NCBI GenBank assembly: GCA_021825925.1
Contig: JAKAFP010000003.1
Location: 186,001-250,000, forward strand
Direction: 5' to 3'
DNA from: Chloroflexota bacterium
Lineage (GTDB): Bacteria > Chloroflexota > Anaerolineae > Anaerolineales > Anaerolineaceae
Length of the DNA stretch: 64,000 nt
The position numbers and the translations under genes were made by a program. The notes under the pieces are model-generated. The model saw only the letters and a program-made list of their open reading frames with translations. It did not search any database and was not told where the DNA came from. How positions within the stretch are numbered: the first letter of the stretch is position 1; each line of letters starts with the position of its first letter. This document shows positions 1 to 64,000 of the stretch, in pieces.

Positions 1-813
1 ACAGCCAGCCGCGAAATTATTCGTATCAACGCGGATGTACACCTGGATATCGCCCACTACCCCCAGGAAGCCTTTTCTCCAGCCCGCAAACTGCGCCACG
101 ACCCGTGGATTGGCGGTGCACTGGATCTCGGCGCCATCAGTCTTCAAGACTCAACCCATTGGTTTGATCTGACCCGCTCGACTGCCATATCCCAGTTCTG
201 GCAATCGGCAAACATTTCTGCCCGCAGCAAATCTTTCCTGGAATCCGCCCGCCAGGATTGGCAAGCGTTGATGGACGGCAGCATTCCGCAGGGGATCAAA
301 CGCATTCAGGCTTTTGTCAACGCCGTTCGAAAAACAGCAAATGCGGCAGCCGTCCTTTCTGGCATGCCGCTCACCGTCCGCAGGCTGTTTATTGATCTTC
401 CCGAAAGGGCTGAAAAAGCGGGTATTCCTGATCTTACCGGCGATCTGGTCCAACTCTTTACCAGCACGGAAGTCACCGACGATAGCTGGCAGCCATGGTT
501 GACGGGGCTGCGAAATTCATTTGACGCACTGAATGCCGTTAAAGCCATTCCTCCCAGCATTAATCCGAACCGGCGCAGCTATTATGAAAAAGCCATTCTG
601 GCACTTTCCGAAGAGAGACCCGCTGCTGCGGTTTGGGTACTACTGGATGTGTGGACGCTGGCTGCTAACCTGCTGCCAAAAACGGAAACCCCTTATAAAG
701 AATGGCAAGCTTTTTGTCACCAACTTAAACTCGATTCCAAGACACTTCCTGCCCGTTTAGATGCTCTGGATTCCGCGCTTGACAAGGTTGAGGAAGCCGT
801 CGAGGGCCTGTAA
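1..813 (+). CDS. Partial CDS, possible nucleotidyltransferase-like protein (C-terminal part)
   Basis: The reading frame is open from the first base to the TAA at 811-813, giving 270 visible residues with the start outside the window. Near the visible N-terminus there is a patch reading INADVHLDIAHYP, followed by a GALDLGAISLQDS segment and then a helical, aromatic-rich C-terminal half. The acidic/His-Asp patch followed by a helical domain loosely resembles nucleotidyltransferase-fold proteins, but I cannot confirm the family. The first in-frame ATG (268) lies well inside the conserved frame and should not be taken as the start. It reads toward the DnaA-box region. Confidence 0.6.
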   Translation, partial: TASREIIRINADVHLDIAHYPQEAFSPARKLRHDPWIGGALDLGAISLQDSTHWFDLTRSTAISQFWQSANISARSKSFLESARQDWQALMDGSIPQGIKRIQAFVNAVRKTANAAAVLSGMPLTVRRLFIDLPERAEKAGIPDLTGDLVQLFTSTEVTDDSWQPWLTGLRNSFDALNAVKAIPPSINPNRRSYYEKAILALSEERPAAAVWVLLDVWTLAANLLPKTETPYKEWQAFCHQLKLDSKTLPARLDALDSALDKVEEAVEGL

Positions 814-823
814 GGATTAATTC

Positions 824-1195
824 CTTTCCACAGAAAACACAAAAAGATGTGGATAAACCGTATAAAAACTGTGGATAACACGGTAAGGACTGTGGACAAA
901 AACATCCAAAAGATTCTCCTTCTCCGTGGATAAATGCTCTGCTTTTTTTACTTTTTTCCACCGAAAACAGGTTTTAAAATTCTTTCCGGTATAAACTGGA
1001 TTTCATCAACAATCCCCTGTGAAAAAGATAATTGCGTATATGTCCCATATATAGGGGCTGATCGAATACGAAGCCAATATATTGCCATCAACCAATGTAT
1101 TTATGATTTATCCACTTTTCCACAACCACTACTGTTACAACTATTTAACATTATTCTTTAAAAGAATAACTTAATCAGTACCGCACTTATCCACT
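824..1195. other. oriC: Probable replication origin (oriC): DnaA-box cluster and AT-rich stretch
   Basis: This 500-bp gap carries many matches to the DnaA box TTATCCACA. Perfect boxes lie at 848-856 and 870-878 (minus). One-mismatch boxes lie at 891-899 and 925-933 (minus) and at 1108-1116, 1116-1124 and 1187-1195 (plus). Weaker ones are at 824-832 and 954-962. A further AGTGGATAA sits at 1330-1338, right at the spoVS start. The first three minus boxes are spaced 22 and 21 bp apart, about two helical turns. The left group points one way and the right group the other, and the interval around 1010-1260 is AT-rich and could be the unwinding element. dnaN and two parS sites lie within 14 kb, which supports the call. 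Confidence 0.8.
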
Positions 1196-1236
1196 CCCTA
1201 CAAAATATGACTATTTTTGATATCAACTATATAGTA

Positions 1237-1265
1237 TTGAAAGTGTGCATAATTTCTTGTACAAT
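1237..1265 (+). promoter_or_regulatory. Promoter of spoVS
   Basis: TTGAAA (1237-1242) and TACAAT (1260-1265) are separated by 17 bp, a near-consensus sigma-70 type promoter. It lies about 75 bases upstream of the spoVS start and at the right edge of the DnaA-box cluster, so spoVS transcription may respond to DnaA. Confidence 0.6.
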
Positions 1266-1339
1266 CTTTAATGAGTAGGCGTTATGCCCCCTTGGCTTAT
1301 TAAGAAAGACCATCGTTGATCCAGAAGGGAGTGGATAAA

Positions 1340-1600
1340 ATGGATGTAATCAAGGTCAAAGCCAATTCTCGCACAGCAGCTGTTGCGGGGGCCATCGCGG
1401 GTGTCGTGCGTGAACATAAACACGCAGATATACAGGCAATTGGTGCAGGTGCAGTTAACCAGGCCGTCAAAGCACTCGTCTTGGCAAAAGGTTATTTGGA
1501 AGAAGATGGAATAAAAATTGTCTGTTATCCAGAATTCGTTGATGTGGACATTGAAGGAAAAGTTCGCACAGCAATTAAATTAGTGGTAGATCCAATATAA
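1340..1600 (+). CDS. spoVS: Stage V sporulation protein S family (SpoVS)
   Basis: An 86-residue protein that matches SpoVS over its whole length: MDVIKVKANSRTAAVAG at the start, then the AIGAGAVNQAVKALVLAKGY core and the RTAIKLVVDP end. SpoVS is a small Alba-like fold protein, named from Bacillus sporulation but also present in many non-sporulating thermophiles and Chloroflexota, where it is thought to act on nucleic acid or septation. The ATG at 1340 is chosen because AAGGGAG (1325-1331) lies 8 bases upstream and the family begins here. A TTG at 1316 in the same frame would add eight unconserved residues. It is monocistronic, with a terminator at 1636. Confidence 0.92.
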   Translation: MDVIKVKANSRTAAVAGAIAGVVREHKHADIQAIGAGAVNQAVKALVLAKGYLEEDGIKIVCYPEFVDVDIEGKVRTAIKLVVDPI

Positions 1601-1635
1601 CCAATAATAATGGATGAAAGTTCACGACAGTTTTT

Positions 1636-1663
1636 AGCCTGATTGAAAAATCAGGCTTTTTTA
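1636..1663 (+). terminator. Rho-independent terminator of spoVS
   Basis: A 9-bp stem (AGCCTGATT, 1636-1644, with AATCAGGCT, 1649-1657) closes a GAAA tetraloop and is followed by a run of six T. The right arm overlaps the stop codon of the convergent kinase gene at 1651. Confidence 0.85.
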
Positions 1664-2307
1664 GTTTCTTCAGAGGTAAAGATCACTTCATCCTTGCCGG
1701 TTAATTTCTCTTGGATTTTGCTAATGATCAATTCAAGATGCCGCGGATGAGCAACATAATCCAGATCATCTGAAGGAACTGTGAGAACCGGACACAAGGT
1801 GAAATTATTGATCCAGTTTTCATAAAGTTCGTTTAATCTGGAGAGATATTCAGGTGCGATCTGCTGTTCATAATCACGGTTTCTGAGCGCAATGCGGTTT
1901 AATAAAGTTGGAACTGAGGCGCGCAGATAGATCATTAGATCAGGGGGAGGAAGATATTCAGCCAAGGTTCGATACAAAGAACGATAGGTTGTGTAATCAC
2001 GTTCGCTCATGCGTCCTTGAGAAAAAAGATTTTGAGCAAAAACTTCTGCATCTTCGTAAATACTGCGATCCTGAATAACGGATCCGGAATTACGAATGAG
2101 TTCCTGATGTATACGCAGCCGGTGGGTCAAGAAAAAGATTTGTGAATGAAAACTCCACGAGACCATATCTTTATAAAAATCAGAGATATAGGGATTTTCA
2201 GTCACAGGTTCATAATAGGGTTTGCTATCCAATCTTTCGCAGATCATTTCAACCAGGGTGGATTTTCCAACACCAATATTGCCTGCAACTGCAATAAATT
2301 TTTTCAC
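1651..2307 (-). CDS. Deoxynucleoside kinase (dNK/dGK family)
   Basis: A 218-residue P-loop kinase. GNIGVGKST (residues 8-16) is the Walker A loop, and QDRSIYEDAEVF around residue 80 is the DRS motif typical of the dCK/dGK family. An arginine-rich lid follows near RIALRNRDYEQ. These enzymes phosphorylate deoxynucleosides in the cytosol for nucleotide salvage; the substrate cannot be told from sequence alone. The length fits Firmicutes-type deoxyadenosine/deoxyguanosine kinases. Its last codons and stop are read through the spoVS terminator arm, so the two genes are tightly convergent. Confidence 0.88.
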   Translation of the reverse strand: MKKFIAVAGNIGVGKSTLVEMICERLDSKPYYEPVTENPYISDFYKDMVSWSFHSQIFFLTHRLRIHQELIRNSGSVIQDRSIYEDAEVFAQNLFSQGRMSERDYTTYRSLYRTLAEYLPPPDLMIYLRASVPTLLNRIALRNRDYEQQIAPEYLSRLNELYENWINNFTLCPVLTVPSDDLDYVAHPRHLELIISKIQEKLTGKDEVIFTSEETKKA

Positions 2308-2372
2308 GAAACCCTCGCTGATCTAATATGATGAAAGTGCTAAAAAAATTATAACATCAGGTCTACTTAAGC

Positions 2373-2405
2373 AAAAAGAGACAATCCAAAAGACTGTCTC
2401 TTTGT
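2373..2405 (-). terminator. Terminator of the ferredoxin gene
   Basis: A 9-bp stem (AAAGAGACA, 2375-2383, with TGTCTCTTT, 2395-2403). Read on the minus strand it ends in a T-run, just past the ferredoxin stop at 2428. Confidence 0.7.
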
Positions 2406-2427
2406 TCCAATTTCTTACAATTTCACA

Positions 2428-2598
2428 CTATGCGGGGACGCAAGCGCCGGTGGGGCATACATCAGCACAGGCGTGGCAGTCAGTGCATTTTGCAGGATCT
2501 ACAACATAGATATCGGGACCCTGGGAGATGGCGCCTTCAGGGCATTCAGCTTCGCATGCACCGCAAGAAATGCATTCTTCATTAATTTTTGTGGCCAT
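2428..2598 (-). CDS. 2[4Fe-4S] ferredoxin
   Basis: A 56-residue protein with two classic cluster motifs: C9-x2-C12-x2-C15-x3-C19 and C38-x2-C41-x2-C44-x3-C48. It is a soluble clostridial-type electron carrier and fits an anaerobic metabolism with radical SAM enzymes and flavoproteins. The start at 2598 is preceded by AAAGGA at a good distance. The first motif reads CISCGACEAECPEGA and the second CTDCHACADVCPTGA. It is a single gene between the kinase and azlC and has its own terminator. Confidence 0.95.
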   Translation of the reverse strand: MATKINEECISCGACEAECPEGAISQGPDIYVVDPAKCTDCHACADVCPTGACVPA

Positions 2599-2772
2599 AG
2601 AAAGTCCTTTCTTGAACCTTTGATTTTATTTGCTGAAAAGAATAGCACAGCAATTTTAGCCTGTCAATTTTATCCATCGGGTGAAACGTCACCAATTCTA
2701 CTATTAAATGTAATATTTGGTCATCAATTGATTGATATAATCAAACCTAATTTCGATTCAGCGGGTAATAAA

Positions 2773-3516
2773 ATGGAAACTACACAAATAAAGTCCAAAT
2801 CATTTGTCAAACGCATATTGACACCGGCACTGCCGGTGATGATGGGATATATTCCCGTCGGTTTTGCTTACGGTGTTTTGGGTGTAAACGGCGGACTAAG
2901 CACTCTCAACACTATTTTGATGTCTTTGATCGTTTTTGCCGGGTCGGCGCAACTAATGGCGACTGGTTTTTTTGCACAGGGACTGAATCCATTTTCCATT
3001 ATTATCACCACCTTTATAGTTAACCTTCGCCATATGCTGATGAGTGCTTCCCTTTCGACCCACATGAAGAATTGGAGAAAGATAGAAGTGGCTGGATTCT
3101 GTTATGAACTAACGGATGAAACATTTGCCGTTCACAGTTTAAGGTTTAATGATGGTCATACCGCCGCTCTGCCTTCCATGACGATCAATATTATTTGTCA
3201 GCTGTCGTGGGTGATCGGAAGTATTTTAGGCGCGCTGGCTGGAAATCTTATTTCAGATGTACGTCCTTTTGCGCTGGATTATGCCCTGCCTGCAATGTTT
3301 ATTGCCCTGTTACTATTGCAAGTTCACAATCGCAAACATGTAATCGTGGCGATCACGGGGGCTCTAATTTCCATATTATTATGGAAATTTGGGATCACTC
3401 AATGGAATGTTATTTTGGCAACGGTGATCGGCGCCTCCTTGGGAGCCATTCTTGAAACTTCCAATAAAAAGACCAAATCCATGGAGTCTACTCCAATGGA
3501 GGTGACTCATGAATGA
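2773..3516 (+). CDS. azlC: AzlC family branched-chain amino acid exporter, large subunit
   Basis: A 247-residue membrane protein with the AzlC signature near the N-terminus (ALPVMMGYIPVGFAYGVLG) and the FAGSAQLMATGFFAQG segment, followed by about seven hydrophobic helices. AzlC with AzlD exports branched-chain amino acids and analogues. The frame is open back to 2473, but the upstream part overlaps the ferredoxin region and is not conserved in type, so the ATG at 2773 is taken. It overlaps azlD by 8 bases, which implies translational coupling. Confidence 0.88.
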   Translation: METTQIKSKSFVKRILTPALPVMMGYIPVGFAYGVLGVNGGLSTLNTILMSLIVFAGSAQLMATGFFAQGLNPFSIIITTFIVNLRHMLMSASLSTHMKNWRKIEVAGFCYELTDETFAVHSLRFNDGHTAALPSMTINIICQLSWVIGSILGALAGNLISDVRPFALDYALPAMFIALLLLQVHNRKHVIVAITGALISILLWKFGITQWNVILATVIGASLGAILETSNKKTKSMESTPMEVTHE

Positions 3517-3832
3517 TCAGATGGTACTGCTCACCATGGTGTGCATGGGATTGGTCACCTACCTACCGAGATTGCTGCCCGCCTGGTTCTTGCGTGGACG
3601 CACACTTCATCCGTTTATTGAAGCCTGGCTAAAATACGTACCAGTAGCGGTTCTTGCGGCGTTGCTGCTTCCTTCACTCTTGATATCTGAAGGGCAACTT
3701 AACCTGGCATGGAATAATCTCTATTTGTGGGCGGCCATTCCTGCGGGTGTAACTGCCTGGAAGACCCGCAGCATGTTCGCCACCGTATTGGTGGGCATGG
3801 CTGTTGTCGCGATTGTAAGATTATTTCTTTAA
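3509..3832 (+). CDS. azlD: AzlD family branched-chain amino acid transport small subunit
   Basis: A 107-residue protein with three to four membrane segments and the AzlD hallmark TYLPRLLPAWFLRGR near residue 20. It is the small partner of the AzlC exporter encoded immediately upstream, with an 8-base overlap. Length and order match the family. No terminator is obvious directly after it; the next 240 bases up to the tRNA-Arg gene hold only the tRNA promoter. Confidence 0.88.
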   Translation: MNDQMVLLTMVCMGLVTYLPRLLPAWFLRGRTLHPFIEAWLKYVPVAVLAALLLPSLLISEGQLNLAWNNLYLWAAIPAGVTAWKTRSMFATVLVGMAVVAIVRLFL

Positions 3833-4027
3833 CCACGAAGTCTCTAAATTTTAATTAAAACATATCTCTCGCACATTTGCACTGGCAGCAAGTGCCAGGG
3901 AAGGCGCAGAGTCCGCAAAGAAAATCATTTTATGAAAAGCTTTTCTAAATCGATTTTCAAGTACACACTTATAAAATTATTCAAAGGCTATCATTTTTTG
4001 GTGTTTTTCGAGGTTAATCATTAAATC

Positions 4028-4056
4028 TTGACGAACTTATCCAAGTGGAGTATATT
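4028..4056 (+). promoter_or_regulatory. Promoter of tRNA-Arg
   Basis: TTGACG (4028-4033) and TATATT (4051-4056) with a 17-bp spacer, ending 18 bases before the mature tRNA 5' end. Confidence 0.6.
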
Positions 4057-4074
4057 TGTACGGCTAACGTGTCC

Positions 4075-4148
4075 GCCCTCGTAGCTCAATTGGACAGAGC
4101 GTCTGCTTGCGGAGCAAAAGGTTGCAGATTCGAGTTCTGCCGGGGGCA
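4075..4148 (+). tRNA. tRNA-Arg, anticodon GCG
   Basis: A 74-nt cloverleaf. The acceptor stem GCCCTCG pairs with CGGGGGC (4141-4147). The D arm holds GTAGCTCAATTGGACAGAGC, and the T stem GCAGA/TCTGC (4124-4128, 4136-4140) closes a TTCGAGT loop. The anticodon loop reads TTGCGGA, giving GCG for CGC codons. The anticodon stem has one C-A mismatch. CCA is not encoded. A GCG anticodon is unusual, since many bacteria use ACG. Confidence 0.9.
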
Positions 4149-4153
4149 CTAAG

Positions 4154-4180
4154 AAGAGCGGTTTTCCGCTCTTTTTCTTT
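4154..4180 (+). terminator. Terminator after tRNA-Arg
   Basis: An 8-bp stem AAGAGCGG/CCGCTCTT (4154-4161, 4166-4173) with a TTTT loop and a T-rich tail, just downstream of the tRNA and before surE. Confidence 0.8.
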
Positions 4181-4211
4181 ACCTTCACATTGAAACAAAA
4201 AGAGAATAAAT

Positions 4212-5027
4212 ATGAACAACAAACCCCAAATTTTACTCACCAATGATGACGGCATCCATTCACCAGGGTTGTGGGCCGCCGCGAAGGAACTCTCCAAAAT
4301 TGGATACGTGACCATTGCAGCCCCGCGCGAACAGCATTCCGGCGCCGGGCGCAGCGTACCTTCCAATTCGGATGGTGAGATCAAGGAAGTCAAACTCAAA
4401 ATCGGAGACCAGGAGTGGACCTGTTATGCCATTGGCGCGTCTCCTGCACAAACGGTAAATTATGCCTTGTTCGGAATTTTAAAGAATAAACCAGACCTGG
4501 TGGTTTCAGCCATTAATTATGGAGAGAACCCATCCATTGACATCACCATGTCAGGAACCGTAGGCGCCGCATTGGAAGGCGCGTCTTCAGGCATTCCATC
4601 ATTGGCAGTTTCATTACAACTCGAAAGTCAGGATTATCTGGGGTATTCCGATCAGGTGGATTTTTCGACCTCTGCGATATTTGCACGCCGGTTTGCAAAG
4701 ATCCTTTTGGAAAAGAAAATGCCAGAAGACGTGATGGCGCTTAACGTTAATGTTCCATCAGATGCCACGCCTAACACCCCCTGGCGGGTCACCCGCTTGG
4801 CCAGAAATCCGTATTTTGTGGCTTACTATCGTGAACCCAGGGCACACGAAAAACACATGATCGTAGACGGCATGCCTTTGCCAAATGAGAAAGATCTTGC
4901 CGACCCCAGCACGGACGTGGGCACATTCAGAACAGACCGCATGGTTTCGGTTACACCCCTCAGCCTGGACTTGACCTCGCGAGTAAAACTGGATGATCTG
5001 CAGAACCTGTTCGGCCAGCTTGATTAA
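4212..5027 (+). CDS. surE: 5'/3'-nucleotidase SurE
   Basis: A 271-residue SurE phosphatase. The metal site LLTNDDGIHSPG (residues 8-19, with D12 D13) opens the protein. APREQHSGAGRS supplies the conserved Ser/Gly loop, and SAINYGEN carries the metal-binding Asn. SurE dephosphorylates nucleoside monophosphates, and some homologues also act on short polyphosphate. The ATG at 4212 lies just after the tRNA terminator. The gene ends convergently with the Old Yellow Enzyme gene; the two stop codons share the bases TTAA. Confidence 0.93.
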   Translation: MNNKPQILLTNDDGIHSPGLWAAAKELSKIGYVTIAAPREQHSGAGRSVPSNSDGEIKEVKLKIGDQEWTCYAIGASPAQTVNYALFGILKNKPDLVVSAINYGENPSIDITMSGTVGAALEGASSGIPSLAVSLQLESQDYLGYSDQVDFSTSAIFARRFAKILLEKKMPEDVMALNVNVPSDATPNTPWRVTRLARNPYFVAYYREPRAHEKHMIVDGMPLPNEKDLADPSTDVGTFRTDRMVSVTPLSLDLTSRVKLDDLQNLFGQLD

Positions 5028-6088
5028 AAAGCGCGCAGATATTGCGGAGGCGCTTTAAATTCAACGCCCAGAGTTTTGGCTGCGTGAAGCGGCCAGTAGG
5101 CATCCCTCAAAAACTCTCGACCCAATAAAACGATATCTGCGCGGCCGTTGCGGATGATCTCGTCTGCGTGCTGTGGGGCAGTGATCATTCCGACTGTGGC
5201 AGTGGCAATAGAAGCTTCATGACGAACTGCTTCCGAAATAGGCACCTGGTAACCCGGACCCACCGGCACTTTGGCATCCGCCACGTTACCACCGGAAGAA
5301 CAATCAATCAGATCAACCCCCATCCCTTTGAGTATTTTTGCCAGTTCAATTGATTCCTGCACCGTCCAACCTCCTTCGGACCAATCCGTCCCGGAGATGC
5401 GGGTGGTCAGGGGCAGCTCTTTTGGCCAGACAGTTTGAATGGCGGCCAGGATTTCAGTCATAAAACGGATGCGGTTTTCGAAGCTGCCACCATATTCATC
5501 CGTGCGGTGATTCGAAAGCGGCGAATAGAATTCGTGGATCAGATAGCCGTGGGCGGCATGCAGTTCCAGCCACTCAAAACCGGCATCAAGGGCGCGCTTG
5601 GCGGCTGAGACAAAGTGTGATTGGATCTCATTGATCTCTTTTTTGGTTAATTCGTGTGGCGTTTGATGTTCTGAAGTGTATGGAAGTGCACTCGGCGCGA
5701 CAGTCTGCCAGAAACGGCCATCTCCAGCCGGAATCGGACTGCCCCCTGACCAGGGTTTATCCGTGCAGGCTTTCCGACCGGCGTGCGCGACCTGTATCCC
5801 TGCCATTGCGCCTTGAGATTTAATAAAGGCAGTCACTTTTTTCAAAGGCGCAATGTGTGCGTCATCCCATATCCCAACATCGTATGGTGTGATCCTGCCG
5901 CGGGCTTCGACGGCGGTGGCCTCGGCTATGACCAATCCAGCTCCACCGGTGGCTCTGGCGCCGAGGTGCACCAACTGCCAGTCATTGGAAAAACCGTCTG
6001 TGTAACTGTACTGGCACATGGGTGAAACCCCGATGCGGTTGCGAAGCGTGATGCTGCGGATGGTTAATGGATCAAACAAAGTAGGCAT
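5024..6088 (-). CDS. Old Yellow Enzyme family NADH:flavin oxidoreductase (YqjM/NamA-like)
   Basis: A 354-residue FMN TIM-barrel protein of the YqjM type. The N-terminus MPTLFDPLTIRSITLRNRI is typical, and RNRIGVSPMCQY carries the YqjM-specific cysteine. GIQVAHAGRK and the strand WLELHAAHGYLIHEFYSPL with NHRTDEYGG follow. The C-terminal LLGREFLRD binds FMN phosphate. Members reduce activated alkenes such as enones with NAD(P)H. It lies downstream of ychF on the same strand but is separated by a hairpin (6120-6144), so it is probably its own unit. Confidence 0.9.
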   Translation of the reverse strand: MPTLFDPLTIRSITLRNRIGVSPMCQYSYTDGFSNDWQLVHLGARATGGAGLVIAEATAVEARGRITPYDVGIWDDAHIAPLKKVTAFIKSQGAMAGIQVAHAGRKACTDKPWSGGSPIPAGDGRFWQTVAPSALPYTSEHQTPHELTKKEINEIQSHFVSAAKRALDAGFEWLELHAAHGYLIHEFYSPLSNHRTDEYGGSFENRIRFMTEILAAIQTVWPKELPLTTRISGTDWSEGGWTVQESIELAKILKGMGVDLIDCSSGGNVADAKVPVGPGYQVPISEAVRHEASIATATVGMITAPQHADEIIRNGRADIVLLGREFLRDAYWPLHAAKTLGVEFKAPPQYLRAF

Positions 6089-6119
6089 GTGATTTCTCCG
6101 TTTGGGCGATGAATAAGCA

Positions 6120-6144
6120 GACTCCCGACAAGCTGCCGGGAGTC
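6120..6144 (-). terminator. Probable terminator after ychF
   Basis: An 8-bp GC-rich stem GACTCCCG/CGGGAGTC (6120-6127, 6137-6144) lies right after the ychF stop. The T-run on the minus strand is weak. Confidence 0.5.
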
Positions 6145-6152
6145 AATTGTTT

Positions 6153-7220
6153 TTAGATGTTAAAGCGAATGTTGAGAATGTCCCCATCCTGAACAACGTA
6201 TTCCTTGCCTTCGAGGCGCAGACGCCCTTTAGCCTTGGCTTCGTTCATTCCACCAAGCGCCATCAGGTCATCATAAGAAATGACTTCAGCGCGGATGAAA
6301 CCCTTTTGTAAATCAGAGTGGATCTCTCCGGCAGCTTCAGGGGCGCAGGCGCCGCGGCGAACCGTCCAGGCACGGCACTCGTCCGGACCAACCGTGAAGA
6401 AGGATTGAAGCCCTAACAGATCATAAGACAGTTTGATCATACGGTTAAGACTGGGTTCTTCAATGCCGTATTCCTGAAGAAACATTTCGGCTTCTTCGGC
6501 AGAAAGCTGGGCGATATCCATTTCGAGTTTACCTTGCAGCGAAACCACTTTGCTATGTTTATGGGTATAAGTGAGGTCAGGCGCCGATTGACCTTCGGCA
6601 GTGTTCATCACGATCAATAAGGGTTTACGGCTCAAGAATCCAAAGCCAGATAGCAGCTTCTCTTCATATTCGCTGATCTCAATATCGCGCAAAGGGATAT
6701 CTTTGAGGAGGGTCTCATGAAAACGGTTGAATAAGACCAGTTCACGTTCGACCAGTTCCTTATCGCGGCCCATGGGTCGTTTTACTTCTTCATTCAATTT
6801 TTCAAGTTTACGTTCAACGGCGATCAAGTCATTGAGCAAAAATTCGCTGTCCATGGATTGAACATCCCTGATAGGATCAACGGAGTCATTGATGTGCATG
6901 ACGTTCTCGTCTTCAAAAACGCGCACGACTTCGATAAACCCGTCCAATTGGGTCAGTTGATTGAGCAGGGCGCCTGAAATGCCGCCTTTATTGCTGCTGC
7001 CATCCAACCCGGCAATGTCAACGTAAGTCACCTTGGTGTAAATGGTCTTCTTGGGTTTGAACATGGCGGAGAGTTTATCCACACGCACATCGGGCACATC
7101 CACCACGGCGGTGTGAACTTCCAATTTTCCGGTTACGCCGGTGGGCTGCATGGCGCGGGTGAGCGCGTTGAAAAGTGTCGTTTTTCCAGATTGGGGCAGA
7201 CCAATGATTCCAAGTTTCAT
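6153..7220 (-). CDS. ychF: Ribosome-associated GTPase/ATPase YchF
   Basis: A 355-residue OBG-family P-loop protein. MKLGIIGLPQSGKTTLFNAL gives the G1 loop (GLPQSGKT), and TYVDIAGL is the G3 region. LIVMNTAE is in the place of the NKxE motif, a change typical of YchF, which prefers ATP. The C-terminal TGS-like domain ends in EGKEYVVQDGDILNIRFN. YchF binds ribosomes and the proteasome/redox machinery in other organisms. The frame can be read 45 codons further upstream, but that stretch is the antisense of tRNA-Leu, so the ATG at 7220 (with GGGAAA upstream) is used. Confidence 0.93.
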   Translation of the reverse strand: MKLGIIGLPQSGKTTLFNALTRAMQPTGVTGKLEVHTAVVDVPDVRVDKLSAMFKPKKTIYTKVTYVDIAGLDGSSNKGGISGALLNQLTQLDGFIEVVRVFEDENVMHINDSVDPIRDVQSMDSEFLLNDLIAVERKLEKLNEEVKRPMGRDKELVERELVLFNRFHETLLKDIPLRDIEISEYEEKLLSGFGFLSRKPLLIVMNTAEGQSAPDLTYTHKHSKVVSLQGKLEMDIAQLSAEEAEMFLQEYGIEEPSLNRMIKLSYDLLGLQSFFTVGPDECRAWTVRRGACAPEAAGEIHSDLQKGFIRAEVISYDDLMALGGMNEAKAKGRLRLEGKEYVVQDGDILNIRFNI

Positions 7221-7272
7221 AAAAATTTCCCTTGACCCGTAATAAAATGTCAGATATACTCTGTTTGCTATT

Positions 7273-7354
7273 GCCGGAGTGGCGGAATTGGCAGACGCGC
7301 ACGACTCAAAATCGTGTTCCGTAAGGAGTGTGGGTTCAATTCCCACCTTCGGCA
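7273..7354 (+). tRNA. tRNA-Leu, anticodon CAA
   Basis: An 82-nt class II tRNA with a long variable arm. The acceptor stem GCCGGAG pairs with CTTCGGC (7347-7353). The anticodon stem-loop is CACGA-CTCAAAA-TCGTG, giving CAA. The T stem GTGGG/CCCAC surrounds TTCAATT. CCA is not encoded in full. It is divergent from ychF. Confidence 0.95.
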
Positions 7355-7372
7355 CCTAGATTATAACATGCG

Positions 7373-7402
7373 CTCCCTGCGTTAATCCGCGGGGAGTTTT
7401 TG
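7373..7402 (+). terminator. Terminator after tRNA-Leu
   Basis: A stem of about 9 bp (CTCCCTGCG, 7373-7381, with CGCGGGGAG, 7388-7396) followed by TTTTTGTTT. Confidence 0.8.
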
Positions 7403-7464
7403 TTTATCATCCATTTAAGTGATGTATAATAGTGATGTATAAACAGGTTGAGAAAGGAGCAAAA

Positions 7465-7758
7465 ATGACAACTGATATGGTTCGAAAACAATTCTACATT
7501 ACCCAAGAGCAACAGAATATCCTACATCATTTGACAAAACAACGAGGAAAGAGCGAATCTGAAATTATCAGACAAGCTATTGAAAGAGAAAGTAATATAC
7601 AAGAAACAAATTCTTCTGAAGATGAACTTACAATTTTTGATCAACTGATAAAAGATGCTCTCTCGAATCCAAAAAGACCTGGCGACCATTACAAATTCAA
7701 CCGAGAAGAAATCTATCAAGAAAGGCAAACCCGATGGATTAGGGAGGATAAAAAATGA
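7465..7758 (+). CDS. Ribbon-helix-helix antitoxin of a VapBC-like pair
   Basis: A 97-residue protein with an N-terminal RHH pattern (MVRKQFYITQEQQNILHHL, then GKSESEIIRQAIERE), typical of DNA-binding antitoxins. The charged C-terminal half probably wraps the toxin. The start at 7465 has AAGGAG just upstream; an in-frame ATG at 7432 lacks a site. The stop overlaps the toxin start (ATGA), the usual antitoxin-toxin coupling. Such pairs are autoregulated by the RHH domain. The local sequence is more AT-rich than its neighbours, which suggests acquisition. Confidence 0.82.
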   Translation: MTTDMVRKQFYITQEQQNILHHLTKQRGKSESEIIRQAIERESNIQETNSSEDELTIFDQLIKDALSNPKRPGDHYKFNREEIYQERQTRWIREDKK

Positions 7759-8213
7759 ACCAGATTACTTCTCGCGTATTAATAGATACGAATGTACTTG
7801 TATATTTATTCGATTCAAATGAGAGTCTCCGGCAGAACCAAGCTGCTGCTATATTAAAACTTTTTCGAGGAACAAAGTTGGGATGTTTGTCATCGCAATG
7901 TCTTTCAGAATTTGTAAGTGTAACGACACGAGGATCTCATCCAATTCTGACAAAAGAAAAAATGTATGTGGAATTACAACGTTTTCAACAGATTTTTTCA
8001 ATCATACCAGTGAACTATTCAATAGTTCTTGAAGCTGCTCGTGGATTTAAAGACCATAATATTTCTTTTTTTGATGCTCAAATTTGGGCTGCCGCTAAAT
8101 TGAATCAAATAACAACGATATTTTCGGAAATTTTCCAAGACGGACAAACATTAGAAGGAGTTCGTTTTGTAAATCCATTTTCAGCGAAATTTGAAATCGG
8201 ATTGTGGGGATAA
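7755..8213 (+). CDS. PIN domain ribonuclease toxin (VapC-like)
   Basis: A 152-residue PIN-domain protein. The acidic residues expected to hold the metal are D11 (VLIDTNVLVYLFD), E52 (CLSEFVSV) and D107 (ISFFDAQIWAAA). VapC toxins are Mg-dependent RNases that cut tRNA or rRNA when the antitoxin is lost. It starts inside the antitoxin stop codon. The AT-rich coding bias matches its partner and differs from flanking genes. Confidence 0.88.
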   Translation: MNQITSRVLIDTNVLVYLFDSNESLRQNQAAAILKLFRGTKLGCLSSQCLSEFVSVTTRGSHPILTKEKMYVELQRFQQIFSIIPVNYSIVLEAARGFKDHNISFFDAQIWAAAKLNQITTIFSEIFQDGQTLEGVRFVNPFSAKFEIGLWG

Positions 8214-8262
8214 TGTTCTTTTTCAATCTGAGCTAAACAATCAGGTTCCAAAAAGCAATAAA

Positions 8263-8277
8263 TTCTAGAAATAATTA
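8263..8277. repeat. TTCTAGAAATAATTA repeat, copy 1
   Basis: One of six copies of a short palindromic element whose fullest form is AATTATTTCTAGAAATAATT. This copy spans the stop codon of the acetyltransferase gene on the minus strand. Confidence 0.7.
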
Positions 8278-8835
8278 TAGATACTTTCTCATGATCGGCC
8301 GGGTCGGCTTTCGCCGTGCCACTTCCACATAACCCGCAGATTTAAAAGTGGAAGAAACGCCTGTATAAATGTCAGAAGAGCCGGTTTTTTTGTCTGTTTC
8401 ATAGGGATAGGACTCAACAATTTCCGTCCCGTGCGCTTTGGCGTATTGTTCGGCGGCCTCTATCAATTTTGACATCAATCCCTGATGGCGAAAATCGTGG
8501 TGAACAAAGAAACAGGGGATGGACCATACCGGTTGATCATCCACCGGGTAGAACAAGCGGGAAGTTGCAAAACGAATATAGTCTTCACGTGGGGCTACGG
8601 TCACCCAACCGGCCGCAACGCCGTCCACGTAAGCCAGCAAACCCGCTTCAACACCCCGGTGAACGAGCGTTCGCATCGCTTCCTTGAGGCCATCCTTGCC
8701 CAAAGTGTTGAAATCTTTGTTGCGCACCCGCCACCACATGCACCAGCAGCCAGCGCAGGTGGCATTGGTGTTAAACAAGTTTTCAAAATCGGGCCAACGT
8801 TCTGGCGTTAACGGAAGAATTTCAATAATTGGCAT
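8275..8835 (-). CDS. GNAT family N-acetyltransferase
   Basis: A 186-residue GNAT protein. The acyl-CoA loop region reads FFVHHDFRHQGLMSKLIEAA, with the Q/R-x-x-G/A-type turn HQGLMS, preceded by a beta strand WSIPCFFV. The N-terminus has an unusual Cys/Trp-rich patch CAGCWCMWWRV, seen in a subgroup of uncharacterised GNAT proteins. The substrate is unknown. It lies 10 bases downstream of the esterase gene on the same strand, so the two are probably co-transcribed. The stop codon lies within repeat copy 1. Confidence 0.82.
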   Translation of the reverse strand: MPIIEILPLTPERWPDFENLFNTNATCAGCWCMWWRVRNKDFNTLGKDGLKEAMRTLVHRGVEAGLLAYVDGVAAGWVTVAPREDYIRFATSRLFYPVDDQPVWSIPCFFVHHDFRHQGLMSKLIEAAEQYAKAHGTEIVESYPYETDKKTGSSDIYTGVSSTFKSAGYVEVARRKPTRPIMRKYL

Positions 8836-8845
8836 AATTGATTCC

Positions 8846-9787
8846 TCATTCGTTCAGGATGAATTTATTCGCTCTTGCGAGCACTTCATCAAAATTCGAA
8901 GGGATGTCGTGCTCCATTTCGGGGAAGACTTCCATTTCACACATTAAACCCTGATCATTAAATTTATCTTTCAATTTCATGGCGCCGGGAGTGCAGTGCT
9001 CATCCCGACCGCCCATGACAAAATAGCCGCGCAGATTTTTCAGGTTGGGCGTATTGAGAAGGGGCAGCCAGTTATTGACGTCTCCGACATAGGGAGCAAG
9101 GGCCAAAAAACCTCTGACAGGAAAGAAACCCTTAAGAGCCAGATGAATGGCGGCATGTCCCCCCTTTGAAAAACCGGCGATGATGGCCTTATTCTCATCA
9201 ATAGGGTATTGTTGTTTTATTATTTCATAATGGACTGGAATATCCTTTTCAAACCTGGTGGTATCGTTCCAGACATAAAGACCTTTGGCTGAAATTTCAG
9301 CCGATTGAGGCAACGCCACCAGCCAATTATTCCTGGTCAGAAACCCCCAATAATCCGAAAACCCCTGGGCGTTTGAATTGTTGCCGTGCAGCCCTATCAA
9401 CAGGGGAAGCTTGCTCACGGACGATTCAAGAGGTTCAAGAATTTTCAATTCAGGGCAGGTCTTGCGTTGTTCTTCTGCCAGGGTCATAAAACTGCGTTCC
9501 ACCAATGCTTCAAAACGGGGACGCCCCTGCAATGCTTTGAGATCTTCATCCCTGCGCAAAACAAAATCGTTATAGAAATAACCGAGATCCAGTGCCTGCT
9601 CGAGGATGTTTTCTGCCAGTTCGAGATTTCCCAGCATTGCGGCCAGGTCCACCCTGATCTCGTAGGCACGCCCCTGCCAGGCGGGATAGCGATCACAAAC
9701 CGAGGTCATTAAATCATAGGCTTTGGAATACTCTCCAGCCAGGTAGAGGTCAAATGTTTGTTTGAATTCAACTGGTTCATCTTTCAT
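8846..9787 (-). CDS. Alpha/beta hydrolase (phospholipase/carboxylesterase-like) with N-terminal helical repeat region
   Basis: A 313-residue protein in two parts. Residues 1-115 look like TPR-type helices (LYLAGEYSKAYDLMTSV, GNLELAENILEQAL). Residues 125-313 are an alpha/beta hydrolase with the oxyanion strand LPLLIGLHGNN, the nucleophile elbow AGFSKGGHAAI, an Asp in VMGGRDEHCTPG and a His in PEMEHDIPS. It is a likely intracellular serine esterase of unknown substrate. No signal peptide is present. It is the first gene of a unit with the GNAT gene. Confidence 0.8.
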   Translation of the reverse strand: MKDEPVEFKQTFDLYLAGEYSKAYDLMTSVCDRYPAWQGRAYEIRVDLAAMLGNLELAENILEQALDLGYFYNDFVLRRDEDLKALQGRPRFEALVERSFMTLAEEQRKTCPELKILEPLESSVSKLPLLIGLHGNNSNAQGFSDYWGFLTRNNWLVALPQSAEISAKGLYVWNDTTRFEKDIPVHYEIIKQQYPIDENKAIIAGFSKGGHAAIHLALKGFFPVRGFLALAPYVGDVNNWLPLLNTPNLKNLRGYFVMGGRDEHCTPGAMKLKDKFNDQGLMCEMEVFPEMEHDIPSNFDEVLARANKFILNE

Positions 9788-9920
9788 CTCTTACCTCCAT
9801 CCTCATATCTTTATTTTACACTTTTCTTTTTCGTATAGGTTGGTTACTGGAATTTTTAATCATCTCGTTGTATACTCGTTAACACACTATTTCTTTATCT
9901 TCTGAATTAAGAGGACGCCC

Positions 9921-11048
9921 ATGAAAGCCACAGTCACCCAACAACATTTGGCTCACGGACTCAGCGTGGTTAGCCGTGCGGTTTCTCCGCGCAGCACTCT
10001 GCCAGTTTTGGCAAACGTACTGGTGGCCACGGACGAAGGTCGCCTGCGTTTATCTGCCACCAACCTTGAAATGGGCATCACTTGCTGGATCCCTGCACAA
10101 ATCCAGGAAGAAGGCTCCATCACCGTTCCTGCTCGCACGCTGGTGGACCTTGTTGGAACTTTCCCCAATGAAAATGTACAGCTCACCCTCGATACCCGCA
10201 CCCAGACCATCACCCTGGTTTGCAACAGTTCAGTGCATGATATCAAAGGCATTGACGCACAGGATTTCCCTCCCATCCCGGTGCCCGATCTGGCCGAAGG
10301 AGTGGACCTCAATCTGGTGGATTTCCGCGAGATGATCCAACAGGTGGCTTTTGCCGCCTCTGCAGATGAAGCCCGCCCGGTGCTGCAGGGTGTCAAAATG
10401 GAAGTACAGGAAAGCCAGATCACTTTGGCTGCTACAGACGGATTCAGAATTTCCGTTCGAAAAGAACTGCTGGCCAATCCGATCAAACAAGAATTCTCGA
10501 TCATCATCCCCGCCCGCGCCATGAGCGAATTGGCCCGTATCGCAGGCGACAGCGACAAGACCGTCACCATGGTCGTGCCACAGGGCCGCGGACAGGTCAT
10601 TTTCCACCTTAATGACGCAGAACTGGTTTCACAATTGATTGATGGAAACTTCCCAGATTTTCGAGCCATCATCCCTCACAATTACAAAACCCGCACGACC
10701 ATCTCGACCCCGGCATTTCTCAAAGCCTGCAAGCAAGCCGAGATCATCGCGCGTGAAGGTAACAATGTAATTAAACTGAATGTCATTCCTGAAGAGAATG
10801 GAAGTGGTCGGGTCGAGATCAGTGCTTTGACTGAAGAGACCGGCAAAAGCGATATCCAGATGGAAGCCAACATTGAAGGCAACTCGTTGCTGATCGCCTT
10901 TAATGTACGTTTCTTGCGTGAGGTGCTGGATGTGATCAAGGCGCCCAGTGTGGCTTTGGAAACTAATGCCAACAACACTCCAGGCGTTGTGCGCCCTGTC
11001 GGCGACGACAACTTCACCCACGTGATCATGCCCATGCATTTGGGCTGA
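9921..11048 (+). CDS. dnaN: DNA polymerase III subunit beta (sliding clamp)
   Basis: A 375-residue beta clamp, full length for the family (three clamp domains of about 120 residues). MKATVTQQHLAHGLSVVSRAV at the N-terminus and GVKMEVQESQITLAATDGFRIS in domain 2 are diagnostic. LIDGNFPDFRAIIP gives the [LI]xGxFPDY motif of the partner-binding region, and the end VIMPMHLG fits the usual MPMxL tail. The clamp tethers replicative polymerase to DNA. Its position near DnaA boxes and parS is typical of origin regions, although dnaA is not in the window. Confidence 0.97.
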   Translation: MKATVTQQHLAHGLSVVSRAVSPRSTLPVLANVLVATDEGRLRLSATNLEMGITCWIPAQIQEEGSITVPARTLVDLVGTFPNENVQLTLDTRTQTITLVCNSSVHDIKGIDAQDFPPIPVPDLAEGVDLNLVDFREMIQQVAFAASADEARPVLQGVKMEVQESQITLAATDGFRISVRKELLANPIKQEFSIIIPARAMSELARIAGDSDKTVTMVVPQGRGQVIFHLNDAELVSQLIDGNFPDFRAIIPHNYKTRTTISTPAFLKACKQAEIIAREGNNVIKLNVIPEENGSGRVEISALTEETGKSDIQMEANIEGNSLLIAFNVRFLREVLDVIKAPSVALETNANNTPGVVRPVGDDNFTHVIMPMHLG

Positions 11049-11071
11049 TCCACACAATCTCTCGTAACGGA

Positions 11072-11095
11072 TTCCCCTCTCCAACGAGAGGGGAA
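11072..11095 (+). terminator. Hairpin after dnaN, probable terminator
   Basis: A 10-bp stem TTCCCCTCTC/GAGAGGGGAA (11072-11081, 11086-11095) around a CAAC loop, then ATTGTTTC. Its CCCCTCTC core resembles the larger hairpin at 35013-35067. Confidence 0.6.
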
Positions 11096-11110
11096 ATTGT
11101 TTCAGGAGAA

Positions 11111-11134
11111 TTAATTATTTCTAGAAATAATTAA
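11111..11134. repeat. TTTCTAGAAATAATT repeat, copy 2: perfect 24-bp palindrome
   Basis: TTAATTATTTCT followed by AGAAATAATTAA is a perfect 24-bp inverted repeat. It sits between an AGGAG (11104-11108) and the ATG at 11136. If it folds as a hairpin in the mRNA it brings the Shine-Dalgarno site next to the start codon. Confidence 0.85.
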
Positions 11135-11135
11135 A

Positions 11136-13454
11136 ATGGATTTCTTACCTAACTCCTCCGAACGATTATTGAGCCTCACCATCGCCCTGGGACAGTACCC
11201 CATATTGGGCACCAAAATTCGCGCGCGCATGCGTGCGGAATTGTTTAACCGCGGCATCATAGATCAAAAAGAATTTGAAGCCCAGGTTCGCAGTGAGGCC
11301 ATCCAGACCCAAAAAATGGAAGGCATTGACAACCCGTATTATCAGGAGCCTTCCGAGATATGGGAGACACGGAAATCCGTTTTGCGCGATCAACTGACAG
11401 ATCTGCTTTTCAGCCGTCACCTGCCATTCGAATTAATGGAAACCATGATCAGCGAAGTGCTGGTCGAAAAAGGCATCACCCCCACCGAACAACATCTGGC
11501 GATCAACCCTGAACTTGCGCCTCTGGACCTGGTCTTTGAGCAGGCGTTGACCATTGAACGCATGCCCGAAGAAACCAAAACCAGGCTGATCCCAAGGCTC
11601 GAAGAGACCAAAGTGGTGCTGATCCGCAGCATGATCAGCGACCATTTGCGCTACATCAACATTGCCAAGGAATGGTTAACGGTTAACGACCTGGCTGAAA
11701 TTCGCCGCAGAAAAATTGGCGCCGGAAGAATTGGTGGCAAGGCGGCGGGTATGCTGCTGGCCCAGCACATTCTCAAGAACTCACCTGATCTAGGCGAAAG
11801 TGCCAATATTTCTGTTCCTGAATCATTCTATGTTGGCTCAGATGAATTTTATAATTTTATTGCCCTGAATAATTTTGTGGGCTGGAACGACCAGAAATAT
11901 AAGACCGAAGAAGAAATGCGGGCAGATTTCAGCAAGATCGAGCAGGATTTCCAGACTGGCGATTTTGCACCATATTTCCTCGATCAGATCCAGACCATGT
12001 TGATCAAGATCGGCAAGCAGCCGTTGATCGTCCGATCGTCCAGTTTGCTCGAAGACAGTTTTGGAACTGCGTTCGCCGGAAAATACGAGAGTATCTTCTG
12101 TCCAAATCAGGGAACACTGGAAGAGAACCTGAAGGCTTTGACCAGCGCGATCGCCCAGATTTATGCATCCGTGTTCAATCCCAATGCTCTGGTTTACCGG
12201 CGCAGCAAAGGATTACAGGACTACGACGAGCGGATGGCGCTGCTGATCCAGATCGTGGAAGGCGAGCGATATGGCGACTACCTCATGCCGCATGCGGCAG
12301 GGGTTGCTTTCAGCCGCAACCTTTATCGCTGGGCACCGCAGATCCGCGTTGAAGACGGATTTGTGCGGCTGGTCTGGGGGCTGGGCACAAGAGCTGTTGA
12401 TCGGGTGGGGAATGATTATCCGCGTCTGGTAGCCTTGAGCCATCCGCTATTAAGACCGAGCAATGAACCTCAAAACATCCGCCGTTACTCGCAGCAGTAT
12501 GTGGATTTGATTGACCTGAAAGAAAACAAGTTGACCACTCTGGCTGTCAAAGACGTACTGGATGCTGATTATCCTCCCCTGCGCTACATTGCCCAAATGG
12601 ACGAAGGCGGTTATTTTGAATCCATCCGCAGTTTGATCATCAAAGACACTAAAGACCTTGTGTTAACTTTTGATGTACTTTTGCAGCGAACTCCGTTCAC
12701 AAATCGTATGAAAGGCATTCTACGAGCCCTTGAATTGGCTTATCACGCCCCGGTGGATGTGGAGTTTGCCTTGAGTCTGAAACAGGATGTCGGTTTGCAG
12801 CCCAAGTTGGGGATCGTCATGCTGCAGTGTCGTCCGCAAAGTCACCTGGGCGAATCTGATACAGAAAAGATGCCCACCAATCTTACTGAAAAAGAGGTGC
12901 TCTTTACCTCAGATTTCATGGTGCCACGCGGCAAGATAGACAAGATCAATTATGTGGTCTATGTAAACGCCAGGAATTATTTTGCCCTGAAAAGCAACGT
13001 TGAGAGAGTGGAACTTGCCAGAACCATCGGGCGGTTGAATGAAGCCCTACAAAAAGAGAAATTCATTTGTGTGGGGCCAGGCAGGTGGGGAAGCTCAAAT
13101 GCAGACCTGGGCGTACCAATTGCCTACGGAGATATCTACCATTCCAAAGCCTTGGTCGAGATGGCCGGAGAAAACCTTGGATTGCCGCCAGAACCTTCGC
13201 TTGGAACGCACTTCTTCCAGGACCTTTTGGAGGCGCAGATCTATCCTTTGGCGCTGCAATTGGACGATCCAAAGACGGTCTTCAATCGGGAATTCTTCGA
13301 TGAGATGCCCAATCATTTGAATGAATGGATTGCAGCGGATGAGCAATATGAAGGGTGTCTAAAATTGCTGGCGATTGGAGATTATTCCCCTGGGAAAACC
13401 CTGTCCATTATCATGAACGATGATGTTGGAAAAGTACTCGCTTATATCGCATAA
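11136..13454 (+). CDS. PEP/pyruvate-binding domain protein (PEP synthase/PPDK ATP-grasp-like), no phosphohistidine domain
   Basis: A 772-residue protein. After about 190 residues of helical N-terminus, RRRKIGAGRIGGKAAGMLLA and KQPLIVRSSSLLEDSFGTAFAGKYES match the nucleotide-binding domain of PEP synthase and pyruvate phosphate dikinase. GVAFSRN and RLVWGLGTRAVDRVGNDYPR continue that domain, and VMLQCRPQS marks its usual end. The swivelling phosphohistidine domain and the PEP-binding barrel are not recognisable. Instead the last 180 residues (FICVGPGRWGSSNADLGVPI) form an unrelated C-terminal region. It may phosphorylate or bind a substrate other than pyruvate; the function is unknown. The start is separated from its likely ribosome site by a palindrome. 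Confidence 0.8.
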   Translation: MDFLPNSSERLLSLTIALGQYPILGTKIRARMRAELFNRGIIDQKEFEAQVRSEAIQTQKMEGIDNPYYQEPSEIWETRKSVLRDQLTDLLFSRHLPFELMETMISEVLVEKGITPTEQHLAINPELAPLDLVFEQALTIERMPEETKTRLIPRLEETKVVLIRSMISDHLRYINIAKEWLTVNDLAEIRRRKIGAGRIGGKAAGMLLAQHILKNSPDLGESANISVPESFYVGSDEFYNFIALNNFVGWNDQKYKTEEEMRADFSKIEQDFQTGDFAPYFLDQIQTMLIKIGKQPLIVRSSSLLEDSFGTAFAGKYESIFCPNQGTLEENLKALTSAIAQIYASVFNPNALVYRRSKGLQDYDERMALLIQIVEGERYGDYLMPHAAGVAFSRNLYRWAPQIRVEDGFVRLVWGLGTRAVDRVGNDYPRLVALSHPLLRPSNEPQNIRRYSQQYVDLIDLKENKLTTLAVKDVLDADYPPLRYIAQMDEGGYFESIRSLIIKDTKDLVLTFDVLLQRTPFTNRMKGILRALELAYHAPVDVEFALSLKQDVGLQPKLGIVMLQCRPQSHLGESDTEKMPTNLTEKEVLFTSDFMVPRGKIDKINYVVYVNARNYFALKSNVERVELARTIGRLNEALQKEKFICVGPGRWGSSNADLGVPIAYGDIYHSKALVEMAGENLGLPPEPSLGTHFFQDLLEAQIYPLALQLDDPKTVFNREFFDEMPNHLNEWIAADEQYEGCLKLLAIGDYSPGKTLSIIMNDDVGKVLAYIA

Positions 13455-13455
13455 A

Positions 13456-13485
13456 AAAATACGACCGGATTTCCGGTCGTATTTT
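13456..13485. terminator. Bidirectional terminator
   Basis: AAAATACGACCGGA pairs with TCCGGTCGTATTTT (14 bp), with A-run and T-run on the two sides. It serves both the PEP-binding protein gene and the convergent YhfC gene. Confidence 0.85.
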
Positions 13486-13505
13486 GTAATAAGAATAAGA
13501 GATAT

Positions 13506-14492
13506 TTATTTTTCTTCAGAAGGCTGTTCTTCTTTTTCTTCGCTTTCTTCAGTAACTGCCTCTTCAAACAAATCGTCTTCCTTTACTTCCTCATCCTCTT
13601 CATCTTCATCGTCAACATCATCATCTTCGATGTCATCCAGCTCGTCGGGATCAACGCCCAATTCTTCAGCCAGCTCTTTGCGCTTGTCTGTTTCTTCCTT
13701 GTAGAAGTAGTAGATCAGATAAATATTTGCGAGCATGAAGATGGATAAAACGCCTTCGATACCCCAGGAACCCCATCCGCTGTAGGAGAGGAAAACGGCG
13801 ATACCATCCACCAGCATGTGATAGAAGAAGGCGAGGGCAAACCAGCCGAAGTTTTTGCTGCGGATGGCTTTCCAAACCAGCACCGAAAGGAATATCTGGG
13901 TGGAGATGGCAATCAAGCGTTCCACACCGGGTAAAAATCCAAGGTGCCAGGGATTGGTCCAGAACTGGGCAATCTGGGATGCGGTGTACTGCACCTGGTC
14001 CATGGAGATGCCTTTGGCAATTTGAGCGCCGGGATTATAAAACAAAATGTAGAAGAAATTGATCAGCGCACCACCAAATAACGGGAAGAACGGCCAAACC
14101 GCAAAACCGATGCTTTCGATACCACCATGGCCGATACCCAGACCCACCGAAGCTTCGATCCGTTTGGTTTTCTTTTTCATGATCAAAAAACCAAAATACC
14201 GGGCGGTTTCTTCAAACAAGGCAGCCAGGAACCCTAGAATAACGGCATTGAACAGTGGAATCCACTGGGTGGCTGGAACGGGAAGCGTACCATTATTGAA
14301 AAGTTTGCTGACCAATTGCAGTACGGGATAATGGACGACCTGGGAGACCAGAAAGGTCAAAACACCGGTGAGGATGACCCACCAGGAGACTTTGAAGCGC
14401 CGCACCACAAGAACGGTCAACGCGATCGGAACGCCGATCATGAGAAGTATCGTCACTGTATACGAAATAAACAATCCTATATTTGTTTCCAT
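13506..14492 (-). CDS. YhfC-family putative intramembrane metallopeptidase with acidic tail
   Basis: A 328-residue polytopic membrane protein with about eight hydrophobic segments. Conserved polar residues inside the membrane (E94 E95 and R98 in FEETARYFG, H122 and E125 in GHGGIES, H225 and D229 in YHMLVDG) match the YhfC putative membrane peptidase family, distantly related to CPBP/PrsW proteases. Residues from about 275 form an Asp/Glu-rich cytoplasmic tail (DDIEDDDVDDEDEEDEE), which is not typical and may bind cations or basic proteins. It is monocistronic. The parS sites lie just upstream. Confidence 0.8.
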   Translation of the reverse strand: METNIGLFISYTVTILLMIGVPIALTVLVVRRFKVSWWVILTGVLTFLVSQVVHYPVLQLVSKLFNNGTLPVPATQWIPLFNAVILGFLAALFEETARYFGFLIMKKKTKRIEASVGLGIGHGGIESIGFAVWPFFPLFGGALINFFYILFYNPGAQIAKGISMDQVQYTASQIAQFWTNPWHLGFLPGVERLIAISTQIFLSVLVWKAIRSKNFGWFALAFFYHMLVDGIAVFLSYSGWGSWGIEGVLSIFMLANIYLIYYFYKEETDKRKELAEELGVDPDELDDIEDDDVDDEDEEDEEVKEDDLFEEAVTEESEEKEEQPSEEK

Positions 14493-14618
14493 CCTGATTC
14501 CTTTTTAACTAAAGATTGGCGTACCTGGCGCTTTGGCTTTACTGCAGATCGCGTACTGATTGAGTATATGCTTTTTTGATGATTTTAGGTAGTACGAAAA
14601 TTTGTAGAACTGTCGAGA

Positions 14619-14634
14619 TGTTTCACGTGAAACA
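14619..14634. promoter_or_regulatory. parS: parS site 1 (ParB binding)
   Basis: TGTTTCACGTGAAACA, a perfect match to the 16-bp palindromic bacterial parS consensus. ParB loads here and the ParABS/SMC system segregates origins. It lies in the gap between the YhfC gene and the ABC permease gene. Confidence 0.95.
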
Positions 14635-14656
14635 ATAGAAATTCCCCATCCTGGTT

Positions 14657-14672
14657 TGTTTCACGTGAAACA
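14657..14672. promoter_or_regulatory. parS: parS site 2 (ParB binding)
   Basis: A second perfect TGTTTCACGTGAAACA, 38 bp from the first. Paired parS sites near dnaN and DnaA boxes mark the origin domain. Confidence 0.95.
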
Positions 14673-14682
14673 TTATTTAGGT

Positions 14683-15441
14683 TTACAGCTCCTGTTTGCG
14701 GAAAGCCAACCAGGCGATACCCAGTGAGGTTACGATCAATCCCAGGCTGACCCACAAGCTGGTCCAGTTGGTGACAGGGGTACCATTCATCAGCGATGAG
14801 GCGTTTCCGAGAAGAGCGTCCGGCAGGTTGATGCCAAAGCCTGGCAATCCGCCTAGTATCCCCAACAGGATCAGGGTGCCAAAAGACAATCCAATGGCGA
14901 TGTATTGGGTGCGGGTCAAGGTTGAATAAAGCAGGGTGATGGCCACATATACCAGAAGGTAAAGGATGATCAGTCCGTTCAGTGCCAGCCAGTTGAGAAT
15001 ATTCAGCTCTCCAAACAGAAAGTAGGTATAGTAATAAGCTGCAACACCAGCGATCAGCACGGCGATGATGAAGGTCAACGCGAGGGAGGCAAATTTGGCC
15101 AGCAAAAAGCTGCCCCTGGGCATGGGTTTTGACAGGATCATGGCGGCGGTGCCCTTGTCTTTTTCGACTGCCATGGCGCCCATTGAGAAGACCAGCGCCA
15201 GTAAAACGCCAAATTGGGTCACGTTCTTGATGAACTGGGCCACAGCGTCATTGATGGTGGGTTCGGGGATCAGGCCGACAAAGGATTCTCCTCCAGGCAC
15301 CAGGGACATGAGCTGAGGGGTCATTTTGGCCATTAATGGGGAAGTCATGCCGAACAACACCAGTACCACCAGTGCGATCAAAAATTTACGTGTGCGCCGT
15401 TGTTCAAGAAATTCTTTTGAGAGTGCGGTCATAAAATTCAT
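14683..15441 (-). CDS. ABC-2 type transporter permease
   Basis: A 252-residue protein with a cytosolic N-terminus (MNFMTALSKEFLEQRRTRKF) and six membrane segments, the ABC-2 permease layout. GAMAVEKDKGTAAMILSKPMPRGSF is the typical loop after helix 2. It shares a 4-base ATGA overlap with the ATPase gene upstream. In order and type it resembles YxlG of the Bacillus yxlEFG cluster. The transported substrate is unknown. It is the last gene of the GntR-headed operon. Confidence 0.88.
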   Translation of the reverse strand: MNFMTALSKEFLEQRRTRKFLIALVVLVLFGMTSPLMAKMTPQLMSLVPGGESFVGLIPEPTINDAVAQFIKNVTQFGVLLALVFSMGAMAVEKDKGTAAMILSKPMPRGSFLLAKFASLALTFIIAVLIAGVAAYYYTYFLFGELNILNWLALNGLIILYLLVYVAITLLYSTLTRTQYIAIGLSFGTLILLGILGGLPGFGINLPDALLGNASSLMNGTPVTNWTSLWVSLGLIVTSLGIAWLAFRKQEL

Positions 15442-16373
15442 TTTTGGCTCCCGGTCAACTGCATGAAGATATCCTCCAGTGACGGTTTGACCACTTCCAG
15501 TTTTTCAAACGAGACATTGTGCTTTAGTGCGTCCTGCATGACTTCCTGCTGGGCGGCATGTACATCTTTGACGGCCAGGTGAAAACGATAGCCTTCTGTG
15601 GTGACGCCGGTCACGTTGGATAGTTGTTCGAGACGCAGCTTCCACTCGGGCATCAACGCGGCAGTTCCGTTGCTGGTGGTCAGTTCCAGGGCAGGGATGG
15701 CGTACCGCTCCATCAGATCTTCTTTTTTGTCCTGGGTGATCAACCGGCCTTTATTGATGATGCCTACGGTGTCGCAAACGCGTTCCACGTCTGCGAGAAT
15801 ATGGCTGGACATGATCACGGTACATTCGCTGCTCAGGCTTTCGATCATCTCGAGCACTTCCTTGCGACCGGCAGGGTCCAGAGCGCTGACGGGCTCATCC
15901 AGGAGCAGCAGTGACGGGCGGTTCATGAGTGCCTGGGCGATACCGAGGCGCTGGCGCATGCCGCGTGAAAACCCGCCGATATGGCGCTTGGAGACCTCTT
16001 TGAGCCCGGATTGTTCGAGCAGCTGGTCGGTGCGCAGACGCCTATCTTTGGATTCCAGTTTGAAGATCTTGCCCACGTACTCAAGATATTCACGCGGACT
16101 CATCCAGGCGTAGAAGGCTGGTTCCTCGGGCAGGTAACCTAAACGGGTCTTTTGGTTTGAACCGGATTTGCTGATGTTCTGATCTCCGAAGAAGATGCTG
16201 CCTGAGTCGGCTTGCGCCAATCCAGCCAGGATGCGCAGGGTGGTGGTTTTACCTGCTCCATTTGGACCTAAAAATCCAAACACGGACCCGGATTCAACCG
16301 TGAGATTCAGTCCATCCAGCGCATTGATACTCCCGTATTTTTTGCGCAGGGCTTCGATCTTTACGGAGTTCAT
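15438..16373 (-). CDS. ABC transporter ATP-binding protein
   Basis: A 311-residue ABC ATPase. GPNGAGKT is the Walker A loop, GGFSRGMRQRLG the signature helix, and LLLLDEPVSALDP the Walker B with D-loop. SSHIL provides the switch His. A C-terminal extension of about 80 residues (HNVSFEKLEVVKPSLEDIF) is typical of ATPases paired with ABC-2 permeases. It pairs with the permease gene (ATGA overlap) and overlaps the PLDc_N gene by 4 bases, so all three are coupled. It is similar to YxlF. Confidence 0.93.
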   Translation of the reverse strand: MNSVKIEALRKKYGSINALDGLNLTVESGSVFGFLGPNGAGKTTTLRILAGLAQADSGSIFFGDQNISKSGSNQKTRLGYLPEEPAFYAWMSPREYLEYVGKIFKLESKDRRLRTDQLLEQSGLKEVSKRHIGGFSRGMRQRLGIAQALMNRPSLLLLDEPVSALDPAGRKEVLEMIESLSSECTVIMSSHILADVERVCDTVGIINKGRLITQDKKEDLMERYAIPALELTTSNGTAALMPEWKLRLEQLSNVTGVTTEGYRFHLAVKDVHAAQQEVMQDALKHNVSFEKLEVVKPSLEDIFMQLTGSQK

Positions 16374-16579
16374 TCATCTCTCCCGAAGATAAAGTAAGCG
16401 ATCGGCCCTAATAGGTTGAAAGCCACCACAACGATGATCCAGACCCATTTAGGGCCTTTGGTCTTCTCGCGGCGGATCACATCCACCAGGGCGGCGATCA
16501 TCAGTCCCAGCTCAAGCAGGATCACGGGGATGATCAGGGGTAAGTATTTTTGAATAATTGCAACGTTGTTGATATCCAT
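16370..16579 (-). CDS. Small PLDc_N-domain membrane protein (YxlE-like)
   Basis: A 69-residue protein with two membrane helices. The pattern from residue 17 (IPVILLELGLMIAALVDVIR) to GPKWVWIIVVVAFNLLGPIAYFIFGR matches the phospholipase D nuclease N-terminal (PLDc_N) family of small membrane proteins. These accompany ABC exporters such as Bacillus YxlE. It overlaps the ATPase gene by 4 bases. It probably modulates the transporter or its regulator. Confidence 0.88.
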   Translation of the reverse strand: MDINNVAIIQKYLPLIIPVILLELGLMIAALVDVIRREKTKGPKWVWIIVVVAFNLLGPIAYFIFGRDE

Positions 16580-16599
16580 TTTCTTCTCCTGTGTTATAT

Positions 16600-16624
16600 G
16601 GCAGGGCGGGGTTGGCGCCCTGCC
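16600..16624 (-). other. Intercistronic hairpin
   Basis: GGCAGGGCG/CGCCCTGCC (9 bp) between the SPFH and PLDc_N genes, without a T-run. It could adjust relative expression by RNA processing or partial termination. Confidence 0.5.
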
Positions 16625-16635
16625 TTGATTCGTTA

Positions 16636-17652
16636 TTAATTGATCTTGTCCACGTTTTGTTCGGCAAGCGAGACCATGCCTGAAATTCCTCCCAGGTTCA
16701 TGGTATCCACGGCGCTGGAGGGAACGATGACCAGGGCGCCCTTTTGTTTCAAACCTTCGAAGAGCATGTTCATGGCGCGCAGATGCAGCGCGGTTGGATT
16801 GTTGACGTAGGCTTTAGAAGCCTCTTCAAAACTGGATGCGATCTGCATTTCTGACTCGCCAAGGATGACACGAGCCTGACGTTCGCGTTCTGCCTGCGCC
16901 TGACGGGACATGGCGTCTTCAAGGTCCGCGGGAATGACCACGTCGCGAATCTCGACGGATTGAACGGTAATGCCCCAGGGAGTGGTGCGTTCATCAATGA
17001 TCTTTTGTAGATCGGAGTCCATTTTATTTCGTCCCACCAGAATGTCCGCGAGGGTCATCTGACCGATCACTTCGCGCAAGGCGGTTTGTGAAGCCCAGGC
17101 AATGGCGGCGCGATAATTCTCCACTTCGAGGGCGGCTTTCTCGGCATCCCAAACCAGCCAGAAGAGCACGGCATCCACATTGACTGGAACCGTGTCGCGG
17201 GTGAGGGTTTTCTCGGCGGAGAAAGGGGTCACCATGACGCGCTGGTCAACCCAGGTGGTGATGGAATCCAGAATGGGAACGATCCAGAAAAGACCAGGGC
17301 CGCGCAGACCACGCATTTTACCCATGCGCAGCACAACGGCTTTTTCCCATTGGCGGGCGACCTGGATGGCAAAGAACAGGTAAAAACCCAGCACCATGAC
17401 CGGCACAAAAAAGGCAAAAATCAAGCCGTCCTTCACGCCCAAAGAATCCAATAGTACGGCGCCGCCTGTGGCCAACAGAATGCAGACGATCAAGATGGTC
17501 ATGGAGATTCCGTTGATGTGCTGTTCTGCCATGCTTTGTTGTTTGGTTTTTGAGAAATAGCGGAAGGGGCTTAAGTTCTCTGATCCGTTTTCATTTTGAT
17601 TGCTTTGTTGATTATTACTTTGTGAATCGTAGTTTCTGTTCTTGTCTCTCAT
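16636..17652 (-). CDS. SPFH/Band 7 (slipin-like) membrane protein
   Basis: A 338-residue protein. It has a Gln/Asn-rich N-terminus, two close membrane helices (about residues 50-68 and 75-95), then a Band 7 domain from RQWEKAVVLRMGKMRGLRGPGLFWIVP through VPVNVDAVLFWLVWD to ERTTPWGITVQSVEIRDVVIP. A coiled coil (SRQAQAERERQARVILGESEM) follows. This is the slipin pattern, and such proteins scaffold membrane microdomains. It sits second in the GntR operon, 57 bases before the PLDc_N gene, which suggests it supports the ABC exporter or the membrane stress it answers. Confidence 0.9.
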   Translation of the reverse strand: MRDKNRNYDSQSNNQQSNQNENGSENLSPFRYFSKTKQQSMAEQHINGISMTILIVCILLATGGAVLLDSLGVKDGLIFAFFVPVMVLGFYLFFAIQVARQWEKAVVLRMGKMRGLRGPGLFWIVPILDSITTWVDQRVMVTPFSAEKTLTRDTVPVNVDAVLFWLVWDAEKAALEVENYRAAIAWASQTALREVIGQMTLADILVGRNKMDSDLQKIIDERTTPWGITVQSVEIRDVVIPADLEDAMSRQAQAERERQARVILGESEMQIASSFEEASKAYVNNPTALHLRAMNMLFEGLKQKGALVIVPSSAVDTMNLGGISGMVSLAEQNVDKIN

Positions 17653-17664
17653 CTTATCCTCTTT

Positions 17665-18093
17665 TTATAGACTATCGTTATCGGGCTCTTTTTCCAGATT
17701 GCCGTCTTGCCAGGACTGAAAGAGCATTTGAAGGGTTTGTTGACTTTCTTCGGGCGAGAATCCTTGTTTGGCCAGGGACTTGAGAAATCGTTTAGATTGC
17801 AATTCAAGCGATTCCTTTTTAAGTTTTTTCACGGCTTCCGCTGAAGGTTGATCAAGCAGGTAGGTACCCCGGCCTTGTTGGGTCGAGATCAATCCGGCTT
17901 CATCAAGCATGCGGTAGGCCCTGGCGATGGTGTTGAAATTGACCCTTAATTCCGAGGCGAGTTGACGCACCGTGGGTAATTGGTCGCCGGGTTTCAATTC
18001 GCCGTTTGCCAGAAAAGCCTGCACCTGTTCCACGATTTGGACATAACTCGGTACTCCAGAGCGAAAATCCAGGTTAAAGTTTAGTGACTTCAC
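17665..18093 (-). CDS. GntR family regulator, YtrA subfamily
   Basis: A 142-residue protein. The N-terminal winged helix reads PSYVQIVEQVQAFLANGELKPGDQLPT then VRQLASELRVNFNTIARAY, the classical GntR helix-turn-helix. The short C-terminal part (about 70 residues) lacks FCD or UTRA ligand domains, as in YtrA regulators that repress ABC transporter operons. It is the first gene of the operon, 12 bases before the SPFH gene. Direct repeats overlap its promoter, so autoregulation is likely. Confidence 0.92.
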   Translation of the reverse strand: MKSLNFNLDFRSGVPSYVQIVEQVQAFLANGELKPGDQLPTVRQLASELRVNFNTIARAYRMLDEAGLISTQQGRGTYLLDQPSAEAVKKLKKESLELQSKRFLKSLAKQGFSPEESQQTLQMLFQSWQDGNLEKEPDNDSL

Positions 18094-18140
18094 ATTCGAT
18101 CCTCCTGATACAGTTCATTTCACCGACACAGGTTCCGATT

Positions 18141-18199
18141 TTGTATCATTGTTTGATTGTATCTTTGTATTATTGTATCATTGTATATTTTGTTGTCAA
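18141..18199 (-). promoter_or_regulatory. Promoter and repeated operator of the GntR operon
   Basis: On the minus strand TTGACA (18199-18194) and TACAAT (18177-18172) are 16 bp apart. The 12-mer TTGTATCATTGT occurs at 18141-18152 and again at 18173-18184, exactly 32 bp apart (about three helical turns), with related TTGTAT units between. This suggests side-by-side binding of the GntR protein over its own promoter. Confidence 0.65.
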
Positions 18200-18320
18200 G
18201 AGGAGTTTTGTGCCAAAAATATCAAGAGTTTGGATACCCAAATTCCCCGAATAATGAGTTAAAATAAATCAACCCTAATTTATTGCGTACCTAAAGTTAT
18301 TACAAAAAAGGAGAATACCC

Positions 18321-18818
18321 ATGACCAAGTCTTATGATGATTTGATGGCTGCTTTCGCTGGAGAAAGCCAGGCCAACCGCAAGTACCTCGCTTTTGCCAA
18401 AAAGGCCGATGAAGAAGGTTATGAACAGGTGGCGCGCCTTTTCCGTGCGGCTGCTGCAGCCGAGACCGTCCACGCACTCACCCATTTCCGCACCGCTGGT
18501 GAAGTTAAGAGCACCGAAGAGAACCTCAAAGCCGCTGTTGCCGGTGAACATTACGAAAACTCAGAAATGTACCCCGCTTTCATGAAAGACGCTGAAGCTG
18601 AAGGCGATGCCAAAGCGCTGAAGAGTTTCACCTGGGCGAATGAAGCTGAAAAGATTCACGAAATGTTGTATCGTGAAGCCCTCGAAACCCTTGGCAAACC
18701 CGGCGAAACCTACGATTACTACATCTGTCCCGTTTGTGGTTTTACCCACGCCCGCTCCGCTCCTGAGAAATGCCCGGTTTGCGGCGCTCTTGGCAGTAAA
18801 TTCGAGAAGATCAGTTAA
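18321..18818 (+). CDS. Rubrerythrin
   Basis: A 165-residue protein with an N-terminal ferritin-like diiron domain (AFAGESQANRKYLAFAKKA, then AAETVHALTHFR, EHYENSEMYPAF and WANEAEKIHEMLY) and a C-terminal rubredoxin domain with two CPVCG motifs (YYICPVCGF, EKCPVCGA). Rubrerythrin reduces hydrogen peroxide in anaerobes using electrons from rubredoxin or NAD(P)H. A good AAGGAG lies before the ATG. It is monocistronic, followed by the GYF genes after 95 bases. Confidence 0.95.
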   Translation: MTKSYDDLMAAFAGESQANRKYLAFAKKADEEGYEQVARLFRAAAAAETVHALTHFRTAGEVKSTEENLKAAVAGEHYENSEMYPAFMKDAEAEGDAKALKSFTWANEAEKIHEMLYREALETLGKPGETYDYYICPVCGFTHARSAPEKCPVCGALGSKFEKIS

Positions 18819-18912
18819 TTACCATATTGTGGTTGATTGATTCGTAAAAAAAATCGTATAATGATTAACAAAATATTCATCAACTATTCAGGGGAAACCC
18901 AAGGAGAGGCTT

Positions 18913-19569
18913 ATGTGGTATTACACCGTTAATAATCAACAAGTCGGCCCTGTGGACGAAAAAGAGATCAAGAAGCTTATTGTTGCAGGAACCATCACTC
19001 ATGCCACCATGGTTTGGACAACTGGCATGGCAACCTGGCTGCCTATTGCACAAACCGCATTGGGAACTTTAATGGGATCCGTTCCACCTCCTCCCATTGG
19101 CACAGTGCCCCCTGCCATTTTTGTGGAAAACCCCAAAGTTGTACAGCTTAAAAAACTGTTCACCTGGTTCTGGATCAGCCTGATCGGAATTCTTCTGGGT
19201 GGCATTGGTGCAATCTCTGCAGCCATTTTGTTCATCATCATTGTGTACAAATGCTGGCAATTGGTCCAACATGAAAAGGTTCGCGGAACCGCAGATCAAA
19301 TGGTTTCTCGCTGCTTCATCCCCGGCTGGAACTTCTATTGGTACTTCCCTGCCTTGCGTGGATTGGCCAAAGAATTCAACGAGAAATTTGACCGCGAAGC
19401 CATCGCTGGCGAAAAGATCAATCTTGACCTGGTCACCTGGATGCTCATCTGTGCTTTCGGCAGCCCGATCACCTTCGGTGTTTCCTTGATCGCATTCATC
19501 GTGCTCTGGATCATGTACACCAACAAGATCAAGAACGCAGCCATCGCAGTCATTTTGTCTCAGAAATAA
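18913..19569 (+). CDS. GYF_2-domain membrane protein, copy A
   Basis: A 218-residue protein. Residues 1-55 are a GYF_2 domain (MWYYTVNNQQVGPVDEKEIK, later TMVWTTGMATWLPI), a fold that binds proline-rich or other peptide partners. The remainder has three to four hydrophobic helices (WFWISLIGILLGGIGAISA, CFIPGWNFYWYFPALRG) of the type seen beside GYF_2 domains in uncharacterised membrane proteins. AAGGAG precedes the ATG. It is a paralogue of the next gene with its own terminator. The function is unknown. Confidence 0.8.
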   Translation: MWYYTVNNQQVGPVDEKEIKKLIVAGTITHATMVWTTGMATWLPIAQTALGTLMGSVPPPPIGTVPPAIFVENPKVVQLKKLFTWFWISLIGILLGGIGAISAAILFIIIVYKCWQLVQHEKVRGTADQMVSRCFIPGWNFYWYFPALRGLAKEFNEKFDREAIAGEKINLDLVTWMLICAFGSPITFGVSLIAFIVLWIMYTNKIKNAAIAVILSQK

Positions 19570-19591
19570 CCTTTCAAGTCATGGTAAATGC

Positions 19592-19622
19592 AGCCCCGGT
19601 AAAAATTACCGGGGCTTTTTTT
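19592..19622 (+). terminator. Terminator after GYF copy A
   Basis: An 11-bp stem AGCCCCGGTAA/TTACCGGGGCT (19592-19602, 19606-19616) followed by seven T. Confidence 0.92.
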
Positions 19623-19696
19623 GCACATTTTATTAAACAATTACGTATATTTTAGTAACATTTGATCATGCATTTTTTTATGAAAGAGGTGGATTC

Positions 19697-20377
19697 ATGT
19701 GGTATTACAGTTTTCAAAATCAGCAAGTCGGTCCCGTAGAAGAGGAAGCCATCAGCGGGTTGGTCGCCGAACAAAAGATCAATAGCGCCACCCTGGTCTG
19801 GACGCAAGGTATGTCCAACTGGCAGCCGATCGTTTCAACAACGCTTGCAAAATACCTACCGCAAGCGGCAATCGCTCCGGTGGCTGCAGTTGTTCAGCCA
19901 GTTTATGGGACACCTTATAAAACACCAGAGATGGAAATCAAGGAGATGAACGATCTTTTCCTGTGGTTTTGGATCTGCCTGGCAGCAAGCATCTTTACCT
20001 TCGGGTTGAGCGCCATTGCTTCCATGGTGTTGTTCTACATCATCCTCTACCGTAACTGGCAGCTGATCCAGGATGGCTACGCCCGTACCACTCCCGGCAA
20101 GGCCGTGGGCTTTTTGTTCATTCCCTTTTTCAATTTGTACTGGATTTTCGAAGCTTTTCCCGGGCTGGTTCGCGACACCAATGCTTATATCCAGCGGTAC
20201 AACCTGCCAGTCAAAATGCAGGAAACCGGTTTGGCCTCCGCTTTTTGTATTCTTACCTTGTTATGCCTTGTGCCTTATTTGAATTTTGTTGTGGCGATCG
20301 CCCTCCTGGTCATCCAGATCATCATGGCCAAGAACTTCAGAGACTCCGCCGTTGCGCTTATCCAGAACAGAAAATAA
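19697..20377 (+). CDS. GYF_2-domain membrane protein, copy B
   Basis: A 226-residue paralogue of the preceding gene. It has the same N-terminal GYF_2 domain (MWYYSFQNQQVGPVEEEAIS, LVWTQGMSNWQPI), a linker rich in Ala, Pro and Val, and a matching membrane part (FLWFWICLAASIFTFGLSA, FIPFFNLYWIFEAFPGL). The pair has diverged clearly, so the duplication is not recent. It has a separate AGAGG ribosome site and separate terminator, so the two can be expressed independently. The function is unknown; membrane anchoring of a peptide-binding domain is the visible feature. Confidence 0.8.
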   Translation: MWYYSFQNQQVGPVEEEAISGLVAEQKINSATLVWTQGMSNWQPIVSTTLAKYLPQAAIAPVAAVVQPVYGTPYKTPEMEIKEMNDLFLWFWICLAASIFTFGLSAIASMVLFYIILYRNWQLIQDGYARTTPGKAVGFLFIPFFNLYWIFEAFPGLVRDTNAYIQRYNLPVKMQETGLASAFCILTLLCLVPYLNFVVAIALLVIQIIMAKNFRDSAVALIQNRK

Positions 20378-20390
20378 CCCCATCTTCTCA

Positions 20391-20429
20391 AATCCCCGCA
20401 GTTCAATAACGACTGCGGGGATTTTTTTT
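20391..20429 (+). terminator. Terminator after GYF copy B
   Basis: A 12-bp stem AATCCCCGCAGT/ACTGCGGGGATT with a 9-nt loop and a run of T. Confidence 0.92.
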
Positions 20430-20464
20430 GTTATAAAAATAATTTTTGACCAAGAGTATGCGAT

Positions 20465-21262
20465 TTATTCTTTTGCCGGTCCGCTCTTCCAGGTGTCAAT
20501 CCAGGTTTTTGAAGAGCGATTCATTTCAATCGAGAAGTCGGCCACAAATTTACGGAAGTAATTGTTTCGTCCCAGAGTGATGGCAGCCTCTTCGCGTGAG
20601 AGATTGGGAAAATTGCGAGCCGCAGCCGATTCATTCATCGAGATGAACTGTTCTTTCGTAAGTCTTTGGTATTTATTTTGAAAGACGACAAATTCCTGAT
20701 CGTAACGCGTGGTCAGGCGGTTCTCGTCTTTCGACACGAAGGGGCGGCCAAATACCAGCAGTGTAATGGGCAGGGTGAACCGGGGCAGATCAAACATCTC
20801 GCGGTGCTTTTCGGCGTTTTCAAGAATGTCGCCGATGTAGCAGGATCCAATCCCCAGCGATTCAGCTGCGATCACGGCAGTTTGGGCTGCGATCAGCGCA
20901 TCGCAGCTTGCCAGAAGCAGATCCCCTTCTGCGGGCTGCCGGGGAGGGATCCCCTTTTCGTGGCAGACGGATTCGACATCACAAAAGGTGTAATAGTCAA
21001 AGAAGCGTTGATAATCCGCCACGAAGAGCAGCACCCAGGGCGCCGTGGCAATGAAAGGTTGATTATCACAGGTGACTGCCAATTGATCTTTAAGCGCCTG
21101 GTCTTCCACTTCAATAATGGAATAGAGCATCATGTTGCCTGCAGTGGGGGCGCGCAGCGTGGCGTGCAGAATGGTCTGTTTTTCTTCTGCAGTCAGGGGT
21201 GTTTGTGCATACTTGCGAATGGACCTGCGGTTTTCGATCACTTTTAATGTTTCGTTCAACAT
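20465..21262 (-). CDS. Nitroreductase family protein
   Basis: A 265-residue FMN-dependent nitroreductase. VIENRRSIRKYAQTPL is the N-terminal FMN-binding signature and APTAGNMMLYS the second. AAESLGIGSCYIGDI contains the G-x-G-x-C/S FMN stretch. A C-terminal extension of about 55 residues (NFPNLSREEAAITLGRNNYF) is not in short family members. The ATG at 21262 is preceded by GGAGGG; the frame extends further upstream without a site. It reduces nitro, quinone or similar electrophiles; the substrate is unknown. Confidence 0.85.
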   Translation of the reverse strand: MLNETLKVIENRRSIRKYAQTPLTAEEKQTILHATLRAPTAGNMMLYSIIEVEDQALKDQLAVTCDNQPFIATAPWVLLFVADYQRFFDYYTFCDVESVCHEKGIPPRQPAEGDLLLASCDALIAAQTAVIAAESLGIGSCYIGDILENAEKHREMFDLPRFTLPITLLVFGRPFVSKDENRLTTRYDQEFVVFQNKYQRLTKEQFISMNESAAARNFPNLSREEAAITLGRNNYFRKFVADFSIEMNRSSKTWIDTWKSGPAKE

Positions 21263-21381
21263 GGTGAAATCCCTCCGTCTCGTTCCGGCTAGTAAAATGA
21301 CAAAAATATGTAAATGACTTTTTGATAATATCATAATTTGAATTACGCTTGCGGCCGCCTGAATACGATACAATAAAGATC

Positions 21382-22392
21382 ATGTCGGAACAAAACGAAA
21401 TTCAAATCAAGGATCTCATCCTCAGAGCTTTGGCGAAAAGACAGCCGATCATTACCCCGGGGCATGACTGTGCCGTGCGGTTGTTCAATGGTTTTTATGA
21501 AGGAAACCGCGATCTTGTCGCGGACCTCTACGGTACCACTTTGGTCCTCTTCAGCCACGCTGAAAACGAAGAAGACTCCATCGTCCTTTCTCAGGATGCA
21601 CGCGATGTTTATCTGGAAGCCCTGCCGTGGATAAAATGCGTACTGGTCAAACATCATAACGCCCGCGAAAAGGATCTGCGCAACGGGGTGATTACCTTTG
21701 GCAGCAAGCCGGATGATGTGGTGGTTGAACACGGAATCAAATACGCTGTGGATCTAAAGCTAAACCAGGACGCCAGTTTTTACCTGGACACGCGTAATTT
21801 GCGCAAGTGGATCCTGAACCACGCCAGGGGGTTGGAAGTGCTCAATACTTTTGCCTACACCGGCAGCCTTGGGCTGGCCGCTCTCGCCGGGGGAGCTGCA
21901 AGTGTTTTTCAACTGGACCGCAACCGCAAATTCCTTGACCTTGCCAGACGGTCTGCCATGCTCAACCGGCTTGATCTGGGGAAAATGAAATTGGCTGCGG
22001 TAGACTTTTTTGTAGGCATTGGACAGCTCAAACGCAGCAATACGCTGTTTGATATGGTCATTCTTGATCCGCCCTTTTTCTCGGTGACCGAAAAAGGCAT
22101 GGTGGACCAGGCCAAAGAGAGTCATCGTCTGGTTAACAAGGTTCGGCCGCTGCTGAGAGACGGCGGACGCATCGTGGCAATTAACAATTCGCTCTTTCTA
22201 GAGGGGATTGAACTGATTCGTTCGCTTGAGGAACTCGGGCAGGATGGTTATGTGTCCATTGAAGAGGTCATCCCTGTACCGGAAGATATTACTGGTTTCC
22301 CTGACACCATCCTGGGGAAACCCCCGATTGACCCCGCTCCCTTTAGTCATCCCACGAAGATCGTGGTGCTCAAGGTCAAGCGCAAGGAGTAA
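21382..22392 (+). CDS. Class I SAM-dependent rRNA methyltransferase (RlmI-like)
   Basis: A 336-residue protein. An N-terminal beta-rich part is followed by LKLNQDASFYLDTRNLRKWI, then the SAM motif VLNTFAYTGSLGLAALAGGA, the acidic residue in VFQLDRNRK, and the catalytic VILDPPFFS. This order is that of RlmI/YccW-type 23S rRNA cytosine C5 methyltransferases, though the usual PUA domain is not obvious. The ATG at 21382 fits the family; a TTG at 21349 is the other option. The gene overlaps the 3' end of the opposing APH-like gene by 17 bases. Confidence 0.83.
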   Translation: MSEQNEIQIKDLILRALAKRQPIITPGHDCAVRLFNGFYEGNRDLVADLYGTTLVLFSHAENEEDSIVLSQDARDVYLEALPWIKCVLVKHHNAREKDLRNGVITFGSKPDDVVVEHGIKYAVDLKLNQDASFYLDTRNLRKWILNHARGLEVLNTFAYTGSLGLAALAGGAASVFQLDRNRKFLDLARRSAMLNRLDLGKMKLAAVDFFVGIGQLKRSNTLFDMVILDPPFFSVTEKGMVDQAKESHRLVNKVRPLLRDGGRIVAINNSLFLEGIELIRSLEELGQDGYVSIEEVIPVPEDITGFPDTILGKPPIDPAPFSHPTKIVVLKVKRKE

Positions 22393-23380
22393 TTTTTTCT
22401 AGAAATAATTGTACCCAGCCGGGAACAGCATCTGCTTCTTTGGACTTGTCAGGTTCCGGCAGGGTTGAAACCACCATGTGCCAGGTAAGTGCGCGGTTAA
22501 TTCTTCCAATGACCATTGCCAACTCGAAGGCTTCTTGCAGGCCATCCCATTTAGCATAATCCAGCCATTCCTTTAAATAAAGGTCCGTAAGTTCACGAAT
22601 TTCAGGTGAACTCTCTTCAAGCTCAAAGCGGTAGGCAATTGAGCGCAGGGTCACCACCAGGGTAAAAAATGGATGAGCGATAAAGGATTCTGCCCAATCA
22701 AAAAACTTGAATCCGTTTTGATCAATAAAAATATTACCATCATGAAGATCATCATGCTGCAGCGTCTCAGGAATTCCAAATTGCGACAGAATCTCGCACT
22801 TGGTTTTTAATTTGGGCAGGTAACCCAAAAAAGCTTCATAGTCAGCAGGGGATAGCCCATCAGGCTGCCCGATGCACAGGGCTTGCCGCTCTTCCGCCAA
22901 TCGTTTTACCAGTCCAGGCAATACCGCGAGGCTGCGATCCTTCACCCCGAGGACCAACAATTCCTGTTGGTGCGGAATCATGGCTTGCTGAAAGCGGGCG
23001 TATGCCGGGAGTATTTTCTTCCAATAATTAAGGGTTGGGTTTTGCTCCAAGACCTGGCGAAGGGTCGTCCCGCCTTCAGGCATCAGCATCCACCCTTTAT
23101 CGGGCTCGATCTCCAACACAGGTTGAATCATCCCGGGCTGCCAGTGAAAGAGCTGTTGGGTGAGAAGGGGTTCATGATTCAGAACAGGACAGAGCGCTTT
23201 GAAATAGAACGGTACCTGGTTGGTGAAAATTTTATAAACCACTGACCAGGGAGCAGAATGAATTAAGATCGGGCGGGAAATGGTTTTGATATTGTGTTGG
23301 TGGAGCTGCGTGGTTGCCCAATTTTCAATGCCGAGTAACCAGTTCTCTTGTTGCCAGGGTAAAAGGTCACTTTTCTGCAT
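22376..23380 (-). CDS. Aminoglycoside phosphotransferase (APH) family kinase
   Basis: A 334-residue protein with the APH/choline kinase catalytic loop LQHDDLHDGNIFID (catalytic Asp in HDDLHDGN) and the metal-binding DWAES about 12 residues later. The N-lobe is divergent (ILIHSAPWSVVYKIF). Such kinases phosphorylate small hydroxyl or amino substrates; a resistance role is not implied. The ATG at 23380 follows AGG; a TTG at 23395 is possible. Its last codons lie inside repeat copy 3, and its 3' end overlaps the methyltransferase gene. Confidence 0.82.
   Translation of the reverse strand: MQKSDLLPWQQENWLLGIENWATTQLHQHNIKTISRPILIHSAPWSVVYKIFTNQVPFYFKALCPVLNHEPLLTQQLFHWQPGMIQPVLEIEPDKGWMLMPEGGTTLRQVLEQNPTLNYWKKILPAYARFQQAMIPHQQELLVLGVKDRSLAVLPGLVKRLAEERQALCIGQPDGLSPADYEAFLGYLPKLKTKCEILSQFGIPETLQHDDLHDGNIFIDQNGFKFFDWAESFIAHPFFTLVVTLRSIAYRFELEESSPEIRELTDLYLKEWLDYAKWDGLQEAFELAMVIGRINRALTWHMVVSTLPEPDKSKEADAVPGWVQLFLEKITPCA
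22396..22410. repeat. TTTCTAGAAATAATT repeat, copy 3
   Basis: An exact 15-bp copy directly after the methyltransferase stop. On the other strand it falls inside the last codons (QLFLEK) of the APH gene. Confidence 0.75.
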
Positions 23381-23528
23381 TCTTACCTGACCCAAATGAG
23401 AGAAGATCTTCTGCTTTTTTCATCAGCGGCTCCTGCAAATTGGTTGCACTATATCATCATTTATATTGTATTATATGAAATACACAATTATAGGTTCTTT
23501 ATTTGGTTCAGATTTGAGGCTAAAGACT

Positions 23529-24296
23529 ATGATAAACCAGCGCATTCCTGCGATTTTTATCGGTCACGGCAGCCCTTTGAACGCAATCGAAGAAAACGAA
23601 TTCAACCGTACCTGGCACCACATCGGCCAAACGATCCCAAAACCCAAGGCAATATTATCCATTTCATCACACTGGCAGACCAAGAAAACAGCCATAACCG
23701 GTGATCATCATCCACAAACCATTCATGATTTCTGGGGTTTCCCGCAGGAATTGTTTGCCGTGGAATATCGCGCCCCAGGGTCACTGGATCTGGTGGAGCG
23801 GATCAAGGAGATTATTCCAGACGTGGATGTTGATTTAAAGTGGGGGCTGGATCATGGAACATGGTCGGTTTTGACTCCCATGTATCCGGCCGCGAATATT
23901 CCTGTCGTACAACTCAGCCTTGGTCAAACGCTCGATTTTCCTGCTCATTATGCCTTGGGCAAGGCTTTGCGTCCGCTGCGGGATGAAGGAATTTTAATTT
24001 TAGGCAGCGGCAATATTGTCCATAATCTTCGCGAAGCGGTCTTCCGCGATGCTGCGTTTGATTGGGCGGTGGAATATGATGAAATGGTGAAGCAATGGTT
24101 ATTAAAACGTGATGACCAAATGATCATCACGTTAAATGGACATGGAAAATCGGCCATGCTTTCTGTGAACAGCGGGGAACACTATATGCCACTCTTATAC
24201 GTTCTGGGTGCCAGCGAACCGGATGAGCCCCTGGAATTCTATTGTGAAAAAGTGACCCAGGGCTCCATTTCCATGCGCTGCCTGAAAATAGGATAA
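23529..24296 (+). CDS. DODA-type extradiol ring-opening dioxygenase (YgiD-like)
   Basis: A 255-residue LigB-fold enzyme. The metal-binding histidines are in AIFIGHGSPLNAI and SISSHWQTK, and a conserved LDHGTWSVLTPMYP holds the catalytic His. LILGSGNIVHNLREA and ITLNGHGKSAML close the family pattern. Homologues such as E. coli YgiD cleave 4,5-DOPA and related catechols. The ATG at 23529 follows GAGG; upstream in-frame ATGs are not supported. It is divergent from the APH gene and convergent with the cyclase gene. Confidence 0.9.
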   Translation: MINQRIPAIFIGHGSPLNAIEENEFNRTWHHIGQTIPKPKAILSISSHWQTKKTAITGDHHPQTIHDFWGFPQELFAVEYRAPGSLDLVERIKEIIPDVDVDLKWGLDHGTWSVLTPMYPAANIPVVQLSLGQTLDFPAHYALGKALRPLRDEGILILGSGNIVHNLREAVFRDAAFDWAVEYDEMVKQWLLKRDDQMIITLNGHGKSAMLSVNSGEHYMPLLYVLGASEPDEPLEFYCEKVTQGSISMRCLKIG

Positions 24297-24304
24297 CGAG
24301 GGCA

Positions 24305-25912
24305 TCAAGCTTTTTCGACCATGCTCATCGTTTTTACCTGGTTGCGGCCTTCTTCTTTAGCGGCATAAAGCGCCCAGTCAGCAGAACGGATTAATTCATC
24401 CATGGTTGTGCCATTCTCTGGGAAAGTAGCCACACCAACCGTTATGGTGGTGGAGACCTGTTGTTGATTTGCCACCACCGCCAGTTTCATGAAGTTTTGT
24501 CGAATTTCTTCCGCCTTTATCACCGCGTTTTCCTGAGACATCCCTGGAAAAACGAGCATGATCTCGTCACCGCCAAATCGAGCCGCAAGGTCTTCTTCGC
24601 GGATGGTGCTTAAAATATATTCACTGAAGGATTTAAGCAGTTTGTCACCGTATTGGTGTCCGAATTTGTCGTTGATTTTCTTAAAGTGGTCAATGTCAAT
24701 CATGGCCAGACTGATCGGTTTTTTTTCTCGAAGAGCGCGTGAAAACTCTTTTTGTAAAATTTCATCAATGTGCCGGTTATACAAACCGGTCAGTGAATCG
24801 TGTAATGCTTGTTGTTCAAGTTTTTTCTGCAGTAGTTTATTCTTGGCTAATTGTTCTTTTAGCTGCAGGTTGGCATTTTGAAGATCGGCTTCTGCACGGT
24901 TGCGAGATGTGACATCCCGAACCACCAGTAATTTCCCCACCTCATCTTTTCGTTGATTAAAAAGGGAGGAGCTTTGAAATTCCAAAATAATCCCCGGGGA
25001 ATCGGGCAGCGGAATTTCACGCCGAAGGGGCCGATTGGTGGAGTAAACGAGTTTTGGTAGTTCTGGGAAAAACTGATCAACAGGTTTACCGATGATTACT
25101 TTTGGATCCCAGCCCAATAGTTTTTGAGTGGAGCGGTTAATATCGGCAATCCTTCCGTTCATGTCCAACACGATAACGCCGTCTTGCAGTTGTTCAATTA
25201 ATGCCGTTCGAGCTACTGGCAGCAAATCGAGCAATTGATAGCGGATCAAAGCCCAAGCAAGAAAAGCTCCTGTAAACGCCAGGCCGGTTGGGGTGATGTC
25301 CAGCCCTTTGATGGGCACCCACCCCAAAGCATAAACGGTGCCTGACACAACCGGGAACAAAATTCCGACCAAGAGAATGACGAGCTGTCTGCGAATTGGG
25401 GGAACAGCGAGTACAATCGCGCGAATTAAATAGATAAATCCGCTGACAAAGATAATGTAGAGATAAATGGTATGCAGCCAGAACCAAAAACCATGATGAT
25501 AAACGAGAACATTGTTTTCAATGGATCCTTGCGAAAAACCAGACCATAACCAGCCTGTGTATGAATTGGTCCAGGCGACAATCAAGGTCAACACGGGGAT
25601 GATCATGACCGAAACTGTCATGCGCATGGTGACTTTGCGTTGGCGGATATAGGTAAATAGAAAAAGTAACAAGTAGGGATTGGATTGAACAAAACCAATA
25701 TAACTTATTTGAGACCACAGTATCTTGGTGGATTGATCTACCACGAAGCTTTCAACAATTGATGCAATCTGCCATTCGGTAACTGAAAAGCAAAAGGCAA
25801 TAAAAAAGAACCCCCCCATCATTTTTCGGCGAGGCCAGCCCACCATCAAAACAATTAGGGATAGGATTGTTCCAATGATCAGTACAATCTGATGTGGATG
25901 AATATTAATCAT
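24305..25912 (-). CDS. Diguanylate cyclase with 7TM sensor, PAS and GGDEF domains
   Basis: A 535-residue protein. Residues 1-220 hold seven membrane helices resembling the histidine kinase N-terminal 7TM sensor. A PAS domain follows (VIVLDMNGRIADINRSTQKLLG), then a short coiled coil (LQNANLQLKEQLAKNKLLQK) and a GGDEF domain (LYNRHIDEIL, IDHFKKINDKFGHQYGD, ARFGGDEIMLVF). The active-site loop reads GGDEI, an accepted variant. It should make cyclic di-GMP in response to a membrane or ligand signal. The start at 25912 is chosen over an upstream extension. Confidence 0.88.
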   Translation of the reverse strand: MINIHPHQIVLIIGTILSLIVLMVGWPRRKMMGGFFFIAFCFSVTEWQIASIVESFVVDQSTKILWSQISYIGFVQSNPYLLLFLFTYIRQRKVTMRMTVSVMIIPVLTLIVAWTNSYTGWLWSGFSQGSIENNVLVYHHGFWFWLHTIYLYIIFVSGFIYLIRAIVLAVPPIRRQLVILLVGILFPVVSGTVYALGWVPIKGLDITPTGLAFTGAFLAWALIRYQLLDLLPVARTALIEQLQDGVIVLDMNGRIADINRSTQKLLGWDPKVIIGKPVDQFFPELPKLVYSTNRPLRREIPLPDSPGIILEFQSSSLFNQRKDEVGKLLVVRDVTSRNRAEADLQNANLQLKEQLAKNKLLQKKLEQQALHDSLTGLYNRHIDEILQKEFSRALREKKPISLAMIDIDHFKKINDKFGHQYGDKLLKSFSEYILSTIREEDLAARFGGDEIMLVFPGMSQENAVIKAEEIRQNFMKLAVVANQQQVSTTITVGVATFPENGTTMDELIRSADWALYAAKEEGRNQVKTMSMVEKA

Positions 25913-26041
25913 GATCAATTCCAATATATGAATAATAAAGACAATAATGCGACTCTTAGGTATTATACAAATCCCTAAAAGTCGCGTCAATTAAATGGAA
26001 CGAAAATTTTCAGAAAATGTTGATAAAAGTGTTGAAAAAGT

Positions 26042-26617
26042 TCACAACAGTTTATTTACCAGGCTGGTTACAAACTGATGGCGAGTCTCGGTGTCACAAA
26101 TATTAATCCCAAGGCTGTCTTCGTTGAGCCTTGGTGCCAGAATTGCCATGAAGCAGGCGGAGGCAATCTGAGAACAGGCAAGCTTAAGTTGTTCAAGGGT
26201 TAAAGAGGTTCCTCGTTGATGCAAGTCGTTACAAAGATTTGTCATGAATACGGTGTAACGCTTCACAACCAAAGAATCATAATTACCTTCGGTAATAAGC
26301 TCGTAAAAATGGGCGCGAGTAATTCCTTGGTAGTTGCAGCCGCCTGCGATCAGGTCTTCAAAAACAGCAATGCAGCGTTCTTTGGCTGTGCTGCCGGGCA
26401 AGGCTTGAATGTCATCCCAGTCGAAGGCGTTATTCAGTGTGGTTTCCATCACCTTTTCGATCAGGTTTTCTTTGCTGCGAAAATAATAATTGATGGCGGC
26501 CAGGTTGACTCCGGCTTTTTCGGCGATTCGGCGATTGGTGGCGCCTTTCAAGCCAAATTCTTCAATACACTCTATGGCAGTTTCAATAATTTTAATTTCG
26601 ATATTATCAGTCGTCAT
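26042..26617 (-). CDS. TetR family transcriptional regulator
   Basis: A 191-residue TetR protein. The N-terminal helix-turn-helix reads GLKGATNRRIAEKAGVNLAAINYYFRSKENL, with the usual YYF-K turn. The C-terminal ligand domain (helices rich in Leu and Cys) is of the YbiH/DUF1956 length. It is divergently transcribed from the SDR operon. The gap between them carries inverted GATTCAAA-type repeats, so it most likely represses that operon and itself. Confidence 0.9.
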   Translation of the reverse strand: MTTDNIEIKIIETAIECIEEFGLKGATNRRIAEKAGVNLAAINYYFRSKENLIEKVMETTLNNAFDWDDIQALPGSTAKERCIAVFEDLIAGGCNYQGITRAHFYELITEGNYDSLVVKRYTVFMTNLCNDLHQRGTSLTLEQLKLACSQIASACFMAILAPRLNEDSLGINICDTETRHQFVTSLVNKLL

Positions 26618-26713
26618 GGATAATTCCTTTTCAATCGAAATCTTTTCTTGAGAGGGTGATTCAAAATCGTTTGTTTTTTTGTTTCAATATTTACACCTAT
26701 TATAATTCAATCT

Positions 26714-26785
26714 GTTGATTCAAACAAGCGATTGACAAAAACCCAACCATAGTGTAAAGTTAATCAACTGATTGAATCAAACGAT
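26714..26785 (+). promoter_or_regulatory. Promoter of the SDR operon with flanking TetR-type operators
   Basis: TTGACA (26732-26737) and TAAAGT (26755-26760) with a 17-bp spacer. Similar elements bracket it: TTGATTCAAAC (26715-26725) just upstream and GATTGAATCAAACGAT (26770-26785) downstream. A third, GATTCAAAATCGTTTG, lies near 26657 by the TetR gene. This is the expected arrangement for repression by the divergent TetR protein. Confidence 0.65.
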
Positions 26786-26796
26786 AGGAGCTACTC

Positions 26797-27639
26797 ATGA
26801 ATAGTTATTTACTCATTACCGGTACCACCGGTGGACTTGGCAAGGCCTTTGTACTTGAAGCTGCAAGCAGGGGATATGATCTTCTGTTGACCGATAGAAT
26901 TCCAGATGGAAGTACATTGGCAAACCGTCTGGCTGAAAGGTTCCACATTTCGGTGGAATATCGTCCTTGTGATCTGGCAGACGACAACGCCAGAGAAAAA
27001 TTCCTTTCCGACTTAAAAGCGCAAGGGCGTATTTTCTGGGGATTGATCAACGTGGCTGGTCTGGATTACGAGGGCGCTTTTCTTGAAAAAAACCGCTCAC
27101 AAATTAGCAAGATATTAAAAGTTAATGTCCTGGCCACTGTTGATATCACCCACGGGGTATTATCCATGCGCGATCCGGAGCAAAAATTTAGGTTGATCAA
27201 TGTTTGCAGTCTGGCCGGTTTCTTTCCCATGCCGTTCAAAGCGACCTATGCTGCCAGCAAAGGATTCTTAATTGATTTTTCCCGTGCCATTCGAGAAGAA
27301 ATTCGCTCTTTTGGCAGTGTGACTGCGTTGTGTCCTGCAGGTATGCCAACAAATGTTGAGGATATGCGCTCCATGTTTGCCCAGGGGTTTTGGGGCTTGA
27401 TCACGAGCGTCAATCAAGACGTGGTTGCCAGAAGGACGTTGGACGCGGCATTAAAGGGCCGGGCGGTGGTTATTCCTGGCTTGCTTAACCAATTGATCCA
27501 GATGGCAAGTTCTTTTGTTCCGCTCTCACTCAAGGTGCGTTATGTGTCAAAACGGTGGAAAAAGGTCAGGGAAAAATTGGATGAAGCAAGTTGTTTTTCG
27601 GCAGCTGCACCATCCATTCAAAATGGCCCCGTCGCATAA
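26797..27639 (+). CDS. Short-chain dehydrogenase/reductase (SDR)
   Basis: A 280-residue SDR. ITGTTGGLGKAF (residues 7-18) is the TGxxxGxG nucleotide loop, and LINVAGLDY corresponds to the NAG strand. The catalytic NVCSLAG Ser and YAASK motif (Tyr and Lys) are intact. The C-terminal part has a hydrophobic stretch. Substrate unknown. It is the first gene behind the TetR-controlled promoter, followed by a CPBP protein and two extended-SDR proteins, probably one pathway on a lipid-like or isoprenoid substrate (inference). Confidence 0.87.
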   Translation: MNSYLLITGTTGGLGKAFVLEAASRGYDLLLTDRIPDGSTLANRLAERFHISVEYRPCDLADDNAREKFLSDLKAQGRIFWGLINVAGLDYEGAFLEKNRSQISKILKVNVLATVDITHGVLSMRDPEQKFRLINVCSLAGFFPMPFKATYAASKGFLIDFSRAIREEIRSFGSVTALCPAGMPTNVEDMRSMFAQGFWGLITSVNQDVVARRTLDAALKGRAVVIPGLLNQLIQMASSFVPLSLKVRYVSKRWKKVREKLDEASCFSAAAPSIQNGPVA

Positions 27640-27742
27640 AAAGAAAATGTTCATTTAGTTGTGGTGGTAAACTTACAACAAGTAAGATCATAGTTCATCT
27701 ATTAATTTATTCAAATTTTTTACACATAACAGGCCAAGCCTC

Positions 27743-28483
27743 ATGAAAAAAAACTCTCTAGATGGGTCCTTTTTGGATTTCTCTTCTCTTTTTCAAACAA
27801 CCACTGAAAACGAGAACAAAGCGCGTTGGATCCTGCTGCTGACCCCGATACTGTTAACCATTTGGGTTTATTTTGGAAAACGATTTTACTTTGGCGATTA
27901 TTTTACTTCTTCAGGCAGTTTGCCAGCTGATGCTGCCGCGGTAATCTTTGAATATCTTGTGTTTTTTCTACTCATGTTCTGCGTACCAGCATTGCTGATC
28001 AAGGTGATCTGGAAACAACCTTTGCGTGCCTATGGCTTGCAATGGGGTGATTGGCGAGCAGGGCTGAAGATCGTTGCCCTGGTTTTGCCGTTTATGCTTT
28101 TGGGCGCATATTTGGGAGCTTTGGACCCAGGCATGCAAGCAGAATATCCGTTGGCAAAAACCATGATGAAGAGCATGCCGCTCTTTATCAGCATCGAGTT
28201 GTTTTATCTGGTCTATTATTTAGCCTGGGAGTTTTTCTTCCGTGGGTTCATGCAAACAGGTATGCAAAAAGCCTATGGCCCTGTCATGGCCATCCTGATC
28301 CAAACGGTACCTTCGGCAATCGTTCACATTGGCAAGCCCTTTGCCGAATGTTTTTCGGCTATTTTGGCAGGGCTGGTGTTTGGTTATGCAGCATGGCGAA
28401 CGCGATCCATATTCTATTCCATGTTGCTGCATGCGGTAGTGGGGATTGGTACAGATCTCATCATTACCTTGTTATTAAGATAA
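27743..28483 (+). CDS. CPBP family intramembrane protease
   Basis: A 246-residue protein with about seven membrane helices. The CPBP motif 1 region reads YYLAWEFFFRGFMQ (Glu and Arg conserved, the first Glu of EExxxR replaced by Trp). IVHIGKPFAE gives motif 2, and SMLLHAVVGIGTD motif 3 with its His. These Rce1-like proteases cleave within membranes or process small peptides. It sits 103 bases after the SDR gene and 25 bases before the first epimerase, all on one strand, so it probably belongs to the same unit. Confidence 0.85.
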   Translation: MKKNSLDGSFLDFSSLFQTTTENENKARWILLLTPILLTIWVYFGKRFYFGDYFTSSGSLPADAAAVIFEYLVFFLLMFCVPALLIKVIWKQPLRAYGLQWGDWRAGLKIVALVLPFMLLGAYLGALDPGMQAEYPLAKTMMKSMPLFISIELFYLVYYLAWEFFFRGFMQTGMQKAYGPVMAILIQTVPSAIVHIGKPFAECFSAILAGLVFGYAAWRTRSIFYSMLLHAVVGIGTDLIITLLLR

Positions 28484-28508
28484 ACGAGATGAAAAGGATT
28501 CATTCAAG

Positions 28509-29549
28509 ATGACGCGTGCTCTGATCACCGGTTGTACCGGCTGCCTGGGTTCAAATTTGGCTGCAGCATTAATCCAAAGAGGGATTGAGGTTGTTGGGTT
28601 AAGTTATAAAAACGAATCTCAGATCGCACTCAAAGGGTTGGATGTCGAGATTGTTGAAGGGAATATCCTTGAATTTGAAGGCCTTAGGTCCGCCATGCAC
28701 GGGGTGGATTGGGTATTTCATGTCGCAGGGATCGCAGATGATTGGAACTATTCTGCGGAACGGGTCTACGAAACAAACGTGATGGGGACCTTCAACGTCA
28801 TGAGTGCAGCCCGAGTCGCAAATGTAAAACGGTTCGTATTAACTTCTTCAGCCGCCGTGACCGGGGTTCCTCCTCAACCTAATGGCGCGCCCATGAATGA
28901 AGGCAATAAATTCAACCTTGCCCCACGTGATTGGATCTATGGCTACAGCAAGGTGTTGGCAGAACAAATCCTTGCAGGGTTTGTTGCTCAAGGGATGCAT
29001 GCCGTCTGCGTTGAACCAACCGCACTAATGGGTCCTGGAGATCATCATTTCATCACCGGAACATTAATTCAGAATGCAGTGAGAGGGGACTTGTTTCCTT
29101 TTCCCGAAGGTGGTTCCAACTTCATTGATGTTCGAGATGCTGCTCAAGGGCACATAGCCGCAGCAGAAAACAGTGAGCCTGGCGAACGGTACATTTTAGG
29201 TGCACATAATATGACGCATGTCGAATGTGCTTCGATCATTTGTAATGCAGTTGGCATGCCTTTTCGTTACTTAAGGTTGCCAAACTGGATCATTCCAGCT
29301 GCAGCTGAAGGGGTTGGAATCTTGCTCAAAATGGGGTTTCACTTACCGCTCGATCGGGGCCGGGTTTATCTGAGCCGCCGATATATGTATTACGACAATC
29401 AAAAAGCGGTCAAAGAATTGGGGCTAAAAATCAGGCCGTTTTCTGAAACAGTAGCGGATGCCTATCAATGGTATCGTGAGCAGGGACTGCTAACTCCGCC
29501 ACGATCTTCTCAGAAAACGACCCCGGTTTACAAAACGGAGATGGAATGA
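28509..29549 (+). CDS. NAD-dependent epimerase/dehydratase family protein (extended SDR)
   Basis: A 346-residue extended SDR. ITGCTGCLGSNLAAAL is the GxxGxxG Rossmann loop, VFHVAGIADDW the central strand, VLTSSAAVTG the Ser region, and YGYSKVLAEQI the Tyr-x3-Lys active site. The type resembles 3-beta-hydroxysteroid dehydrogenase / dihydroflavonol reductase-like proteins. It overlaps the next gene by 4 bases (ATGA), so the two are coupled and may form a heteromeric or sequential pair. Confidence 0.88.
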   Translation: MTRALITGCTGCLGSNLAAALIQRGIEVVGLSYKNESQIALKGLDVEIVEGNILEFEGLRSAMHGVDWVFHVAGIADDWNYSAERVYETNVMGTFNVMSAARVANVKRFVLTSSAAVTGVPPQPNGAPMNEGNKFNLAPRDWIYGYSKVLAEQILAGFVAQGMHAVCVEPTALMGPGDHHFITGTLIQNAVRGDLFPFPEGGSNFIDVRDAAQGHIAAAENSEPGERYILGAHNMTHVECASIICNAVGMPFRYLRLPNWIIPAAAEGVGILLKMGFHLPLDRGRVYLSRRYMYYDNQKAVKELGLKIRPFSETVADAYQWYREQGLLTPPRSSQKTTPVYKTEME

Positions 29550-30547
29550 AAATTCTGGTAACCGGGGCCAATGGTTTTGTCGGTTCCAGCTTGTGCCGCA
29601 GATTGGTATCTGCCGGTCATCAAGTGATGGGAATGGTACGTGCGACCAGCGATCTGACTTTGCTGCAGGGAGTTCCCGTTGAATTTGTCTCAGGAAGTCT
29701 TTCAGATCGAGAATCGTTAAAAGCCGCCACAGTTAACCAAGATCTCGTTTTTCATGTGGCAGCGGCCGTTACGGATTGGGGTTCTCTTGGCTATTTTCGC
29801 AAGATCAATGTTGATGGGACGCGAAATGTAATTGAGGCTGCAATTAGTAACCAGGTGCCTCGTTTTCTGTATGTCAGCTCTGTGGCCGTGGCCAGTTTCT
29901 CGGATCAAAAGAATATGGACGAGGATGCACCCCAATTACCGACGCCGTATCCCTATTGCCAGACGAAACGAGAGGCAGAAGCATTGGTCAACGACCTTCA
30001 TCGCTCTGGCAAAATTCAAACGGTGATCGTAAGGCCAGGTGACATCTACGGGCCGAATGATCGAGTGGCTTTACTGCGTATGGGTGAAATGCTTCGCAAA
30101 CGGCAATTGCCTTACGTGGCGGGCGGCAATAAACTGGGCGCTTTTACCTATATTGATAACCTTGTGGAAGGTATGATCCTCGCCAGCACAAACGATAAGG
30201 CTTATGGCCGCACCTACATTCTTACGGATGGGGTTGAAATGAGTTGGCGAACCTATTTTGAAAAACTGACGGACGCCCTGGGGTACCCACACCCCAGCCT
30301 GTCGGTCAATCCTAAAATCGGATATGCTGCGGCTTTCATGTTGGAGAATATGTATCGTTTGTTGAACATTCAACAACGTCCGCCTTTTTCACGCTACCTT
30401 ATCAATCACCTTTCAACTGATTTTCATTTCAGCATCGAACGCGCCCGGGTTGAGTTGGGTTATCAACCGATCCAAGACATGGATGAAACGATTCGGCGCA
30501 CAGCTGATTGGTATAAAGGCTATTTGGCAGCACGCGAGAATCAGTAA
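29546..30547 (+). CDS. NAD-dependent epimerase/dehydratase family protein, second copy
   Basis: A 333-residue extended SDR similar in plan to the preceding protein. VTGANGFVGSSLCRRL is the nucleotide loop, VFHVAAAVTDWGSL follows, LYVSSVAVASF gives the Ser, and YPYCQTKREAEALV the Tyr-x3-Lys. RPGDIYGPND matches the usual substrate loop. The two neighbours are homologous but clearly different, which suggests consecutive oxidation/reduction steps on related substrates. It ends the TetR-controlled cluster. Confidence 0.88.
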   Translation: MKILVTGANGFVGSSLCRRLVSAGHQVMGMVRATSDLTLLQGVPVEFVSGSLSDRESLKAATVNQDLVFHVAAAVTDWGSLGYFRKINVDGTRNVIEAAISNQVPRFLYVSSVAVASFSDQKNMDEDAPQLPTPYPYCQTKREAEALVNDLHRSGKIQTVIVRPGDIYGPNDRVALLRMGEMLRKRQLPYVAGGNKLGAFTYIDNLVEGMILASTNDKAYGRTYILTDGVEMSWRTYFEKLTDALGYPHPSLSVNPKIGYAAAFMLENMYRLLNIQQRPPFSRYLINHLSTDFHFSIERARVELGYQPIQDMDETIRRTADWYKGYLAARENQ

Positions 30548-30628
30548 CAATTCGGTTTTGAGCTTCCTTTTCATCCTGTATAATTGGAAATAGTCTATTA
30601 TTAAAAATCCATATTTACAGGATGCGCC

Positions 30629-31819
30629 ATGAAACCCCAAAGTAAAGTGCTGCGTTTTTCGATGTTTGCCCTGCTTTATTTCACCCAAGGCACGATTTTG
30701 GGATATTTTGCTTCAGTCAATGCCCTCTATTTGATGGGCAGCGGATTTGACATGGGCAAGGTAGGCATCTTTTCAACCATTGCGTTGATCCCCTTTGTGA
30801 TCAAAATATTATTCGGCATGCTCAGCGACCGCTTCAACTTTTTTGGGTTGGGGCATCGCAAGCCTTATATCTTCATGGGGTTGGCGGTTCAAACCATCTG
30901 TTTGCTGATCGTGGCGCAGATCAACCCGACCAATCACTATTGGGGTTTCGTCTTGCTGGCATTCCTGCTGCAAATGGGAATGGCCTTTTACGATACCTGC
31001 ACCGACGGCCTGGCGCTAGATATCACCCCCGAAAACGAACAGGGAACCCTGCAGGGATTCATGGTGGGTGGACGCTCCATTGGTGTGATCGCAGCGGCTT
31101 CGGCTGCCGGGTTCATCGCCCAATATCTCAATTGGCCTGCCGTGTTTTACTTCCTGGCCATCCTTACCCTGATCCCGATTCCGCTGCTATTTTTCATCAA
31201 AGATACCGGCCGGGGACAGGGATTGCGTTTCAACTGGTCGGCTTTTAAGGCTTTCAAAAATGCACAGGTGCTGGCCGCGGCGGGCGCTGGCCTGATCATC
31301 TTTTTGGTGATCGTTGGGGCCAACCAATTGATGAACCCGGCGCTAACGGAACGTTTTAACATAGATCTCAGTACTGCCGGACTGGTCACAACGGTATGGG
31401 GTCTTGGGTGTGTCGCCGGTGCGTTCATTGGCGGGATCGTTAAAGATAAACTTGGTGATAAGACAGCGTTGTGGGCTTCTGTCTTGACGGTTATCCCGGC
31501 CATGCTTTTGCTGGCTTTTGTTGGCGCCAAGCCATTGATTTGGGCTGTGGCTGTCTTTTTTGGTCTTTCCTACGGCATGTCCCAATCCATCTACTTTGCA
31601 CTGGCCATGAAATACACGACCAGCCCTGCCATTGCGGCTTCGATGTTTGCCATCCTTATGTCGGTGACCAATATCGGTCAGGGCATCGGGCTGGGCGTCG
31701 GCGGCGGTTTGGCGAAAAATGTCGGCTTTCCGATCACTTTTGTGATCTTTGGTGCACTCATGCTACTGGTGTTGCCCTTCTTCCCGGTGTTGTTTAAAAA
31801 GAAGGCCCATGCGGCATAA
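30629..31819 (+). CDS. MFS transporter
   Basis: A 396-residue carrier with 12 predicted helices. The loop after helix 2 reads FGMLSDRFNFFGLGHRKPYIFMG, resembling the AmpG/folate-biopterin branch. DTCTDGLALDITPENEQGTLQG in the middle of the N-half is characteristic of that group. The substrate is unknown. It ends with a Lys-rich cytoplasmic tail and has its own terminator at 31849. It lies after the epimerase pair with an 80-base gap, so it may or may not share their promoter. Confidence 0.85.
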   Translation: MKPQSKVLRFSMFALLYFTQGTILGYFASVNALYLMGSGFDMGKVGIFSTIALIPFVIKILFGMLSDRFNFFGLGHRKPYIFMGLAVQTICLLIVAQINPTNHYWGFVLLAFLLQMGMAFYDTCTDGLALDITPENEQGTLQGFMVGGRSIGVIAAASAAGFIAQYLNWPAVFYFLAILTLIPIPLLFFIKDTGRGQGLRFNWSAFKAFKNAQVLAAAGAGLIIFLVIVGANQLMNPALTERFNIDLSTAGLVTTVWGLGCVAGAFIGGIVKDKLGDKTALWASVLTVIPAMLLLAFVGAKPLIWAVAVFFGLSYGMSQSIYFALAMKYTTSPAIAASMFAILMSVTNIGQGIGLGVGGGLAKNVGFPITFVIFGALMLLVLPFFPVLFKKKAHAA

Positions 31820-31848
31820 TTCCGAATATTATGCATTTTTCTAGTGGA

Positions 31849-31882
31849 AACAAGGGTTCTCAATTGGGAGCCCTTGTTTTTA
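31849..31882 (+). terminator. Terminator after the MFS gene
   Basis: AACAAGGG pairs with CCCTTGTT (31849-31856, 31871-31878), extended inward by five mostly G-U/canonical pairs to an AATT loop, then a T-run. Confidence 0.88.
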
Positions 31883-31909
31883 TGTGTTTTATGGTTCCGA
31901 ATCTGCCTC

Positions 31910-31974
31910 TTGAATTCGTTCCGAGACTGTGCTATATTAATGCCGATTGGGAACACTGTAATTCCGATTCGGAA
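31910..31974 (+). promoter_or_regulatory. Promoter and TTCCGA operator of the Lrp-type regulator gene
   Basis: TTGAAT (31910-31915) and TATATT (31933-31938) are 17 bp apart. TTCCGATTCGGAA (31962-31974) is a 13-bp palindrome just downstream of the expected transcription start. Further TTCCGA words occur near 31822, 31894 and 31919. Repeated half-sites are typical of autoregulated Lrp/AsnC genes. Confidence 0.6.
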
Positions 31975-31983
31975 CAAATAATT

Positions 31984-32478
31984 TTGAAGAGTCAATTCGA
32001 CCAAACCGACCATCAGATCATCCGCATTTTGCATAAAGACGCCCGCACCTCGGCGTCTGAAATCGCGCGTGAATTGAACGCCAACGAACGCACCATTCGC
32101 AAACGGATTGACCGCCTGGTGCGGTTGGGTGCCGTTCGTTTGACGGCCATTATTGACCCCGAAGTCTTTGGCTACGTTACTGCGGTGGATATTTTCCTTG
32201 AAGTGGATGGGGATCAGGAAGAGCAAGTGATCAGCAAATTTATGACCACGCCTGAAATTTCCTACATCGCCCTTGGCCAGGGCACCAAGGACCTTTCCAT
32301 CGAGTGCCGTTTCAGAAACAATGACGAGATGCACCAGTTCCTGCGAAAAAAACTCCCGGCCATTGAAGGGGTTCAGATCAGGGGGTACTCCCTTGTGCCG
32401 CGCATTATTCGTAACATTGATGAATGGATGCCCAAAGATGAAGATTTTAAGGCCACAGAAAACGAAGATGATATTTAA
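31984..32478 (+). CDS. Lrp/AsnC family transcriptional regulator
   Basis: A 164-residue protein from a TTG start. FDQTDHQIIRILHKDARTSA and SEIARELNANERTIRKRIDRLVRLGAV form the AsnC-type helix-turn-helix, followed by a RAM-like effector domain (VDIFLEVDGDQEEQVISKF, YIALGQGTKDLSIECR). The frame is open back to 31831, but that part covers a terminator and the promoter, so the TTG at 31984, downstream of the promoter, is preferred. It directly precedes the putrescine carbamoyltransferase gene and is its likely regulator, perhaps sensing agmatine or putrescine. Confidence 0.85.
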   Translation: MKSQFDQTDHQIIRILHKDARTSASEIARELNANERTIRKRIDRLVRLGAVRLTAIIDPEVFGYVTAVDIFLEVDGDQEEQVISKFMTTPEISYIALGQGTKDLSIECRFRNNDEMHQFLRKKLPAIEGVQIRGYSLVPRIIRNIDEWMPKDEDFKATENEDDI

Positions 32479-32544
32479 AGTTTAATCCGGTTAACCACCG
32501 GATTTTTGTTAACTAAAGCAAGTTCATAAATTAAGGAGACCAGA

Positions 32545-33558
32545 ATGGAATTGAAGCACTTTATTGATACACAGGATTTTTCAAAACAGGAACTGTTGGA
32601 TTTGATCGAATTGATCCGCATGATCAAAAAAGCCGACAAACAGGGCGCCACTCCCCGGCTGCTTGAAGGCGCCTCTCTTGCCATGCTCTTTGAAGAACCC
32701 TCCACCCGCACGCGTATTTCTTTTGAAGTCGGCATGGCCGAATTGGGCGGTCATGCCCTTTACCTGAAACCCGGTGAAATTCACCTCGGGGTGCGCGAAT
32801 CATTGGGTGATACTGCCCAGGTGATCTCGCGTTACGTGGATGTGATCATGGCCCGTACCCTAAAGCACGAAACCATGGAAGGTCTGGCCAAATATGCCAC
32901 TGTGCCATTGATCAACGGGTTGACCGATTACAACCATCCCACCCAGGTGGTTTGTGATGTGCTGACCATGATCGAACACGCCCCCGCTGGCAAAAAGCTT
33001 GAAGATTTCAACGTTACTTTCGTAGGCGACGCCACCAACGTGCTCAGCTCCCTGATGCTGATCTGCACCCGCCTTGGCATGAATTTCACCCATGCCGCCC
33101 CCAAGAAATACCAGGCTCCCAAACAGTGGATGGACTGGGCGCATGAAAACTGCAAAGTCTCCGGCGGTACGGTGCGCGTCACCGATGACCCGATCGAGGC
33201 GGTCAAGAACGCTGATTTCATTTACACCGATCTCTGGTGGTGGGTTGGACAGGAAGCTGAAATTCCCGAACGTCAGGCTGCCTTCATGCCCAGGTACCAG
33301 GTCAACAAAGACCTGATGAGCCACGCCCCCGCCCATTGCAAATTCATGCACTGTCTGCCTGCTTCACGCGGCGTGGAAGCCACGGATGAAGTGATGGATT
33401 CCGCCCAATCCGTGATCTTTGATCAGGCAGAAAACCGTCTTCATACTGAAAAGGGTCTGTTGGTCTGGCTGGTATATCCCCGCCTGCACCGCCCCAGCAG
33501 TGAATTAAAGGCCGTGCACAAAGGTCAAATCGAGAATTTTTTGGAAAGCAAATTTTAA
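32545..33558 (+). CDS. ptcA: Putrescine carbamoyltransferase
   Basis: A 337-residue transcarbamylase. STRTR (53-57) binds carbamoyl phosphate, DYNHPTQ (128-134) and HCLPASRG (269-276) complete the active site. The ornithine-binding SMG loop is missing; the region reads DLWWWVGQEAE (229-239), as in putrescine carbamoyltransferase of Enterococcus. LGGHALYLKPGEIHLG and NCKVSGG fit the same subgroup. The enzyme converts N-carbamoylputrescine plus phosphate to putrescine and carbamoyl phosphate. The APC transporter and agmatine deiminase genes downstream make this assignment strong. No carbamate kinase gene is adjacent. Confidence 0.9.
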   Translation: MELKHFIDTQDFSKQELLDLIELIRMIKKADKQGATPRLLEGASLAMLFEEPSTRTRISFEVGMAELGGHALYLKPGEIHLGVRESLGDTAQVISRYVDVIMARTLKHETMEGLAKYATVPLINGLTDYNHPTQVVCDVLTMIEHAPAGKKLEDFNVTFVGDATNVLSSLMLICTRLGMNFTHAAPKKYQAPKQWMDWAHENCKVSGGTVRVTDDPIEAVKNADFIYTDLWWWVGQEAEIPERQAAFMPRYQVNKDLMSHAPAHCKFMHCLPASRGVEATDEVMDSAQSVIFDQAENRLHTEKGLLVWLVYPRLHRPSSELKAVHKGQIENFLESKF

Positions 33559-33594
33559 ATCCGTGATGAACGGATCAAACAGGAGAGTAAGATA

Positions 33595-35001
33595 ATGGCT
33601 GTTTCAACGCAAGCTGCACCAGGCACTCCAAAAGGTTTCAAAAAAGTACTGCGTTCATTGGATATGACGCTTTTTACCGTCTGCGCTATTCTGGTCATGG
33701 ATACCCTGGCCCCATCTGCGGCCATCGGTCCTTCATCAATCTCATGGTGGCTGATCACCCTGGTCTTGTTTTTCATTCCCTACGGGTTGATCACCGCTGA
33801 ATTGGGCACCACTTATCCCGAGCAGGGCGGGTTGTATGTCTGGATCAAGAACGCCTTTGGTGAAAAATGGGCCGCCCGCACCACCTGGCTTTACTGGATC
33901 AATGTGGCTTTGTGGATGCCCTCCGTTTACATCCTCTTCGCGGGTATGTTCTCGCAGCTCTTCTTCCCCGAGATGGGATTGTGGATGCAAATCGGCATAG
34001 GCATTGTCATGACCTGGATCACCGTGTGGATCGGCACCATTACCCTCGAAACCGGCAAGTGGATCCCCAACATTGGCGCCATCTTCAAGGCCGTGATCAT
34101 GATCGTGATCGGGGTGGGCGCCTTCTTCTATGCAAAAGCCAATGGTGTGGCCAATGATCTTTCCTTCAAAGCCATTCTGCCCGAGTGGGGCGCAGGTCTG
34201 GCCTTTTTGCCCGTGATCGTCTACAACTTCATGGGATTTGAACTGATGTCAGGTGCGTCAGGCGAAATGAAAAACCCCGGCAAAGATATCCCCCGCGCCA
34301 TCATCACATCGGGAGCATTGATCGCCGTTTTTTACATTTTGGGTACCGTCGGTATTTTGATGGCCCTGCCACTCGATCAACTGGGATTGGTCTCGGGCAT
34401 TGTGGATACCCTCAAGATCCTGTTGGGAGGAACCCCGCTCGGCAACGCCGTGGTGGTGGTTTTGGGTGTGGCCGCGCTGTATACCTTTTTGGCCAACATG
34501 GTCACCTGGACCATCGGCGCCAACCGCACTGCAGCTGAAGCTGCCAAAGAACATGAAATGCCTGATATTTTCGGTCGCGAACATCCCATCAAGAAGACCC
34601 CCGTGGGAGCCTTCGTGTTGACAGGCATCGTCTCCACCGTGGTCATCATCCTCTACGGATTCATGGCTGGAAATGCTGAAGATCTTTTCTGGACCCTCTT
34701 CGCGTTCAGCTCCATGATCTTCCTTATGCCTTATCTGGCGCTCTTCCCGGCCTTCCTCAAACTTCGCCACGACGATCCAAATGCCATTCGCCCCTACCGT
34801 GTACCTGGCGGCAAACCGGTGGCCATTACCTTGGCTGTGATCTGTGAACTCTTCATCATCCAGGCGGTGGTACTTTTCGTCTGGGTACCCGGTCAACCCA
34901 TGGATTGGGCGTTCGCCGGACCCGTAATTATTGGCGTCTTGATTACCCTTGTGGTGGGAGAGATCATGATCTCGGTCAGCAAGAAGAAGAAATTAAAGTA
35001 G
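33595..35001 (+). CDS. aguD: APC family amino acid permease, probable agmatine/putrescine antiporter
   Basis: A 468-residue carrier with 12 membrane helices of the APC superfamily. The first helix holds TLAPSAAIGPSSISWW, then ELGTTYPEQGGLYVWIKNAFG, the conserved loop of the glutamate/GABA and agmatine antiporter group. NFMGFELMSGASGEMKNPGKDIPRA is the helix 6 region. The location between ptcA and aguA suggests exchange of external agmatine for internal putrescine (AguD role), which is inferred from context. AGGAG precedes the ATG. Confidence 0.83.
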   Translation: MAVSTQAAPGTPKGFKKVLRSLDMTLFTVCAILVMDTLAPSAAIGPSSISWWLITLVLFFIPYGLITAELGTTYPEQGGLYVWIKNAFGEKWAARTTWLYWINVALWMPSVYILFAGMFSQLFFPEMGLWMQIGIGIVMTWITVWIGTITLETGKWIPNIGAIFKAVIMIVIGVGAFFYAKANGVANDLSFKAILPEWGAGLAFLPVIVYNFMGFELMSGASGEMKNPGKDIPRAIITSGALIAVFYILGTVGILMALPLDQLGLVSGIVDTLKILLGGTPLGNAVVVVLGVAALYTFLANMVTWTIGANRTAAEAAKEHEMPDIFGREHPIKKTPVGAFVLTGIVSTVVIILYGFMAGNAEDLFWTLFAFSSMIFLMPYLALFPAFLKLRHDDPNAIRPYRVPGGKPVAITLAVICELFIIQAVVLFVWVPGQPMDWAFAGPVIIGVLITLVVGEIMISVSKKKKLK

Positions 35002-35012
35002 CATTTTATTTT

Positions 35013-35067
35013 CCCTCACCCCTGCACCCCTCTCCCAAGCCTGGGAGAGGGGACGGGGGTGAGGGGG
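35013..35067. repeat. Large GC-rich hairpin repeat between aguD and aguA
   Basis: CCCCTCTCCCA (35027-35037) pairs with TGGGAGAGGGG (35042-35052), and outside that CCCTCACCCC (35013-35022) with GGGGTGAGGG (35056-35065). The CCCTCACCCC...CCTCTCCC layout is a common intergenic repeat type; the shorter hairpin after dnaN shares the core. Confidence 0.75.
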
Positions 35068-35071
35068 TTTG

Positions 35072-35086
35072 TTTCTAGAAATAATT
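35072..35086. repeat. TTTCTAGAAATAATT repeat, copy 4
   Basis: An exact 15-bp copy, 22 bases upstream of the aguA start codon and directly after the GC-rich hairpin. Confidence 0.75.
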
Positions 35087-35107
35087 GATATAGAAAGAAG
35101 GCAAAAC

Positions 35108-36199
35108 ATGTCCTTTTTACTTGAAGGTACCCCCAAAAAAGACGGCTATCGCATGCCCGGTGAATTTGAAAAACACTCCGGTGCCTGGATGTTGTGGCCG
35201 GAACGACCCGACAACTGGCGATTAGGCGCCAAACCGGCACAAAAAGCATTTGTTGAGGTTGCCAAAGCCATCAGCCGGTTTGAACCTCTCACCATGGCAG
35301 TTTCACAGGCCCAATACAACAACGCCCGCAACCTGCTGCCTGGCAACATCCGGGTGGTGGAAATGTCGAATAATGATTCCTGGATCCGCGACTGTGGTCC
35401 AACCTTCGTTTCAAACGGCAAGGCCATCCGCGCCGTGGATTGGGATTTCAACGCCTGGGGTGGTCTGCTGGGCGGACTATATTTTCCGTGGGATTTGGAC
35501 GATCTGGTGGCGCAAAAAGTGGCCGAGATCGAGCGGACAGACCGCTATAAAGCCCCATTCGTATTGGAAGGCGGCTCCATCCATGTGGACGGAGAGGGCA
35601 CCTTATTAACCACCCGCGAGTGTCTGCTGAATGAGAACCGTAACCCCGATAAATCGCAGGAAGAGCTCGAAGCATTGTTGAGTGATTACCTGAATGTCTC
35701 CAAGTTCATTTGGCTTAACCGCGGTATTTACAATGATGAGACCAACGGCCATGTGGATAACATCTGCTGCTTCATCCGGCCGGGTGTGGTTGCGCTGGCC
35801 TGGACAGATGATAAATCCGATCCGCAGTACGAGATCTCGCAGGAAAACTATGAGATCCTTCAATCCGTCACCGACGCCAAAGGCCGAAAACTGGAGATCC
35901 ACAAGATCCATCAGCCCAACCCGATCCTTATTACGCGCGAAGAGAGTGAGGGCGTGGACGCCATCCAGGGCACACTGCCGCGGCAGGAAGGCGACCGCCT
36001 GGCGGCCTCATATATCAATTTCTACTTCTGCAATGGAGGCGCTGTCGTGCCCCAGTTTAACGATTCCCACGACCAACTGGCGTTGGAGACGCTTCAGAAA
36101 TTGATGCCAGACCGAAAAGTGGTTGGCGTTTATGCCCGCGAGATCCTGCTCGGTGGCGGCAACGTCCATTGTATTACCCAGCAGCAGCCGGCTGTTTGA
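35108..36199 (+). CDS. aguA: Agmatine deiminase
   Basis: A 363-residue peptidylarginine-deiminase-family enzyme. [23 protein letters not shown] is the characteristic N-terminus, [13 protein letters not shown] and VDNICCF carry substrate Asp/His residues, and GGGNVHC (349-355) near the C-terminus holds the catalytic Cys355. It hydrolyses agmatine to N-carbamoylputrescine and ammonia. The ATG at 35108 follows AGAAGG; the ORF can be extended to 35069 through repeat copy 4 but that part is not conserved. It supplies the substrate of ptcA. Confidence 0.95.
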
Positions 36200-36214
36200 T
36201 CTGAATGAGTTTCA

Positions 36215-36256
36215 AAATACACCATGCCATGGGATCAAATCAGCGGCATGGTGTAT
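36215..36256 (+). terminator. Terminator after aguA
   Basis: AATACACCATGCC pairs with GGCATGGTGTATT (13 bp), with a 16-nt loop; the tail CATTTTATG is only partly T-rich. Confidence 0.65.
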
Positions 36257-36390
36257 TCATTTTATGAAGAATTTATAAAAACAAAACTAATTTGGGTTAA
36301 TTAATCGCATTTTTATTAATTCCATCCACTAATTTTGCTATACATAAGGAGTCGTTTCATATCCAAGATTTTTAGCAAATCGAGGGCAAG

Positions 36391-38412
36391 ATGTTGGGAT
36401 TAAATAAGTTACGTATTGGCAGGCGACTGGTTATTCTTCTAGCGGTTGTGTTTGTTGGATTTATAGCCTTTGGGGTTATTGCATTAAACAGATTGAATGT
36501 GGTCAAAATTAATGGAGTAACCTACCAACAAATTGTCCAGGGTAAGGATCTAATTGCAGATATTTTGCCACCACCCGAATACATAATCGAGTCTTATTTG
36601 AATGTCTACCAAATGCTGGATGCCATCAATTCGAAGGCAAAAATGTCCACCCTTTATGAGTTGATAGATAAAAGTAAAACCCTTCGGCAGGATTATGAAA
36701 CGAGACACCAATATTGGGTTGATACCTTGCCGGAAGGTTCAATTAAAGAAAAAATGGTGGTCACCTCCTATCAGGCGGCAATGGATTTTTATGAGGCACG
36801 CGATACTATTTTCATCCCGGCGTTATTGGGGGGCAACAAGGACCTGGTTCAACAGGTGATGCGCGAACAGTTGACTCCGCTGTATGAAGCGCACCTGAAT
36901 ACAATTGTTGAAATCGTGAATGAAGTCAATTTAGCCAACCAGAAAAACGAAAAACTGGCCCGGCAGATCGTCTCTCAGGCCACCTGGTGGTTAATTGGTA
37001 TCGGGGTTGGCATATTGGGCTTTTGTTTGTTGTTGGGATTCTTGATCATCCAAAGCATTACCACGCCCCTAAAAATCTTCAGAAATGCGGCCATCAACCT
37101 CTCACAAGGTAAGATCAACCAGGATGTCAAAATAAACTCCAAGGATGAAATTGGTGATCTTGCTTTCGCATTTAAAGATACGGTCCAGTATTTACAATCC
37201 ACTGCGGATATGGCGGATAAACTCGCACAAGGGGATCTGCGGATTGATGTCAAACCGCAGAGTGAAGAAGATGTGCTTGGAATCGCTTTTGTAAAAATGG
37301 TCGAAAATCTGAGAGAAACCATCGGGCAGGTTTCACAAAACGCCAACGATCTTGAAGCAGCCTCAAATGAATTATCTCAAACTGCAGTTCAGGCAGAACA
37401 AGCAACAACTTTGATCGTTGAGTCCATTCAAAAAGTCTCTGAAGGCACCACTACTCAGGTTGAAGCGATCGAAAAAACCTCATTGGCTGTCGGGCAGATG
37501 TCACAGGCCATTGAAGGCGTTGCCAAAGGTGCTCAAGAACAAAACACTTCCATCTTGAAAGTCACCTCCATCACAGATCAGATCAGTCAGGCCATTGAAC
37601 AGGTGGCCCAAAACGCCGCCCTGGTTACGGCAGATTCTGAAGAAGCAGCCAATGCAGCCCGCAGGGGAACCTCCACGGTTGAACAAACCTTGAAAGGCAT
37701 GCAAAGCATTAAGAACAAGGTTGGTATTTCGGCAGAAAAAGTCCAGGAAATGGGAAAGCGTTCTGAAGAAATTGGACGAATCGTTGAAACCATTGAAGAC
37801 ATTGCATCGCAAACGAATTTGCTGGCCCTTAATGCGGCTATTGAAGCCGCCAGAGCCGGGGAACATGGCAAAGGCTTTGCTGTCGTGGCTGATGAAGTAA
37901 GAAAGTTGGCTGAAAGATCGGCATTGGCCACCAAAGAGATCGGGAGCTTGATTGACGGAATTCTGAAAACGGTTGCTGAAGCGGTTCTGGCCATGGATGA
38001 AGGATCCAATGAAGTTGAATCCGGGGTCATTACGGCAAATCAGGCGGGAAGTGCGTTGGAAGATATTCTCAAAGCGGCCGTGGCGGTCAACAAGCAGGCC
38101 TCGTTGGCAGCCGAAGCCAGCGCCAGAATGAAAACAGCCTCTGAAGAATTGGTGTCTACGGTTGATAATGTTTCAGCCGTGGTTGAAGAAAACACAGCCT
38201 CCACTGAAGAGATGGCAGCCAATTCAGATGAAGTAGTCCTTTCAATCGAAAGCATTATCGGCATCAGTGCGGATAATAATACTTCGATCGAAAAGGTCAA
38301 TGCCAATGCAGAAGAAATGAGCTCCCAGGTGGATGAAGTGACTGCATCCGCTGCCACCCTGGCCGAAATGGCTAAAAACCTGAAAGATACGATCAGTTTG
38401 TTTAAACTATAA
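36391..38412 (+). CDS. Methyl-accepting chemotaxis protein
   Basis: A 673-residue chemoreceptor. TM1 is about residues 13-31, an extracytoplasmic helical sensor covers 32-195, TM2 is about 199-220, and a HAMP domain follows ([19 protein letters not shown]). The long coiled-coil signalling domain has the tip sequence [20 protein letters not shown] and [16 protein letters not shown]. It relays a ligand signal to CheA/CheW, none of which are in this window. The sensor contains a PPPEYIIE patch. It is monocistronic. Confidence 0.95.
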
Positions 38413-38429
38413 AAATCGTTGTTTCTGGT

Positions 38430-38801
38430 TTAGATCCAACCTCTATCCTGATATTCCTTAAATCCTCTTGCCAGGGTATCTTCAATTTGCTCCAATAAAA
38501 CAGAATCCAAATTCTTGAAGTTGAAGCATGATTTTCCGTGTAATTTTGAAAGCAGCTCTGGCTTTAAGTTTTTAATTGACTCTGGTTCTGCGTAGATTGG
38601 CATGTAGTGAAGGCTAACATACGATTTGTTGAGCATCACTGCCGCAAAATAAACTTCTGGAAATTTCCGACCCTGGATCAATGTTTCTTTCGTGGTCCAA
38701 AGATCAAAGTGATGGTCGTCATCCACCTTGGAGGCAAGCGGCGGCCGGTATTTTTGTAATATCATTTTAATTTGCTCGAAGATTCCATTCAGGTTTTCCA
38801 T
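38430..38801 (-). CDS. Small DUF1801-like (YdhG superfamily) protein
   Basis: A 123-residue soluble protein. KYRPPLASKVDDDHHFDLW, YFAAVMLNKSYVSLHYMPIY and LHGKSCFNFKNLD, ending KEYQDRGW, resemble the YdhG/DUF1801 fold. The family is uncharacterised. It is convergent with the chemoreceptor gene and separated from the heliorhodopsin gene by a terminator. Confidence 0.7.
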   Translation of the reverse strand: MENLNGIFEQIKMILQKYRPPLASKVDDDHHFDLWTTKETLIQGRKFPEVYFAAVMLNKSYVSLHYMPIYAEPESIKNLKPELLSKLHGKSCFNFKNLDSVLLEQIEDTLARGFKEYQDRGWI

Positions 38802-38858
38802 ATCAACCTCCAGCCAATGTGTTGCAGCTTGTAAAAACAGTTGTTATTTTTTACGATT

Positions 38859-38893
38859 AAAAGACTCACAACAAATAAGCCAGTGAGTCTTTT
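38859..38893 (-). terminator. Terminator after the heliorhodopsin gene
   Basis: AAAAGACTCAC pairs with GTGAGTCTTTT (38859-38869, 38883-38893) with a 13-nt loop; A- and T-runs on both sides make it bidirectional. Confidence 0.8.
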
Positions 38894-38930
38894 ATGGTAA
38901 TCCAGTCGGTTTATTATTACAAACTATTTA

Positions 38931-39752
38931 TTACAGGCTTGGTGCAAAAACACCTGAAAAGATCAACCAGGCAAGAGTAGTCTTGGCGGCCAGACTGAGC
39001 ACGATGTAAACACGTTCACCATACAGATAGTCTTTCCATTTTCCAACTTTTTTGTATTGCAGGAACATATTGATGGCAAAAATGTTGAAGAACACGAACA
39101 GCGTGGGGATGATGGCGTATACAAAGGCGGGTGGTTTGGCGTCTCCACTGTTGACCGCGCCCATGAAGTACAGGAAGACCACGATCCAGGGGGCTATGCC
39201 GGCGATACAGCCAAAAATAAACGAGATCCAATTGACCCTTTTTGTCAGCTGATTGTGATATTCCATCATCAATCCGAACAAGTTCATCGAGGCATTGACG
39301 GTGAAGGCGAGGATGATGGCGCCGATATCGTTGAGGCCGACCAGCAATCCGATCAGGACGATCATCAGGGATGAACTGAGCGCATACTCATAGAAGCGGA
39401 CCGGATTCATCCCCTGTTTGAGGACTTTGGCATACCATTTGAAGCCAAAGGTCGCCAGGCTAAAATGGGCCACGGCTGAAAGGAGCAGAAAGAGAGCAAC
39501 GCCGATCCCAAGTGGAATATCAAATATCTTTTGCGGGTTGGCTACCAAACCGCCCAACTCACGGTTGAATGTAAGATAATTAGAATATACCGGATAGGTT
39601 TCTCCGGGGTTGTCAATCACGAAGGTGATGATGATCATGAATAAACCCTGCACAAAATGCAGCATTCCCATGATGAGGTTAAACCGTCGAAGTTTCTTGA
39701 TCTTCACATCAACGGGGGACGGCAAGGATTCTGTTTCGCGTTCTTTTTCCAT
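38931..39752 (-). CDS. Heliorhodopsin (light-sensing microbial rhodopsin family)
   Basis: A 273-residue seven-helix protein. The last helix reads YGERVYIVLSLAAKTTLAWL, with the retinal Schiff-base lysine at K257. Helix 3 has NPVRFYEYALSSSLMI, with E122 in the counterion position and the heliorhodopsin-type RxxEY pattern. Helices are about 26-46, 80-101, 121-140, 144-165, 176-198, 209-232 and 246-268. Length and motifs separate it from type-1 rhodopsins. Heliorhodopsins are inverted in the membrane, bind retinal and show a slow photocycle; the biological role is unsettled. The start follows AGGAG. No retinal synthesis gene is nearby. Confidence 0.9.
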   Translation of the reverse strand: MEKERETESLPSPVDVKIKKLRRFNLIMGMLHFVQGLFMIIITFVIDNPGETYPVYSNYLTFNRELGGLVANPQKIFDIPLGIGVALFLLLSAVAHFSLATFGFKWYAKVLKQGMNPVRFYEYALSSSLMIVLIGLLVGLNDIGAIILAFTVNASMNLFGLMMEYHNQLTKRVNWISFIFGCIAGIAPWIVVFLYFMGAVNSGDAKPPAFVYAIIPTLFVFFNIFAINMFLQYKKVGKWKDYLYGERVYIVLSLAAKTTLAWLIFSGVFAPSL

Positions 39753-39781
39753 TTTTTCTCCTGAATCAGTACATCTAATAG

Positions 39782-39845
39782 GTTATACATTCATCATAAA
39801 GCTGGATTGATGGATTATCAATGATTTGTATAATGTATGTATAAC
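39782..39845. promoter_or_regulatory. GTTATACAT inverted repeat upstream of the heliorhodopsin gene
   Basis: GTTATACAT (39782-39790) and its inverse ATGTATAAC (39837-39845) flank a middle TTGTATAATG. They lie 30-95 bases before the start codon, in the promoter region, and look like binding sites for a repressor or activator that is not encoded next door. Confidence 0.45.
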
Positions 39846-39911
39846 ATCAACCCCTTTGTACTGTTGGTCAACAAAGCAAAGGGGCTGAGTATCAAATAAT
39901 GGTCTTAATTT

Positions 39912-40736
39912 TTATCGGTTATAGAGGGAGTTAAGCGTTATAGTTTCTTCTAATGTCAATTCGATATCTGCTGCAGCCAGGTTCTCTTTTTGGTGCTGCG
40001 CATCAAATGACATGGGGATGGTGATGACCCGTGGCTGGTTGGTCAGCCAGGCCAGCGCGATCTGGAAAGAGGTTGCGCCATAAACATGTGCAATGGATTT
40101 TATGATCTCGTTGACTTTGAGATTCCTGAACTTGACGGGGGTGTAGGCGGTCACCAAAATGTCATTTTCCTTGCAGTAGTCCACAACGCCATTTTTCACA
40201 TACTTGTTTTCGGGCAGGCTGTAAGGCACCTGATTGGTGAGGAGAGAGGTCTCACAGAGTTCTTTTGATTTTTTCAAGTCTTTGAGGTTGAAGTTGCTCA
40301 CCCCCACATTTTTTACCTTGCCTTCACGGACCAATTGGTTAAGTGCCTTGAAGGTGTCTTCAAGTTTGATCAGCTTGTTCGGCCAGTGGATCAGGTAAAG
40401 GTCCAGGTAATCCATCTTCAAACGGCGCAGACTGCCTTCGCAGGCTTTGAGCACGCCATCATACCTGAGATGATCCGGCCAGACTTTGGAGGTGATGAAA
40501 AGGGATTCTCTTGGAATGCCGGAAGCAGGGATGGCTTTGGCCAGCAGTTCTTCTGCGTGACCCTGGGCATAATATTCCGCAGTGTCAAAGTGGGTATAAC
40601 CGAGCTCCAGGGCGGAACGCAGCGCCTGTAGGGATTTGTCATCCAGGGAAGGATCTGCCGAGCCTTCGCCGCCGATGCGCCAGGTGCCAAACCCGATCTT
40701 GGGGATCCGCAGGTTATTAATGGTCTCGAATTTCAT
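39912..40736 (-). CDS. Aldo/keto reductase
   Basis: A 274-residue AKR. The catalytic tetrad is present: D51 and Y56 (HFDTAEYYAQG), K84 (FITSKVWP) and H117 (LYLIHWPN). GVSNF follows in the barrel. The protein resembles 2,5-diketo-D-gluconate reductase-like members and would reduce aldehydes or ketones with NADPH. It is 13 bases downstream of a HAD hydrolase gene on the same strand, so the two form an operon. A hairpin CCCCTTTG/CAAAGGGG lies just past the stop. Confidence 0.9.
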   Translation of the reverse strand: MKFETINNLRIPKIGFGTWRIGGEGSADPSLDDKSLQALRSALELGYTHFDTAEYYAQGHAEELLAKAIPASGIPRESLFITSKVWPDHLRYDGVLKACEGSLRRLKMDYLDLYLIHWPNKLIKLEDTFKALNQLVREGKVKNVGVSNFNLKDLKKSKELCETSLLTNQVPYSLPENKYVKNGVVDYCKENDILVTAYTPVKFRNLKVNEIIKSIAHVYGATSFQIALAWLTNQPRVITIPMSFDAQHQKENLAAADIELTLEETITLNSLYNR

Positions 40737-40749
40737 CTTCCCTCCACGA

Positions 40750-41370
40750 TTAAAAGATAATTCCTCGCTGGGTCAGTTCATCCGCCAATTGCTGTGCGGA
40801 GGTAAACTGGATGGTCTGAAAACCCAGGGTTTGGGCAGTGTGGATGTTGGCGGCAGAATCATCAATGAAAAGGCATTCTTCTGCCTGGCGTTGGATCTTG
40901 TTAAGGAGCGTGTGGAAGATCTCAGGCTCTGGCTTGACCTGCTTTACCGTGCCAGACAGAACGTAATCATCTAGATAATCCAAAAAGACCATGCGGTCCT
41001 TGACCAGATCGAATTTGGTTTCACTCCAGTTGCTTAATCCAAACAAAGTAAAGCCAGCTTCTTTCAATCTACGGGCTATCTCGACAGTATCCATCATCAC
41101 TTCACCCATTGCGTCCATCCAATGGGAGTTGAAAAGCCGGATCATGGCTTCGTGCTGAGGGAACTCGGCAACTTTTTCTTCAACCCCTATTTCAAAGGAA
41201 TAACCCTTATCGAATTTTGGATTCCAATTTTTGAAATCAATTTCTTCGAGAAATAATCTGATCTCTTCATCGCTGGACATCACTTTGTTATAAAGATAAT
41301 ACGGACTCCAATCCACCAACACGGCGCCGAAATCGAAGATGATGATGGGGAGTTTGGTCTGGCTAGTCAT
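40750..41370 (-). CDS. HAD family hydrolase (subfamily IA, YihX-like)
   Basis: A 206-residue HAD phosphatase. Motif I is IIFDFGAVLVDW, with the nucleophilic Asp and a Gly two residues later in place of the usual second Asp, as in YihX-type proteins. Motif II is GLSNWS, motif III has Lys in VKPEPEIFH, and motif IV is LFIDDSAANIHTA. It probably hydrolyses a sugar phosphate. It is co-transcribed with the aldo/keto reductase. Confidence 0.88.
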   Translation of the reverse strand: MTSQTKLPIIIFDFGAVLVDWSPYYLYNKVMSSDEEIRLFLEEIDFKNWNPKFDKGYSFEIGVEEKVAEFPQHEAMIRLFNSHWMDAMGEVMMDTVEIARRLKEAGFTLFGLSNWSETKFDLVKDRMVFLDYLDDYVLSGTVKQVKPEPEIFHTLLNKIQRQAEECLFIDDSAANIHTAQTLGFQTIQFTSAQQLADELTQRGIIF

Positions 41371-41498
41371 GGAACCTCTTAAGTGTAAAAGGTAAAAACA
41401 GGTTCAATTTTACCCGCAAAACGATCCATTCCCGGTTTCTCGAAGGAGCAATCAGACTCCCAGGGGGTTTCAAAAATAATATTAAAACGAGAAAACTA

Positions 41499-42143
41499 TT
41501 AAGCCAGTGCAACGTATCGCAAGATCATGATGAAATGGCACAGGGCCGCCAGGCTGACAAAAACATGCCAGACCTCGTGAAAACCGAAGACGCCTGGCCA
41601 AAGATCCAGTTTTTTGGTGATGTAGATGACCGCGCCAATGGAGTAGGTCAAGCCACCAGCCAACATCCACCATAAAGCCGCGGCGGGCATGGTTTGAAGT
41701 AAAGGTTTTATGACCCAAATAGCCATCCACCCCATGATCAAGTAGATGCCGGCGGTCACCCAACGCGGGGTGTTGATCACGAACAATTTCACGATAACCC
41801 CCGCCAGGGCAATTCCCCAGATCAAAACCAGAAAGCCCCAGCGCAGCCAGCCGGTGAGAAAGTTGATACAGATCGGGGTGTAAGTGCCGGCGATCAATAT
41901 ATAGATGGCGGAATGGTCAAATTTGCGCAGCCTGAGCAGCACGGAGTCCGCTGGCTTCGCCAGGTGGTAGATGGCGCTGGCTGAAAATAAGGTCACCAGG
42001 CTGACACCGTAGATGACCATTGAAAGCTGCTTCAACCCCTGTCGTTGGGTGAGGATCAATAAAACGACCAGGCCGGCTAATGCCAGCAACGCTGAAATAA
42101 AGTGGATCAATCCGCTGACCGGATCGCGAAATTTTGAAGTCAC
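41499..42143 (-). CDS. Hemolysin III family (PAQR/HlyIII-like) membrane protein
   Basis: A 214-residue protein with seven membrane helices. The conserved polar residues of the PAQR/HlyIII superfamily are visible: Ser-x3-His in SASAIYHLAKP, KFDHSAIYILIAGTYTP (Asp-His), and the C-terminal GFHEVWHVFVSLAALCHF (His-x3-His). These may bind zinc and act as lipid hydrolases. The GTG at 42143, with GGAGAG upstream, is used; the frame runs further to 42263 through a region with a terminator for the next operon, which is not conserved. Confidence 0.87.
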   Translation of the reverse strand: MTSKFRDPVSGLIHFISALLALAGLVVLLILTQRQGLKQLSMVIYGVSLVTLFSASAIYHLAKPADSVLLRLRKFDHSAIYILIAGTYTPICINFLTGWLRWGFLVLIWGIALAGVIVKLFVINTPRWVTAGIYLIMGWMAIWVIKPLLQTMPAAALWWMLAGGLTYSIGAVIYITKKLDLWPGVFGFHEVWHVFVSLAALCHFIMILRYVALA

Positions 42144-42230
42144 AGGCTCTCCGAAAATATTTATTGGAGCAACTATAACGTCTAACTTGTTTGAGGGGAT
42201 GTGTAGTAAGTCACAGCCAGAGATATAAAG

Positions 42231-42254
42231 AGGGCGAGGAGTTTTCCTCGCCCT
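42231..42254 (-). terminator. Terminator of the sigma factor operon
   Basis: AGGGCGAGGA/TCCTCGCCCT (10 bp) around a GTTT loop, located after the stop at 42280; the minus-strand tail CTTTATAT is weak. Confidence 0.65.
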
Positions 42255-42279
42255 TGATGGCACTTTTGATTAGAATCAC

Positions 42280-42642
42280 CTATTTTGCAGACTCTTGTTT
42301 TTGAGATTCCACTTCCTGAAGGTAACTTTTTAGTTTTCGTTTGCGTTTCATTTCATTTTGCCCAGGGTTGGGACCGTGCCCTGGACCTTTAAACAAAATA
42401 GAGGTCAAGACCAGCAGTCCACTTGACTGCCAGAAGGTAAGGGTTTTCAGGCCGAAAATATCCGGCATTAACCAGTTCCACAGCAGCATGACAATCCAAC
42501 CGCACAGGGCCAGAAATCCCAACCCAAGAATGCCAAAGCCGATTCCCATCAAAATCTTTTGTGCCAAGGTGCGTTCTTCCCACCAGCTGGGCATGTTGTG
42601 TTTCTTGTGTTCCATCGTTTGGGCGTTATCAAAATCAGACAT
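42280..42642 (-). CDS. Small two-helix membrane protein linked to an ECF sigma factor
   Basis: A 120-residue protein. Two hydrophobic helices (ILMGIGFGILGLGFLALCGW and a second at LTFWQSSGLLVLTSILF) are joined by WNWLMPDIFGLKTL. The pattern WNWLMPxIFGL followed by WQSxGLLxLxxILF occurs in small membrane proteins encoded beside ECF sigma factors in several phyla. It has no zinc-binding anti-sigma motif, but its place (49 bases after the sigma gene, same strand) suggests a regulator or sensor for the sigma factor. The C-terminus is Lys/Gln-rich and cytoplasmic. Confidence 0.65.
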   Translation of the reverse strand: MSDFDNAQTMEHKKHNMPSWWEERTLAQKILMGIGFGILGLGFLALCGWIVMLLWNWLMPDIFGLKTLTFWQSSGLLVLTSILFKGPGHGPNPGQNEMKRKRKLKSYLQEVESQKQESAK

Positions 42643-42690
42643 TTTACTCCTCCTCCGGCTCTTCCGGATTGTGTTAATCTATGCAATTTA

Positions 42691-43254
42691 CTATTCTTCT
42701 ATCCATTGCCTTAAGGCGCGCGATAAATTGCGGATGGCATACCGTTTGCGGGCGGTCAGGGTGTCAATGCTTTCACCCGTGGCTTCAGCGATCTCTCTGA
42801 AGGTCATCTCACCAAAAACCTGTGCTTCGATGACCTTGCGTTGTTCCGCCGGCAGCCCGCGGATGGCGTCGTTGATGGCGTCAGCCAGACTTTCTCTGAC
42901 AAAAACATCCTGCGGATCGAGCCCGACATCCGCGATGATCTCCTGTAAGATCTCTTCTGACACATCCACTTCGCCAGAACGATCCCGGGTTCGTTCATGG
43001 CGCCAGGCATCAATCAGCCGGCGGGTAAAAAGCGTATTGATCCAAGCCGGCAGGTTGGCGATGTTGGTCACCAGCTCCACTTTTTCAAGTGTTTCGGCAT
43101 AAACGTCGTGGATCAGATCCTCGGCTTCTTCGATCGTTCGGCCTGCAGCCAACAAGCGAGAGACGAAACGAGGTTTTTCGCTGTTGTAAGCTTCCTCGAT
43201 GCGCTTTCGTGATTTGATGGTTTCAGGTGCAAGTGTCGTATTCATGTTTTTCAT
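42691..43254 (-). CDS. ECF subfamily RNA polymerase sigma factor
   Basis: A 187-residue sigma-70 family protein. Region 2 includes EEAEDLIHDVYAETLEKV and LPAWINTLFTRRLIDAWRHE. Region 4 carries LPAEQRKVIEAQVFGEMTFREIA and the recognition helix ESIDTLTARKRYAIRNLSR. It would direct transcription in response to an envelope or redox stress. The gene is followed by the small membrane protein gene; no typical anti-sigma is seen. Start at 43254 or at the second Met (43245). Confidence 0.9.
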   Translation of the reverse strand: MKNMNTTLAPETIKSRKRIEEAYNSEKPRFVSRLLAAGRTIEEAEDLIHDVYAETLEKVELVTNIANLPAWINTLFTRRLIDAWRHERTRDRSGEVDVSEEILQEIIADVGLDPQDVFVRESLADAINDAIRGLPAEQRKVIEAQVFGEMTFREIAEATGESIDTLTARKRYAIRNLSRALRQWIEE

Positions 43255-43444
43255 AAGTATCGACGGACGATCAATGTTTTTGGTGTAGTAAATGAATATT
43301 TGTTTTTCCAGATATTTATTGTACTGCTAGGAAGAAGGTTGGTTTTATTTCAACAAAGATTAAGATACCAAGTTAAAGTTGCCAGAATAAAATAAATATT
43401 GTAAATTCATGTATAAATAAAATTCGTCATAAGGGGTTATTGAA

Positions 43445-43888
43445 ATGGAAAAACATCCTTTGCTCAAGAAAATAATTATGGTAGATTACATGGCTTTTGT
43501 GGCTTTCATTTTCCCATTTGTTATCTGGGGTATGTATATCTTTTTAGTGTTTTTGGAGAAGGTACCAACTCCCACCATGTTTTCATTGCCAGCAATTTTT
43601 GGATTAATTACTCTTGGTGCGATCATTGTTCTTGTTTGGAGAATTCAGATAATTAGAAATGTGTTTTCTGATGGTGTTGAGGCAATGGCAACTCTTGACA
43701 AAGTGTTTTTCTACCGAGATCGAGGTAGATTGGATTATTACTATATTTTTATGGGTGAAAACTACCGCAGTTATAATGCTGTTCAAAAGTGCAAATATAC
43801 TAAGGACCTTCAAATAGGTAGCCAGAAGGTGGTTATGGTGGATCGCAACAATCCCAAACGTGCTTTCATTTGTGATCTCTACTTGTAG
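43445..43888 (+). CDS. Hypothetical membrane protein
   Basis: A 147-residue protein with two membrane helices (about residues 15-37 and 46-65) and a C-terminal soluble part (ATLDKVFFYRDRGRLDYYYIFM). The soluble part may fold like DUF3592-type domains, but I cannot identify the family. It lies 9 bases before the first YcxB-like gene and is AT-rich like it. Function unknown; co-transcription with the next genes is likely. Confidence 0.6.
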   Translation: MEKHPLLKKIIMVDYMAFVAFIFPFVIWGMYIFLVFLEKVPTPTMFSLPAIFGLITLGAIIVLVWRIQIIRNVFSDGVEAMATLDKVFFYRDRGRLDYYYIFMGENYRSYNAVQKCKYTKDLQIGSQKVVMVDRNNPKRAFICDLYL

Positions 43889-43897
43889 GGTTGAAAG

Positions 43898-44413
43898 ATG
43901 GAATTTGAATTCAAAGGGTTTTTGGAGAAGGAAACATTTGTTAAAGCGATATTACTCGCAGCTAAGGATGATCGAAAAAAAGATATTGTTTTTTTGAGTA
44001 TCGGTCTTCTAATTATTGGGGGATTCATTGTTTACATTTTTTATCAACATGTTGGTTTACATAATATAACTGACTATTCATTTTTGAAACTCGTTTTGCC
44101 ACTGGCGATTATTGAGTATTTCCTTTTATATCCATTTTTTTCACCTTATGTTCTGGCAAACAAAAGTTGGAAAGACCCTTCTTTGCAAAAGCAGTTGTCA
44201 GGTAGGGTTACGAACCAAGGGATAGAGTATTCTGGTTTATCTACTACCATTGAATGGAGCAGTGTAATAGAAAAACAGAGTTCAAACGAACTCCTGATAT
44301 TATTAACCATCGATAAACTTATTGTTATACTTCCTAAGAATTATTTCTCAAGTGAGGAAGAATGGAAAAAGGTTATCCTTTTATCCAACTATAAAGTAAA
44401 CAAAATTCATTAA
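43898..44413 (+). CDS. YcxB-like membrane protein, copy 1
   Basis: A 171-residue protein with an N-terminal soluble stub (MEFEFKGFLEKETFVKAIL), two membrane helices, and a C-terminal domain (LSGRVTNQGIEYSGLSTTIEWSSV with ILPKNYFSSEEEWKKV). The C-terminal pattern of TxxGIxYxxxxxxxxWxxI followed by LIVILPKxxF fits YcxB-like proteins. It is a paralogue of the next gene but uses far more AT-rich codons, pointing to separate origin or history. Confidence 0.7.
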   Translation: MEFEFKGFLEKETFVKAILLAAKDDRKKDIVFLSIGLLIIGGFIVYIFYQHVGLHNITDYSFLKLVLPLAIIEYFLLYPFFSPYVLANKSWKDPSLQKQLSGRVTNQGIEYSGLSTTIEWSSVIEKQSSNELLILLTIDKLIVILPKNYFSSEEEWKKVILLSNYKVNKIH

Positions 44414-44451
44414 ACAGTAAGTTTGGGTTGTATAAAAAGAGGACGTAAAGC

Positions 44452-44976
44452 ATGGATGTTGATTTCAAAGGGCTCTACACACGTTCAGATGTATTCAAGG
44501 CTGTATTCCTGGCCAACAAACCCACCCAAAAGCGCGGACTGATCCGCATCGGGATCGCTGTACTGGCGTTGATCATCTACATTGCCTATACCGTGCTGAC
44601 CGCCATCCAGGCCAAGACGCCGATCCTGGACCCAAAGTTGTTCGGCAGCCATCTGATGTATCTGCTGCTGATCGCGCTTTTTCTTTATTACCCCAATATC
44701 ACCTCCACCATCACCGCGCTCAAGATCTGGCGCGCACCCACCATGCACCATGAGTACAGGGGTACCATTTCCAGCGCCGGCATCCTCTACGCGGGCAAGA
44801 AAACGCTGATCACCTGGGAACAGATCGCTAAAAAGCAGATCACCAGCGAGATCATTGTGCTGCTAACCTCCAACGGCATCCTCAGCTTCCTTCCGCGCGG
44901 ATTCTTCAAGTCCGAGGGGGATTGGCAGCGCGCAATCCAGTTAGTGGAGTTCAATTTGAATGAAGCAGGGAAATAA
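44452..44976 (+). CDS. YcxB-like membrane protein, copy 2
   Basis: A 174-residue paralogue of the gene just upstream: MDVDFKGLYTRSDVFKAVFLA, two helices, then YRGTISSAGILYAGKKTLIT and LSFLPRGFFKSEGDWQRAIQ. It has the same architecture as copy 1 but the GC-rich codon usage of the rest of the window. Function unknown. The gene is followed by a long palindrome (45026-45069) that also serves the opposing flavoprotein gene. Confidence 0.7.
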   Translation: MDVDFKGLYTRSDVFKAVFLANKPTQKRGLIRIGIAVLALIIYIAYTVLTAIQAKTPILDPKLFGSHLMYLLLIALFLYYPNITSTITALKIWRAPTMHHEYRGTISSAGILYAGKKTLITWEQIAKKQITSEIIVLLTSNGILSFLPRGFFKSEGDWQRAIQLVEFNLNEAGK

Positions 44977-45025
44977 TTGGTGGAAAAAAACCCCCAGGGA
45001 CTGAATTTCAAACCGCGGAGGTAGC

Positions 45026-45069
45026 TGATCAGAAACCGGGGGTCTTGTAAGACCCCCGGTTTCTGATCA
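45026..45069. repeat. 44-bp palindrome with perfect 21-bp arms
   Basis: TGATCAGAAACCGGGGGTC (from 45026, ending TT at 45046) and its exact inverse (45049-45069) are separated only by GT. It lies between convergent genes and may act as a terminator, but the perfect arms are longer than terminators need, so a mobile palindromic repeat is possible. Confidence 0.85.
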
Positions 45070-45074
45070 ATTCT

Positions 45075-45932
45075 TTAAAACTCCACCACTGTCTCCACGG
45101 GGGTCTCAGGGTAGATCCTCAGCGGAGCAGGGGGCATGGGATTGTAGGCATAATCCAGCTGCACGACGCCGCACTTCAGGCCGGCAATGCGTTTGGCGCC
45201 CTGGTAGGTGCCGCGCACCAGTACGTCTTCCATGGAGAGCGCCATACCGAAGACCGCCACGCTTGTGTAAGCCGGGATGGCTGCCAGTTCGTCGCCGTAA
45301 GCGCCAAACGAGAAGATCAGATGTTCGCGGTCGAGCGACTGGGCCTGGATGAGGGGAATGACCACCGGGTAGCCATCCGCGCCGACATAACCCAGGAATT
45401 TAAGATTGTCAATTTTGTCGTAGAAGGCTTTGCTCCACTCATTGAGGACGATGGCTTTTTCGTGTTTGGGGGAGAGCGTTTTGGCAACCATGGTCTTGAT
45501 CGCGGCGGGGATGATCCTGTTCATTAGCAGCGGACTCTTTCCGCTCTGTGCGACCAGGTTCATGTAGTGCACGGTATGCACGCCGAAATAGCAGTTATAA
45601 CGGAAGAGCGGGGTGTTGTTGTAGAAGTCGTAATCCTTGCCCTCTTTGGCTGCATGGGTGTAATCCGCACATCCGCGCCACAGGTTCTTATCCAATCCCA
45701 TGACCATGAACCCGGTCTTGGGGTTCTGCTTGATGTGCTGCTTGCTGATGCCTTCCATGAACTGCCCCCACACCATTTCGGTAGGTGAGCAGGCCATCAG
45801 CGTGGTGATCAGCGTCAGGTGGGGCAGCCCTTCGGGGGTGACGGTGCCCAGAATGCCGACCTTCATGGTGGCCGAAAGGTCTTGTATATCCTGCTCTGAA
45901 AACCGGTCGAATGCGTATTGTGGATTGCTCAT
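45075..45932 (-). CDS. Pyridoxamine 5'-phosphate oxidase-like flavoprotein in a glycyl radical operon
   Basis: A 285-residue protein with the PNPOx-like split-barrel FMN fold in its N-terminal half (MKVGILGTVTPEGLPHLTLI, then WGQFMEGISKQHIKQNPKTG) and a second barrel half (LGYVGADGYPVVIPLIQAQS). It probably binds FMN or F420. It is the last gene of an operon with a FadR-type regulator, a glycyl radical enzyme and its activase, so it may reduce the product or protect the radical enzyme. A repeat copy and GGAGGG precede its start. The role is inferred from context. Confidence 0.75.
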   Translation of the reverse strand: MSNPQYAFDRFSEQDIQDLSATMKVGILGTVTPEGLPHLTLITTLMACSPTEMVWGQFMEGISKQHIKQNPKTGFMVMGLDKNLWRGCADYTHAAKEGKDYDFYNNTPLFRYNCYFGVHTVHYMNLVAQSGKSPLLMNRIIPAAIKTMVAKTLSPKHEKAIVLNEWSKAFYDKIDNLKFLGYVGADGYPVVIPLIQAQSLDREHLIFSFGAYGDELAAIPAYTSVAVFGMALSMEDVLVRGTYQGAKRIAGLKCGVVQLDYAYNPMPPAPLRIYPETPVETVVEF

Positions 45933-45950
45933 GATCCCTCCGCTTAATTG

Positions 45951-45965
45951 TTTCTAGAATTAATT
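45951..45965. repeat. TTTCTAGAATTAATT repeat, variant copy 5
   Basis: A variant with one changed base; with its flank it reads AATTGTTTCTAGAATTAATT. It spans the activase stop codon and lies just before the ribosome site of the flavoprotein gene (minus strand). Confidence 0.65.
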
Positions 45966-46943
45966 CTCAAATCTGGCGGCGCCCGTTACAAAAACTCGGT
46001 CCGGATTAAATCCGCTGTCTTTGGCCCAACGCTCAACCTGGGCCAGGTCATTTTTCGTCATCAGGGGCGTTTCTGCAAACGCCCAATCCATGTCCAAACG
46101 TGAATACTTGTCGCGGCACAGGTTGTTAAAGGCGCACAGCTCCCAGCGCTCGGCGGTGTCGCCGATCGTGTCGGCCAGATACCGCCCGATACCCTGGATG
46201 TTTTCGCGCGAGTCCGTGGCGCCGGGGATTAGCGGGGTGCGCACCCACAGACGCTTGCGACCGTTTGAGGCTTCGATCTCGTGTTTGAGCGCTTGCAGGT
46301 TGCTCAAAATACGGGAGTTGCTCACGCCCGTCCATTTTTGGTGGGCGGCGTCATCAATCAGCTTCAAGTCGAATAGAACAATATCCGCTTCGGCGGCCAA
46401 CTGCAATAACGTCTCGGGTTGACACAGCCCGCAGGTATCCAATGCGACCGAGAGGCCAGCCTGCCTGAGCGATCTCATCAGTTCCAGGGTAAACGCGGGT
46501 TGCAGCGAGGGTTCGCCGCCCGAGAGGGTGACGCCGCCGCCGGATTTCTCGAAGTACGCCCGATCTTTCACCAACTCACTGACCAGATTTTCCACTGCAA
46601 TGGACTCACCCAGCATTTCCATCGCGCCGCTGGGGCAGGCGTGAGCGCATTCTCCGCAGGCGTCGCACAGCATTCGATCCCGCTCGATACCGGTGTCCCC
46701 TTTGGTAAGGGCGTCTTTTGCACAGGCTTCGATGCAAGAATCGCAGCCGATGCAGCGGTTAGCGATCCACTGGATCTCGGGTTTAAGCAGCAAGCTTTCG
46801 GGGTTGTGGCACCAGGCGCAACGCAACGGACAGCCTTTATAAAAGACCGTGGTGCGGATGCCCGGCCCGTCTTCGGTCGACAGACGCTGCAGGTGCAAAA
46901 TGGTGCCGGTGAGGGTGGCGATGGCTTCAGTCATTTGATCCAT
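45960..46943 (-). CDS. Glycyl radical enzyme activating enzyme (radical SAM)
   Basis: A 327-residue PflA-type activase. The radical SAM cluster motif CPLRCAWC (C-x3-C-x2-C) binds the SAM cluster. It is followed by a ferredoxin-like insert with two further cluster motifs (RCIGCDSCIEAC and MLCDACGECAHAC), as in activases of eliminase-type glycyl radical enzymes. GGVTLSGGEP is the SAM-binding GGE strand. It abstracts a hydrogen from the glycine of the partner enzyme. The ATG at 46943 shares one base with the partner's stop codon (TAATG); a GTG at 46949 is an alternative. Confidence 0.93.
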   Translation of the reverse strand: MDQMTEAIATLTGTILHLQRLSTEDGPGIRTTVFYKGCPLRCAWCHNPESLLLKPEIQWIANRCIGCDSCIEACAKDALTKGDTGIERDRMLCDACGECAHACPSGAMEMLGESIAVENLVSELVKDRAYFEKSGGGVTLSGGEPSLQPAFTLELMRSLRQAGLSVALDTCGLCQPETLLQLAAEADIVLFDLKLIDDAAHQKWTGVSNSRILSNLQALKHEIEASNGRKRLWVRTPLIPGATDSRENIQGIGRYLADTIGDTAERWELCAFNNLCRDKYSRLDMDWAFAETPLMTKNDLAQVERWAKDSGFNPDRVFVTGAARFEN

Positions 46944-49462
46944 TAACACATCTGGTGGCTTTCACGGGCGATGATCTCGTCCTGAAGTTCCTTGCCAATG
47001 GTGGTGAAGTAGGCATTGTAGCCGGTGACGCGCACCAACAAATAGCGGTAGTCATCAGGATGCAGCTGAGCGTCGCGCAGCAGGTCCGCGTTGAGCATGT
47101 TGATCTGCAAAGCGCTGCCACCGTTCTCGATGTAGCCGCGCAGGAATGCTTTGAATTTGTCGCGATGTTCGGGGTCGCGCAAAATGGACGGGTTGAAGGT
47201 GATGGTATGGCTTCCGCCGTTGGGCAGCAGGTTGAAGTACTCCGCCCAGTCACCCTTTCCGTCCACGGCTTTGCCGCCCATGACCTTGCCCACCGAATTG
47301 ACGTTGGCGGTGGGGCCTTTGATATCCGCGCCGTTTGAAGGGCAGATGGCATTGGAGAGGAATTTGCCCTTGGCGCGCCCGTCCGGGCTGGCGGCGAGGA
47401 TGTCCGAGTAGGAGATCCAGTAGTTCCAGCTCAACATGCCTGGCCGAAATTGGCGGTTGGTGGAGAGGGTCTTATACTTCCAGGTTTCTTCCGTCCACAG
47501 GTCCATGACCTGTTTGGCCATGGCGTCGGCGGTTTCATCGTCCCGGCCGTATTTGGGGGTCTTATTGATGGCAATCGCCTGCAGTTTCTCGTACCCGACC
47601 CAATTGGCTTTAAGTGCCTTGACCAGCTCCTGCATGGTGCAGACCTGTTTGTCGAAAACCAGATGCTTGACCGCCAACAGTGAATCCACGGTGGTGGCGT
47701 AAGTTACGGCCTCAACGGTGACAAAATTGAGTTCCGGTCCACCCTGGTTGATGTCTTTGCCGCTGGCAGCGCAGCCTTTCACCAGGCAGGAGAGGTAAGG
47801 GGTTTGGAAGAAGCGGGCCCTGATCGCTTCGGACTTTTCGTAAGTTTCGACACTGAGTTTGATGATGTGACGGGTTTGTGCGGCGAAAGCCTGCCAGAAC
47901 TGCTCCCAGGAGGTAAAAGTGGCTGGGTCGCCCGTATCCACGCCATCTAGCGTGAGTTTGGAAGGTAAACCGGTGAGCGGGTCCTTGACAGGGAGCATGT
48001 CGTAGCCGCCGGTAAGGGTCAATTCCACGGCTTTGAGGAGGTTGAGGTTATCGTCCACGGTGCCGGAGCGGTCGTTGCCCACCATGGTGTTCTCCAGGCA
48101 GCCGACCGGTGCGTATTCGTGCACGTTGGTGGAGTTGATCAGGTGCTGTACCCCGGCCTTGCGTGCTTCGAGCATCATGCCGGCCATGGACCTTTCGTCA
48201 AAATTAAGCAGGAAGGGTGCTCCCTGGCTGCTGGCGATCATCTCGACCACCTTATCCATCAGTGGTTCGGGGGTACCGCGGTGCAACCGCACGTTGGGTT
48301 TGGGTTCGAGGATGGGTGACATCTCGTCAATCACCTCGAGAATGGCGTAGGTCAGATCGTTGGACATGTCCAGCCCGGCGGCACCGACACCCGCCAGGGT
48401 CAGCAGCTGCCCGTAGCCGGCTGTGATGCCCTGGTTACCCCCGGTGCGGATCATGCCGTCGTAGGCCGTGTTGCAGTGCACCCACATGCACTTGAGAATT
48501 TCCTTGCCGAACTCGCGGTCCATTCTGGAACTCAGCGAGGCTTCCCACATGGGGTAGAGATATTGGTCAATGCGGCCAAATGAGACCCCCGGGCCGGGAT
48601 AGTTTTCGTCCGCCATCACCAGCATGTGGGTCAACCAAAGCGATTGCACGGCTTCCCAGAAATTGCGTGCCGGTTCCCAGGGCACACGCGCCAGATTGTT
48701 GGCCATGGATTGCAGTTCCGCTTTACGCGTGAGGTCAGATTCTTGTTCAACCAGCGCCAGAAGTTTCTCGCGGTATTTTGCGGCCAGGTCGCGGGCCAGG
48801 GTGGAGGCGGTGATCATGGCACGGAGTTGCCCGCCTTTTGGCCCTTTTTTCTCTTCATCAGTCAGTTTGTCGTAAAATGCCTTGAGTTCGGCGTTAACTG
48901 CCACCCAGCCTTCCTGGATGATGCGGGCATAACCTGGGACGAGATGTCCGCTGGTGGCGCCGGCGTTGCCGTAGCCGTGATTGTGGAACCACAGCATGGC
49001 CTCTCGCGATCCGCCTTTGCCTTTGACCAGTTTGTCATATTCCTTGGTCTCTTTTTCGGTCAGGCAGTGCGAGGTCATCACACTGAACCGCGCCCCTGCC
49101 AACAGGTCACCGGGCAGAATTTCCTTGGGGAGGTAATTGACCATCACTTCCTTAAGAAACCAGGCGCGCCGTTCGGGCAGGCTCCAGGTCCAAAAATCCT
49201 TATGCAGGGCCACCGGTTTCGCGGTCTGCTTGAAGGATGAACGGAAGGTCGGGATGTAGAAATAGGTTTCGGGGACGATGTAGAAGGAAAGCTCGTTGTA
49301 CTGAAAATCCCACGGAGTGCCTGTCGTCCAGGAGGTGTACTCGTTGTTCCAGCGGCGTTTGACGCCTTCGAAATAGTAATCCCTCAGCCAGCGCACCCGA
49401 TCCGACAGGGACTTGGGTTCCTTGATGCTAAACTTTGGTTTTTCGACCGTCATGGTGGACAT
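46943..49462 (-). CDS. Glycyl radical enzyme, PFL/eliminase superfamily, substrate unknown
   Basis: An 839-residue glycyl radical enzyme. The radical site RVTGYNAYF places the glycine at G814, 26 residues from the end. The active-site loop is EYAPVGCLE with C455 and E457, the C-x-E pattern of eliminases (choline, glycerol, propanediol) and of arylacetate decarboxylases, not the double Cys of pyruvate formate-lyase. A Cys-rich patch (YLSCLVKGCAASGKD) and MTSHCLTEKETKEYD are unusual. The enzyme needs the adjacent activase. The operon has no shell proteins or transporter. Regulation is likely by the FadR-type gene upstream. Substrate cannot be deduced. Confidence 0.9.
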   Translation of the reverse strand: MSTMTVEKPKFSIKEPKSLSDRVRWLRDYYFEGVKRRWNNEYTSWTTGTPWDFQYNELSFYIVPETYFYIPTFRSSFKQTAKPVALHKDFWTWSLPERRAWFLKEVMVNYLPKEILPGDLLAGARFSVMTSHCLTEKETKEYDKLVKGKGGSREAMLWFHNHGYGNAGATSGHLVPGYARIIQEGWVAVNAELKAFYDKLTDEEKKGPKGGQLRAMITASTLARDLAAKYREKLLALVEQESDLTRKAELQSMANNLARVPWEPARNFWEAVQSLWLTHMLVMADENYPGPGVSFGRIDQYLYPMWEASLSSRMDREFGKEILKCMWVHCNTAYDGMIRTGGNQGITAGYGQLLTLAGVGAAGLDMSNDLTYAILEVIDEMSPILEPKPNVRLHRGTPEPLMDKVVEMIASSQGAPFLLNFDERSMAGMMLEARKAGVQHLINSTNVHEYAPVGCLENTMVGNDRSGTVDDNLNLLKAVELTLTGGYDMLPVKDPLTGLPSKLTLDGVDTGDPATFTSWEQFWQAFAAQTRHIIKLSVETYEKSEAIRARFFQTPYLSCLVKGCAASGKDINQGGPELNFVTVEAVTYATTVDSLLAVKHLVFDKQVCTMQELVKALKANWVGYEKLQAIAINKTPKYGRDDETADAMAKQVMDLWTEETWKYKTLSTNRQFRPGMLSWNYWISYSDILAASPDGRAKGKFLSNAICPSNGADIKGPTANVNSVGKVMGGKAVDGKGDWAEYFNLLPNGGSHTITFNPSILRDPEHRDKFKAFLRGYIENGGSALQINMLNADLLRDAQLHPDDYRYLLVRVTGYNAYFTTIGKELQDEIIARESHQMC

Positions 49463-49489
49463 AATCGAGCCTCCTGAATCAATTTTTGA

Positions 49490-50209
49490 TTAACTTCTCA
49501 GTAGTTTCTCTCCATGCTCCAACAGTGATTTCATGATTTCAACGGATTTTGCGGCGTCGCGGCTTTCAAGCGCAGCCAAAAGTTCCTCGTGATAGGCATG
49601 GACTTCATCCACCACAGTGGAACCGGCTGTTTTCTGATAAAAGGCCGTGGTGAAATGGGTGTAGACCGTTTTGAATGAATTTAGTATAAGGGGATAGGCC
49701 ATGTTTTCAGAGGCGATGGAAACGAGCAGGTGGAATTCAAAATCAAGTTCGACGAGGGCGGAGATGCTGCCGCGGTCGGCGGCGAGTTCGTTTTGCACGA
49801 TCTGGCGTAGTTCTGCCAGCTGGTCCACACTGGCGTGAGTGGCAGCCAGGCGGGCTGTCTCGGTTTCGACCAGGATGCGCATGGAGAGCAGGCTGGTGAC
49901 GAATTGTGGATCGAGTTCGCCGTTGTGATAAGACAACAGCGAAGACAGGATCGCCATGGAGCCACTTTTGCGGAAGTCGTTGATCACCACGCCGCGGCGC
50001 GGATTGATGGTCACCAACCCCTTGCCAGCCAGATCCACCAGGGCTTCGTGCAGCACCGGGCGGCTAACTCCCAGACGCGCAGCCAGATCACGTTCTGCAG
50101 GCAGGCGCTCTGCGACTTTGAGCTCGCCCGAAAGGATCAATTCCTCCAGGCGCGTCACGCACGCGGATTTAAGACTGTTGACTTGCAAAGGTTCAATGGG
50201 CAGGGTCAT
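49490..50209 (-). CDS. GntR family regulator, FadR/FCD subfamily
   Basis: A 239-residue regulator. The N-terminal winged helix (ELILSGELKVAERLPAERDLAARLGVSRPVLHEAL, a GntR signature) is followed by an FCD ligand domain of about 140 residues (SLLSMRILVETETARLAATH; LDFEFHLLVSIAS with the metal/ligand His). FadR-type regulators of this class sense organic acids or acyl-CoA. It is 28 bases from the glycyl radical enzyme gene, same strand, so it is the likely controller of that operon. Confidence 0.92.
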   Translation of the reverse strand: MTLPIEPLQVNSLKSACVTRLEELILSGELKVAERLPAERDLAARLGVSRPVLHEALVDLAGKGLVTINPRRGVVINDFRKSGSMAILSSLLSYHNGELDPQFVTSLLSMRILVETETARLAATHASVDQLAELRQIVQNELAADRGSISALVELDFEFHLLVSIASENMAYPLILNSFKTVYTHFTTAFYQKTAGSTVVDEVHAYHEELLAALESRDAAKSVEIMKSLLEHGEKLLRS

Positions 50210-50290
50210 AAGGTTGGGCTGGTAAAACCACCAGCCAATTTATAGTACAACAGAATATGATCACATTCAAGAGGGAATTTATTCTTATTG

Positions 50291-50318
50291 GTACGGGCGA
50301 CCTGCAGGTCGCCCGTAC
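50291..50318. repeat. GTACGGGCG palindrome, copy 1
   Basis: GTACGGGCGACCTG and its exact inverse make a perfect 28-bp palindrome in the leader of the TudS-like gene. Arms GTACGGGCG are shared with two other copies; the core differs. Confidence 0.85.
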
Positions 50319-50349
50319 AAAAAGGAAACCATTTGTTACAATTCATTCC

Positions 50350-50772
50350 ATGAAAAACTATAAGATTATCGTCAGCGCCTGCCTGGCAGGCCTCAACTGC
50401 CGTTACGACGGCGCGGCCAAACCCTGCGAGAAGGTGATGGCTTTGGTGGCTGAAGGCCGGGCGGTGCCGGTCTGCCCCGAGCAGATGGGCGGATTGCCCA
50501 CCCCGCGTCAGTCTTCAGAGCGGGTTGGCGAAAGAGTGCTGCGCAAAGACGGAGTGGACGTGACCGCCGAGTTCATACGCGGCGCGGAGGAATCGCTCAA
50601 GTTGACGAAAATGATCGACGCCACTGAAGCCATCCTAAAGTCAAAATCCCCTTCCTGTGGCAGCAACCTGATCTATGACGGCACCTTCAGCGGCACGCTC
50701 ATCCCCGGCGACGGGATATTTACTGCCATGTGCAAAGCCAACGGCATCACGGTTAAAACCGAAGATGAATAA
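50350..50772 (+). CDS. DUF523 family protein, TudS-like 2-thiouracil desulfurase
   Basis: A 140-residue protein of the DUF523 family. VSACLAGLNCRYDG at the N-terminus and VCPEQMGGLPTPR are typical. C11, C42 and C103 (KSKSPSCGS) match the three cysteines that hold the [4Fe-4S] cluster in TudS, which removes sulfur from 2-thiouracil. The frame extends upstream to 50257 through the palindrome at 50291, so the ATG at 50350 is preferred. It is bracketed by two GTACGGGCG palindromes. Confidence 0.85.
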   Translation: MKNYKIIVSACLAGLNCRYDGAAKPCEKVMALVAEGRAVPVCPEQMGGLPTPRQSSERVGERVLRKDGVDVTAEFIRGAEESLKLTKMIDATEAILKSKSPSCGSNLIYDGTFSGTLIPGDGIFTAMCKANGITVKTEDE

Positions 50773-50777
50773 AAATG

Positions 50778-50805
50778 GTACGGGCGGTTCATGAACCGCC
50801 CGTAC
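50778..50805. repeat. GTACGGGCG palindrome, copy 2
   Basis: GTACGGGCGGTTCA and its inverse, a perfect 28-bp palindrome 5 bases after the TudS-like stop. It has the same nine-base arms as copy 1, with core GTTCATGAAC. Confidence 0.85.
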
Positions 50806-50839
50806 GGTGATAAAGCCCTAATTACTAATCCCTGCTTTT

Positions 50840-51856
50840 CTAATAATGCAGCGTTTTCGCGTCTGCCTTTACACGTTTCTTGAAGACGCTGTAGGTCCAG
50901 ATCTGGTAGGCCAGCACGACTGGAACCATCACGACTGCAACGATGGTCATCACTTTGAGGGTGTAGGCTGAGGACGAGGCATTATAGATGGTCAGGCTGA
51001 ATTCGGGGGAGGTGCTTGAGACCATCACGTTGGGGAAGAGGGCCACGAACAAACTAACCACGGTAAAAACGATGGTCAATCCGCTCAAGGTAAAAGCCCA
51101 GCCTTCTTTTTTCATGCCCATAAAGACTCTCGATAACACCAACGCGACAGCGGCCAACAAGGGGGCGATCATGCCCACGAAACCTTTGGCCAGAAATGCG
51201 TCAGTACTGAAAACGATCCAAACCAGGTAAATAGCTGCAGTACCAAGGGCTGAAATCCACAAGGCTTTAGCGGCTTTGTTGGCCCGTTCGTGCATTACAT
51301 CCGTCAGCTTAAGGCTGAGGAAGTTTGCGCCGTGGACCAAAAAGACCACCACCACGGCCAGACCACCCACGATGCTGAGGGGATTCAAGAGGGTAAAGAA
51401 GGTTCCGGTGTAGAGCTGATTGCCGTCAATGGGTACGCCGCGCACGACGTTGGTGAATACCACGCCCAGTAAAAAGGCGGACAAAAAGCTGGCTACGCCG
51501 ATCAAAACATCCCAGGTGTTGCGCCATTTGGGGCTGCCCAACTTGGAGCGAAACTCAAAGGCCACACCGCGGAAGATGAGCGCCAGCAGCAGCAAGAAAA
51601 AGCCCAGGTAGAATCCGCTGAACATGGTGGCATACCAGTTGGGGAAGGCTGCAAAAGTTGCGCCGCCGGCGGTGACCAGCCAGACTTCATTGCCATCCCA
51701 GTGCGGTCCGATGGTGTTAATGATGGCGCGGCGTTCCTCGTCCTTTTTGCCGATCAGGGGCAGCAGCATGCCCACGCCGAAGTCAAAACCTTCCAAAAAG
51801 AAATAGCCGATATATAAAACACCCACCAGAATAAACCAGAGAATATTGAGGTCCAT
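50840..51856 (-). CDS. cydB: Cytochrome bd ubiquinol oxidase subunit II
   Basis: A 338-residue membrane protein with about nine helices. The N-terminus LNILWFILVGVLYIGYFFLEG with FDFGVGMLLP and the segment TIGPHWDGNEVWLVTAGGATF are the CydB signature. GVAFEFRSKLGSPKWRNTWD follows. It is the partner of CydA in a bd-type oxidase that reduces oxygen to water with high affinity and protects anaerobes from oxygen. It follows cydA by a single-base overlap at 51856. Confidence 0.96.
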   Translation of the reverse strand: MDLNILWFILVGVLYIGYFFLEGFDFGVGMLLPLIGKKDEERRAIINTIGPHWDGNEVWLVTAGGATFAAFPNWYATMFSGFYLGFFLLLLALIFRGVAFEFRSKLGSPKWRNTWDVLIGVASFLSAFLLGVVFTNVVRGVPIDGNQLYTGTFFTLLNPLSIVGGLAVVVVFLVHGANFLSLKLTDVMHERANKAAKALWISALGTAAIYLVWIVFSTDAFLAKGFVGMIAPLLAAVALVLSRVFMGMKKEGWAFTLSGLTIVFTVVSLFVALFPNVMVSSTSPEFSLTIYNASSSAYTLKVMTIVAVVMVPVVLAYQIWTYSVFKKRVKADAKTLHY

Positions 51857-53250
51857 TATTTACCTCCAGAAGTTTTTTCTGTTGCTAACACATCCAGGGG
51901 TTCTGAGTCTGTATCCCCTGCTGCCAGTCCTTTTTTCGCATTTCTGATCAAAAGATACAGATCAACGACCATTAAGGCACCGTAAACAACCACAAAACCA
52001 ACCAGGCTGATCCAGATGCTTGAGACCGTCAAATTGGGGCTGACGGCGTCCTTGGTCAGGATCAAACCGGTGACCGTCCATGGCTGGCGGGCAGTTTCGG
52101 TGAGGATCCAGCCTGCAGTATTGGCCAGGTATGGGAAGAAAATGGCGATCGGCAGAAGTTTAAGCAGCCAGTTGGCTTTTTGCGGGTATTTCTTGGCAGT
52201 GTAGAACCATATCACCAGAGTAACCAGAGCCATCAAGAAGCCAAGTGCAACCATGATCCTGAAGGTCCAATAGGTTAATGCCACCAGGGGAACATAGTCA
52301 CCCGAACCGTATTTTTCTACATACTGGGCTTGTAGATCGTTAATGCCTTCCACTTCGCCTTCAAACTTGAAGTAGTACAAAAAGCTGAGGGCTTTGGGGA
52401 TGGTGACATTCCAGGTCACATTCTTGCCATCTGGTGTAAACCCTGCGATCAGCGAAAAATCAGCCGGGTCCTGAGTTTCAAAGTGGGCTTCTGATGCAGC
52501 GGCGGCCATGGGTTGAGCTGCTTTAAGTTCAATACCCTGAAAATGTCCGGTGCCGATCACTGCAACGGTGGCGAAGAAACCGATCACGGCGGCTAATTTC
52601 AGACTGGTTTTGAAGGATGCTTCATCTTTCTTGCGCAGCAAGTGATAAGCGCTGAATCCGAGGATGAAGAAACTGGCGGTGACCAACCCTGAAGTGATGG
52701 TGTGAACGAAGAAATAAAGGGCTCTTGGGTTTGTGACCAGGGCGCCGATATCCACCATTTCAGCTCGACCGTTATTAAGCACATATCCGACCGGGCTTTG
52801 CATAAAGCCGTTAGCAGCAAGGATAAAGAAGGCGCTGATGTTTGTGCCGAGAGCGACCAGCCACATCACGGTGGAATGTAGTTTTTTCGAAAGTCTATCC
52901 CAACCAAAGATCCAGACACCGATAAAGGTGGATTCAAGGAAGAAGGCGATCAAACCTTCCATGGCCAGTGGGGCGCCAAAGATATCGCCTACGAAGCGGG
53001 AGTATTCAGACCAGTTCATGCCGAACTGGAACTCCATCACCAAACCCGTCACGACACCCATGGCAAAGTTGATCAAGAAAAGCTTTCCCCAGAACTTGAC
53101 CAGTCGCTTGTATTCTTCCTTGCCATTCTTCACATACATTGATTCGAGGATAGCCACGTAGAGGCCTAACCCCAAGGTGAGCGGAACAAAGAAGAAGTGG
53201 TAGATCGTGGTGAGGGCAAATTGCCAACGCGATAACGTCACTATATCCAT
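51856..53250 (-). CDS. cydA: Cytochrome bd ubiquinol oxidase subunit I
   Basis: A 464-residue heme subunit, the length of the short Q-loop class. RWQFALTTIYHFFFVPLTLGLG contains the N-terminal heme-ligand His (H18). GTGHFQGIELKAAQPMAAAAS is the start of the quinol-binding Q loop, and the later FPYLANTAGWILTETARQPW is a typical CydA stretch. It reduces oxygen using quinol. The operon order cydA-cydB is followed upstream by a UbiA prenyltransferase gene on the same strand. Confidence 0.96.
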   Translation of the reverse strand: MDIVTLSRWQFALTTIYHFFFVPLTLGLGLYVAILESMYVKNGKEEYKRLVKFWGKLFLINFAMGVVTGLVMEFQFGMNWSEYSRFVGDIFGAPLAMEGLIAFFLESTFIGVWIFGWDRLSKKLHSTVMWLVALGTNISAFFILAANGFMQSPVGYVLNNGRAEMVDIGALVTNPRALYFFVHTITSGLVTASFFILGFSAYHLLRKKDEASFKTSLKLAAVIGFFATVAVIGTGHFQGIELKAAQPMAAAASEAHFETQDPADFSLIAGFTPDGKNVTWNVTIPKALSFLYYFKFEGEVEGINDLQAQYVEKYGSGDYVPLVALTYWTFRIMVALGFLMALVTLVIWFYTAKKYPQKANWLLKLLPIAIFFPYLANTAGWILTETARQPWTVTGLILTKDAVSPNLTVSSIWISLVGFVVVYGALMVVDLYLLIRNAKKGLAAGDTDSEPLDVLATEKTSGGK

Positions 53251-53275
53251 AAATGAACTCCTTTACAAAAAATAA

Positions 53276-54319
53276 TTATCTGACCGGCCAGAAACCGGGC
53301 AGGGTAAGCCGTATGATCACGTCGAGGATAATGCCTAGCACAAAGAGGTTGCTAAATAGGCGGTTGTGATAAAAAGCGAAACCGGAGAACCAGGTTGGCC
53401 AGTAGGTCCATTCTTTTGGGGGTTCAACGGGGCGTGGTTTGGCGTGTACTCCAACCGCAAAAAGTAATCGCTTGCCGGCGATTAGAACGATCAATAATGC
53501 AGGAGTGAAATAGTGGGGTACAAATATCAAATACAGGATGACCAGATAGATCAAAACCAACACGACCATGTTGACATAACGGGCTGCTTTTTCACCGATC
53601 ACCACGGGCAAGGTGCCCACTTTTTTGACCCGGTCTTCAGCGGATTTATCAATGTGTTTGCCGATATTGATGCTGACGACACTTAGGCCGAATGGAACTG
53701 CGGCCAGAGCGGCTTGCCAAACGGAATTCACCATGCCGCCAGCCATGACCAGGTAAACCCCTGAAGCCATGATCGGTCCCCAGATCAAAAAGATGCTCAA
53801 CTCGCCCAGGGCAATGTGTTTCAGCGGCCAGGTATAAAAGAGCAGCACCATTATGCCAAAGGCAAACAGGATAATTATTTCTACCGAAAAATGGGTGTAG
53901 ATCATCGCAAAGACACCCGATAGAAAAGCGAGTGTGCCGCTGACGGCAAACCATTTGAGTTGGGTTTTCTTGTCCCAGAACTTTTGATAGAGTGGATGAA
54001 CGCCATATTGAATGCGGAAATAATCCATGGCGTCAATGCCGCGAGAGAAATCAGTATAATCGTTCAACAAATTGTTCGTACCGTGAGCCAGAAATAATCC
54101 GAGCGTGATGATCAACCAAACCACCGGGTGAAGAAAACCATCCCGCCAGGCCAGGAGGCCGCCAATGGCACAGGTATACAGGGTCACCATGGTCACACCG
54201 GAACGGGTGGCGATCAGCCATTTGGATATCACGTCCAATGAACGCCATTCTTCAATGGAGTCCATTTTCACCAGCGAGCTGAACGCTCTTTTCCACATTG
54301 CGAAGTTAATTCGCATCAT
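53276..54319 (-). CDS. UbiA family prenyltransferase
   Basis: A 347-residue protein with about nine helices. HGTNNLLNDYTDFSRGID is the N-D-x3-D region that binds polyprenyl diphosphate through Mg, and NIGKHIDKSAEDRVKKVGTLPVVIG is the second conserved Asp-rich stretch of UbiA enzymes. It could be a menaquinone-type (MenA-like) enzyme or another prenylating enzyme. Its place directly before cydA suggests it provides a quinone for the oxidase (inference). Either of two ATG codons at 54319/54316 could be used. Confidence 0.82.
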   Translation of the reverse strand: MMRINFAMWKRAFSSLVKMDSIEEWRSLDVISKWLIATRSGVTMVTLYTCAIGGLLAWRDGFLHPVVWLIITLGLFLAHGTNNLLNDYTDFSRGIDAMDYFRIQYGVHPLYQKFWDKKTQLKWFAVSGTLAFLSGVFAMIYTHFSVEIIILFAFGIMVLLFYTWPLKHIALGELSIFLIWGPIMASGVYLVMAGGMVNSVWQAALAAVPFGLSVVSINIGKHIDKSAEDRVKKVGTLPVVIGEKAARYVNMVVLVLIYLVILYLIFVPHYFTPALLIVLIAGKRLLFAVGVHAKPRPVEPPKEWTYWPTWFSGFAFYHNRLFSNLFVLGIILDVIIRLTLPGFWPVR

Positions 54320-54415
54320 TCCCTCCCAATAATAAAAACAGTAATTAAAATAATTACTATCATTTTAATCTATTTTACTTTTAAAGCAAAAGGATTGGGA
54401 GTAAAACTTTGTACG

Positions 54416-54994
54416 CTAGTTGAAGAGTTTTCCGAGACCAAAACCGCCAAAAGAGAACATGAGTGAGCCGAAGAAGATGGTCACCGCGGTGGTCCAGATA
54501 TAGCGATAGAGAGGAACATGATATACACCAGCCACCACACTGATGGCTTTGGCGCCGTAAAGTGGTATGACCCTGCCGCCAATCAAGAATAAGGGGGAAT
54601 CAATGGGTAGTTTTCCAAGCCCAAAGGGCAGTTTTTCTTTCTTCTCGAGGAAATTGGCCGCGTTGCCAATTCGTTTTCCAATGTAGTATTCCACCACGGC
54701 CGCCATGGTATTGCCGATCCATGAGACGATCATGGCGGTCCACGGGCCAAACATGGCGCCGATCAACAGGGTAAGCGGTTCTGAGGGAATGAAAGTCACA
54801 CCAAGTGCGGCATACACGAATACGCTGATGACCAGCCCCCAGACCCCGGCTTGACTGATGAAGGTTTTAATTTTTTCGAAATCAAAGGCGACAATGGCGC
54901 CGATGACGGCCATAAAAGCCAGAGAAGTGATGAGAGTGGTCAGTGTTTTCTTGCGCGACTCTTTTTTGTCGGGCAGGGATTCTTGATTTTCCAT
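54416..54994 (-). CDS. TVP38/TMEM64 family (VTT domain) membrane protein
   Basis: A 192-residue protein. A charged N-terminus precedes a first helix (residues 20-40), then the VTT/SNARE-associated core: FIPSEPLTLLIGAMFGPWTAMIVSWIGNTMAA, EYYIGKRIG, and GRVIPLYGAKAISVVAGVYHVPLYRY. Bacterial members of the VTT/DedA superfamily are lipid scramblases or ion-linked carriers. It may share a unit with the MFS gene 27 bases away on the same strand. Confidence 0.87.
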   Translation of the reverse strand: MENQESLPDKKESRKKTLTTLITSLAFMAVIGAIVAFDFEKIKTFISQAGVWGLVISVFVYAALGVTFIPSEPLTLLIGAMFGPWTAMIVSWIGNTMAAVVEYYIGKRIGNAANFLEKKEKLPFGLGKLPIDSPLFLIGGRVIPLYGAKAISVVAGVYHVPLYRYIWTTAVTIFFGSLMFSFGGFGLGKLFN

Positions 54995-55021
54995 TGTTGT
55001 TGGAGCTCCAATGCGTTTTGG

Positions 55022-56257
55022 TTAGTCGGTGGTCAAAACGGTTTCTTCTGCCTGAATGGTACCATTCTTTTGCGCTGGAATTTTGATGCGCATGGTGGCA
55101 AAGAAGTTAATGATCGCTATCAACACACCCAATAAGAATACGTATTGAAAGCCAAAATGGTTCCAAATCACGCCTCCCAAAAGGGCGACGCTGATGGAAA
55201 AGACATGATCTATTGTGATCGAAGCGGAAAGCGCGGGTTGAATATCTGAATCTTGAAGCGCAATCTTTTTCATATAGGTTGAACGAGCCATGTTGACAGA
55301 CATCAGCACCTGGTCAAGCAGGTAGCAGACACAGGCAAGGATGAAGGCTACATTTAATGGCAATATGGATTTGCCAAAACCGTATCCCAGGCAGACAAAC
55401 GCCAGCAGTACCGCCTCGGTGGCCAGCACAACTTTTTCACCCAGTTTGTCAATTGCCCTCCCAAGAAGGGGTTGAAAGAGGATGCCGATCACGCCGCCAA
55501 TAATGAGCAGGGTGGCGATGGTTTGCGTGGGTTTACCGTAGATGGTCACAATCACCCAGGGGGCAAAGGTCATAAAGATCTGTTTTCTGGAGCCATATAG
55601 AACTGATAGAACGTAAAAGAGAGTGTATTCCTTGCGCAGTTTCAAGAAGGTTTTGGTGTTGACTTTTTCAACTTTGGACGGCTTCATCAATGCCATCATG
55701 ACCATGGCAACGGCGTAGCTTATTGAAGCCATAATGAAGGTGTATTCATAATTAAAATTCAGGTACTTAAAACCTAGAAAAACGAGGCTGCTGCCGAAGA
55801 TGACCGCCAGGTTGCGGATCGCGTTCATCTGTCCCAGGCGCTGGCCGGTCTTTCCCTCTCGAGCCAGTTCCATCCCCACCGTGGAGGCGACGGGCAAAAA
55901 GAGGTGCTGTCCCATGCTGCAGATGAAGAGGAACATGACCATGACCGTATAGGTTTTTGAGGCAAACCCAACCAGAAAAATGCCGATGCTGCCCAGGAGC
56001 AGGGCAAAGGCACCCATTTTACGGCTGCCCAAAAACCAGAGCATTGCTGATACAAACACGACAATAAACCCAGGGATTTCACGCGGCAGTTCCAAAAAGG
56101 ACCGTTGGAATCCGGTCAGCGAAAAACTGTCATTGAGAAAGTTATTTAATGTTGAATCAATCAGGCTGGCACCCATGCCCACGGCAAAGGTGGCAATGAT
56201 GAAAAGGGTCAATTCTCGGGAAAGATGGGAATACTTGGTGCGAAAGATCTGAAGCAT
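55022..56257 (-). CDS. MFS transporter
   Basis: A 411-residue carrier with 12 helices. MLWFLGSRKMGAFALLLGSIG is the loop after helix 2, and GRAIDKLGEKVVLATEAVLL the corresponding loop in the second half. The substrate is unknown. It is close to the VTT gene. No drug- or sugar-specific motif is visible. Confidence 0.85.
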   Translation of the reverse strand: MLQIFRTKYSHLSRELTLFIIATFAVGMGASLIDSTLNNFLNDSFSLTGFQRSFLELPREIPGFIVVFVSAMLWFLGSRKMGAFALLLGSIGIFLVGFASKTYTVMVMFLFICSMGQHLFLPVASTVGMELAREGKTGQRLGQMNAIRNLAVIFGSSLVFLGFKYLNFNYEYTFIMASISYAVAMVMMALMKPSKVEKVNTKTFLKLRKEYTLFYVLSVLYGSRKQIFMTFAPWVIVTIYGKPTQTIATLLIIGGVIGILFQPLLGRAIDKLGEKVVLATEAVLLAFVCLGYGFGKSILPLNVAFILACVCYLLDQVLMSVNMARSTYMKKIALQDSDIQPALSASITIDHVFSISVALLGGVIWNHFGFQYVFLLGVLIAIINFFATMRIKIPAQKNGTIQAEETVLTTD

Positions 56258-56323
56258 ATGTTTTTCTGCGATTCTGTTAGTGATTTAGTGGGTTGATTTT
56301 AACATACGCAATCTTGACCCGGG

Positions 56324-57247
56324 TTAGTTCCAGTCAGCATACCGAGAATTTGGATAGATTTGTTTCAGGCAATTCATCAATATCGGTTTGAGTTGTTCCA
56401 CCATGGCCATTTTACGGTGTTCCGGCTGATCTTTATAGCCCACGATGAGAAAGAAATAGATGCTTCTTAAAAACAATTTTGTATTTACTCGTGCACAGTT
56501 CCAGGCAGGATGAGTAAAAGCTTCCTTCCAATCCATGTGGCCTGATGACGAGACGAAACTCTCAAACCAGCTTCTAAAGAATTCCTCTGAAACCAGATCG
56601 CGCTGCAAAATGTTCATTACCACACCAGACAGGCGCTCTTCTTCGTTATGAACAAAAACCTGTTTCACCGGTGTCGTGACACGCACTTGAAGTGAATTCA
56701 GTATTTCTTCCAGATCCTGCTGCCCAAGGCAGGGATGGACGGCAAAATCACCCAGCAAATCGCCGGTATGGGCGGCGCAGTGAGCCCAGCCCTTGCCTTG
56801 AACGAATCCGCGCAAGTCTTTTTCTTCGACAAGCAGCTTGAGGGAGGTTTCCAGCCATGATCGGATCTGTTCTTCATTGAACAGGATGGATAAGCCTTTT
56901 TCTCGCCGGCTGATGTCCACTTCCAAGGTTGCAGCCAGGATCAAGGTTGAAAAAGCCCTTAAAAAGATGCTGTCCGACTCGACCTCTCCCAGTCCGGCGG
57001 TTAGGTTGGCGGACATTTGTTGAGCGATAATGAGCAGTTCGCTGTCATTGTATTGTGATTGTGCGATCCAGGTCCACAGCACATCCAGACTGTTTTCGCG
57101 CAGTTCGGAATCCGTCGAGCCTAAATTGGTCATCAACCCCGGCAAATAATCCATCGCCTTGCCTTCAGCCGGGACTTTAAACTCGGAAAGGATGATCTGG
57201 TCAAGCAAAGGTTGGTCCACCTGGACCGATGAACTTTGGGGCATCAT
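56324..57247 (-). CDS. DUF2785 family protein
   Basis: A 307-residue, mostly helical protein. KDLRGFVQGKGWAHCAAHTGDLLGDFAVHP is the hallmark of the DUF2785 family, and VNTKLFLRSIYFFLI in the C-terminal part also fits. Function is unknown; helical repeats suggest binding. It overlaps the uridine phosphorylase gene upstream by 4 bases (ATGA), so the two are translationally coupled. Confidence 0.82.
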   Translation of the reverse strand: MMPQSSSVQVDQPLLDQIILSEFKVPAEGKAMDYLPGLMTNLGSTDSELRENSLDVLWTWIAQSQYNDSELLIIAQQMSANLTAGLGEVESDSIFLRAFSTLILAATLEVDISRREKGLSILFNEEQIRSWLETSLKLLVEEKDLRGFVQGKGWAHCAAHTGDLLGDFAVHPCLGQQDLEEILNSLQVRVTTPVKQVFVHNEEERLSGVVMNILQRDLVSEEFFRSWFESFVSSSGHMDWKEAFTHPAWNCARVNTKLFLRSIYFFLIVGYKDQPEHRKMAMVEQLKPILMNCLKQIYPNSRYADWN

Positions 57248-58020
57248 TTTTTTTGGTCCAATTTGATCAAGTTCTTGATACCCTCGACGGCGACTTTGAT
57301 CACGCTTTCGGCATCGAATTCTTGCATGTGTTTATCTTCTCCCGTTTCTTCAGCTAGCTCGGATTCATTGATCACCAGCATCACACCGCCAGCTCGTTTT
57401 CGATAGATGGACGCCAACACGAAAATCGCGGAGGATTCCATTTCGGAGCACAAAGCACCGCCAGCCACCCAGGCATTCCAACGTTCTTCAAGATGGGCGG
57501 CCATGGGCATGCGGGTGCGTTCCACCTCACCGTAGAACGAATCTTTGGATTGGGAAACGCCGCAGTGATGAGACCGTCCAAGTTCCCTGGCGGCGGTTTG
57601 CATGGCGGTGACCACATCTACGTTGGCTACAGCGGGAAATTCCACCGGCAGGTAATGCGAAGTGGTGCCTTCATCGCGGATGGACGCGGTGACCACCACG
57701 ATATCGCCCATGTGCACATCGGCCTGCATTGAGCCGGAAGAGCCCACCCGGACGAAAGTATCAGCGCCGACATCCACCAGTTCTTCAACGGCGATGGCAG
57801 CCGAGGGGCAGCCGATGCCGGTGGAGACCACGGAAACTTTTTCACCTAAAAGCGTTCCCGTCCAGGTGACGTATTCGCGGTTTTGGGCTACAAAATGAGG
57901 GTTGTCAAAATATTGGGCGATCTTTTCGCATCGGCCGGGGTCACCGGGAAGCAGTACATAACGTCCAACATCGCCTTCCTTGATGTGTAAGTGAAAAGCC
58001 AAACCTTCTTCATTGCGCAT
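57244..58020 (-). CDS. udp: Uridine phosphorylase
   Basis: A 258-residue nucleoside phosphorylase of the NP-I family. LLPGDPGRCEKIA binds phosphate, VVSTGIGCPSAAIAVEEL and VRVGSSGSMQ are the base/ribose site, and GTTSHYLPVEFPAVA followed by SKDSFYGEVERT fits uridine phosphorylase. CSEMESSAIFVLASI supplies the ribose Glu/Met-Glu. It cleaves uridine (or a related nucleoside) with phosphate. The C-terminal KHMQEF fits Udp too. It is coupled with the DUF2785 gene. Confidence 0.88.
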   Translation of the reverse strand: MRNEEGLAFHLHIKEGDVGRYVLLPGDPGRCEKIAQYFDNPHFVAQNREYVTWTGTLLGEKVSVVSTGIGCPSAAIAVEELVDVGADTFVRVGSSGSMQADVHMGDIVVVTASIRDEGTTSHYLPVEFPAVANVDVVTAMQTAARELGRSHHCGVSQSKDSFYGEVERTRMPMAAHLEERWNAWVAGGALCSEMESSAIFVLASIYRKRAGGVMLVINESELAEETGEDKHMQEFDAESVIKVAVEGIKNLIKLDQKK

Positions 58021-58115
58021 GGTTTACCTCATATTAAGGAATTGGAGTTTGATTATAGCGTATCAACGGGAATCAGAGAAAGAAGAAAATTAATAAAACG
58101 CTTATAGAATACCGC

Positions 58116-58145
58116 TTGACAAATTGATGTCCGTCTATATATAAT
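58116..58145 (+). promoter_or_regulatory. Promoter of the arsR-arsM operon
   Basis: TTGACA (58116-58121) and TATAAT (58140-58145) with an 18-bp spacer, both consensus, 10 bases before the arsR start. ArsR probably binds over this region. Confidence 0.75.
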
Positions 58146-58154
58146 AATTTCATC

Positions 58155-58439
58155 ATGAGTACAGTAAGTTTTGCCAAGGCACTGGCGGATGAAACCCGTC
58201 AACAAATAATGCGCATTTGTTGCTGCAAGTTGTTAAGTGTTAACGATATCGTCGAACAAACAGGCGTGACCCAACCCACTGTGTCTCATCATCTCAAGAT
58301 CTTGCGTGAGGCAGGATTGGTGAAGGTGGAACGCCGCGGAAAGGAGATTTACTATTGTCTGAATCAAGAACGGCTGGCTTCTTCTTGCTGCCAGATCGCT
58401 GAAGCTTTTGCTCCTGACGTAGATGTCAAGATGATGTAA
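58155..58439 (+). CDS. arsR: ArsR family regulator, probable arsenite sensor
   Basis: A 94-residue winged-helix repressor. LADETRQQIMRICCCKLLSVNDIVEQTGV holds three adjacent cysteines (C22-C24) in the helix before the DNA-binding helix, and the recognition helix follows (TQPTVSHHLKILREAGLVKV). A further Cys pair lies near the C-terminus (SSCCQIAEAF). Cysteine clusters in this place sense arsenite or antimonite. It is followed after 64 bases by an ArsM gene, so arsenic is the likely inducer. Confidence 0.9.
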   Translation: MSTVSFAKALADETRQQIMRICCCKLLSVNDIVEQTGVTQPTVSHHLKILREAGLVKVERRGKEIYYCLNQERLASSCCQIAEAFAPDVDVKMM

Positions 58440-58503
58440 GTAAAATTTTTTAGACTAACATATCGAAATATATAAATATGTCTATTTGGTAATTGGAGGA
58501 AAA

Positions 58504-59355
58504 ATGGCAAGTCAAACCATCAACAATGATGAAACAAAAGTCCGCAAGGCGGTTAGGGAACATTATGCCGGAGCGGCAAAAAGCGTCAGCAGTTGCTGTG
58601 GTGGAGGAACCCCCAAAGCCAGTTCCTGCGGATGCGGCACCTCGACCACGGCGGCAGAACCTTCCACTAAAGGGCTGTACAACGCCGAAGATTTCGACTC
58701 CCTGCCCGAGGATGTCACTAACATCTCGCTGGGGTGCGGTGACCCGGTGACCCTGGCCTCTCTTAAGCCCGGGCAAACTGTACTTGACCTTGGATCGGGC
58801 GGCGGGATTGATTGTTTTTTGGCGGGCAGAAAAGTTGGCTCGACTGGAAAAGTGATCGGGGTGGAAATGACCCCCGAAATGCTCGACAAGGCGCGCGCCA
58901 ATAAAGCCAAGATGGGCGCTGATAACGTGGAATTCCGTCTGGGCGAGATTGAACACCTGCCGGTCTCTGATAATTCAGTGGATGTGGTCATTTCAAACTG
59001 CGTGATCAATCTGAGCCCAGATAAACCTCAGGTGCTGCGAGAGATCCTGCGCGTGCTCAAACCCGGCGGGCGCATGGCGGTCAGTGACATCGTCACCAGC
59101 GGGGATCTGCCCCGAGATATTAAAGCCAGCATGAGTTCCTGGGTGGGCTGCATTGCCGGCGCCATGGATGCTGATGAGATGGCTTCTCTGATGAAAGAAA
59201 TCGGTTTCACCAATATCTCATTCAAGCCAAACTATTTCAGCAAAGAAATGGTGGCAGATACCGTCAAGCAGGCCGGGTATACCGGCGGCATGAGCAACGC
59301 AGAGCTGCGAAAGGCTGTCTTCAGCGCCAGTATATCCGCGGAAAAACCGGTGTAA
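58504..59355 (+). CDS. arsM: Arsenite methyltransferase
   Basis: A 283-residue SAM methyltransferase of the ArsM type. DLGSGGGIDC (95-104) is the SAM loop. C78 (ISLGCGDPV), C166 (VISNCVINL) and C216 (WVGCIAGAM) match the three conserved arsenic-binding cysteines. An added N-terminal Cys-rich patch (C31, C32, C42, C44) may deliver metal or be structural. The enzyme methylates As(III) to volatile or less toxic species. TTGGAGG precedes the ATG. It is co-regulated with arsR. Confidence 0.95.
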   Translation: MASQTINNDETKVRKAVREHYAGAAKSVSSCCGGGTPKASSCGCGTSTTAAEPSTKGLYNAEDFDSLPEDVTNISLGCGDPVTLASLKPGQTVLDLGSGGGIDCFLAGRKVGSTGKVIGVEMTPEMLDKARANKAKMGADNVEFRLGEIEHLPVSDNSVDVVISNCVINLSPDKPQVLREILRVLKPGGRMAVSDIVTSGDLPRDIKASMSSWVGCIAGAMDADEMASLMKEIGFTNISFKPNYFSKEMVADTVKQAGYTGGMSNAELRKAVFSASISAEKPV

Positions 59356-59378
59356 ATTTCTAAATGGATTAGGTATGG

Positions 59379-59406
59379 GTACGGGCGTATGGCCATACGC
59401 CCGTAC
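59379..59406. repeat. GTACGGGCG palindrome, copy 3
   Basis: GTACGGGCGTATGG and its exact inverse, a third perfect 28-bp palindrome, between arsM and the opposing RNHCP gene. Core TATGGCCATA. Confidence 0.85.
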
Positions 59407-59411
59407 AAAAA

Positions 59412-60071
59412 TCAGTCTCTAACAACCACCTCGGATTCCGGCTCGAAGGGGATTAACCCGGCTTCGTCCAACAAGTGGCCGTGTGGCTCAAATTCTTCGA
59501 GAATGCTCTGCCAGCCGAACAACTGCGAATAAACCACGGTCAGATCAGAAGTTCCCAGCAATCTTATACCCTCGTCCAAAATTAAATTTTTCCATTTCAA
59601 AGTCAGCGCCATTGAACGGTTAAAGACCTGATAGATCACGGCTGCGTCATCATCTGCCGCGATGCGATTGATCGAAAGTTTACCGCAGCCGGTGCAGCGA
59701 TGGATCAGCATCAATTCACCTAGCGCTTCACGGTTGTAACGTTTCGCTGTTTGCTTGAGGGTTAACCCCAGCGGCTGCATACGGCTCTTGCATTCGGCCT
59801 TGCGGTCGCCTGCTTTTAATTCATCCACATGTTTGGACCACAGACAGCGCGGGCAGTGATTACGGTTGTTCACACCGGAGGCTTCTCGGGAAGTCGTGAC
59901 GGAATAACCGCACTGCGCACAGCTGAATCCTTTTTCGTTAACCTTGCCTTCACGGCGAGGTTCTTCGCGATCATGGTCTTCCCACTTGTGGGAAGTATGT
60001 TTAATTCTTTTTTCAAAAGCGGTGTCCAGAAACTCGTCATTGGTAAACCGCGTGTTATGTTTATGCTTCAT
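59412..60071 (-). CDS. RNHCP domain zinc-binding protein
   Basis: A 219-residue protein. FSCAQCGYSV (C51, C54) and GVNNRNHCPRCLWSKHVD (C73, C76) form the RNHCP zinc-ribbon signature; a second C-x2-C follows at 126/129 (HRCTGCGK). Function is unknown; RNA or protein binding is possible. The N-terminal 45 residues are charged and His-rich. The long leader with a terminator just before its ribosome site suggests control by attenuation. Confidence 0.8.
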   Translation of the reverse strand: MKHKHNTRFTNDEFLDTAFEKRIKHTSHKWEDHDREEPRREGKVNEKGFSCAQCGYSVTTSREASGVNNRNHCPRCLWSKHVDELKAGDRKAECKSRMQPLGLTLKQTAKRYNREALGELMLIHRCTGCGKLSINRIAADDDAAVIYQVFNRSMALTLKWKNLILDEGIRLLGTSDLTVVYSQLFGWQSILEEFEPHGHLLDEAGLIPFEPESEVVVRD

Positions 60072-60078
60072 AGGTACC

Positions 60079-60116
60079 CCAACAAAAACAACCCGCCTTG
60101 GATCATCCGTGGCGGG
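60079..60116 (-). terminator. Terminator/attenuator immediately before the RNHCP gene
   Basis: CCCGCC (60092-60097) pairs with GGCGGG (60111-60116), with an inner GGAT/ATCC, and the minus-strand tail is TTGTTTTTGTT. It lies between the promoter at 60374 and the RNHCP start. Confidence 0.75.
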
Positions 60117-60367
60117 CTGTCTTTAATCAACAATTCTGATTAAATAAAGACTGAACTTTGGGGAACGTCTAACACATCAATGGGTGCAAAACGGTCATCG
60201 TACGTCTTAAAAACAAACCACGGAGCAAGTGAGCACCCGTGGCAGAAAAAGATTAAACCAAAGACTGGTTGAGCCTTTTCTTACGGGCGCACCCTTGCAA
60301 TAAGTGTGGTTACAATGACCGAAGCGAAGTTAAACAAAAAACATCCTTTTATGGTTTATATACAACA
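60117..60367 (-). ncRNA. Long structured leader or small RNA
   Basis: Transcription from the promoter at 60374-60401 would run about 280 nt to the terminator. Nested complementary segments form a rod of about 130 nt: CGGTCAT/ATGACCG (60192-60198, 60315-60321), AACCAC/GTGGTT (60216-60221, 60306-60311), 60225-60240 with 60283-60298, AGAAAA/TTTTCT (60244-60249, 60276-60281) and AACCA/TGGTT (60256-60260, 60266-60270). No reading frame of note is inside. The shape is like 6S RNA but no known family is recognised; a riboswitch or leader for the RNHCP gene is the other option. Confidence 0.55.
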
Positions 60368-60373
60368 AGCAGA

Positions 60374-60401
60374 ATTATCGCACAACCTGCCAGGTTGTCA
60401 A
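60374..60401 (-). promoter_or_regulatory. Promoter of the structured RNA with overlapping inverted repeat
   Basis: On the minus strand TTGACA (60401-60396) and GATAAT (60379-60374) are 16 bp apart. ACAACCT and AGGTTGT (60382-60388, 60392-60398) form an inverted repeat that overlaps the -35 and spacer, as expected for a repressor site. Confidence 0.7.
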
Positions 60402-60417
60402 GACATCTTGGTAAATG

Positions 60418-60432
60418 TTTCTAGAAATAATT
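60418..60432. repeat. TTTCTAGAAATAATT repeat, copy 6
   Basis: An exact 15-bp copy, 5 bases past the stop codon of the diguanylate cyclase gene (minus strand). Confidence 0.75.
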
Positions 60433-60437
60433 ATGCT

Positions 60438-61313
60438 TTAATTGTTTTTTGAGTGATACATGGCATGGTCTGCCACTTTCAACAACAATTCGGCCTCTTC
60501 TCCGTCGGCCGGGTAGATGCTGATACCGATGGCCGCAGTAACGCTGTGTTCTTCCTCATCCACCCACATGCGGATGATCTCGGTAAGTTTTGCCGCCACT
60601 TTTTCAGGTTCTTCGGGATTGGTGATGCCATCCAACAGCACGACAAATTCATCCCCGCCAATCCTTGCCACCGTATCAGAAGAGCGCACATTTCTTGTGA
60701 GAGCCTGCGCCACTTTTTTCAAGTACAGATCACCCATGGCATGACCTGCGATGTCGTTGATTTTTTTAAATCCATTCAAGTCAATAAAGAGCAGGGCGAA
60801 CTGAGTATTGTTGCGTCTGGCATGAAAGATCGCCTGTTCAATTCGATCTGAGAGCATGAAGCGGTTGGCCAAGGAGGTGAGTGAATCGTGGGTCGCCAGC
60901 CATTGGAACCCAATTTCTGAATTCTTAAGTTCGTTGATCTCGCGGGTGATGCCCAGCAATCCCACTACTTCGCCTTGATCATTGAAAATTGGCAGTTTGG
61001 TGGTGGAAGTCCAATTGGTTTCACCGCGTGCACTGTAAACATGATTTTCGATCATGCCCAATTTTGGTTGACCGGTTTCCATCACCTGTTGATCATCCAC
61101 CATGGTCTTGCTTCCAAAAGCCTCGCCAAACAACTCCTTGTCGGTTTTTCCGTAAATGTCGGTGATGCCATTTTCTGCAAAATAGTAAGCCATTTTGCTG
61201 CTGATGCGCCAAAGGCGGCATTCGCGATCTTTGATATAAACACTGTCACCGATGTTATCCAGAAGTGCTTTGAGTACCCATTCATCTTTGCAGAAATGTG
61301 AATAACCTTCCAT
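60438..61313 (-). CDS. PAS-GGDEF diguanylate cyclase
   Basis: A 291-residue cytosolic protein. The N-terminal 120 residues are a PAS domain (LLDNIGDSVYIKDRECRLWRIS, then GLLGITREINELKNSE). The GGDEF domain follows with LTSLANRFMLSDRIEQAI, FIDLNGFKKINDIAGHAMGDLYL and ARIGGDEFVVLLDG; the GGDEF motif is intact. It should make cyclic di-GMP in response to a PAS ligand or redox signal. There is no RxxD feedback site just before the motif. Confidence 0.93.
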   Translation of the reverse strand: MEGYSHFCKDEWVLKALLDNIGDSVYIKDRECRLWRISSKMAYYFAENGITDIYGKTDKELFGEAFGSKTMVDDQQVMETGQPKLGMIENHVYSARGETNWTSTTKLPIFNDQGEVVGLLGITREINELKNSEIGFQWLATHDSLTSLANRFMLSDRIEQAIFHARRNNTQFALLFIDLNGFKKINDIAGHAMGDLYLKKVAQALTRNVRSSDTVARIGGDEFVVLLDGITNPEEPEKVAAKLTEIIRMWVDEEEHSVTAAIGISIYPADGEEAELLLKVADHAMYHSKNN

Positions 61314-61411
61314 GTCGTCTCTCCTGGGCAGAGGTTTAAATCAAATATGGATAATGATTACCATTATAGAGCCAAAAGAAAAAAAGTTTACCAAACATGC
61401 CTACGGCAATG

Positions 61412-61443
61412 AAAACCGGATGCTGTTAAGTGCATCCGGTTTG
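61412..61443 (-). terminator. Terminator after the 207-residue membrane protein gene
   Basis: AAACCGGATGC pairs with GCATCCGGTTT (61413-61423, 61432-61442); the minus-strand tail is TTTTC. Confidence 0.78.
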
Positions 61444-61469
61444 AACAAATCACATTCCGAATACTAAAT

Positions 61470-62093
61470 CTAAATCCAGTGAAGGATGCCTGCGAAAACA
61501 ACCATGGCGATCACGTCAATTCCCCAAACCACGGCGAGGAAACGTTTCTGGATCTTGGGCTGCCAGTCGTGGCAATAGAAAGCTGCCAAAAAGAAGGGGA
61601 TGTAAGTGGTGATGAAAACAGGGATGGCACCCCACCAGTTGTATACCCAATGGAAAGCAGGGGTGGTGGCTAAAAAGATCTCAATGATCGAAAAACCAGC
61701 CGCGTTCATGATCGCAAAGAAAAGACGGTTATTGATGCCCAGGATCTTTTTCTTGGGGTCTTCGGGCAGGAATTTACTCAAGACCAGGCCGGCGATCGAA
61801 AACATCAGGCTCAACTCAATACCCACACCGATCAACAGTAAATAAGAGGTTCCGGTGGGGACGGTCCACAAAGCGTGGCCGCTGAAATGTTGGATCATGG
61901 CATTCAAAATTTCGTAAAACCAGTGCACGCCATAAAGGGCCAGGCCTGCGGCAATCCCTTTATAGTTTTTCTTGGTAAATTCATTGGCATACACGTACAT
62001 CACCAGTGCAAAAAGCGGGATGACGTACCATTGAAAATATGCTGGGTTTCTGAGTAGATCCAATGCCTGTTGGGTGAGTTCGGGTTGGTTCAA
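61470..62093 (-). CDS. Hypothetical membrane protein
   Basis: A 207-residue protein with about six helices (for example YFQWYVIPLFALVMYVYANEF and FITTYIPFFLAAFYCHDW). Conserved-looking polar residues in membrane segments include WFYEILNAMIQHFSG and a His-Asp-Trp triplet. I cannot assign a family. It is a single gene divergent from radA. Confidence 0.6.
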   Translation of the reverse strand: MNQPELTQQALDLLRNPAYFQWYVIPLFALVMYVYANEFTKKNYKGIAAGLALYGVHWFYEILNAMIQHFSGHALWTVPTGTSYLLLIGVGIELSLMFSIAGLVLSKFLPEDPKKKILGINNRLFFAIMNAAGFSIIEIFLATTPAFHWVYNWWGAIPVFITTYIPFFLAAFYCHDWQPKIQKRFLAVVWGIDVIAMVVFAGILHWI

Positions 62094-62220
62094 GTTCTCC
62101 TCCTTGGAATATAAGTGTGTATTGCAATAATGACTTATGCTCTATTATAGGATCGCTTAAGCTTTTTGTCGCGAACTTTAAAGAAGCGTGTGGTTTTTAC
62201 CTTGTGAGTATAATTAGCCT

Positions 62221-63642
62221 ATGTCAAAAACGATTACCCAGTACGTATGTCAGCAGTGTGGAAGGACCTCCCCGCGCGCGTTGGGCAAGTGCCCGCAGTG
62301 CGGTGGATGGGATACGATGGTCGAAGAGGTGGTGGTTGAGGCTTCTACGCCCGCCAAAGCCCAGGTTAGAGGGCTGAACACCCGTTCACAGCCGCGCCGC
62401 ATGGGCGATATTGAAGGGGATGATGAAATGCGCATCCCCCTGCCGATCGGCGAGTTCGCACGCGTCTTGGGGGGTGGTGTGGTGCCCGGCTCGATCGTGT
62501 TGGTGGGCGGAGATCCCGGCATTGGTAAATCCACACTGCTGTTGCAAATGGCATTGGAACTGGCGGACCACAAGAATCACAGGAAGGCACTCAAAGTGCT
62601 GTACGTCTCGGGAGAGGAATCCGAACGTCAGATCAAAATGCGAGCCGTGCGTCTGACCCGCATGAACGACGATAAACCCGAAAAGGAATTCAGTCAGGAT
62701 CTATTGTTGTTGACTGAAACCAACCTGGATGTAGTGCTGGAACAAGTGCAGGCAATCAAACCTGACATTCTGATCGTGGATTCCATCCAGACCGTTTACC
62801 TGCCCGATCTCAATTCGTCGGCCGGTTCCGTCAGCCAGGTGCGCGAATGCGCCAACAAGCTGCGCGAACTGGCCAAAAGCAGCGATATGGCTGTCTTTTT
62901 GGTGGGCCATGTCACCAAGGAGGGCGTCATCGCCGGTCCGCGGGTGCTCGAACATATTGTGGATACCGTCCTCTACCTGGAGGGCGACCGTTTTCAATCT
63001 TACCGCCTGCTGCGCTCGGTCAAGAACCGGTTCGGCGCCACCGCCGAGGTTGGCGTTTTTGAAATGCGCGAACGCGGCATGATCGAAGTTGCCAATCCTT
63101 CAGAAGCCTTCCTGGCTGAACGCATGATCAACACGCCCGGTTCGGCCATTGCCGTGACCATGGAAGGCACCCGTCCGCTGCTGGTGGAAATGCAGGGATT
63201 GACCAGTCCAAGCAACCTGGGTAATCCGCGCCGTACCCCCAATGGGGTGGATTTCAACCGCCTGCTGCTAATCACGGCCGTGCTCACCCGCCGGTTGGGC
63301 ATGCGCCTTTCTGAACAGGATGTGTTTGTGAACGTGATCGGCGGTTTGCAGGTGGGGGAGCCCGCCGCAGACCTGGCCATCGCCACGGCCATCGCCTCCT
63401 CGATGAAAGACATCCCTGTCAAGGCGGATACGGTGCTAATCGGCGAAGTGGGGCTTTCGGGGGAATTGCGTTGGGTAAGCCAGATGCCTGCCCGCTTGCG
63501 TGAAGCCCAAAAACTGGGATTTAAAACGGCCATCATTCCACGCCGCTTGCGCCAGGGCGAACCCCTGCCAGAAGGCATCCAACTCAAAGAAGCCCGCTCC
63601 CTGCGCGAAGCGCTGGGATGGGCATTGCTCGAAGAAAAATAA
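62221..63642 (+). CDS. radA: DNA repair protein RadA
   Basis: A 473-residue RadA/Sms. The N-terminal zinc finger has C10-C13 and C24-C27 (YVCQQCG ... GKCPQCG). Walker A is GGDPGIGKST (96-105), and the RadA-specific KNRFG is at 268-272 (SVKNRFGATAE). The C-terminal Lon-like domain ends with PRRLRQGEPLPEGIQL. RadA is a hexameric helicase for recombination branch migration. AUG at 62221. The DUF6391 gene follows after 15 bases on the same strand. Confidence 0.96.
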   Translation: MSKTITQYVCQQCGRTSPRALGKCPQCGGWDTMVEEVVVEASTPAKAQVRGLNTRSQPRRMGDIEGDDEMRIPLPIGEFARVLGGGVVPGSIVLVGGDPGIGKSTLLLQMALELADHKNHRKALKVLYVSGEESERQIKMRAVRLTRMNDDKPEKEFSQDLLLLTETNLDVVLEQVQAIKPDILIVDSIQTVYLPDLNSSAGSVSQVRECANKLRELAKSSDMAVFLVGHVTKEGVIAGPRVLEHIVDTVLYLEGDRFQSYRLLRSVKNRFGATAEVGVFEMRERGMIEVANPSEAFLAERMINTPGSAIAVTMEGTRPLLVEMQGLTSPSNLGNPRRTPNGVDFNRLLLITAVLTRRLGMRLSEQDVFVNVIGGLQVGEPAADLAIATAIASSMKDIPVKADTVLIGEVGLSGELRWVSQMPARLREAQKLGFKTAIIPRRLRQGEPLPEGIQLKEARSLREALGWALLEEK

Positions 63643-63657
63643 TCCGTGGAGGAAAGC

Positions 63658-64000
63658 ATGCAATTTTCATCTTTGAATTTAGGCATCATCTCGCTCATCC
63701 GGCGCAACCATGGATTGGAACACGCCACCATCAATTTGTTGTCCAAAAAATTCCCTGCAACTTCGTTTTCGGGCTATTCGGACCACAAAGGGTTCTGGAT
63801 CGTGGGCGATGTTTCCACGGACGCTTTACTCGAAACCGCCCAGCAGGCGCTGATCCGCATGAAGGGCGGCGAACGCGGATTGGCGATCCACGCCAACTGC
63901 GGTACCAATTATGTCACCGCCGGGCTGCTGGCAGGGTCATTGACCTGGCTGGCGACCCTGGGCAGTGGTAATTCTTTCAAGAAAAAATTAGACCGCTGGC
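63658..64000 (+). CDS. DUF6391 family protein (cut by the window end)
   Basis: The first 114 residues of a protein that runs past base 64000. LIRRNHGLEHATINLLSKKF, GYSDHKGFWIVG, ALIRMKGGERGLAIHANCGTN and a membrane segment from about residue 86 are the DUF6391 pattern. GGAGG lies 5 bases before the ATG. Function is unknown. It is 15 bases downstream of radA and probably co-transcribed. Confidence 0.82.
   Translation, partial: MQFSSLNLGIISLIRRNHGLEHATINLLSKKFPATSFSGYSDHKGFWIVGDVSTDALLETAQQALIRMKGGERGLAIHANCGTNYVTAGLLAGSLTWLATLGSGNSFKKKLDRW

Follow-up and report, generated by a model that had tools for sequence, protein, structure and literature searches.

A 20-bp palindrome clustered around parS and dnaN in a Chloroflexota genome is a putative binding site of an origin-domain protein

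The window, the 64,000-nucleotide stretch analyzed here, lies on contig C15, which holds 14.5% of genome G000, a 3.4-Mb MAG in 15 contigs that is 84% complete with a contamination of 5.6%. It carries dnaN (9921 to 11048, plus strand), which encodes the DNA polymerase III beta clamp and serves as an origin landmark, and two perfect canonical parS sequences, the first (TGTTTCACGTGAAACA) at 14619 to 14634 and the second at 14657 to 14672, starting 38 bp after the first, a spacing that is the same in the related genome G013. Three exact DnaA-box matches (848, 870, and 1244) span 405 bp of the minus strand (848 to 1252) and form a possible oriC. The same stretch contains repeated copies of a symmetric 20-mer near AATTATTTCTAGAAATAATT, which we term class A and which is built of the half-site AATTATTTC with a free two-base center, and of an asymmetric second type related to it, class B. 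Mismatch counts were used as the measure of a site in place of an iterated matrix scan; a low-threshold scan of that kind was discarded because it drifted toward general AT-rich sequence, returning 130 real sites above 12 bits compared with a mean of 61 for shuffled matrices.

The best class A copy, as the original prediction had it, is a perfect 20-bp palindrome at 11113 to 11132, beginning 65 bp past the end of dnaN. The copy at 8257 to 8276 (AATAAATTCTAGAAATAATT) overlaps the final bases of the gene for a GNAT-family protein and has orthologous sites in G013 (22114) and in the more distant genome G004 (105396), where it is a perfect palindrome, while that at 22391 to 22410 (AATTTTTTCTAGAAATAATT) lies at the meeting point of two convergent genes, overlapping the ends of both, and has orthologous sites in both genomes. 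Orthologous sites in G013 were also found for the copies at 35067 to 35086 (GTTTGTTTCTAGAAATAATT), which precedes a PAD_porph-family gene; at 45946 to 45965 (AATTGTTTCTAGAATTAATT), between two tandem minus-strand genes; and at 60413 to 60432 (AAATGTTTCTAGAAATAATT), just past the end of a GGDEF gene. Within a DUF6391 gene, a variant at 63970 to 63989 (AATTCTTTCAAGAAAAAATT) recurs as an identical 20-mer in G013, G001, and G010, which may reflect coding conservation of that gene. A weak site at 41239 to 41258 (AATTTCTTCGAGAAATAATC), three mismatches from the consensus with the center left free, also lies within a gene, and no counterpart of it was found in G013 or G004. Two class B sites, both on the plus strand and within genes, were recorded at 23010 to 23029 (AGTATTTTCTTCCAATAATT, asymmetric) and 53873 to 53892 (AATTATTTCTACCGAAAAAT); conservation of the latter may likewise be coding conservation.

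Chance recurrence of the palindrome in the window is excluded, in keeping with the original prediction: seven 20-mers lie within three mismatches of AATTATTTCTAGAAATAATT in the whole window, where 0.00 are expected, and TTCTAGAAATAATT at up to two mismatches gives 15 matches on both strands (a palindromic site can score twice) against 0.61 expected and a maximum of 3 in 100 shuffles. All six copies listed earlier are present (20-mers starting at 8257, 11113, 22391, 35067, 45946, and 60413), none of them more than 2 bases from its predicted position, and the 20-mer at 63970 is a seventh. The earlier list had been anchored on the right half of the palindrome. Decay is not confined to the left side, as had been claimed: the copy at 45946 differs on the right too, and in those at C15:111270, 252204, and 255428 it is the right side that has decayed. 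With the arms AATTATT and AATAATT fixed, a spacing of 6 gives 29 matches in 400 kb, compared with 9 to 15 at eight other spacings, and the same peak is seen in G004 (14 versus 1 to 8) and G013 (21 versus 5 to 11).

The genome-wide count shows the motif to be real but regional rather than general: 18 class A sites at three or fewer mismatches were found in the 3.4 Mb, compared with 0 for the reversed control, and 17 of the 18 lie on C15, between 85,908 and 328,198 (binomial, 8e-14). Another site tally places 18 of 24 on this contig (binomial, 4e-11), and class B is also enriched there (10 of 18; binomial, 6e-5). Within 400 kb of C15, the mean distance from class A site to parS is 48 kb (18 sites at three or fewer mismatches with the center free), compared with 100 kb for uniform placement (P = 5e-5), and inclusion of the four-mismatch site at 392908, which brings the set to 19, gives 56 kb (P = 3e-4). 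The sites spread from about -90 to +130 kb around parS in a lopsided cluster, six of them at +46 to +55 kb. Since this cluster surrounds the two perfect parS sequences, dnaN, both of which lie in its middle, and a shallow GC-skew minimum at 197 kb of C15, we take it to mark the replication-origin domain; in the G004 stretch the skew minimum, at 62 kb, lies 35 to 40 kb away from parS and dnaN.

The gene context of the sites, established with a home-made gene caller over the same 400 kb, bears on two of the readings that had been put forward. The rule that copies sit at gene edges stands for the six strong copies of the window and fails more widely, with 7 of 19 class A sites within genes or overlapping both gene ends (that at 63970, for example). 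If the sites were ordinary transcription factor operators of a regulon located near the origin by coincidence, long perfect palindromes would be typical, and 9 of the 12 intergenic copies do lie in tandem gaps, 4 to 127 bp ahead of a predicted start codon. However, none of the 12 falls in a divergent gap (P of about 0.01), the annotated neighbors (dnaN and genes for GNAT, methyltransferase, permease, peptidyl-arginine deiminase family, GGDEF, and radical SAM proteins) share no pathway, and the concentration on one contig and the copies in or overlapping genes also speak against operators, so that we regard this explanation as unlikely. Thus, of the suggestion of a regulator site, the protein-binding site is supported, whereas the resemblance is to chromosome organization sites more than to promoter operators. 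A transcription terminator or RNA-processing signal would accord with the many copies that come after stop codons and with a G+C-rich hairpin just upstream of the palindrome in the dnaN spacer, but it does not predict origin clustering or copies inside genes, and five of six window copies have a minimum free energy of 0, the perfect copy reaching only -1.2 kcal/mol. The absence of a stable fold in those five leaves the RNA-processing proposal unsupported, and an RNA element was rejected on this ground; the stable hairpin of an intrinsic terminator is missing, and we consider either RNA function highly improbable.

Across 11 genomes of the genus, the dnaN contig carries 65 of the 114 sites, against 6.5 expected, a count compiled by hand that leaves out G002, G013, G006, G007, and G012 and uses genome sizes that are rounded except for that of G000. 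The site downstream of dnaN is kept, with 0 to 4 mismatches, in all 14 of the 16 genus genomes that were aligned (G000 included; G002 and G007, with broken or partial dnaN, were left out), and it holds its orthologous place across dnaN identities of 72 to 99% while the surrounding spacer diverges, except for a terminator-like hairpin; in G002, a one-mismatch site lies about 70 bp beyond the dnaN match. Read by eye, 11 of the 13 G000 sites that could be assessed have a positional counterpart in G013; for G004, which is more distant, the figure is 4 of 13, leaving 9 with none. Some genus members have few sites (two in G005, one in G012, and four in G014). In G025, from another genus, there are 8 motif-like sites compared with 1 for the reversed control, and none was found on its short dnaN/parS contig; therefore, origin clustering may be limited to the present genus. 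The exact 20-mer was met in 13 stretches, 8 from Anaerolineaceae/Chloroflexi MAGs and 5 from unrelated AT-rich bacteria, a distribution that supports the earlier guess of Anaerolineae. The numerous near-identical short copies could suggest a small mobile palindrome, as had also been proposed, or a selfish one, inserted near the origin, but the window copies have no visible shared sequence beyond the 20 bp, many sites, that at dnaN foremost, hold orthologous positions, and the exact 20-mer occurs outside this clade only as strays, in AT-rich genomes and on viral contigs. A mobile palindrome was rejected on the evidence of position and strays, and we hold it to be extremely improbable.

Two families of possible binder, TetR_N and ParB_N, were profiled across the genomes. 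The palindrome might provide auxiliary or alternative nucleation sites for the chromosomal ParB or sites for a Noc-type ParB paralogue: like parS, it is an origin-proximal palindrome with TTTC/GAAA, and it surrounds parS; the Noc-binding sequence (NBS) is likewise a palindrome related to parS; and G000 has four further, weaker ParB_N proteins, with more than one in five other genus members. The palindrome differs from parS, however, in its AATTA arms and its center of 2 bp rather than 4 (the NBS center, like that of parS, is 4 bp), and true parS is present separately at 14619 and 14657. Perfect or one-mismatch canonical parS is found near dnaN in G000, G004, G012, G013, and G025, and seven motif-bearing genomes have a single full ParB_N match (G004, which is 99% complete, and G001, G005, G006, G007, G009, and G011, which are 68 to 91% complete). 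By hand alignment in reference residue numbering, the main ParB retains R173 and G201, the positions at which Noc carries Q and R. No second ParB (Noc) common to the whole genus was found in the ParB_N search of its genomes, and such a binder is disfavored by copy number and by the specificity residues of the main ParB; on these sequences a Noc-type paralogue is unlikely, and we judge a ParB or Noc origin of the sites as a whole very unlikely.

The sole named candidate for a protein that reads class A sites is a stand-alone TetR (L154:1444-2055), which we offer as a lead only. It is present in 12 of 16 genus genomes. The four that lack it, G006, G011, G012, and G014, each retain the dnaN site; incompleteness would account for 1.6 absences (probability of four or more, 0.06). 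Its gene neighbors differ between genus subgroups, as expected for a trans-acting protein. No RefZ orthologue was met at the NCBIfam NF037937 cutoff of 180 bits, the TetR lead scoring 33.9 and the TetR of the window (26042 to 26617) 46.8. The small genes between three sites at C15:251211-252223 were dropped as a self-regulated binder because they have no orthologues in the G004 and G013 stretches compared.

We suggest that the palindrome is probably the binding site of an origin-domain protein that works in the manner of Noc, SlmA, or RefZ; both the binding and an architectural or cell cycle role are what we infer from the sites. A sequence-specific, probably dimeric protein would recognize the approximately 18 sites around parS, with one dimer or a pair of dimers covering the 20 bp, and sites so spread would label the replication-origin domain. 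Binding would then serve architecture or the cell cycle, not the switching of single genes, and might condense or anchor the origin or hold back division over it, as Noc, SlmA, and RefZ do. More tentatively, the sites may belong to an undescribed Chloroflexota system in which a protein other than ParB, for which the stand-alone TetR is a possible candidate, reads both class A, found up to about 130 kb from parS, and the somewhat wider class B and so couples the origin to segregation or division; Noc and RefZ would then be joined by another independent system of origin sites. Chromosome domain site families are known from a few model bacteria, and none from Chloroflexota was found in a search, at the level of titles, of the open-licence literature. 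A genus-wide, origin-restricted palindrome is a concrete DNA bait for its protein and would test whether the marking of origin domains arose independently of ParB/Noc and RefZ.

Among known systems, matS/MatP and RacA/ram are domain-restricted site families with one protein each, but matS marks Ter rather than ori, ram serves anchoring in sporulation, and the sequences of both are unlike class A, as are those of the NBS and the SlmA-binding site (SBS). The SBSs of the TetR family protein SlmA of Escherichia coli are described as 24 to 52 palindromic sites under-represented in Ter (PMC4726725), whereas here 17 of 18 sites lie on the origin contig. The NBSs of Noc, the ParB family protein of Bacillus, are also palindromic and under-represented in the terminus region (PMC4726725), but they number about 70 and are widely spread, and this genus has no common second ParB_N protein. 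RefZ of Bacillus, a TetR family protein, binds near-palindromic motifs (RBMs) near oriC and on both arms, at positions conserved in the genus (PMC6657595). The class A sites are similarly origin-proximal palindromes with genus-conserved positions (11 of 13 in G013 but only 4 of 13 in G004), although B. subtilis has five such motifs, compared with about 18 sites here, and RefZ acts in sporulation.

The palindrome recurs in the window as the original prediction had claimed: seven 20-mers lie within 3 mismatches of AATTATTTCTAGAAATAATT (expected, 0.00), and the 14-mer first picked out has 15 matches at up to 2 mismatches against 0.61 expected. Decay on the left side only was not borne out, decay being seen otherwise too, and the placement of all copies at gene edges holds for the stronger copies, whereas weaker ones sit within genes. 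Within the genome (G000; 3,397,431 bases in 15 contigs, 84% completeness, 5.6% contamination), the motif is regional. Of 18 sites at up to 3 mismatches, 17 fall on C15, the contig of 491,150 bases that holds the window at 186001-250000 (reversed control, 0); one of the 17, C15:85908, belongs to class B, the asymmetric related sites, and not to class A, the symmetric 20-bp sites with a free two-base centre. Exact copies of TTTCTAGAAATAATT in this genome are confined to C15 (111270 to 283506). A degenerate pattern, at up to 2 mismatches, gave 24 sites genome-wide, 18 on C15 and 6 elsewhere; since the reversed control gives 4, the latter look like background.

The site cluster encloses the replication origin, which is marked on C15 by dnaN (195921-197048), by two perfect parS sites (200619 and 200657) and, in the 400 kb fetched, by a shallow minimum of cumulative GC skew at about 197 kb. 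At up to 3 mismatches and with the centre left free, 18 class A sites span -89 to +128 kb relative to parS, six of them from +46 to +55 kb, and their mean distance to parS is 48 kb, compared with 100 kb for uniform placement over the 400 kb fetched (p = 5e-5, n = 18); when 392908, a site with 4 mismatches, is counted as well, the mean becomes 56 kb (p = 3e-4). A stretch of 405 bp (C15:186848-187252; 848-1252 of the window) beside a SpoVS-family gene (1316-1600) contains three exact DnaA boxes and, lying about 9 to 14 kb from dnaN and parS, is a possible oriC. Neither parS nor dnaN shares a contig with the main chromosomal parB gene, which is at C14:254704. Three class A sites crowd into about 1 kb at C15:251211-252223, around two small genes for which the fetched stretches of G004 and G013 showed no orthologues.

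The arrangement of sites is conserved within the genus. All 16 genus genomes, our own included, carry at least one site (1 to 21 per genome; reversed control, 0 to 1), 21 genomes from other genera of the family have 0 to 8 each (control, 0 to 2), and the motif search found none in 24 genomes from the order's other families. In 11 genus genomes, the dnaN contig carries 65 of 114 sites, against 6.5 expected. The site downstream of dnaN is kept, with 0 to 4 mismatches, in 14 of the 14 genus genomes aligned (own included), where dnaN identity to ours is only 72 to 99% and the spacer has drifted around the palindrome, except for a terminator-like hairpin; in 16 genomes of other genera, the loci flanking dnaN showed no such site. 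That G+C-rich hairpin (11072-11095 of the window), after dnaN, is kept in the genus a little 5' of the palindrome; another neighbour, a REP-like GC-rich palindromic stretch at 35010-35066 (CCCTCACCCC...GGGGTGAGGGG), abuts the 35067 site upstream. Read by eye, 11 of 13 assessable G000 sites have same-place counterparts in G013, a close relative, the exceptions being 227239 and 251211 (111270, 139418, 251746, 252204 and 328179 could not be assessed); in the more distant G004, 4 of 13 assessable sites do (194257, 197113, 208391 and 255428). parS, with 0 to 1 mismatches, is close to dnaN in G004, G012, G013 and G025; the skew minimum is at dnaN in the G013 stretch and 35 to 40 kb off in that of G004. 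A search of genome contigs totalling 257 Gb placed the exact 20-mer in 13 stretches: Anaerolineaceae/Chloroflexi MAGs account for 8 (two from one MAG) and unrelated AT-rich genomes for 5 (27 to 33% GC across the stretch). Two AT-rich viral contigs, both from a single sample, also carry it.

With the arms AATTATT and AATAATT fixed and up to 2 mismatches allowed, spacing six gave 29 matches in 400 kb of C15 and the eight other spacings between 2 and 10 gave 9 to 15; the same peak appears in G004 (14 versus 1 to 8) and G013 (21 versus 5 to 11). The most frequent inner hexamers are TC[NN]GA in class A and TCTTCC/GGAAGA in class B. After removal of class A, a recount found 18 class B sites, 10 on C15 (p = 6e-5), with one reversed-control match; class B is less certain than class A because some of its sites fall in conserved coding sequence.

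An RNA element was rejected, as five of six window copies give no RNA fold. That the copies are operators is not so cleanly dismissed: 9 of 12 intergenic copies lie 4 to 127 bp upstream of a predicted start, in tandem gaps, but none of the 12 intergenic class A copies is in a divergent gap, though 32% of intergenic bases fall in such gaps (p = 0.01), 7 of 19 class A copies are within or overlap genes, and annotated neighbour genes share no common pathway. These counts rest on a home-made gene caller, with two short ORF predictions (246315 and 252206) taken as spurious.

We favour the reading that a protein bound at the sites would mark the origin domain. A Noc-type ParB is disfavoured for this part: seven motif-bearing genus genomes, including the 99% complete G004, have one full ParB_N match each, and ParB has R/G where Noc has Q/R (residues mapped by hand); G000 has four further, weaker ParB_N proteins. 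TetR_N proteins number 16 in G000, 3 in G004, 3 in G015, 5 in G018 and 11 in G027. In a comparison of 31 of the 38 matches (30 from loci, one from the window), one group was common to the three genus members (G000, G004 and G015) at 66 to 79% identity, whereas the motif-less G018 and G027 offered best matches to it of 26 to 35%, some over short stretches. The stand-alone TetR protein of this group (L154:1444-2055) is, in our judgement, a lead, and an unlikely one, for the palindrome's binder. Among 61 genomes searched, 12 of the 16 from the genus (our own included) have an orthologue of it (66 to 93%), and 19 genomes outside the genus have full or partial homologues (26 to 52%); its gene neighbours vary among genus subgroups, as expected of a protein acting in trans. 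Four genomes count against this lead: G006, G011, G012 and G014 are without the protein and all retain the dnaN site. From incompleteness, 1.6 absences would be expected, with a probability of 0.06 for 4 or more. A second TetR regulator lies inside the cluster (26042-26617 of the window, minus strand); its best NCBIfam match is RefZ, at 46.8 bits far under the cut-off of 180. G013 has a counterpart of it at 79%, and the comparison of TetR proteins gave a 47% homologue in G027, which lacks the motif.

If the sites are origin-domain markers, one protein would bind some 18 origin-proximal sites and, once bound, would signal origin position to the cell for segregation, anchoring or division control. 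The motif was undescribed among the best-ranked open-licence literature on its core sequence, parS/Noc with Chloroflexi, origin-clustered palindromes, Anaerolineae macrodomains and SlmA/RefZ/matS/RacA. Noc and SlmA (PMC4726725) and RefZ (PMC6657595) work from their own DNA sites, and it is this action that the domain-marking role proposed here would resemble.
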